Part shown: one piece after another, positions 1 to 22,850 of the stretch | How positions within the stretch are numbered: position 1 is the stretch's first letter | Layout of the letters: the number at the start of each line of letters is the position of its first letter | Source: a virus | IMG/VR virus record: IMGVR_UViG_3300050821_004070 | Span: 1 to 22,850 of that record | DNA length: 22,850 bases | Direction: 5' to 3' (one strand) | Notes under the pieces: model-generated | The model's database searches: none | Seen by the model: the letters and a program-made list of their open reading frames with translations, nothing else | Told to the model about the DNA's origin: nothing | Translations under genes and position numbers: made by a program

Positions 1-115
1 CCGTGTTAGTGCCGGTGACTCCGGTGATCGCGGCCTGTGTCGTGAACGTGTTCTTCGTGACTGCCGACGCCAGCGTGTAGAGCAGTTCTGCCTGGGTGCC
101 GGTGACAAAGCTCAT
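1..115 (-). CDS. Tail-associated protein, N-terminal fragment (runs off left edge)
   Basis: Only the first 38 codons are present; the gene continues beyond the left edge. The ATG at 115 follows a GGAGAGG ribosome-binding site that sits just after the stop of the DUF4038 gene, 14 bases away, so the two are probably co-translated. The protein opens MSFVTGTQAELLYTLASA. The MS..TGTQAE start resembles that of the 191-aa protein encoded downstream of the tape measure gene (11064-10489), which suggests a shared assembly or anchoring motif. The position at the end of the tail module points to a virion protein. Its function cannot be assigned from this fragment. Confidence 0.75.
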   Translation of the reverse strand, partial: MSFVTGTQAELLYTLASAVTKNTFTTQAAITGVTGTNT

Positions 116-129
116 CTATGCCTCTCCGT

Positions 130-1755
130 TCAGCGGGATGCCCGGTAGGTCTCGGCGGTCCTGGCCGCGTACCCGCGGCTGACCGCCGGCGGCGCCGGGA
201 GCGGCGCGAACGGCGCCGGGCCGACCAGCGCCAGCGCCCAGTCCGGGTCGCCCTGGCTGTTGTTTCCCTTGGCCGTGGAGTTGTACGTGGCCCCGGCCGT
301 GGTCGCGGACATCGCGCCGGTCACCGGGTCGATCCAGTACGGCGTGTAGCCAGGCTGGATCATCGCCTGGTTGATGGTGATCGTCACTGCCGCCGGGAGG
401 TACAGCAGCGCCAGGGTGCCGAACGGGGTGATGCTGGCCGCCACGTAGTCGTTGCTGGTGGCAGGCTCGTACTGGCCGGTGGTGGTGCCGGAGACCCGCT
501 GGGTGTCCCTGGTGCCCCGCCCGGCGGTGACCAGCGCCGACCCGGTAGCCGGGGCCAGGGTGTGCCAGCCGGGCAGCAGCTCGACGGCCTTGCGGATGTT
601 CCCCGCGTTGTTCGCCGCGAACCACTGCGTGCCCACCACGGCCGGCGCGGTCGACGGCCACTGCCACAGCGCCTCGTCGCCGATATCCCATCCCCGCGCG
701 CCGGAGGCGACGGCCCACCAGGCTTCCTGCCGCACCGCCCGGTCCAGCGCCCCCGCACCCGAGCCGCCCGCGTAGACGGACCCGCCCTGATAGAAATAGC
801 CGTCACCGTATATGCAGGCCAGGGGGCTGGGTTCGGCGTACATGGTCTCGATGGGAAGATACGACTCGTCGTACGCATACCCGAAATTGAACTGCGTGTT
901 CGACGTGCCCCACGCCGCCTGGCTGTTGAGGATCGACAGGGTGACCGTCGCGCCGGCGGTCGCGGTCTTGTTCATCACGAACGAGACCCCGGCAGTGACC
1001 GAGTTGATGACGGACCCGGCTTGTATCCCGGAGCCTGTCACGCTGGCGCCCACGTACTGCGCCGTGGCGTTGGAGTCGGTCACGGTCGCGCTGCCGTTCG
1101 TGGTGCCGCAGCCCGTGTCGTCGATCCGGAAGATGAACCGGCTGGATGACTGCGCATAGTTCTCGATGGCGATCGGATGCGTATCACCGCTGGCCCGCAG
1201 CCCGGTCAGCAGCGACGACAGGGACGAGTCGAACGTCCCGAAGTAGTCGTCCATGATCAGCCAGACCAGGTTCGGCTGGCTCTTGTACCGGGTCCCGATC
1301 GCGTTCCCGGCCGCCTGGTACTGGGTGCCGGTGAACCCGAACATGGCGTTGCCGGAGGTGTCCCAGTCCCAGTGCCCGCCGAAGGACAGGGCGATCGTGA
1401 TGCCGTTGACCTTCGCCGAGTTCAGCGCGTAGTCGATGACCGTCCAGTAGGTGCTGTTCAGCCCCGAGCTGGGGTTGTTGCCGGTGAACGGGGTCTGCCC
1501 GTTCCACATCTGCCCGTTCGTCGCGCCGCCGATGAACGTGGAGTTGAACATGTCCGAGTAGCAGATGGTGAACCCCTGGGAGGCCCGCGTCGCAAAGTAC
1601 GTGTCGAGGGTGGCCTGGTAGTTCCCGGAGTTCCACCGGCCCGAGTTGGTGAGCAGCGCCCATATCTCGTCGCCCAGCCACATCCGCGGGCTGCCGGACT
1701 GGTCGGCGAAGTACCCGGCGCCCGCGCCGCCCAGTCCGGTGATGTACGACGTCAA
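130..1755 (-). CDS. Apiosidase-like / DUF4038 glycoside-hydrolase-like tail protein
   Basis: A 541-aa protein that resembles the DUF4038 (apiosidase-like TIM barrel) family followed by its usual putative collagen-binding C-terminal domain. Visible family features are YFADQSGSPRMWLGDEIW (about residues 15-32), a SQGFTICYSDMF strand (59-70), PNLVWLIMDDYFG (161-173), ETMYAEPSP (303-311), VRQEAWWAVASGARGWDIG (341-359) and a C-terminal TPYWIDPVTGA strand (471-481). Residues about 213-275 form a Thr/Ser/Val-rich beta module typical of phage tail proteins, inserted inside the catalytic region. There is no signal peptide, which fits a virion component rather than a secreted enzyme. The start is TTG at 1755, 3 nt after the upstream stop, so translation is probably coupled; the RBS is poor. 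Likely role (inference): binding or trimming a host surface glycan at the tail tip. Catalytic residues were not assigned. Confidence 0.72.
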   Translation of the reverse strand: MTSYITGLGGAGAGYFADQSGSPRMWLGDEIWALLTNSGRWNSGNYQATLDTYFATRASQGFTICYSDMFNSTFIGGATNGQMWNGQTPFTGNNPSSGLNSTYWTVIDYALNSAKVNGITIALSFGGHWDWDTSGNAMFGFTGTQYQAAGNAIGTRYKSQPNLVWLIMDDYFGTFDSSLSSLLTGLRASGDTHPIAIENYAQSSSRFIFRIDDTGCGTTNGSATVTDSNATAQYVGASVTGSGIQAGSVINSVTAGVSFVMNKTATAGATVTLSILNSQAAWGTSNTQFNFGYAYDESYLPIETMYAEPSPLACIYGDGYFYQGGSVYAGGSGAGALDRAVRQEAWWAVASGARGWDIGDEALWQWPSTAPAVVGTQWFAANNAGNIRKAVELLPGWHTLAPATGSALVTAGRGTRDTQRVSGTTTGQYEPATSNDYVAASITPFGTLALLYLPAAVTITINQAMIQPGYTPYWIDPVTGAMSATTAGATYNSTAKGNNSQGDPDWALALVGPAPFAPLPAPPAVSRGYAARTAETYRASR

Positions 1756-1758
1756 GTG

Positions 1759-2244
1759 CTACTCGGAGACGATCAGGTCGATGAATACCGGCGTCGAGGT
1801 CGCGACCGAGGCGGTGACGAACAGGTGCACGCCGGCGTTCGCGGCGGCGTTCGCGATCGCGGGGACGCCCCACTCGTAACCGAGCGGCGGGAATTCCTCC
1901 CACGCGCTGCCGGTGGTCTGCGGAAGCTCCTGCTCCCACAGGATCGTGCCGACAGTCGGGGCGGTGGACCAGGTGATGCAGCCCTGGCAGATCGACGCGG
2001 GCGCGGAGAAGTCATGCGGGCTGCCGCTGGACAGGGACGTGCCGGTCGGGGTGTTCGCCGGGCGCGCGAGCTGGAACAGCAGGGAGTTGCCGGCAGCGGC
2101 GGCTGTGACGCCGATGTCGACGCGGACGCCGACGACCCAGCCGCGCTTCGCGGCAGTGCCGAACACGGAGCTGACCGCGGTCGCGCTCGTCGACGCGATA
2201 GCGACCGAGCCGCTGCGGAAGGTAAAAATGTCACTAATCGCCAT
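1759..2244 (-). CDS. Small beta-rich virion (probable tail) protein
   Basis: A 161-aa protein starting MAISDIFTFRSGSVAIAS. The ATG at 2244 is chosen because GGAGG lies 7 nt upstream; an in-frame ATG farther out at 2298 would place the start beyond the terminator hairpin. The sequence is Ala/Thr/Ser-rich with alternating hydrophobic strands (WVVGVRVDIGV, LLFQLARP, HLFVTASVA, VFIDLIVSE) and reads as an all-beta, jelly-roll-like fold without catalytic motifs. It lies between the HNH gene's terminators and the DUF4038 tail enzyme, with stop and start 3 nt apart, so it probably belongs to the tail-fibre or tip group. No specific family was recognised. Confidence 0.72.
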   Translation of the reverse strand: MAISDIFTFRSGSVAIASTSATAVSSVFGTAAKRGWVVGVRVDIGVTAAAAGNSLLFQLARPANTPTGTSLSSGSPHDFSAPASICQGCITWSTAPTVGTILWEQELPQTTGSAWEEFPPLGYEWGVPAIANAAANAGVHLFVTASVATSTPVFIDLIVSE

Positions 2245-2267
2245 CGTCTGCCTCCGGAGAGTAATAA

Positions 2268-2290
2268 AGCCCCGGTGGAGGACCGGGGCT
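2268..2290 (-). terminator. Intrinsic terminator hairpin 1 (minus strand)
   Basis: An 8-bp perfect stem, AGCCCCGG/CCGGGGCT, closes a 7-nt loop. On the minus strand it is followed by TTTATTA. It lies 23 bases upstream of the start codon at 2244, so besides ending transcription from the HNH side it could act as an attenuator for the tail genes 2244-1. A second hairpin with the same AGCCCC/GGGGCT base lies 13 nt before it. Confidence 0.65.
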
Positions 2291-2295
2291 GCGGG

Positions 2296-2329
2296 CAAAG
2301 AAAAGCCCCGTGCCGGATGGCAAGGGGCT
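2296..2329 (-). terminator. Intrinsic terminator hairpin 2 (minus strand)
   Basis: A 6-bp outer stem AGCCCC/GGGGCT (2304-2309 with 2324-2329), one G/A mismatch, then a 4-bp inner stem TGCC/GGCA around a GGAT loop. On the minus strand it is followed directly by TTTTCTTT, making it the clearest rho-independent terminator in the window. It is the first of two tandem terminators downstream of the HNH gene. Confidence 0.75.
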
Positions 2330-2366
2330 GATGGGGATGTGCAGGCCGGGGCGGCGGTGCACGAAC

Positions 2367-2395
2367 GTCCGCAGGCTGAGCGCTAGCCTGCGGAC
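2367..2395. repeat. Perfect 11-bp inverted repeat downstream of the HNH gene
   Basis: GTCCGCAGGCT and its exact complement AGCCTGCGGAC flank a 7-nt loop, GAGCGCT, which contains the palindrome AGCGCT. Neither strand carries a U-tract, so a simple intrinsic terminator is unlikely. It lies 36 bases beyond the HNH stop and could be an mRNA 3'-end structure or a protein-binding site. Confidence 0.6.
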
Positions 2396-2430
2396 TGGCT
2401 AAGGAGCGAAACCGGCCCGGCGTACAGCGC

Positions 2431-3393
2431 TCACCGGACGAGAAGGCGCGACGGCATCACGTCAGGATGGAACCAGTGGTATTCAGTCAGCCGGGCGATC
2501 CAGGCGACGAACTCATCGAAGGACATGTCCCGCTTGGCGTGGTTGCAGATCTTGCACGCGGTGATGACGTTATCGAGGGCGTACCCCTTGGAGTTGTCCA
2601 CCCGGTCGATGCCGTTGTAGACCCACTCTCCCCCGCCATGTGACCAGGGCTTGCCCACCATGCTCGGCGGGGCGCCGCAATAGAAGCAGTCCATCGCGGC
2701 CAGCCGGTCGAAGTCGGCCCCGGTCAGATCCCAGGAGATCCCCCGGGTCTCGGCGTTTTTCCGGTATGAGCGGAACACCCTGTTCCTGGCGGCGTCGCCG
2801 GGAAGACAGCCCTTACCGGGCTTCCTCCTCCAGCAGCCGCAACTCTTGGTATGGCCGCAGCTGAGGGCGGTCCCCCGAACAGTTACCTCGTTTCCGCAGT
2901 CGCACTTGCATAGCCACCAGAAGAAATCATCGCCACTGTCCGGCTCGCGCTCAATGGGGCGGATCGCGGTGAGCCTGCCGAATCGCACACCCGTCCGGTC
3001 GACAAATCCCTTCTTGCACCCGCAAGATGCATCCTTGCTCTTGAGTAGGACGAACAGCCTGCGTTCGTACTCGTTGCCGCAGTCGCAGAGAAGGCGCACG
3101 CCTCGGGTGGGATGCTTGCCGCTCGGCTCTGGGATCAGGATCTCCGGGTCGATGACGACGCTGCGGCCGATCCGCTGGCCGACCTCGACGGCCAGTCTCC
3201 GGCTCCCCGGCACCGTCCTGCCGGCCGGCGGTTTGTAGTGCCCTCGGATGAACCTCAGTGGCTGGCCCTTGACCTGACCGCGCTTCGGGGCGGTTCTCGT
3301 GGCGATCGGCGCGGGCTGGCCGCAGCCGCACTCGCAGAGCTTCGCGGGGGCTGGCGGTATCTCGTCGCCAGCGTCGAACGTACTCTGTTCCAT
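2431..3393 (-). CDS. HNH homing-type endonuclease with three Cys-rich modules
   Basis: A 320-aa protein. The C-terminal nuclease has the phage HNH pattern: CFYCG (236-240), GIDRVDNSKGY (261-271, containing the catalytic-region D), then CKICNHAK (280-287) and SFDEFVAWI. Upstream are two tandem modules of the form GxRxGR...CDCGN...SCGC: CDCGN at 103-107 and 164-168, and SCGC at 123-126 and 184-187. The first 55 residues carry another Cys-rich unit, CECGCGQPAP...RFIRGHYK. These modules are common in phage homing endonucleases and probably bind zinc and DNA. The ATG at 3393 has GAGGT 6 nt upstream. It is wedged between the endolysin/plus-strand gene and the distal tail genes and ends before tandem terminators, as a self-contained insertion would. 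Its target site is unknown. Confidence 0.88.
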   Translation of the reverse strand: MEQSTFDAGDEIPPAPAKLCECGCGQPAPIATRTAPKRGQVKGQPLRFIRGHYKPPAGRTVPGSRRLAVEVGQRIGRSVVIDPEILIPEPSGKHPTRGVRLLCDCGNEYERRLFVLLKSKDASCGCKKGFVDRTGVRFGRLTAIRPIEREPDSGDDFFWWLCKCDCGNEVTVRGTALSCGHTKSCGCWRRKPGKGCLPGDAARNRVFRSYRKNAETRGISWDLTGADFDRLAAMDCFYCGAPPSMVGKPWSHGGGEWVYNGIDRVDNSKGYALDNVITACKICNHAKRDMSFDEFVAWIARLTEYHWFHPDVMPSRLLVR

Positions 3394-3429
3394 GTCGGAC
3401 CTCTTGGCTTAGTCGGCTAGGTCTGGCAC

Positions 3430-3460
3430 GCCCCGGCGGTGTGCAACCACTGTCCGGGGC
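3430..3460. repeat. Inverted repeat in HNH/plus-gene divergent region
   Basis: GCCCCGG (3430-3436) pairs with CCGGGGC (3454-3460). The 17-nt interior contains a small GGT/ACC stem. The 7-bp arms match the core of the terminator hairpin at 2268-2290, so the HNH gene has the same inverted-repeat core on both sides. No U-tract follows on either strand. It may structure the HNH 5' leader or mark the edge of an inserted unit. Confidence 0.5.
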
Positions 3461-3536
3461 ACCTTCGTAAATTCTAGCGGAAAATGCGACTCCAGCAGGT
3501 AGGCAGGCGAGCGCGTGCGGAACTCGCTGCGGCGCG

Positions 3537-3551
3537 TGCCATGCTTACGGG
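3537..3551 (+). promoter_or_regulatory. Extended -10-like element, leaderless spacing
   Basis: TGC followed by CATGCT (3540-3545), then exactly 6 nt before the ATG at 3552. The A at hexamer position 2 and T at position 6 match the two most conserved -10 bases. The 6-nt gap puts the predicted transcription start on the first base of the start codon. No clear -35 is seen. Its weight comes from the same pattern recurring before three other plus-strand genes. Confidence 0.45.
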
Positions 3552-3764
3552 ATGAGATTCCGGAGCGGCGGCCGTCGCGGGAAGAGGCCGGTCCGGGCGC
3601 ACAGCTCCGGCGGCGCGACCCACAACAAGAGCACCGTGCCGGGAGAATTGCAGGTCACTATCTGGGGGACGGTGGACAAGGAGCCGGACCGGGAGGTCGC
3701 CCTAGTCCTCGGCGAGGACGGCGTGAAGATGCTGAAAGCCGCCCTTGAGCGGTTCGGTCTCTAG
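3552..3764 (+). CDS. Small plus-strand moron-like protein (70 aa)
   Basis: A 70-aa protein with a basic N-terminus (RFRSGGRRGKRPVRAH) and a more conventional C-terminal half: LQVTIWGTVDKEPDREVALV, then GEDGVKMLKAALERFGL, which reads as two beta strands and a helix. No family was recognised. It runs opposite to the structural genes and converges on the endolysin gene; the two TAG stops overlap (3762-3764 on plus, 3761-3763 on minus). There is no convincing ribosome-binding site; an extended -10-like element 6 nt upstream suggests a leaderless mRNA. No terminator follows, so transcription may continue antisense to the endolysin. This frame is preferred over the overlapping Arg/Pro-rich frame because its composition is protein-like. 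Confidence 0.62.
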   Translation: MRFRSGGRRGKRPVRAHSSGGATHNKSTVPGELQVTIWGTVDKEPDREVALVLGEDGVKMLKAALERFGL

Positions 3765-4540
3765 CCCGGCAGCCACAGCTTCAGGCCCGCAGGCATCGCC
3801 TTGCGCGGATCGGTGGTCCCCGCGAACACGCCGTTGAGGTAGGCGGCAATGTCCGGCGGGTAGACAGCGCCGGGCGAGTGCTCGGCAGTGAGCCGCAGGA
3901 TCGCGGAGACGTCGGTGTGCTGCTGCGCGGCCAGCGCGGCAAGGGGGAGCTGTCCGGCGGTGATCCACTGGCGGACGGCTGGCGGGGCCGCTGTTCCTCC
4001 CTGGCGGATCGACATGGCGAGGGCGATGATCTGGGGACGCTGGGCAGCGCGCACAGGCCCGGGGCACTGCAGGTGCCCGCCCCAGGCCTGCCCGCCGTCG
4101 CTATGCAGGATCAGGCCCTGCCCGTTCACGTCGTCGGTGATCTTCAGCGGGAAGCCGTCGAACGCGCTGCACGCCTCGAAGATCTGCGCGAACGTCGTGA
4201 TCTGCGCCGGGGTCAGCGGGACGGACGGGTGCGTGCCGTCCTCGTCCTCGATGCCCCGCCACGCCTCGTTGCCGCCCGCCTGGGACCACGCGGTGAGGCC
4301 CTTGCCGACCGGGACGTACTGGTGGCACGACCCGTCGGCGGCGATCGAGAAGAACGCCGAAACCTGATTGGCCTTGTTCATGAACGTCGCCACCGTGCCG
4401 GCCTCGAAGCCGTCCTCGGTGTGGAGCACGACGCCGCGGCCGGTCCCGAACCCGGTTCCGTGGTTCGGTGTCAGCAGGTGCGTGATCCGGATCGGCCCCT
4501 GGAGCCAGCCGTCCGGGTCGAAGTGGCGCTTCAGGCTCAT
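3761..4540 (-). CDS. Endolysin, N-acetylmuramoyl-L-alanine amidase (Amidase_2-like)
   Basis: A 259-aa protein. The N-terminal domain (about residues 15-180) has Amidase_2/PGRP landmarks: GVVLHTEDG with H40, a QVSAFFSIAADGSCHQYV strand pair (59-76), LTAWSQAGGNE, and LILHSDGGQAWGGHLQCPGP with H146 and C159 as candidate zinc ligands (H156 nearby). This family cuts the bond between muramic acid and the stem peptide. The C-terminal segment (about 195-259, LAALAAQQHTDVSAILRLTAEHS ending LKLWLPG) resembles a LysM-like wall-binding tail. The ATG at 4540 follows AGGGGAC and overlaps the upstream stop (ATGA), so it is translationally coupled to the preceding small membrane protein. No signal peptide is present, so export should depend on a holin. 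Confidence 0.9.
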   Translation of the reverse strand: MSLKRHFDPDGWLQGPIRITHLLTPNHGTGFGTGRGVVLHTEDGFEAGTVATFMNKANQVSAFFSIAADGSCHQYVPVGKGLTAWSQAGGNEAWRGIEDEDGTHPSVPLTPAQITTFAQIFEACSAFDGFPLKITDDVNGQGLILHSDGGQAWGGHLQCPGPVRAAQRPQIIALAMSIRQGGTAAPPAVRQWITAGQLPLAALAAQQHTDVSAILRLTAEHSPGAVYPPDIAAYLNGVFAGTTDPRKAMPAGLKLWLPG

Positions 4541-4866
4541 CGCGTCCCCTGATTCCGTTGGTCGATGCGGGCGATGTGGCGCCGGGCCGGTGCCCGGCTG
4601 CCCGGATGCCGGGGATGGTGGCGCCGGCAAAGGCGGTAGGTCACGCCTGACGCCTCGTCGGTCAGGTCGTGATGGCCCAGCCGGAAGCACCAGCGGGTGT
4701 GGCAGTTGTGCTTGCGGTAGACGGCGACCAGGCCGCCGACCAGCGTCACCTCGCCGAGGTCGGACGCGATACCGCCCCAGAAGGCGCCGTCCGGCGCGAC
4801 CCCGGGCTCGTTCAGGCTCCCCGTGTGGTAGGCGAGCCAGTGCTGGAAGACGTGCCACCAGGGCAT
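4537..4866 (-). CDS. Small membrane protein with Cys/His knuckle, lysis cassette
   Basis: A 109-aa protein starting MPWWHVFQHWLAYHTGS. One hydrophobic segment (about residues 28-52, FWGGIASDLGEVTLVGGLVAVY) is followed by a Cys/His pattern: HNCHTRWC...GHH...YRLCRRHHP, which could bind a metal. The tail is basic and Pro/Arg-rich. The gene lies directly upstream of the endolysin, sharing an ATGA overlap, and its ATG at 4866 has AGGAG 5 nt upstream, just after the previous stop. Comparable small proteins beside lysins are familiar from actinophages but have no established role that I can name. A lysis accessory or membrane-anchored regulator is inferred from position only. Confidence 0.75.
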   Translation of the reverse strand: MPWWHVFQHWLAYHTGSLNEPGVAPDGAFWGGIASDLGEVTLVGGLVAVYRKHNCHTRWCFRLGHHDLTDEASGVTYRLCRRHHPRHPGSRAPARRHIARIDQRNQGTR

Positions 4867-4877
4867 GTGCGCTCCTG

Positions 4878-5045
4878 TCAGCCCGGCGGCCTGCGCCACA
4901 GCGGCCAGAACAGGTGCGCGGCCACCGCGGCAAGCCCCAGGATGACCAGGGACCTCCAGTCGAACCACACGGGCAGCCCGCCGGTACCGGTGCCGCGCGC
5001 GAACCACGCGAGGATGAACAGGACCAGGGCGATTACGGCGAACAT
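4878..5045 (-). CDS. 55-aa two-TM protein, candidate holin
   Basis: Starts MFAVIALVLFILAWFARG, giving a first hydrophobic segment at residues 1-15, then a short Gly-rich turn, then SLVILGLAAVAAHLFWPLW (about 33-51), and a basic RRPPG end. Two TM segments in 55 residues with a charged tail is the form of a small class II-type holin. An AAGGGA motif lies upstream of the ATG at 5045. It sits between two other membrane-protein genes and two genes upstream of the endolysin. Holin identity is inferred; neighbouring membrane proteins are alternatives. Confidence 0.68.
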   Translation of the reverse strand: MFAVIALVLFILAWFARGTGTGGLPVWFDWRSLVILGLAAVAAHLFWPLWRRPPG

Positions 5046-5064
5046 GGGATCACGTCCCTTCCGA

Positions 5065-5490
5065 TCACGGTGCCTTCTCGTCGCTGGCGGCCTGGGCCTT
5101 GTGCCGCCTGCCGGGCAGGCCCCGTACCGCGCGCCACGCACCGCGCAGGAGATGCCCCGCGAACTGGCGGGGAGTCAGCCCGATCCCTGCCGCCTGCTCC
5201 CTGATCACGAACCAGACGCGGCCCCACGTGGCGATGCCGATCAGGGCGATGGAGGCGACGGTGAACCAGGCGAAGCTCAGGCTCTCGAAGGAGAACCCGA
5301 ACAGCCTGTGCAGCACCGGGGGGGTCAGCGCCAGCGCCAGTCCCGAGTCCAGGGTGATGAGCATCTTGCCGATGTCCGTCCGGTACCCGCGCGCCAGCGC
5401 GATGTAGACGACCAGGAACGCGGCCGACGCGGACCAGGCGAAGAACACCACGTCACCGCCGAGATCGGCGAGGAGCTGCGCCTGGGTCAT
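5065..5490 (-). CDS. Three-TM phage membrane protein, lysis region
   Basis: A 141-aa protein with three likely membrane segments: VVFFAWSASAAFLVVYIAL (about 14-32), MLITLDSGLALALTPPVL (about 43-60) and FAWFTVASIALIGIATW (about 73-89). A basic cytoplasmic tail follows (RRHKAQAASDEKAP at the end). The arrangement of an RGYRTDIGK stretch between TM1 and TM2 is familiar from actinophage membrane proteins. The ATG at 5490 overlaps the previous stop (ATGA) and follows GGGGGGAAG. It is an alternative holin or antiholin candidate; sequence alone does not decide. Confidence 0.72.
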   Translation of the reverse strand: MTQAQLLADLGGDVVFFAWSASAAFLVVYIALARGYRTDIGKMLITLDSGLALALTPPVLHRLFGFSFESLSFAWFTVASIALIGIATWGRVWFVIREQAAGIGLTPRQFAGHLLRGAWRAVRGLPGRRHKAQAASDEKAP

Positions 5491-5732
5491 TGCTTCCCCC
5501 CGCCGTGCTGCACGCTGTCAAGGATCATGTCGGCCAGGTGGTTCCGTTCCCGCATGGCGCGGAGCTCCGAGATGATCGTGCGTTTCTCGTGTGCGGCCTG
5601 CGCGTCGGCGCCAGCCCGGACCTGGGTTGCGGAGGCGAGCCGCTCGCTTGCCTCCGCCCCGGCCGATATCGCCTGGGTGACGGCCCGTTCCGCGTCACCC
5701 GTGCGAGGCTCGCGTTTCCTAAGCAGCCTCAT
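5487..5732 (-). CDS. Small helical protein with RERNHLA motif, lysis cassette
   Basis: An 81-aa protein beginning MRLLRKREPRTGDAERAV, then Ala/Glu-rich helix, then LRAMRERNHLADMILDSV near the C-terminus. The RERNHxA motif recalls a short actinophage protein family often found beside holin-like genes; I know no biochemical function for it. No membrane segment is present, and a short coiled coil or helical hairpin is likely. The ATG at 5732 follows GGAGG. The gene overlaps the previous one by 14 nt and the next by an ATGA, so it is tightly coupled to both. Confidence 0.72.
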   Translation of the reverse strand: MRLLRKREPRTGDAERAVTQAISAGAEASERLASATQVRAGADAQAAHEKRTIISELRAMRERNHLADMILDSVQHGGGKQ

Positions 5733-6033
5733 GGGTCCTCCGCCGGAGGTCTTCGAGCAGCTCGCGGGCCAGCTTCGCGGTCTCCACTGCGGCGTCGGCC
5801 CGCTCGGTCTGGGCGATGTTCGCGGCCCGCAGCTCATCGCCGGCCTTGCGCTCCGTCTCCCGCGCTGCCCGCTCGGCCTCGTAGGCGGATTTCCAGTCGT
5901 CGGCTTCCTTCTCGATCCGCTGCACTTCCTGCCGGGTGGCCAGGATGCCGGAGAGGATGAGGATGACGATGATCGCGGTGCCTGCGCCCGCCGAGGACAG
6001 GATGGCGGTGATGATGCCCGAGTCAACCGGCAT
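5719..6033 (-). CDS. N-terminal TM plus coiled-coil protein, lysis cassette
   Basis: A 104-aa protein. Residues about 7-30 (IITAILSSAGAGTAIIVILILSGI) form one membrane segment. From about residue 33 onward there is a long charged helix, rich in Glu/Arg/Ala (QEVQRIEKEADDWKSAYEAE and on), ending ELLEDLRRRTHEAA. One TM helix with an extended coiled coil is the form of many actinophage holin-like proteins and also resembles an i-spanin, though Gram-positive hosts do not need spanins. The ATG at 6033 follows AGGGGGGCGC. It is the first clear membrane gene of the lysis cassette. Confidence 0.75.
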   Translation of the reverse strand: MPVDSGIITAILSSAGAGTAIIVILILSGILATRQEVQRIEKEADDWKSAYEAERAARETERKAGDELRAANIAQTERADAAVETAKLARELLEDLRRRTHEAA

Positions 6034-6138
6034 GCGCCCCCCTGGCTGCGTCGGCCGGCCCGGGGCCGGTCAGGACCAGTACCCTCCGGGCGGGTTCGGG
6101 CACCTGCCCCCTGGGGACGCTCGCGGGACGGGCCGGAG
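6034..6138. other. Short spacer before the lysis cassette
   Basis: This 105-nt stretch has no convincing gene. It contains a GC-only inverted repeat, CCGGCC/GGCCGG (6055-6060 with 6064-6069), with a 3-nt loop and no U-tract. Codons after the TGA at 6139-6141 stay open in frame for 22 codons to a second TGA at 6070 but have no start codon. Confidence 0.5.
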
Positions 6139-6330
6139 TCAGAGCGGCGTGAGCTGCGCCGGCCGGAACGTCGCCGGCGGCCGGCCGTCCAGCGCGACGG
6201 TGATCCGCGCGTTCGCCCCGGTGCCCTGCCGGGCCCGGATAGTCCCCTTGCGGTGCGGCGCGGCGGCCTCCCGGACCCGCCGGCAGGGCCGCCACTGCTG
6301 CTGGAATACCTGCGCCGCCGCGGCCACCGG
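6139..6330 (-). CDS. Small basic protein (63 aa) after the minor tail gene
   Basis: A short frame opened by GTG at 6330, with GGAG 9 nt upstream inside the last codons of the large tail gene. The product is basic: QVFQQQWRPCRRVREAAAPH, then GTIRARQGTGANARITVALD ending PATFRPAQLTPL. The C-terminal half reads like two beta strands (ARITVALDGR, ATFRPAQL). The start codon overlaps the upstream stop region closely, which favours a real coupled gene. No family is recognised, and the short length makes this the least certain gene of the tail-to-lysis junction. Confidence 0.45.
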   Translation of the reverse strand, partial: PVAAAAQVFQQQWRPCRRVREAAAPHRKGTIRARQGTGANARITVALDGRPPATFRPAQLTPL

Positions 6331-6332
6331 GC

Positions 6333-9300
6333 CTAACTCCAATACGTGGTCGGGAGCGGGTCCAGGACCAGCACGAGGCGGGCTTCGACCTTGGACCCGT
6401 TCGCGCCGAAGCTGACGCTGCGGGAGATCTGGGAGACCCGGTAGTTCCCCGTCGTCGCGGGCTGCCCGAGCGGCGCGTCGTAGATCTGGGCGATGTCTCC
6501 GGGGTTCATCCCGGCGACCATCGCCCACGCGGCCGGGTAGGACGCGGCGTCGATCGCGACGACGGACGCACGGCGCTGCAACGCCGCGAAGTTGGCCAGG
6601 TACCAGTCGGCCTGCGCCTGCATCTTCGTCTGGTCTTGCAGGTAGGAGGTGACGGCCTTGGGGCGGGCGCCGAACTGGGTCTGGGCGGTGTTCGCGGCGG
6701 CCGCGTTGGCGGGGGTGAGGCCGGCGAGGCTGGCGCCGTCCGGGGAGTACGGGGTGACGGTGATCGCGTCCCAGATCCGCTGCGGGTCCGACGACCATTC
6801 GATGCTGCCGTCGAACGGCACCATGCCGGCGAGCGTGTTCATCCCGATCCGCCAGATCGCCTGGTCGGCGGCCAGGCGGGCCCGGCTGCGGTAGCAGAGG
6901 GTGCCGTTGTTGTCCACGAACAGCAGCCCGTTATCGGAGTCGACGAGGTTTTGCAGGTTCGCGCCGGTCTGCTGCCCGCCGACGTCCAGCGCGGCCTGGA
7001 CGAGCAGGCCCGCGGACGAGTCGATGGCCCGGTTCGGCCGGGTGATCCTCCCGTACCCGAGGCACCGTTCGATCCGCTGGGCCACCGTGTCGCCAAGGCT
7101 GCTGGCTGCGGCCGGCGGGGATGCGTTGGTACCGGCGGCGGTCTGGCAGACGCCGGCACCTGACGCCCCGGACCCGTAGCCCTGCGTGAACCAGTCCCCC
7201 GGCCCGCACACGGTGGCAGCGTTCTTTTCGGCGCCCAGCTGACTGGCGGTGAACACGCTGAACGCGGGCGCCACGCCGGCCCAGCTGATCCAGGCGCCAT
7301 CACCTTGTCCGGCGGTGATGGTGAAGTCCTGGACGACGGCGGTGCTGTAGGCGGATGGCCCGGACGTGACGCTTCCCGCTATCGCAGTGACGACGGCGGA
7401 CATCACCGATGCGGCGTTGACCCCGTAGTTGTTGTTGACGAACGTGCCGTCCGGCCCGGGTCCGCTGAGGAACTGCGCGGAGACCGCTGTCGGTGCGGGC
7501 AGCAGCCCGAAGCCCGTGGCCGCGGCGCAGTAGTGGGCGAGGATCCGCCAGGCAGGCAGCTGGACCGGGTAGACGGCAAGGTGGGAGACGGACACGTTGG
7601 CGCCGTGCACCAGCCCCGTGCCTGCCGGCGAGCCGCCGTGGGTGCCGAGGTCTCCGTTGGCGATCAGCCACGTCCACGCGGAGGTCATTCCCGTCGCTGA
7701 TCCGGACACTTTCGCGGTTAGGCCGCCGTTGACGTACACCGTCCACGTGGTGGTGGTCAGTTCCACGGCGACGTGCATCCAGGACTCGGACCTCAGGTCC
7801 GACGACGTGTAAATTGCGTGGCTGGTGCCTGACGCGCCGTTGTAGGTGATGAGGTTCAGGTGGCCGCTGTTATCGAGTTGGAGGACGGCGACAGGGTTGC
7901 TTCCGGTTGCCAGCTCGATCAGGGTTAGCGGGCAGACCGGCTGCTCGGCCACTACGTCCGCGATTCCCCCGGGCGGGGTGCCGAGGTTAGCGGTGCCGAG
8001 GAATAGGTAGTCGAACCATCCCTCGACGGTGACCCCGTTCGCCAGGACGGGGAAGTTAGCGTCGTTGCAGGACAGGAACCAGCCGTAGCTGCCGGTGTTC
8101 CCGGCTTGCCCGGCGGCCTGCCATGCCGCTGATCCGGGGCTGGCAGTGACCGGGTTGCCTGTCGCGGCTGACTGCGGAGACGACTGGGGGTCACCGTACA
8201 TCCACCCCTGGCTAGCGGCGACCGCGTAGCCGGCGAGGTCGCCGGAAACGCCCAGCGAGGACCCGCCTACGGTGTACGAGAGCTGTGCGACGATGCCGTT
8301 CGGCGACTTGGTGATGTTCAGGACGTTCGGGTTTCCCGCCGCGGCGTTCCGCAGCGACGTAGGCAGTACCCCGGCGGTGAGCGGCTGGTCGTCGCACGGC
8401 CACCAGGCGTACGGGGCGTCCTGCTCGACTTCGCCGCGGTACGGGGTGGGCCCGGACCCGGCCACCACTCCCCACACGTCCGTCAGCGTGACCGGCACGT
8501 AGCCGCGGAGCGCCTTGTTGCGCTTCTCAGGGAACGCGAGCGCGTCCCGCTGCCAGGTGTACCACCGGTTGACGGCGGTCCCGTCGGTGAGGGTGCCGAG
8601 CGCCATCCGCAGCCGCAGCGGAGTGCCGGGCTGCAGGTCCGGGAAGAACGGCGACGCGGCGTTCGACGGCGACACGAGCCCGTCCGCGTTGTCGAGCTGG
8701 ACCGCCCCGGTGCCGGACTGGAGCTGCCCGAGCGCGTACGGCACCCCGGAGGAGTCCTGCCATCCCCAGAACCGTTTGTATCCCTGCCCCATGGAGGTCC
8801 AGGCGTTATCGCTGAGCGCCGTCCAGGTCATCTGGTCGTGGGGGGTTTCCATCCCCGCACCGAAGGCGGCTTCGAGGATCATCCGGCCGGCCCACGCCTG
8901 GTTCCCGCCGGCCGGGACCGGCGACGGCGCGGCGACCTGGACGCTGATGATCACGCCAGACAGGTCGGTGGCAGACCCGGCGGTGCCGTTCACCGACACA
9001 GACGAGGCATTCGAGAGCAGGTAGGCGGAGGTCAGCACCGCGTCACAGGTGTGATCGGTCCCGTTGCCCGCCGAGACGGCGGGCAGGGCCTGCCACGGCG
9101 ACCCGGGCGTGAACGCCTGCCCGGCCGCCGCGGAATCGCCGCAGACCGCGGCGATGACGAACGACGCGGCCGGCGGCGCGGACAGCGCCAGGTTCAGCGA
9201 CGTGGCCGCAGCCGCGTAGGCCACGTCGATACCCGTCACGACGTCCCACGGGCCGAGGCCGGCGACTTCCACCACCAGGCACGCCATGCCCGCCATCGCG

Positions 9301-10418
9301 CCGCTGGGGGCCGCGTAGACGTCGCCGGGGGCCCGGGCCAGGTTCGCCGTGTACCAGATCGAGCACCGCGTGCTAGCCGACGACGGCGACACCGCCCACG
9401 TCGACGACGTGACATCACCCGGCCGCCAGAAGGAGTGGATGTCGTCGGCGTCGCCGGCGGTGACGGCCGGGAGGCCGGCCTGGTTCCAGCCGGCCAGGCA
9501 GAACAGCCAGTTACCCGGCGACGGGACGCCGGTCCCGACGCCGGCCGAGGTCGCGGCGGTCAGCGCGATCACCGTCGACTGCAGCGCCGGCGGGGTCGTG
9601 GTGAACGCGGACGGCTGCGCGAACGTGGCCGACCAGGCGTTGACCACGCCGTTGAGCGCCGGCGGGGACAGCGGCACGGGGACGGGCCGCCGCATCTGCG
9701 GTTTGAACTGCCGCGACCAGACCGGGCCCGGCCGGATCTCCGCCGCGCCCTCCGTGGGCACCACGGGCACGGCGGCCAGGAGCGTGACGACCGCGGCGCC
9801 GTACACCGGGGCCGACCCGGACAGGCTGCCCGAGTACGTCTGGCCGGTGGTCGCGGCGACGACCTGCCACCCGGCGGCCATCTTGAACGTCGCGATCGGG
9901 GACAGGGTGCCCAGCTCGGTCCACGGGGCGCCCGGCGCCGTGATCGTGATGCTGGTCGTGGCGGCGGACACGACGCCGATGACAACCTCGGACGCCTGCG
10001 CCAGGGTGCCGGACGACAGCGACGAGAACGAGGTGCCGGACCCGTTCTGCCCGTTGACCGCGTCGACCGCGGACGAGGTGGCCACCCCGGACCATTCCAT
10101 CACCCACACGGCCGCGGCCGGGTTCGTGCCGGTGCCCCCGGTGAACGTGACGACGACGCTGGTCTGCCCGCCGGCGCAGTTCTGGTCGGTCCAGATCTCC
10201 GCGTTGGTGTCAGCGTTGTTGTTCTGTGACCTGGCCGCGGCGAAGTGGTCGGCGCCGCCGCCGAGGGTGATACCGGACACGACCGGGTTGGTGGTGCCCT
10301 CGACCGTGCCGACGGCGACGACGAGGCAGTTCCCGGCGGTGGTGCCCGCGCCGAGGGTGACGGTGACGGCCGATCCTGTGCCGGTGTTCGACGCGGACTG
10401 CACCAGCGACGGCGCCAT
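6333..10418 (-). CDS. Large modular minor tail protein with LamG-like domain
   Basis: A protein of about 1361 aa. Two similar beta domains come first (about 1-220 and 260-505), joined by a Pro/Arg linker; each carries a WVMEWSG/LVVEVAG-type strand and a late aromatic strand and may bind carbohydrate. The tail core starts near 530 (MTWTALSDNAW, YALGQLQSGTGAVQLDNADG, PGTPLRLRMALG), matching actinophage minor tail proteins whose early strand reads like 'G.L.L.NxDG.F.P'. A LamG/concanavalin-like domain follows (about 666-970, from APYAWWPCDDQP). The last 380 residues resume the tail core (DNGLLFVDNNGTLCYRSR, DAITVTPYSPDG, GDIAQIYDAP) and end TYWS. The ATG at 10418 has a run of seven G 5 nt upstream; GTG at 10424 is an alternative. 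It probably contributes to the tail tip and host binding. Confidence 0.85.
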   Translation of the reverse strand: MAPSLVQSASNTGTGSAVTVTLGAGTTAGNCLVVAVGTVEGTTNPVVSGITLGGGADHFAAARSQNNNADTNAEIWTDQNCAGGQTSVVVTFTGGTGTNPAAAVWVMEWSGVATSSAVDAVNGQNGSGTSFSSLSSGTLAQASEVVIGVVSAATTSITITAPGAPWTELGTLSPIATFKMAAGWQVVAATTGQTYSGSLSGSAPVYGAAVVTLLAAVPVVPTEGAAEIRPGPVWSRQFKPQMRRPVPVPLSPPALNGVVNAWSATFAQPSAFTTTPPALQSTVIALTAATSAGVGTGVPSPGNWLFCLAGWNQAGLPAVTAGDADDIHSFWRPGDVTSSTWAVSPSSASTRCSIWYTANLARAPGDVYAAPSGAMAGMACLVVEVAGLGPWDVVTGIDVAYAAAATSLNLALSAPPAASFVIAAVCGDSAAAGQAFTPGSPWQALPAVSAGNGTDHTCDAVLTSAYLLSNASSVSVNGTAGSATDLSGVIISVQVAAPSPVPAGGNQAWAGRMILEAAFGAGMETPHDQMTWTALSDNAWTSMGQGYKRFWGWQDSSGVPYALGQLQSGTGAVQLDNADGLVSPSNAASPFFPDLQPGTPLRLRMALGTLTDGTAVNRWYTWQRDALAFPEKRNKALRGYVPVTLTDVWGVVAGSGPTPYRGEVEQDAPYAWWPCDDQPLTAGVLPTSLRNAAAGNPNVLNITKSPNGIVAQLSYTVGGSSLGVSGDLAGYAVAASQGWMYGDPQSSPQSAATGNPVTASPGSAAWQAAGQAGNTGSYGWFLSCNDANFPVLANGVTVEGWFDYLFLGTANLGTPPGGIADVVAEQPVCPLTLIELATGSNPVAVLQLDNSGHLNLITYNGASGTSHAIYTSSDLRSESWMHVAVELTTTTWTVYVNGGLTAKVSGSATGMTSAWTWLIANGDLGTHGGSPAGTGLVHGANVSVSHLAVYPVQLPAWRILAHYCAAATGFGLLPAPTAVSAQFLSGPGPDGTFVNNNYGVNAASVMSAVVTAIAGSVTSGPSAYSTAVVQDFTITAGQGDGAWISWAGVAPAFSVFTASQLGAEKNAATVCGPGDWFTQGYGSGASGAGVCQTAAGTNASPPAAASSLGDTVAQRIERCLGYGRITRPNRAIDSSAGLLVQAALDVGGQQTGANLQNLVDSDNGLLFVDNNGTLCYRSRARLAADQAIWRIGMNTLAGMVPFDGSIEWSSDPQRIWDAITVTPYSPDGASLAGLTPANAAAANTAQTQFGARPKAVTSYLQDQTKMQAQADWYLANFAALQRRASVVAIDAASYPAAWAMVAGMNPGDIAQIYDAPLGQPATTGNYRVSQISRSVSFGANGSKVEARLVLVLDPLPTTYWS

Positions 10419-10488
10419 CGCCACCCCCCCGGGGAGCCGTTACGCTGCCGCGCCGGGCGCGAGCGGCCATGCGGGGAGGGAAAGAAGG

Positions 10489-11064
10489 CTAGTTGACGCC
10501 GTACACCGAATAGTCGTACACGGTCAGCGAATTGCTGGCGCTGCTGGTGCCCCAGGTGGCGAACTGCTCGATGTAGTAAGCAGCCTGCGTTGAGAGGGTG
10601 GCGGCGGTGTTCGGGTTCGCCGCCGACGACGACAGCCGCATCGACTGGATCGTGGTCGACGCGGTGTAGACCAGCACCCGGCCCATCGCGAGGAACGTCC
10701 CGGACGCGCCCGTGGTCACGTTCGTGATCATGCATTCCAGGTCCCACTCCACGTTCGTCACGCCTGACGCCTGCGCAGTCACCGGAGTGGTCGCGAGGAT
10801 GCCGCCGGAGTTGTACGTGCCCTGCCCGGTGTTCGCCGTGATCCCGATAGTCAGGTTCGGCGTGCCCGTGGTCGACAGGACGCCGTACGCCTTGACCAGG
10901 AGCCGCTTATTCGACCCGTACGACGGCAGCCAGAAATTCGACTGGAGGAACGCCGCGCCGGACGCCGGGCTGACCGATGTCGCGCTAGCCGAACTGGCGT
11001 AGGCGGACCCGTTCGCGTCGGACGAGCCGAGGCACTCAGCCTGCGTTCCGGTGGTCCACGACAT
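10489..11064 (-). CDS. Beta-rich small tail protein downstream of tape measure
   Basis: A 191-aa protein starting MSWTTGTQAECLGSSDANGS. It is Ser/Thr/Ala-rich with regular strands (KRLLVKAYGVLS, NLTIGITANTG, VEWDLECMITNV, GRVLVYTAS) and ends YDYSVYGVN. This is consistent with a jelly-roll or TNF-like fold used in tail-tip or fibre parts. There are no catalytic motifs. The ATG at 11064 follows GAAGGAG at 7 nt. It lies where a distal tail protein often sits, between tape measure and minor tail genes, but the sequence does not look like Dit. Its first residues resemble those of the fragment at 115-1. Confidence 0.75.
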   Translation of the reverse strand: MSWTTGTQAECLGSSDANGSAYASSASATSVSPASGAAFLQSNFWLPSYGSNKRLLVKAYGVLSTTGTPNLTIGITANTGQGTYNSGGILATTPVTAQASGVTNVEWDLECMITNVTTGASGTFLAMGRVLVYTASTTIQSMRLSSSAANPNTAATLSTQAAYYIEQFATWGTSSASNSLTVYDYSVYGVN

Positions 11065-11127
11065 GAAAGGCTCCTTCGCAAGAGAAAAGGGGGCGGGCGG
11101 GTGCGGGGCCGGTCGGGCGGGGTGTGG

Positions 11128-14100
11128 TCAGACGCCGCGGCCCTGAAGCTGCCAGCCGCCTTTCCAGTTGTTATTCGCGTTGGTCAGCGCGTGGTCCCGG
11201 ACGAGGGTCACCAGGTCGTGCTCGGTCATGACATGCCCGGAGACGTTGATGATGACGGTCGTCCCCCCGCCCCCGCCGCCGCCTCCGTGGCCGCCGTGCC
11301 TGACCGCGTTGACCATCCCCTGCGCCATCTGCCTCATCGCCGCCTCGACCGCGCCGAGCTGGGACCGGAGCCCGGCCGCGGCGGCTTTCCCCGCGTCGGC
11401 GCCGGCCTGGTACATCGCCGGCCCGCCGACGTCGCCGAGCTTCCCCGCGGACCCCTGGATCTGCTTCTCCAGCTGGTTGATCTGCCCGATGTTCCCCCGG
11501 CCGCCGCTGGTGAGGCCCTGGGCGATGGCGAGGCCCTGGTCCGGGCCGGCCTGGATGATCTGATCCAGCGACGTGGCGTTCAGGCCCATCTTCTTCAGCT
11601 GGGCGACCTGCTGGGCGAACATTTTCAGGTTCCCGGCCTGGGCCTGCATCCCGCCGACCAGCCCGGCCGCCGACTGCTGCGTGCCCGGGTCGTACGCCGT
11701 CGCGGTGGCCGCGTTCATGATGCTGGCGCCGGAGATCGCGTTCGTGGTGATCTGCCCGGCGTCGGTGATCTCGGTTTCGAGTTTCGCCCGCTGGTTCGCC
11801 AGCTGGGTCAGCTTGCCCTGGTCGGCTTTCAGCATCGCGGTCAGCCCCGTATCACCCTTGGGGACCTCGGCGAGCAGCTTCTTGACCGTGGCGTCGATCG
11901 AGGCGATGTCGGCGGCCTTGGCCGCGTTCTTGCCTAGCGCGGTAGCCGCGGCGTCGACGGCGGACTGGCCGCCTTCCAGGCCGAGGACCAGCCCGGCGGC
12001 GATGTCCTTGCCGGTCTTCATCGTCTTCCTGGACGGCGAGTGGGTCTGCGCGGCCTTGGCCATCGCGGCGGCGGCGGCGTTGGCGACGTCGGCGGCTGCG
12101 GCGACGACGGCGCCCTTGCCCGCCTCGATTCCCGCCGCGAGGCCGGCGGAGATCTGCGCCCCGTCCGTCCTCGCCGGGCCGATCGCGGCCCGGTACGCGG
12201 AGATGTCCGGCTTGGCCGCCTTCGCCGGCTTGGCGAGCGCCTGCTGGACGGACAGGGCCAGCGCCTTCGCGTCCGCCGCCGCCTTCCCCTTCGCCGTCGT
12301 CAGCGCGGAAATGTCCGGCGGTGCCATCTTGACCGGCTTCCCCATCGCCTGAGCGATCGAGTTGGTGAAGCCCGCGCCGACCGCCGGCTGCCTCGGGGCC
12401 GCGGGGGCTGAGCGGCCTCCGACTCCGACGAAATGCAGCGCGTTGTCGATCGCCCCGCCGACCTGCTGCCCGATGTGAGACGTCAGCCAGCCCTCGAACC
12501 CGCCGAGGATCTCGGGGTGCAACTGCTGCGCCGGGCCCGGTCGTCCCGACGCCTGCTGGAGCGCCTGGCTGTACTTGCCGGACTGGGAGCCCTTCGGGGC
12601 GATCGAGTCGCCGATACTCCTGATGGCCGCGCCGATGGCGACGCCGAGGCCGGCCCAGTTCGCCGCGCTGAGCAGCCCCGAAGGACTGCCGCCTGCGGGC
12701 ACGCCCGGTTTCCCGCCTGGCTTGCCGCCATCGGCGCCGACCATGGTGTCCGCGGCCCGCTGCATCGCCGCCGCAGCGTCGACCATCGTGTCGCCGGCCC
12801 TCTGCATCCCGGCGGACGCGCCGCTCCCGATGTTCGCGAGCTTGTCCAGGCCCGGGATGTGGAGCACCTCGGCGATCTTCCCGGTGAACCGCAATCCCGC
12901 CTGGGCGGTCTGGAACGCCTCCTTGATGCCGGAGGCCAGCTTGTTCCCGGCGAACAGGGCGGCGAGGCCGCCCGCGCCGAGCGCGATGTCTTTCCAGGCC
13001 CCCTTGGAGCCGTTCAGGTCCGTGAGGATCTTGTCCGCGAACCCGGCCGCCTTGGTGAACGCGGGCAGCAGCGCCGTGCCGAAGTTCACCTCCGCCGCCT
13101 GGAACCCGGCGGTCAGCTCTTTCCACTTCTGCTGCGGCGAGGCCTGGGTCTTCTGCCACGCCTGGTTGAAATTGTTCGCGTCCTTGGTGATCGCGGGGAA
13201 CTTGGACCGGAACCGCTCCATGTTCTCCAGCAGCAGCGCCAGCCCGGCTCCGGCCTTCTTCCCGAACAGCTCAGTGATGACCGAGCCCTCATTTTTGGCG
13301 GTGATTCCGTTCGCCTTGAACTTGCTGTCGAGCAGGTCCAGGGTGGACAGCAGCCCGTGCGCCTGCATGTTCTTGCCGAGCTCACCCGAGGTCAGGCCGA
13401 GCTTGGCAAGTTCCTTAGTAGCGGTCGGAGACTGGACCGCGAGAGACTGCACCGCCATCCGCAACTCGGTCCCGGCCTTGGCGCCCCGGATGTTCAGGTC
13501 ACCGTAAGTCGCCAGCCCGGCGCCGACGTCCTTCAGCGTCAGCCCGTAGCCCTTCACGACCGGCACCACGCCGGTCCCCAGCGCCTCGGCGAGCTGCTGC
13601 ATGTTCATCTCGCCCGAACCCACCGTGGAGTTCAGCGCGCCCATCGCCTTGGAGTAGTCCTTCGCCCCCGGGATCCCCGACGCGATGACCGACGTCAGCG
13701 CCGTGGTCGTGTCCACGAGGTTCGAGTGGCCCACCGCCGCGCCCTCGGCGGCGATCTTCACCGCCTTGAGCATCTGGACAGGCGTCCCGCCGATCGACTC
13801 CATGTTCGACGCGACGTGATAGGCCGACTCGGCGACGTCGGACAGCTTCTGCCCCGTCTGCGTCGAGATCTCCAGCACGCCCTGGGACATCTGCTTGACC
13901 TTGGGCATCGACACGCCGGCCTGCGTGTTCAGCAGCAGCATCTGCGACTGGAACTTCATCGCCTTATCGATGCCGAAGGCAGCCGCCACCCCGGTGCCGA
14001 GCATGACGGTGCCCAGGCCCTTCCAGAACTTCCCGCCGGACGCCGCCGCCTCCGCCCCGGCCTTCCCCGCCCGGCCCCCCGCGACAGCCTGCTTGTCCAG

Positions 14101-14430
14101 GGCGGCGGCGGCCGCGTCAGCGGACGCGGCCAGCCGGTCCTCACCCGCCGCCGCCGTATCAGCCGACGCCCCGAGACTGTCGATCCCGCCGGTCGCGCTC
14201 CTGGCCGCCGTGCTCATGCGGCCCATCGCCGCCGCCGCCCGCTGCCCGGCCCGCTCGATCGCGTCCGCCGCCGCGCTCATCGACGCGGCCAGCTTGTCCG
14301 CCCCGCCGCCGAGGCTCCCCTTGCCGATCCGGGCCATCGCCTCAGCAGCCCGGTCAGCCGCAACAGCCAGGGCATCCAGCTCGCCGATCGCCGGGGCGGC
14401 GTCGATGGTGATCGTCTCGGAGATCGACAC
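11128..14430 (-). CDS. Tail tape measure protein (TP901-type)
   Basis: About 1100 aa. An Ala-rich helical N-terminus (residues about 10-125) precedes a TP901/PhageMin_Tail core (about 130-430) with FGIDKAMKFQSQMLLLNTQAG, LSDVAESAYHVASNMESIGG, MGALNSTVGSGEMNMQQLAE and LFGKKAGAGLALLLENMERF. Hydrophobic segments follow (DIALGAGGLAALFAGNK; AANWAGLGVAIGAAI). A repeated MQRAxDTMV motif occurs mid-protein, and a Gly-rich stretch precedes the conserved-looking end TTVIINVSGHVMTEHDLVTL. It sets tail length and is probably ejected with DNA; at roughly 1.5 angstrom per residue the tail would be about 165 nm. GTG at 14430, with GGGGGTGGG upstream, is preferred over TTG at 14451, which has no RBS. Confidence 0.92.
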   Translation of the reverse strand: MSISETITIDAAPAIGELDALAVAADRAAEAMARIGKGSLGGGADKLAASMSAAADAIERAGQRAAAAMGRMSTAARSATGGIDSLGASADTAAAGEDRLAASADAAAAALDKQAVAGGRAGKAGAEAAASGGKFWKGLGTVMLGTGVAAAFGIDKAMKFQSQMLLLNTQAGVSMPKVKQMSQGVLEISTQTGQKLSDVAESAYHVASNMESIGGTPVQMLKAVKIAAEGAAVGHSNLVDTTTALTSVIASGIPGAKDYSKAMGALNSTVGSGEMNMQQLAEALGTGVVPVVKGYGLTLKDVGAGLATYGDLNIRGAKAGTELRMAVQSLAVQSPTATKELAKLGLTSGELGKNMQAHGLLSTLDLLDSKFKANGITAKNEGSVITELFGKKAGAGLALLLENMERFRSKFPAITKDANNFNQAWQKTQASPQQKWKELTAGFQAAEVNFGTALLPAFTKAAGFADKILTDLNGSKGAWKDIALGAGGLAALFAGNKLASGIKEAFQTAQAGLRFTGKIAEVLHIPGLDKLANIGSGASAGMQRAGDTMVDAAAAMQRAADTMVGADGGKPGGKPGVPAGGSPSGLLSAANWAGLGVAIGAAIRSIGDSIAPKGSQSGKYSQALQQASGRPGPAQQLHPEILGGFEGWLTSHIGQQVGGAIDNALHFVGVGGRSAPAAPRQPAVGAGFTNSIAQAMGKPVKMAPPDISALTTAKGKAAADAKALALSVQQALAKPAKAAKPDISAYRAAIGPARTDGAQISAGLAAGIEAGKGAVVAAAADVANAAAAAMAKAAQTHSPSRKTMKTGKDIAAGLVLGLEGGQSAVDAAATALGKNAAKAADIASIDATVKKLLAEVPKGDTGLTAMLKADQGKLTQLANQRAKLETEITDAGQITTNAISGASIMNAATATAYDPGTQQSAAGLVGGMQAQAGNLKMFAQQVAQLKKMGLNATSLDQIIQAGPDQGLAIAQGLTSGGRGNIGQINQLEKQIQGSAGKLGDVGGPAMYQAGADAGKAAAAGLRSQLGAVEAAMRQMAQGMVNAVRHGGHGGGGGGGGTTVIINVSGHVMTEHDLVTLVRDHALTNANNNWKGGWQLQGRGV

Positions 14431-14458
14431 GAGCCCACCCCCGGCCGTCAACGGCTAC

Positions 14459-14479
14459 AAAAACTACAACTTGCTGTAG
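14459..14479 (-). terminator. Weak AT-rich hairpin before the tape measure gene
   Basis: On the minus strand CTACA and TGTAG (14464-14479) form a 5-bp stem with a 6-nt loop, followed by TTTTTG. It lies between the gp10-like stop and the tape measure start. The stem is weak, so partial attenuation rather than full termination is more likely. It stands out as one of the few AT-rich spots in the window. Confidence 0.35.
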
Positions 14480-14485
14480 GCGTGG

Positions 14486-14899
14486 TCAGAGGTGCAGGAA
14501 CTCGGCGAGGGTGATCGCGCACATCGCCTGGATCAGCCCGGCCGCCTCGACCTCGGCCCGCTCCATGTAGTGACTGCCGGCCTGGGTGACCTGCTTGCCG
14601 AAGAACCCGACTGCCGGGGTGCCGAGCACCTTGGCCCGCTTGACCCGGATCGTTCCCCCGTCGTTGCGGAATTTGGCGTAGATCAGGTCGGAGCCGACCA
14701 CCGCCACGGCCACCGGCCCGCCCCCCGTGATGGAGAAGACACGCTCGGACGCGCGCAGCGCCCCCGAGCGGACCGGGGTCGTGACCTCGAGCGCGGCCAG
14801 CATCTCCTTGGCCGCCGCCCGCGCGCACTCCCCCGCCAGCCCGGCCTCAGCCCGGCCGGCGAGAGCCCTGACCTCGGCGGCGAACTCGGCCAGGTTCAC
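14486..14899 (-). CDS. HK97 gp10-like tail/head-tail joining protein
   Basis: A 137-aa protein. An N-terminal helix (LAEFAAEVRALAGRAEAGLA) precedes VTTPVRSGALRASERVFSI (about 40-58), the signature 'T.P..tG.L..S' helix-turn of HK97 gp10-type proteins. Then come VAVAVVGSDLIYAKFRNDGG with the conserved YA...N.GG-like strand, and a C-terminal helix. In HK97-like phages this family acts in neck or tail completion and is usually encoded before the tail terminator. Here it lies between the tail chaperones and the tape measure gene. GTG at 14899 follows GGAGGGTGAGCC, and its start lies 3 nt after the stop of the frameshifted chaperone. Confidence 0.7.
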   Translation of the reverse strand: MNLAEFAAEVRALAGRAEAGLAGECARAAAKEMLAALEVTTPVRSGALRASERVFSITGGGPVAVAVVGSDLIYAKFRNDGGTIRVKRAKVLGTPAVGFFGKQVTQAGSHYMERAEVEAAGLIQAMCAITLAEFLHL

Positions 14900-14902
14900 G
14901 GC

Positions 14903-15519
14903 TCACCCTCCGCGCTGCGCTTCCAGGTAGTCCAGGCCGGCCCGTACCGGCTCCAGCAGCCTCGCCACCGCCAGCGGCACATCCGAAGGACCGCGCGGGT
15001 GGTACCAGCCTTTGATGATCCCTACGGCGTGGCGGACGTTACCGCGGGAGGCGCCGGGAGGGGGCTCGGCGAACCGGCCTTGGAGGTGTCCGCAGAGCCA
15101 CCGCTGCCACTCGCCGGACCCGATTTTGGGGCCTCGTCTGCCTCGTCGTCCTCGGCGTCGATGAGGGCGTCCTGCACCGGCCCGGCCGCCTTCGCCAGCG
15201 CGTTGCACACCCGCACCGGCAACTGCCCCCGGTACTCGCGCTGCCACGGCAACCCGAGCTGGTCGAACGACCAGCCGGCGATTACCTTCGCCAGGAGCCA
15301 GTCCTGCATCACCCGGTTCCCCGCCCGCCCCAGCTGCCGCGGCGGGGCAGGCAGCATGACCGCCGGGTTAGCCGGGTCCGGCTGCGGCGCAGGCTGCGGT
15401 ATCTCCTGAATCAGCTCGTCGTACTTGTCCAGGAACGCGTCCTGGTCAGCCCCGGTGAGTTCGTCCGGGTCGAGCAGGTCGGCCCACTGGCCTCCCGGCA
15501 GCGGGTGACGGGTCGTCAT
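14903..15519 (-). CDS. Tail assembly chaperone, -1 frameshift fusion (gpGT-like)
   Basis: The 0-frame product is read for 132 codons (15519-15124), the ribosome slips back one base on C CCA AAA, and the -1 frame is read to the TGA at 14903-14905, adding 73 residues for a total of 205 aa. The extension begins IGSGEWQRWLCGHLQGRF and continues with a protein-like IIKGWYHPRG...LARLLEPV-type sequence. The -1 frame has no plausible start of its own at this point; its 5' part is an Arg/Gly-rich shadow. In lambda and relatives the longer form guides tape measure and tube assembly and is absent from the virion. Gene order (tube, chaperones, tape measure) fits. Confidence 0.85.
15022..15519 (-). CDS. 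Tail assembly chaperone, short form (gpG-like)
   Basis: A 165-aa protein starting MTTRHPLPGGQWADLLDPDE. It is acidic, with a helical middle (RVMQDWLLAKVIAGWSFDQL, about 69-88; VCNALAKAAGPVQDALID, about 104-121), an acidic DAEDDEADEAPK segment where the frameshift occurs, and a low-complexity Ser/Gly/Pro/Ala tail typical of sequence read out of its ancestral frame. The ATG at 15519 lies 32 nt after the tube-B stop, with AAAAGGG upstream at longer than ideal spacing. It is the more abundant partner of the frameshifted form in known systems. Confidence 0.85.
   Translation of the reverse strand: MTTRHPLPGGQWADLLDPDELTGADQDAFLDKYDELIQEIPQPAPQPDPANPAVMLPAPPRQLGRAGNRVMQDWLLAKVIAGWSFDQLGLPWQREYRGQLPVRVCNALAKAAGPVQDALIDAEDDEADEAPKSGPASGSGGSADTSKAGSPSPLPAPPAVTSATP
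15124..15130 (-). promoter_or_regulatory. -1 programmed ribosomal frameshift slippery heptamer
   Basis: On the minus strand the zero-frame codons are GCC CCA AAA TCG, giving C CCA AAA, a canonical X XXY YYZ site. A -1 slip gives CCC AAA ATC. Four bases downstream, GTCCG...CGGAC (15119-15115 with 15092-15088) can form an outer stem with an inner GAG/CTC pairing, a candidate stimulatory hairpin. Confidence 0.85.
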
Positions 15520-15551
15520 AGCGCGCGTGCCCTTTTCTGTAAGTTGCGTGA

Positions 15552-16802
15552 CTAGTATGAGGGAATTGCATTCACGAGAATTGCCTGCATCGGTGAATAG
15601 CCGCCGCTATTCCCGGCGTTAGTGGTGTTGGCCACCAACTCTCCTGTGGTTTTAAATCCCCACAGGCTTTTCATTGCAGACAATGGCGCGTCTTTGTGTC
15701 CGGCCAATTGCGCATTAATGGTTATCGAGACGGTGTTCGGGCTGGACAGCCCGTTGGTGAGGACGAATGAGAGGGTCGGCTGGGTGTTGTTCAGCACGTA
15801 GTTCAGGGCGCTCTCATCCGAGACCGCGTCGTAGGCGATGTCGAAGTCCACGGTCAGCGGGCCGGCGGCGATCACGTACGGGTTCTGGGACCCGTCGGCG
15901 GTGGTCACGATGTCGAGTTCGCGTTTGATCGTGAACGCGCATTCGGAGACGTTGTAGACCTGGGCGGCGGCGAGGCTGATGTTGGCCTGCCAGGTCGGGA
16001 ACGCCGGGACGGTGGTGAATGACGGGACGGTGTCGGCGGCGGGGAAGTTCCGCAGGTACGAGGAGAATTTCCCGTCCCAGGTGAACCAGCCGTCTTTGGT
16101 GGCGGTCAGCTTCAGGTCGGTGAACCGGCTGTACGAGTACTGGTCGGAGTTGTGGTTCGCGGCGGTGGCGACCAGGTTGCGGTGGAGGAACGTGTAGGTC
16201 GGCGGCTGCGCGGAGGTGTTGCCGGTGGACGAGTTCGGGTTGATACCGGAGAAGGTGTGCGTGTAGTTCGCCGTGGTGTTGGTGATGGCGACGCCGGTCA
16301 GGTGGGAGAAGCGGAGCGGGGTCGCGGTCTTCAGGGTGATCACGTTCGACGCGACCGAGAGAACCTGGACGATCTCGGCGAGAGAACCGATGTCGACCTG
16401 GACCCACTGGTTCGCGGCGAACCCGGTGCCTGAGGTGACGGTGATCGACGTGGCGCCGGCGGAGACTCCGCCGTTGAGCGTCGAGTTCGGCGCGGCGGCG
16501 GTCCCGGTGGTGGTGTAGTCGCCGAGCATGCTGAACAGGATGTGGCCGAGGGTGTCGCCGTACGCGGGGCTGGCGGGGACGGTGACCTCGGCCCAGTAGT
16601 TCGCCTGGACCAGCGAGTACGTTTTGACGTTGCTGCCGCGCAGGTTGTCGTCTTGCAGCCAGTTGACGTTCTGGCGGGTCTGCAGCGGCCCGCACGGAAT
16701 CCCCGTGTAACCGGCCGGGGGCGTGTCGATGACCAGTTCACGGCCAGCAAGCAGCGCGCTCTCGAAGACGGGGTAGATCAGGCTGGGGATCGTGAGCGGC
16801 AC
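15552..16802 (-). CDS. Major tail tube-like protein B
   Basis: A 416-aa protein. The layout is a tube-type N-terminus (VNWLQDDNLRGSN, ANYWAEVTVPASPAYGDTLG), an inserted beta module (about 110-178, GATSITVTSGTGFAANQWVQ then ITLKTATPLRFSH), a strand region FTDLKLTATKDGWFTWDGKF (227-246), and CAFTIKRELDIVTTADGSQNPY (288-309) followed by IAAGPLTVDFDI. The REL..DGSQ.PY..AGP block and the general layout match tube-like protein A (18851-17688), so the two are paralogs. GTG at 16802 follows AAGGAGG. Position directly before the chaperone pair makes it the better candidate for the main tube protein. The last 54 codons are clearly less GC-rich than the rest. Confidence 0.78.
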   Translation of the reverse strand: MPLTIPSLIYPVFESALLAGRELVIDTPPAGYTGIPCGPLQTRQNVNWLQDDNLRGSNVKTYSLVQANYWAEVTVPASPAYGDTLGHILFSMLGDYTTTGTAAAPNSTLNGGVSAGATSITVTSGTGFAANQWVQVDIGSLAEIVQVLSVASNVITLKTATPLRFSHLTGVAITNTTANYTHTFSGINPNSSTGNTSAQPPTYTFLHRNLVATAANHNSDQYSYSRFTDLKLTATKDGWFTWDGKFSSYLRNFPAADTVPSFTTVPAFPTWQANISLAAAQVYNVSECAFTIKRELDIVTTADGSQNPYVIAAGPLTVDFDIAYDAVSDESALNYVLNNTQPTLSFVLTNGLSSPNTVSITINAQLAGHKDAPLSAMKSLWGFKTTGELVANTTNAGNSGGYSPMQAILVNAIPSY

Positions 16803-16848
16803 GGCTCGGCCCTCCTTGCTCGGGTACTGCTAGCTGGACAGGGAGGGC

Positions 16849-17202
16849 TCAGGCGCCCTGATCGGTGGTGACGGCGAAAGCGGGGCCGGCCGGCGGGGCG
16901 ACGACGGCGGGCGGTGCGGGCACCGGGCCGGCCGGGGCGTCGTTGCTGACGGGAGGTGACCAGGTGCCATCCGCCGGGTGTTCTACGGCGGTCATCCCCT
17001 CACCGGTGCCGGGCTGCTCGGCCGCCTCGTCGCTGCTAGCGGCCTCGCCGGTTCTGGGCGGGATCACCGGCACCCACCACGAATCCGGCGCGTCGTCGAA
17101 CATGCGGATGTCGCCGGGCTGCACGGTGCCGAGCGGCCTGCCGTTCACGTCCCTGGTCCCGGAGTAGACGCGCTCGGGTCCGGTGAGCTCGTACGACGGC
17201 AA
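16849..17202 (-). CDS. Small Pro/Ala-rich structural-region protein
   Basis: A 117-aa protein. The first 50 residues are ordered (MPSYELTGPERVYSGTRDVN, VQPGDIRMFDDAPDSWWVPV), with a VQPGD turn; the remainder is a low-complexity Glu/Pro/Ala linker ending FAVTTDQGA. The layout resembles the 97-aa head protein at 21574-21281: a short '...GD...D..P' domain followed by a disordered tail. The start is TTG at 17202, supported by GGAGG 6 nt upstream. It lies between the two tube paralogs. Function is unknown; a virion accessory or assembly factor is possible. Confidence 0.7.
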   Translation of the reverse strand: MPSYELTGPERVYSGTRDVNGRPLGTVQPGDIRMFDDAPDSWWVPVIPPRTGEAASSDEAAEQPGTGEGMTAVEHPADGTWSPPVSNDAPAGPVPAPPAVVAPPAGPAFAVTTDQGA

Positions 17203-17215
17203 GACGGCCTCCAGG

Positions 17216-17231
17216 TGGCACGATGGGGCAG
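17216..17231 (+). promoter_or_regulatory. Extended -10-like element before plus-strand gene pair
   Basis: TGG followed by CACGAT (17219-17224), then 7 nt before the ATG at 17232. It shares the A2 and T6 positions and TGn extension with the other plus-strand sites. It overlaps the alternative ATG at 17223, which argues for the ATG at 17232 as the real start. The GGGGCAG between could also serve as a ribosome-binding site. Confidence 0.4.
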
Positions 17232-17435
17232 ATGAGCAACGAGGACCCGGCGCGCGGGTACGTACTGGTACTGGTCCCAGCCGATCAGGTGGGCGCGCTG
17301 ACCAGAGGGCAGTCGGCCAAGTGGATGGCCCGGCTGACGGCCAACACGACGGTCGAGATAGTCGGCGACGTGGGCGAGGACCGGCGGCTGCGGATGTCCC
17401 GGGAGATGTACGAGCAGGTCGAGGTCATTGAGTGA
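17232..17435 (+). CDS. Small plus-strand moron-like protein (67 aa)
   Basis: Starts MSNEDPARGYVLVLVPADQV. It has a hydrophobic strand (YVLVLVPA), then GQSAKWMARLTANTTVEIVG and DRRLRMSREMYEQVEVIE. It reads as a compact alpha/beta protein of unknown family. The ATG at 17232 is preferred to 17223, which would fall inside the -10-like element. It is divergent from the Pro-rich protein gene at 17202, with about 29 nt between starts, and its stop overlaps the GTG of the next gene (GTGA), so the two form a coupled pair. Confidence 0.65.
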   Translation: MSNEDPARGYVLVLVPADQVGALTRGQSAKWMARLTANTTVEIVGDVGEDRRLRMSREMYEQVEVIE

Positions 17436-17716
17436 GCAGTAGCGAGGACGAGCCCGGCTTGCAGTTGCGGTACGCGGAACGGCCGGTGATGCGGGGGACG
17501 CGGCTGGTGATCTGGCGTCCGGCGGCCTGTACGGCGTTCGCCCCGGAGCCGTTCAAGGCCGGGCAGGGCTTCACGATCGATGTGACCGGCGACGACGGCG
17601 AGGGCAGGTGGCGCGCGACGCTTCAGTCATGGCTGGAGGGCCCGGAGGGCGTCCTGCTTACTCTGGAGGTCGAGGGTCGCTATCCAGCTAGTACGCCTGC
17701 TGCCAGAAGTTCATGA
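17432..17716 (+). CDS. Plus-strand moron-like protein, coupled second gene (94 aa)
   Basis: GTG at 17432 overlaps the previous stop by GTGA. The product begins MSSSEDEPGLQLRYAERPVM and continues with TRLVIWRPAACTAFAPEPFK, GFTIDVTGDDGEGRWRATLQ and a final strand GVLLTLEVEGRYPAS. It looks beta-rich and soluble; no family is recognised. The last 29 nt overlap the 3' end of tube-like gene A on the other strand; the residues encoded there (STPAARSS) look like tail-end extension. No terminator follows, so the transcript should be antisense to the tube gene's 3' end. Confidence 0.62.
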   Translation: MSSSEDEPGLQLRYAERPVMRGTRLVIWRPAACTAFAPEPFKAGQGFTIDVTGDDGEGRWRATLQSWLEGPEGVLLTLEVEGRYPASTPAARSS

Positions 17717-18851
17717 GCTGGACCTGGGCGACCCCGGAGTGCGGCGAGTCCGCCGGGTTCGCGATCCCGGACAGGCTGAAGTTCGCGGTCACGTACTGCT
17801 CTTCCAGCGACACCGCGCCTGCCGTCCACCCGGACAGCGACAGCGTGACGGCGATGGAAGATCCGCCCTGGAGTGCCGGCTGCGCGAGGGTCCACACGGC
17901 AGGCTCCTGGATGGCCCGCCGGTACAGGTCCAGGTCCGCCGGGGTGTCGTAGATGGCTTTGTAAGCCCCGGATGCGCGCATCGGCCCGGCGACGATCAGG
18001 TAGGGGGCCTGGGAGCCGTCACAGGCCAGCACGACGTTCAGCTCACGGGTCAGGGCCAGGTCCAGGGACACGCCCCGGGTCGAGGTGCCGCCTGCGGTGG
18101 TGATGCCCCACGACCATCCGGCGAACGGCTGCGCGTGGCTCTGCGCCTCGGTGAACGTGGCCTCGGCCTGCGGCGGCCACCCGGACCAGTCGGAGACGAG
18201 CGTCGCGTACCCGCCGGCGCCCACCTGGAGCCTCGTGCGGGCCAGGCAGCAGCCGGGCCACCCGGTCTGGTCCACCCCGTCATCGGTGGTCAGGCTGTAG
18301 GACGGCCAGCCGGACGGCGCCGGCCGGTTCTGCCTGAACACGTGGGTCGCCTGGGACTGGGCAGGGTCGCCGCTGCTGTGCGCGAACCGGAGGGCCGTAG
18401 TGACAGGCACCGTGAACGGGCCTGACCCTGACGGCGTTCCGGCCTGGGCGTACTCCAGGGCGGTGCCCGTGCCGAGCTGGAGCACCGATCCGGCTGGAGG
18501 GGCGGCAGCAAGGGAGACGGACAGGGTGCCCGGCGAAGTCGCGGCGGCGAACGTGGTCACGGTGCCCGCGGTGAAGATGTCCGGGCCGATCATTCCCCTG
18601 AACAGCCAGCCGGCCCAGTCGGGGTAGGCCTCGGTGGTGATCGTCCAGTCCGACCAGTAGTGGCCTTGCTGGATGTCCTGGGTGTCGGTGTCGGTGGCGC
18701 GGATGTTGCGGTCGTACAGCTGGGTGATCGCGCTGCGATAGCGGGTCCCCGGCATGAACGGGACCGTGAAGGCGGGGACCTCGTAGGTGGCCGTGGACGG
18801 CTCGGCGGCGATGCCGAGCTTGGCGTCGCTGGAGAGAACGGAGTAGGTCAC
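17688..18851 (-). CDS. Major tail tube-like protein A (paralog of B)
   Basis: A 387-aa protein starting MTYSVLSSDAKLGIAAEPST. It has a tube-like N-terminal region (VPFMPGTRYRSAIT, HYWSDWTITTEAYPDWAGWL), a beta insert at about 105-165 (GTLSVSLAAAPPAGSVLQLG, then TALRFAHSSGD), a strand region RLQVGAGGYATLVSDWSGW (207-225) and LALTRELNVVLACDGSQAPY (265-284) followed by LIVAGPM. The insert position, the REL..DGSQ.PY..AGP block and the order of segments match tube-like protein B. GTG at 18851 follows GGAGGGCGCG. Together with B it could form the tube and a specialised ring, or one may be a baseplate or terminator-proximal adaptor. Confidence 0.72.
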   Translation of the reverse strand: MTYSVLSSDAKLGIAAEPSTATYEVPAFTVPFMPGTRYRSAITQLYDRNIRATDTDTQDIQQGHYWSDWTITTEAYPDWAGWLFRGMIGPDIFTAGTVTTFAAATSPGTLSVSLAAAPPAGSVLQLGTGTALEYAQAGTPSGSGPFTVPVTTALRFAHSSGDPAQSQATHVFRQNRPAPSGWPSYSLTTDDGVDQTGWPGCCLARTRLQVGAGGYATLVSDWSGWPPQAEATFTEAQSHAQPFAGWSWGITTAGGTSTRGVSLDLALTRELNVVLACDGSQAPYLIVAGPMRASGAYKAIYDTPADLDLYRRAIQEPAVWTLAQPALQGGSSIAVTLSLSGWTAGAVSLEEQYVTANFSLSGIANPADSPHSGVAQVQLMNFWQQAY

Positions 18852-18864
18852 CGCGCCCTCCGCC

Positions 18865-18879
18865 TGCCATCATGGGCGC
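18865..18879 (+). promoter_or_regulatory. Extended -10-like element, leaderless spacing
   Basis: TGC followed by CATCAT (18868-18873), then exactly 6 nt before GTG at 18880. Same layout as the site at 3537-3551 (TGC CATGCT, 6 nt). It lies in the 28-nt gap between divergent starts; on the minus strand the same bases carry the GGAGG-type site for tube-like gene A. Confidence 0.45.
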
Positions 18880-19125
18880 GTGAAGGCCGCCGACCTCGAT
18901 GACGACGTGTTCCTTGCCGCCGTGCGGGCAACCGGCCCGATGGGATCAGCCGTGGCGTGGCGGTCGCGGTGGGCGGTTCACGAGACGCTGCAAGCCCGGC
19001 TCGGCATTGAGATCCCGGAGAAGCTCTTTATGGCCAAGGCCCGGAAGCTGATGCTGAGGAAGAAACTCTTCGGCTGCCCGTGCGGCTGCCGTGGTGACTA
19101 CTACCTGCCGGGCGAGCCGGGCTGA
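18880..19125 (+). CDS. Plus-strand moron-like protein with CPCGCRGD end (81 aa)
   Basis: Starts at GTG 18880: MKAADLDDDVFLAAVRATGP. A mostly helical body (WRSRWAVHETLQARLGIEIP, KLFMAKARKLMLRKKLFG) is followed by GCPCGCRGDYYLPGEPG. The helix-helix-strand rhythm, with a basic K/R-rich helix before a short Cys-rich hairpin, suggests a small winged-helix-like DNA-binding protein; this is inference. The three closely spaced Cys could bind metal. There is no obvious ribosome-binding site. It ends 3 nt before the minus-strand gene 19638-19129 stops, so the genes converge. Confidence 0.7.
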   Translation: MKAADLDDDVFLAAVRATGPMGSAVAWRSRWAVHETLQARLGIEIPEKLFMAKARKLMLRKKLFGCPCGCRGDYYLPGEPG

Positions 19126-19128
19126 TCG

Positions 19129-19638
19129 CTAGGCGTTGACCTCGAAGTCGTCGATGTAGTACACGGCCGCCGCGCGCAGTTCTTTCGCTTCCCTGATCGT
19201 CGCCGCTGCGGGCTCGTACTGCACGTCCCACCCCGGCTGGCCCTTGACCTCGGCCGCGCTCAGGAACCTGCCCCCGTGGGTCTTGTCCCCCAGAGGCCCG
19301 GTGACCCGCTGCCGCAGCAGCTCGATCGCGTCGTCGAACGCCTGCTGTTCCCCCGCCGCGATCGACGACGAGCCGGGGCTGATGACCCGCACCGGCCAGT
19401 GAAGTTCCAGCCGCATCGGGTAGCGGGGCCGGATCCGCTGGTTCGCCACCCGGGACTGCTCTGCTCTGCCGCGCATGACGTAGATGGCTGTCGCGTTGGT
19501 GCGGGTCTGGGCACCCTGGATGTAGGCGGCGATGACACCCCAGGGGCCTCCCGCGCTGGCCGGGAGGAACGGGAGGCTGTCACCCGAACTCGTGCTCAAC
19601 CAGTCAGCCTCGCGCTGTACGGCGTCCGCACTCGACAT
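19129..19638 (-). CDS. Probable tail terminator or neck protein
   Basis: A 169-aa protein starting MSSADAVQREADWLSTSSGD. Features are GPWGVIAAYIQGAQTRTNATAIYVMRG-type strands, a central LELHWPVRVISPGSSSIAAG region, a helix EQQAFDDAIELLRQRVTGPL, and a final pair IREAKELRAAAVYYIDDFEV. The alpha/beta pattern with helix-then-strand C-terminus, and position between connector and tube genes, fit a tail terminator (gpU/HK97 gp10-neighbour type), but no signature motif is decisive. The ATG at 19638 has GGTGGTGAC upstream. It starts 30 nt from a divergent plus-strand gene. Confidence 0.6.
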   Translation of the reverse strand: MSSADAVQREADWLSTSSGDSLPFLPASAGGPWGVIAAYIQGAQTRTNATAIYVMRGRAEQSRVANQRIRPRYPMRLELHWPVRVISPGSSSIAAGEQQAFDDAIELLRQRVTGPLGDKTHGGRFLSAAEVKGQPGWDVQYEPAAATIREAKELRAAAVYYIDDFEVNA

Positions 19639-19668
19639 TCGTCACCACCGGTCGTGGATAATCGGCGC
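19632..19668 (+). promoter_or_regulatory. Promoter-like element, -35 TCGACA and -10 GATAAT
   Basis: GATAAT (19657-19662) lies exactly 6 nt before the ATG at 19669. TCGACA (5 of 6 to TTGACA) lies 19 nt farther upstream and overlaps the first codons of the divergent minus-strand gene. This is the best promoter match among the plus-strand genes; a TG lies directly before the hexamer. Confidence 0.5.
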
Positions 19669-20238
19669 ATGACAAACCACCCGCAACGCAAGCGTGACGA
19701 CAATGCACCCGCGAGCGGACGTGCCATGCCCGGCAGGCCGCCAGCACCCGCGCAGACGCCCAACGGCGATCATCCGCCCCGGCCGGATGCCGCCAAGCTC
19801 ATCGGGCAGGCCGTCGCCGAGTCGCTCGGCCAGCACCTTCCGCAGATGCTGTTCCAGGCCCTCGCCGCCGCACTCCAGCAGGTCACCCAGCAGCACTTCT
19901 GCGCTACCTGCATCATCAGCCGGGTCATGTGGGAGAACTCGCACCGCGCCGACATGGAGAAGGCGCTGGCCGCAGCGGCACAGGCAGCAGGCGCCGAACC
20001 GGGCAGCCCGCAGGCCGGCCAGCAGGACCTGACCCCGTTCCTCCCGCCCGCGCTCCGGCCCGGTGAACGGAACGGGATACCGGCCGTCGGCCAGGCCGTC
20101 ACCACGAGCCAGGGAACCGATCTGTGCGCGGCGCACCTCGCGCAGGCCGCGGGCATCCAGCCGGGCCGGTCGCAGCTGCTCGTGGCCACGGCCACGATGA
20201 ACCCGGCGATGCTCGGGCAGCTCGCCGGGACCAGGTGA
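19669..20238 (+). CDS. Plus-strand moron-like protein with CxxC, 189 aa
   Basis: A 189-aa protein starting MTNHPQRKRDDNAPASGRAM. A Pro-rich N-terminus (about 25-40) is followed by helix AAKLIGQAVAESLGQHLPQM and FQALAAALQQVTQQHFCATC (the CATC at about 80-83), then an Ala-rich helix and GTDLCAAHLAQAAGI. CxxC together with the later C..H could bind metal. The region 5' of 19669 in the same frame is antisense to gene 19638-19129 and is excluded. No ribosome-binding site is evident. The stop overlaps the next GTG start (GTGA), so it forms a pair with a second Cys-rich gene. Function is unknown. Confidence 0.7.
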   Translation: MTNHPQRKRDDNAPASGRAMPGRPPAPAQTPNGDHPPRPDAAKLIGQAVAESLGQHLPQMLFQALAAALQQVTQQHFCATCIISRVMWENSHRADMEKALAAAAQAAGAEPGSPQAGQQDLTPFLPPALRPGERNGIPAVGQAVTTSQGTDLCAAHLAQAAGIQPGRSQLLVATATMNPAMLGQLAGTR

Positions 20239-20534
20239 GCGAGGAGAGCGGGACGCGAGCTCCCGATGCCGGGATCCTAGAAGCGTTCCGCACGGCTACC
20301 GACTGGAGCGACGAAGATGCCCTGCACTACGCCTCATGCAAGCGATGCGATGCGATCGGCTGGTACGAGACGTACGCTTGCGACGAGTCGCCAGCCCGGA
20401 TCGCCCGCCAGGCCCTGGAGGCCCAGGCGCGACGGGAGCGTCCTGTTTACTTTTCCGCGCTACCCCCGGGCTGCTACCGGGCCGAGGCCGGGTTTATGGT
20501 CCACGTCACGGGCGCGTGCGCATGCCAGCGGTTA
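20235..20534 (+). CDS. Cys-rich plus-strand protein, no own stop codon
   Basis: GTG at 20235 overlaps the previous TGA. The product starts MSEESGTRAPDAGILEAFRT and holds SCKRCDAIGWYETYACDESP, ARIARQALEAQARRERPVYF and a final MVHVTGACACQR. The CxxC...C and CAC clusters suggest a metal-binding protein, and the protein-like composition stops at about 20531. The frame then continues without a stop to 21227 as the exact antisense of the connector gene, so the natural 3' end seems to be lost or displaced. A shift to the -1 frame would end at 20557. The end given here is the last base with credible coding character, not a stop codon. Confidence 0.5.
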
Positions 20535-21200
20535 CGCCCGCGCCCACCGTTCCATGATCTTCTCCGCCGACTGCTCGAGCAGGTCCGGGTTATGGCTGGA
20601 ATCCTGCGGGTTCAGCTCCCGGACGATGATCGCCGCCGCCTTGTACTTGCACGCCCGGACCAGCGCCGCCGGGACGGGCGAGTACCCGCCGCCGTAGGAG
20701 ACGTACACGTAGCTGCCGATCGGGAGGAAGGTCCCCAGCTGGAACCAGACGTGCCCCGAGTCGGTGTCCGGGCCGGTGATCTGCTGCCCGGTCAGGACTT
20801 CCGACCCGCCGTAGGACCGGACGATCGTGATGCTCACGTTGGAGTAGCGCCACATGTCCGGGTAGCGGGGCGCGAACTCGTTCAGCCAGCAGTGCCGGAC
20901 CAGCGTGCTGGCGCCGAGCGCGTAGGCGTAGGAGCGGCCCAGCGTCCCCTGCAGGTCCATCGGCAGGTTGGCCGAGTCGGCGTACTCGTCCGGGTCGATG
21001 CCTTCCGCCCGGTGGCTCTCCCCGGTGACCGTGAACGGCACCAGCCTGCGGTCGGCGATCTCCTCGCACCCGCGGGTGGCTTCCAGCAGGATGTCCTCCA
21101 GCGGCTGCTGCGAGTTCTGCTGGTAAAACGCCGCGAGGTCGGCGTATGCCCCGCTGCTGAACTGGGCGGCGGTACACAATGGCGTGCCGGGGTCGGCCAT
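20532..21200 (-). CDS. Head-tail connector / adaptor (gp6-like)
   Basis: A 222-aa protein starting MADPGTPLCTAAQFSSGAYA. The helical N-terminal half has the gp6/adaptor pattern LEDILLEATRGCEEIADRRL followed by VPFTVTGESHRAEGIDPDEY. A beta-rich middle comes next (VSITIVRSYGG, HVWFQLGTFLPIGSYVYVSY), then a C-terminal helix (ALVRACKYKAAAIIVREL). Such proteins form the ring under the portal that joins head and tail. The ATG at 21200 has a modest GGCGGTGACCGG upstream. The TAA stop at 20532 abuts the end of the plus-strand Cys-rich gene. Confidence 0.78.
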   Translation of the reverse strand: MADPGTPLCTAAQFSSGAYADLAAFYQQNSQQPLEDILLEATRGCEEIADRRLVPFTVTGESHRAEGIDPDEYADSANLPMDLQGTLGRSYAYALGASTLVRHCWLNEFAPRYPDMWRYSNVSITIVRSYGGSEVLTGQQITGPDTDSGHVWFQLGTFLPIGSYVYVSYGGGYSPVPAALVRACKYKAAAIIVRELNPQDSSHNPDLLEQSAEKIMERWARA

Positions 21201-21227
21201 CCGGTCACCGCCCTTGCGCTCGGGTAA

Positions 21228-21268
21228 CCGGGCAGCAGCGGGTCCCGCACTTACCCGCTGCTGCCCGG
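21228..21268. repeat. Perfect 16-bp inverted repeat between head genes
   Basis: CCGGGCAGCAGCGGGT (21228-21243) and its exact complement (21253-21268) enclose a 9-nt loop. It lies between the small head protein and connector genes. On the minus strand TTACCC follows, not a U-tract. It could be a U-tract-less terminator of the kind proposed for actinobacteria, an mRNA processing or stability hairpin, or a protein site. Confidence 0.75.
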
Positions 21269-21280
21269 GGCTCGGGCTGG

Positions 21281-21574
21281 CTACTTCGCGGCGGGCTTAG
21301 CGGCGGGCGCGGCAGGCGGGGCTGTCTTGCCCTTCGGCGCGGCCTCCGCGACGCCGGCTTCCGGCGTGACCTCGGAGAACTCGGCGCCCTTCGGCGCCGG
21401 CTCGGTGACGGCTTTCCTCGCCGCCCGCTTCGGCGCGATCGCGTACCCGCCGTGCGGCCCGGCGATGGCCAGCAGCTCGGCCGCCTCCTCGTCGGGCATC
21501 TCCACCGCGTCCCCGGCGTGATGCCACCGGTAGCCGCGGAACGACGAGGGCATGTCGCATGAGACCTGCGCCAT
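21281..21574 (-). CDS. Small head-region protein with Ala/Pro-rich tail
   Basis: A 97-aa protein. The ordered first half is MAQVSCDMPSSFRGYRWHHA, GDAVEMPDEEAAELLAIAGP and GGYAIAP; the rest is low-complexity Lys/Ala/Pro (GKTAPPAAPAAKPAAK at the end). The 'GD.VEMPDEEAAEL' turn-helix resembles short proteins found between capsid and connector genes in actinophages; I know no assigned function. The ATG at 21574 lies 3 nt after the previous stop (21578), so translation is probably coupled. A long hairpin follows its stop. Confidence 0.75.
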   Translation of the reverse strand: MAQVSCDMPSSFRGYRWHHAGDAVEMPDEEAAELLAIAGPHGGYAIAPKRAARKAVTEPAPKGAEFSEVTPEAGVAEAAPKGKTAPPAAPAAKPAAK

Positions 21575-21577
21575 GCG

Positions 21578-22261
21578 TCAGCTCACGCCCGTCCAGAACG
21601 GGATCGCGCCGGTCAGCGAGTTCGACGACGGCGTGATGGTAGACGGCAGCGTGGTCCCGGTGCCGTTGGTCGCCCAGCGGTAGGTAGCAGCCGTCAGGCC
21701 GGTGTTGCCGTTAGTCGCGTTGTTCGCGGCCTCGGCGAGCAGCACCGCGGTTCCGGAGGAGTTCACCAGCACCGCGATCCAGTAGAACCCCGGGCCGAGC
21801 GACACGGGGGCGGCCAGCGGCTGGGTGACGACGTTGCCGGTGGTGAGCTTGCCGTCCAGCGACCCGGCCGCCGACGAGCCGAGCAGCGTCCCTGCCGAGT
21901 TGTAGATCCCGACGAAGTTCTGGTTTGCCGTCTGCCCGGTCGCAGCGGTGACGCAGTGGAGCCACACGTTGCTGGCGACCATCGGGGTGCGGACGTTGAT
22001 CCGGGCGAGCGAGATGTCGGTCTTCGTCATCACGGTGCCGCCGATGATGGCCGCCGCCGGGTCGAAGTTCCACTCCAGCAGTCCCTGGTCGCCGGGCAGG
22101 ACGTCGCCGCGGGGCTGGTTGTAGGACCAGAGGTTGCCCCCGGAGTCCAGGCCCCACAGTTGCCCGTTGACGGCGAAGATCTGGACCCCGCCCGGGTCGG
22201 CGTTGCCGGGCCCGAGGGGGACGGGGAGGTTGGCGAAGCCCTGCGGTGCGGCAGCGCTCAT
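21578..22261 (-). CDS. Beta-rich capsid decoration or head-fibre candidate
   Basis: A 227-aa protein starting MSAAAPQGFANLPVPLGPGN. A short N-terminal part (GVQIFAVNGQLWGLDSGGNL, about 25-44) is followed by a beta-sandwich-like domain: DISLARINVRTPMVASNVWL, FVGIYNSAGTLLGSSAAGSL, GPGFYWIAVLVNSSGTAVLL, ending ITPSSNSLTGAIPFWTGVS. The 'YWIAVLVNSSGT' strand recurs in phage decoration and fibre domains. AAGGAG lies upstream of the ATG at 22261. Directly downstream of the capsid gene, it is well placed to be an outer-capsid protein. No catalytic motifs are seen. Confidence 0.68.
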   Translation of the reverse strand: MSAAAPQGFANLPVPLGPGNADPGGVQIFAVNGQLWGLDSGGNLWSYNQPRGDVLPGDQGLLEWNFDPAAAIIGGTVMTKTDISLARINVRTPMVASNVWLHCVTAATGQTANQNFVGIYNSAGTLLGSSAAGSLDGKLTTGNVVTQPLAAPVSLGPGFYWIAVLVNSSGTAVLLAEAANNATNGNTGLTAATYRWATNGTGTTLPSTITPSSNSLTGAIPFWTGVS

Positions 22262-22287
22262 GACGGTACTCCTTGCCTGGGGTCATG

Positions 22288-22327
22288 CAGGACGCCGCCC
22301 GGTCGGAGAGGGCCGGGCGGCGTCCTG
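22288..22327. repeat. Perfect 15-bp inverted repeat after the capsid gene
   Basis: CAGGACGCCGCCCGG (22288-22302) pairs with CCGGGCGGCGTCCTG (22313-22327) around a 10-nt loop. It begins about 30 nt after the capsid stop on the minus strand. No U-tract follows; CATGACC does, then the AAGGAG of the next gene. Likely an mRNA 3'-end or partial termination structure that sets capsid-to-downstream ratios. Confidence 0.75.
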
Positions 22328-22357
22328 GTCTGGTGACTGCGTTGCCGCGGGGGGCGG

Positions 22358-22850
22358 CTAGATGCTGGTGCTGAAGTTCATCGCCTTCGCGAGGTACCGC
22401 GGGGCGCGGGCGGCGAAGACGGTGTCGTCCACTAGCGCATAGGGCAGCGTGTCCGGCGCGCTGGTGGTCGGGTAGACGTCGAGCGGTTCCATCTCCCGGA
22501 CGTACGGCCGGATCACGTTGTCCGGGTCCCGGGAGATGAGGTACAGCGACTCCAGCGGCTGGTTCGCCGAGGCGGACCCGGAGCCGTTCCACCCGATCGG
22601 CGGGGTGTACTGGGCGTTGGTCCCGAAGTACGCGGTGCTCAGCGTGCCGGGAACCGTGGTGGCCGCACCGGAGGTGCCGACGACGGGGATCAGGGCCGCG
22701 CCCGTGTCGTAGATCGACGTGGCGTAGACCGGGGTCACGCCGTCCGCGGCCAGGCCGACCACGGCGTCGACGTAGCCAAGCAGCGTCTCCGAGCCCGAAG
22801 CGCCGGCCACGGCGGAGCGGTACACCTTGTACAGGATCGGCTGGCTGCCG
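22358..22850 (-). CDS. Probable major capsid protein, C-terminal part (5' end off right edge)
   Basis: 164 in-frame residues are visible, starting GSQPILYKVYRSAVAG at the window edge; the GTG at 22825 is internal, since the reading frame continues to 22850. Recognisable stretches are GSETLLGYVDAVVGLAADGV, LESLYLISRDPDNVIRPYVR, MEPLDVYPTTSAPDTLPYAL and VFAARAPRYLAKAMNFSTSI. The PLDVYPT...LPYALV..T.F..RAPRY ending, and the location before decoration, connector and tail genes, fit an HK97-fold actinophage capsid protein. Without the N-terminus this is a strong but not certain call. Confidence 0.7.
   Translation of the reverse strand, partial: GSQPILYKVYRSAVAGASGSETLLGYVDAVVGLAADGVTPVYATSIYDTGAALIPVVGTSGAATTVPGTLSTAYFGTNAQYTPPIGWNGSGSASANQPLESLYLISRDPDNVIRPYVREMEPLDVYPTTSAPDTLPYALVDDTVFAARAPRYLAKAMNFSTSI

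Follow-up and report, generated by a model that had tools for sequence, protein, structure and literature searches.

Candidate leaderless promoters with an extended −10-like element upstream of antisense gene cassettes in the late operon of an uncultivated soil phage

Introduction

TANNNT-associated leaderless genes of Actinobacteria and antisense morons of prophages are both established (PMC3160421, PMC3898074, PMC7067206). A TANNNT motif about 12 bp before the start characterizes leaderless genes in Actinobacteria (PMC3160421), and promoters of M. tuberculosis have TANNNT without a −35 element, their activity being raised by TGN (PMC3898074). Antisense prophage morons may carry their own promoter (e.g., STMMW_20121, PMC7067206).

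The locus described here resembles the actinobacterial leaderless genes in that a hexamer with A at position 2 and T at position 6 lies 6–7 nt before the start, with no Shine–Dalgarno (SD) sequence and no −35 element, and only before the first gene of a unit (PMC3160421, PMC3898074). It differs in that the units are phage cassettes within a late operon, and in that the first base of the hexamer is often C or G, mostly with TGn. The position of TGn directly before the hexamer and the lack of a −35 element are also found in the mycobacterial extended −10 promoters, but there TGN precedes TANNNT (PMC3898074), whereas in this phage clade it precedes [C/G]ANNNT. Like the STMMW_20121-type morons, the cassettes are small non-structural genes located between late genes on the opposite strand, and they vary among relatives (PMC7067206). 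Unlike these morons, their predicted promoter is leaderless and back to back with the late SD sequence, and no terminator was found. In the literature searched, we did not find this combination, the back-to-back packing, the swapping of genes at a site or the TGn-linked C/G-first −10.

Organization of the phage fragment

The DNA analysed (hereafter the window) corresponds to an entire IMG/VR record (22,850 bases, 70% G+C) and is a fragment of an uncultivated phage. It belongs to a soil phage group, itself uncultivated, in which small extra genes lie reversed between the genes for virus particles. The late operon is on the minus strand and includes the genes for the tape measure (11128-14451), a tail protein (15552-16802) and an amidase (3761-4540). 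It is interrupted by four plus-strand islands, which start at 3552 (p1), 17232 (p2, followed by p3 at 17432), 18880 (p4) and 19669 (p5, followed by p6 at 20235). In both pairs the second gene overlaps the preceding stop by a GTGA, which is read directly in the sequence.

p1, 3552..3764, plus strand: 70 aa, no family; its end overlaps the amidase gene (3761-4540, minus strand) at that gene's 3' end
p2, 17232..17435, plus strand: 67 aa, first of a two-gene group, no family
p3, 17432..17716, plus strand: 94 aa, begins in a GTGA that overlaps the p2 stop; contig L010 has a homologue at this site
p4, 18880..19125, plus strand: 81 aa, phrog_5135 family
p5, 19669..20238, plus strand: accessory protein of 189 aa in which CxxC and CxxH are invariant and the start, MTN.P, is conserved
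p6, 20235..20561, plus strand: GTGA overlap with the p5 stop; end uncertain (frame open to 21227); its relative is a separate cassette in L008

No homologues of p1 and p2 were found in IMG/VR. The CxxC and CxxH pairs of p5 may form a zinc site, and the protein has a weak match to DUF2267, below the cut-off. The copy of p5 in record L014 has an in-frame stop.

The hosts of the group are probably actinobacteria. The sole pointer is that relatives of p4 occur in Streptomyces phages and plasmids; genome scans for p5 and for the tail protein gave no match. The relatives of p4 in Streptomyces phage Samy and in Streptomyces plasmids are not arranged as leaderless genes and have regulator or integrase genes as neighbours; that of Samy is SD-led and lies outside the late region. 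This suggests that p4 moved into the late region in the window.

Elements upstream of the plus-strand genes

The preliminary description reported a −10-like hexamer before the first gene of each island, and its coordinates, hexamers and spacings are exact to the base.

p1 element, 3537..3551, plus strand: TGC-CATGCT, hexamer 3540-3545, 6 nt to ATG 3552; this site is covered by the window only
p2 element, 17216..17231, plus strand: TGG-CACGAT, hexamer 17219-17224, 7 nt to ATG 17232; divergent late start at 17202, 29 nt off
p4 element, 18865..18879, plus strand: TGC-CATCAT, hexamer 18868-18873, 6 nt to GTG 18880; divergent late start at 18851, 28 nt off
p5 element, 19655..19668, plus strand: TG-GATAAT, with TG directly before the hexamer at 19657-19662, 6 nt to ATG 19669

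Positions 2 and 6 are A and T, respectively, in all four hexamers, and a TGn lies directly upstream of three of them, the fourth (p5) having a TG, as had been reported. The claim that three of the four genes have no credible ribosome-binding site also holds: the energies of the duplex with the anti-SD are +1.7, −5.2, −1.9 and −3.1 kcal/mol, p2 (17232) being a weak exception, while the late genes have clear SD sequences and typical values of −5 to −11 kcal/mol. A further in-frame ATG of p2, at 17223, lies within the hexamer.

An xAnnnT hexamer is found 6–7 nt before 5.9% of the 954 in-frame ATG/GTG codons in the window (ORFs of at least 50 aa), and only 0.6% of these codons also have a TG in the three bases preceding the hexamer. 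None of the 19 late-strand starts has the hexamer at this distance, and no spacing from 8 to 39 nt gives it in more than one of the four first genes. Four matches out of four would arise by chance with a probability of about 1e-5, a figure that is uncorrected for the freedom in choosing motif and spacing. Taken alone, the four elements of the window are thus suggestive, not decisive.

Conservation in related phages

The p5 protein is also encoded in several further records, which together with the window give six distinct upstream sequences. The homologues have 43–72% protein identity to that of the window, while the upstream DNA and positions 1, 4 and 5 of the hexamer vary.

Window: GATAAT, 6 nt
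L003: GATAAT, 7 nt
L013 (identical in L014): GATGAT, 7 nt
L011: GATACT, 7 nt
L010: CATGAT, 7 nt
L008 (identical in L007 and L009): CATAAT, 6 nt

Positions 2, 3 and 6 are invariant across the six sequences. The start of p5 was not chosen by means of the hexamer, since MTN.P is fixed by the protein alignment alone. The upstream DNA of L003 differs from that of the window, yet TCGTGGATAATCGG(G)CGCATGACAAA is kept. The conservation upstream of homologues on which the preliminary description had staked its proposal is therefore found, the element being kept in 6/6 distinct p5 homologues, which have a common ancestry.

Seven related IMG/VR contigs were compared for other antisense cassettes, and the doubtful ones (L011 7936, G006 15355 and G008 631) were left out. 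The hexamer occurs at 6–7 nt in about 20 of 20 cassettes whose first gene can be identified, new sites included, and no such cassette without the element was found in these contigs. In L008, L010, L011 and L012, the insertion sites of the window are either empty or occupied by unrelated genes.

p2 site: TAGGGT, 7 nt (L010 and L011); TAAGGT, 7 nt (L012); TACGGT, 7 nt (L008)
p4 site: unrelated genes at L008 8632 and L010 2438, in which the first in-frame ATG has TACCGT at 6 nt, with 28 nt to the late start, the same distance as in the window
L011 1606: TGA-GATCGT, 6 nt
L012 1694: TACGAT, 7 nt, followed by two genes with strong SD sequences
L008 12054: TGG-GATCAT, 6 nt, relative of p6
L008 16037: TACGCT, 6 nt, followed by a GTGA-coupled gene
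G003 9279: TGC-GACGAT, 6 nt, DUF6221 gene

The p2-site cases are weaker than the others, because the matching start was picked 9 nt inside an earlier in-frame GTG; the L008 gene at this site also has a fair SD sequence. G003 9279 was discovered by the hexamer scan itself and is not independent evidence.

The four matches of the window might have been picked by chance from a long list of candidate motifs, and the figure for the window, being uncorrected for that choice, leaves some room for this. The relatives refute it: all the new sites, which were unseen when the motif was proposed, match. We consider a chance origin hardly credible.

The spacing is equally constrained. Among 15 curated antisense first genes, xAnnnT lies at 6–7 nt in all 15, and in at most one at each of the larger spacings (8 to 39 nt); across the clade, the background is 6.4%. 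When every antisense ATG/GTG start (ORFs of at least 50 aa) within 70 nt of a late start was scanned, matches at 6–7 nt were obtained for 14 of the 42 starts with a real upstream gap, against 3 of the 35 without (p = 0.012), and two of these three are true cassettes behind miscalled gaps. No other spacing differs between the two classes of the scan. The late genes of the clade, which have strong SD sequences, show the element at 1 of 107 called starts, and the signal is absent from related phages that lack antisense genes.

On the late strand of L012, a Phd/YefM antitoxin gene (1754, plus strand) has TGG-TACATT at 7 nt and is itself apparently leaderless. The signal thus marks accessory genes rather than a strand. 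This gene and an antisense operon of three genes (654-1694, minus strand) stand back to back, and no toxin partner of the antitoxin was identified.

Contig L011 has no antisense gene at the p4 site (6209-6442). This stretch contains tRNA-like words (GGATTTGAACCGGC), and ARAGORN finds no tRNA in it.

Layout of the promoter region

Of 13 sites measured, 12 have the divergent late start 28–56 nt away from the element; at p1 the distance is 158 nt. Both strands are therefore constrained at most sites, and the hexamer could have been kept for another reason (as an operator, as a constraint on the region upstream of the late gene or as a translation enhancer), the genes being read through from upstream promoters. 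But the spacing stays at 6–7 nt relative to the antisense start codon and is not tied to the late start, and at 17 sites only A2 (17/17) and T6 (17/17) are invariant, as a −10 element requires, the other positions being variable. As for read-through, a plus-strand transcript from upstream would have to cross an entire antisense late gene, and the first genes mostly lack an SD sequence. Such explanations appear very improbable.

No terminator was found at the convergent end of p1, and the terminator-like matches near p6 are at about chance level. Transcripts of the cassettes would thus run into the late genes as antisense RNA. The distal genes of the cassettes are start–stop coupled or have their own SD sequence.

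First base of the hexamer

The preliminary description pointed to C or G as an unusual first base. This feature is real and recurs in relatives: the first base is C or G at 12 of 20 sites in the clade and T at the other 8, against none of four in the window. TGn lies directly before the hexamer at 8 of the 20 sites, and all 8 are C/G-first, compared to 4 of the 12 sites without TGn (p = 0.005, or 0.013 after removal of near-copies); p becomes 0.057 if the L012 antitoxin gene, which has TGn and is T-first, is included.

Three Streptomyces records (325 kb, plasmids and phage Samy) were used as a control. There the leaderless signal is plainly T-first, with 10 TAnnnT hexamers at 6–7 nt for 1.4 expected, while [C/G]AnnnT is not clearly enriched (31 for 22.9 expected) and TGn-[C/G]AnnnT occurs 3 times for 0.9 expected.

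This raises the question of whether these −10 elements are recognized by an alternative sigma factor, of the host or of the phage, with a preference for C or G in first place, the cassettes forming a regulon for special conditions. The prevalence of C/G-first sites, the T found at position 3 in 10 of 17 hexamers and the control would agree with this, and so would the lack of a common −35 element (TTGACA), for which the mean of the best matches is 2.9 of 6 positions, against 2.7 for random sequences. However, the clade also uses T-first TAnnnT at the same position, and even at the same site (TACCGT at p4, TAGGGT at p2), which fits a single housekeeping sigma factor with a compensating TGn. An alternative sigma factor is improbable in our opinion, if less so than read-through or another constraint on the hexamer.

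A −35 match of 5 of 6 positions is seen only for p5 of the window and for L011. TCGACA or TCAACA, located 19 nt upstream in p5 of the window, L003 and L011, was considered as a shared −35 and rejected, as there is no overall excess.

Proposed transcription and translation of the cassettes

The own-promoter, leaderless reading of the preliminary description is supported by the conservation at p5, by the match of all identifiable cassettes and by a late operon that is SD-led and lacks the signal. Position, conservation, absence elsewhere, weak SD pairing and coupling are properties of the sequence, from which we consider it highly probable that an extended −10 without −35, recognized by a housekeeping-type sigma factor, produces a leaderless mRNA for the first gene of each antisense cassette. 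The hexamers would be the −10 elements, extended by TGn in three of the four cases in the window. The predicted transcription start is the start codon, or lies within one base of it, and the downstream genes would be translated through start–stop coupling or from their own SD sequence. The cassettes would be morons, i.e., accessory genes, inserted backwards among SD-led late genes. The shortness of the promoter lets it share about 28–56 bp with the late ribosome site of the opposite strand.

In the C/G-first elements, the contact with TGn, together with the retained A(−11) and T(−7), may compensate for the first base. This idea agrees with the identity of the bases that flip out, namely A−11 and T−7 (PMC3753650). 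In fork probes with E. coli RNA polymerase, substitution of T(−12) strongly weakens binding (PMC3753650), so that C/G-first promoters may have low activity or depend on a different sigma factor. They make up a natural promoter set for testing TGn as a substitute for the first T of the −10 in actinobacteria.

By analogy with the antisense moron that has its own promoter (PMC7067206), expression of the cassettes would be independent of the late operon and occur outside late growth, perhaps in lysogeny; since the window is a fragment, a lysogen of this phage is an assumption. Tentatively, the late operon might be a dock for exchangeable antisense cassettes, with a minimal leaderless promoter at every insertion point, its distance to the late start nearly constant and its −10 tolerating C or G first in the presence of TGn. 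If true, this possible arrangement would represent a class of compact and modular promoters that has not been described among actinobacterial leaderless genes. The layout of the elements suggests how phages can accommodate additional genes among closely packed structural genes at the cost of only a few dozen bases of regulatory DNA. The sequence rule itself (an antisense start with xAnnnT at 6–7 nt, in most cases in a back-to-back arrangement with a late start) leads to accessory genes that the gene caller missed, such as those at L008 8632 and L010 2438.

Other genes of the late region

Near the tail genes, the window has a gene for a DUF4038-type (GH140-like) protein (130-1755, minus strand) with a match of about 25% to Rhodococcus plasmid proteins. 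Another gene among the late genes (2431-3393, minus strand) encodes a cysteine-rich protein with no Pfam match, the C-terminal part of which appears HNH-like from its sequence. A similar cysteine-rich, multi-repeat gene is found in an antisense cassette of L008 (16240-17478).
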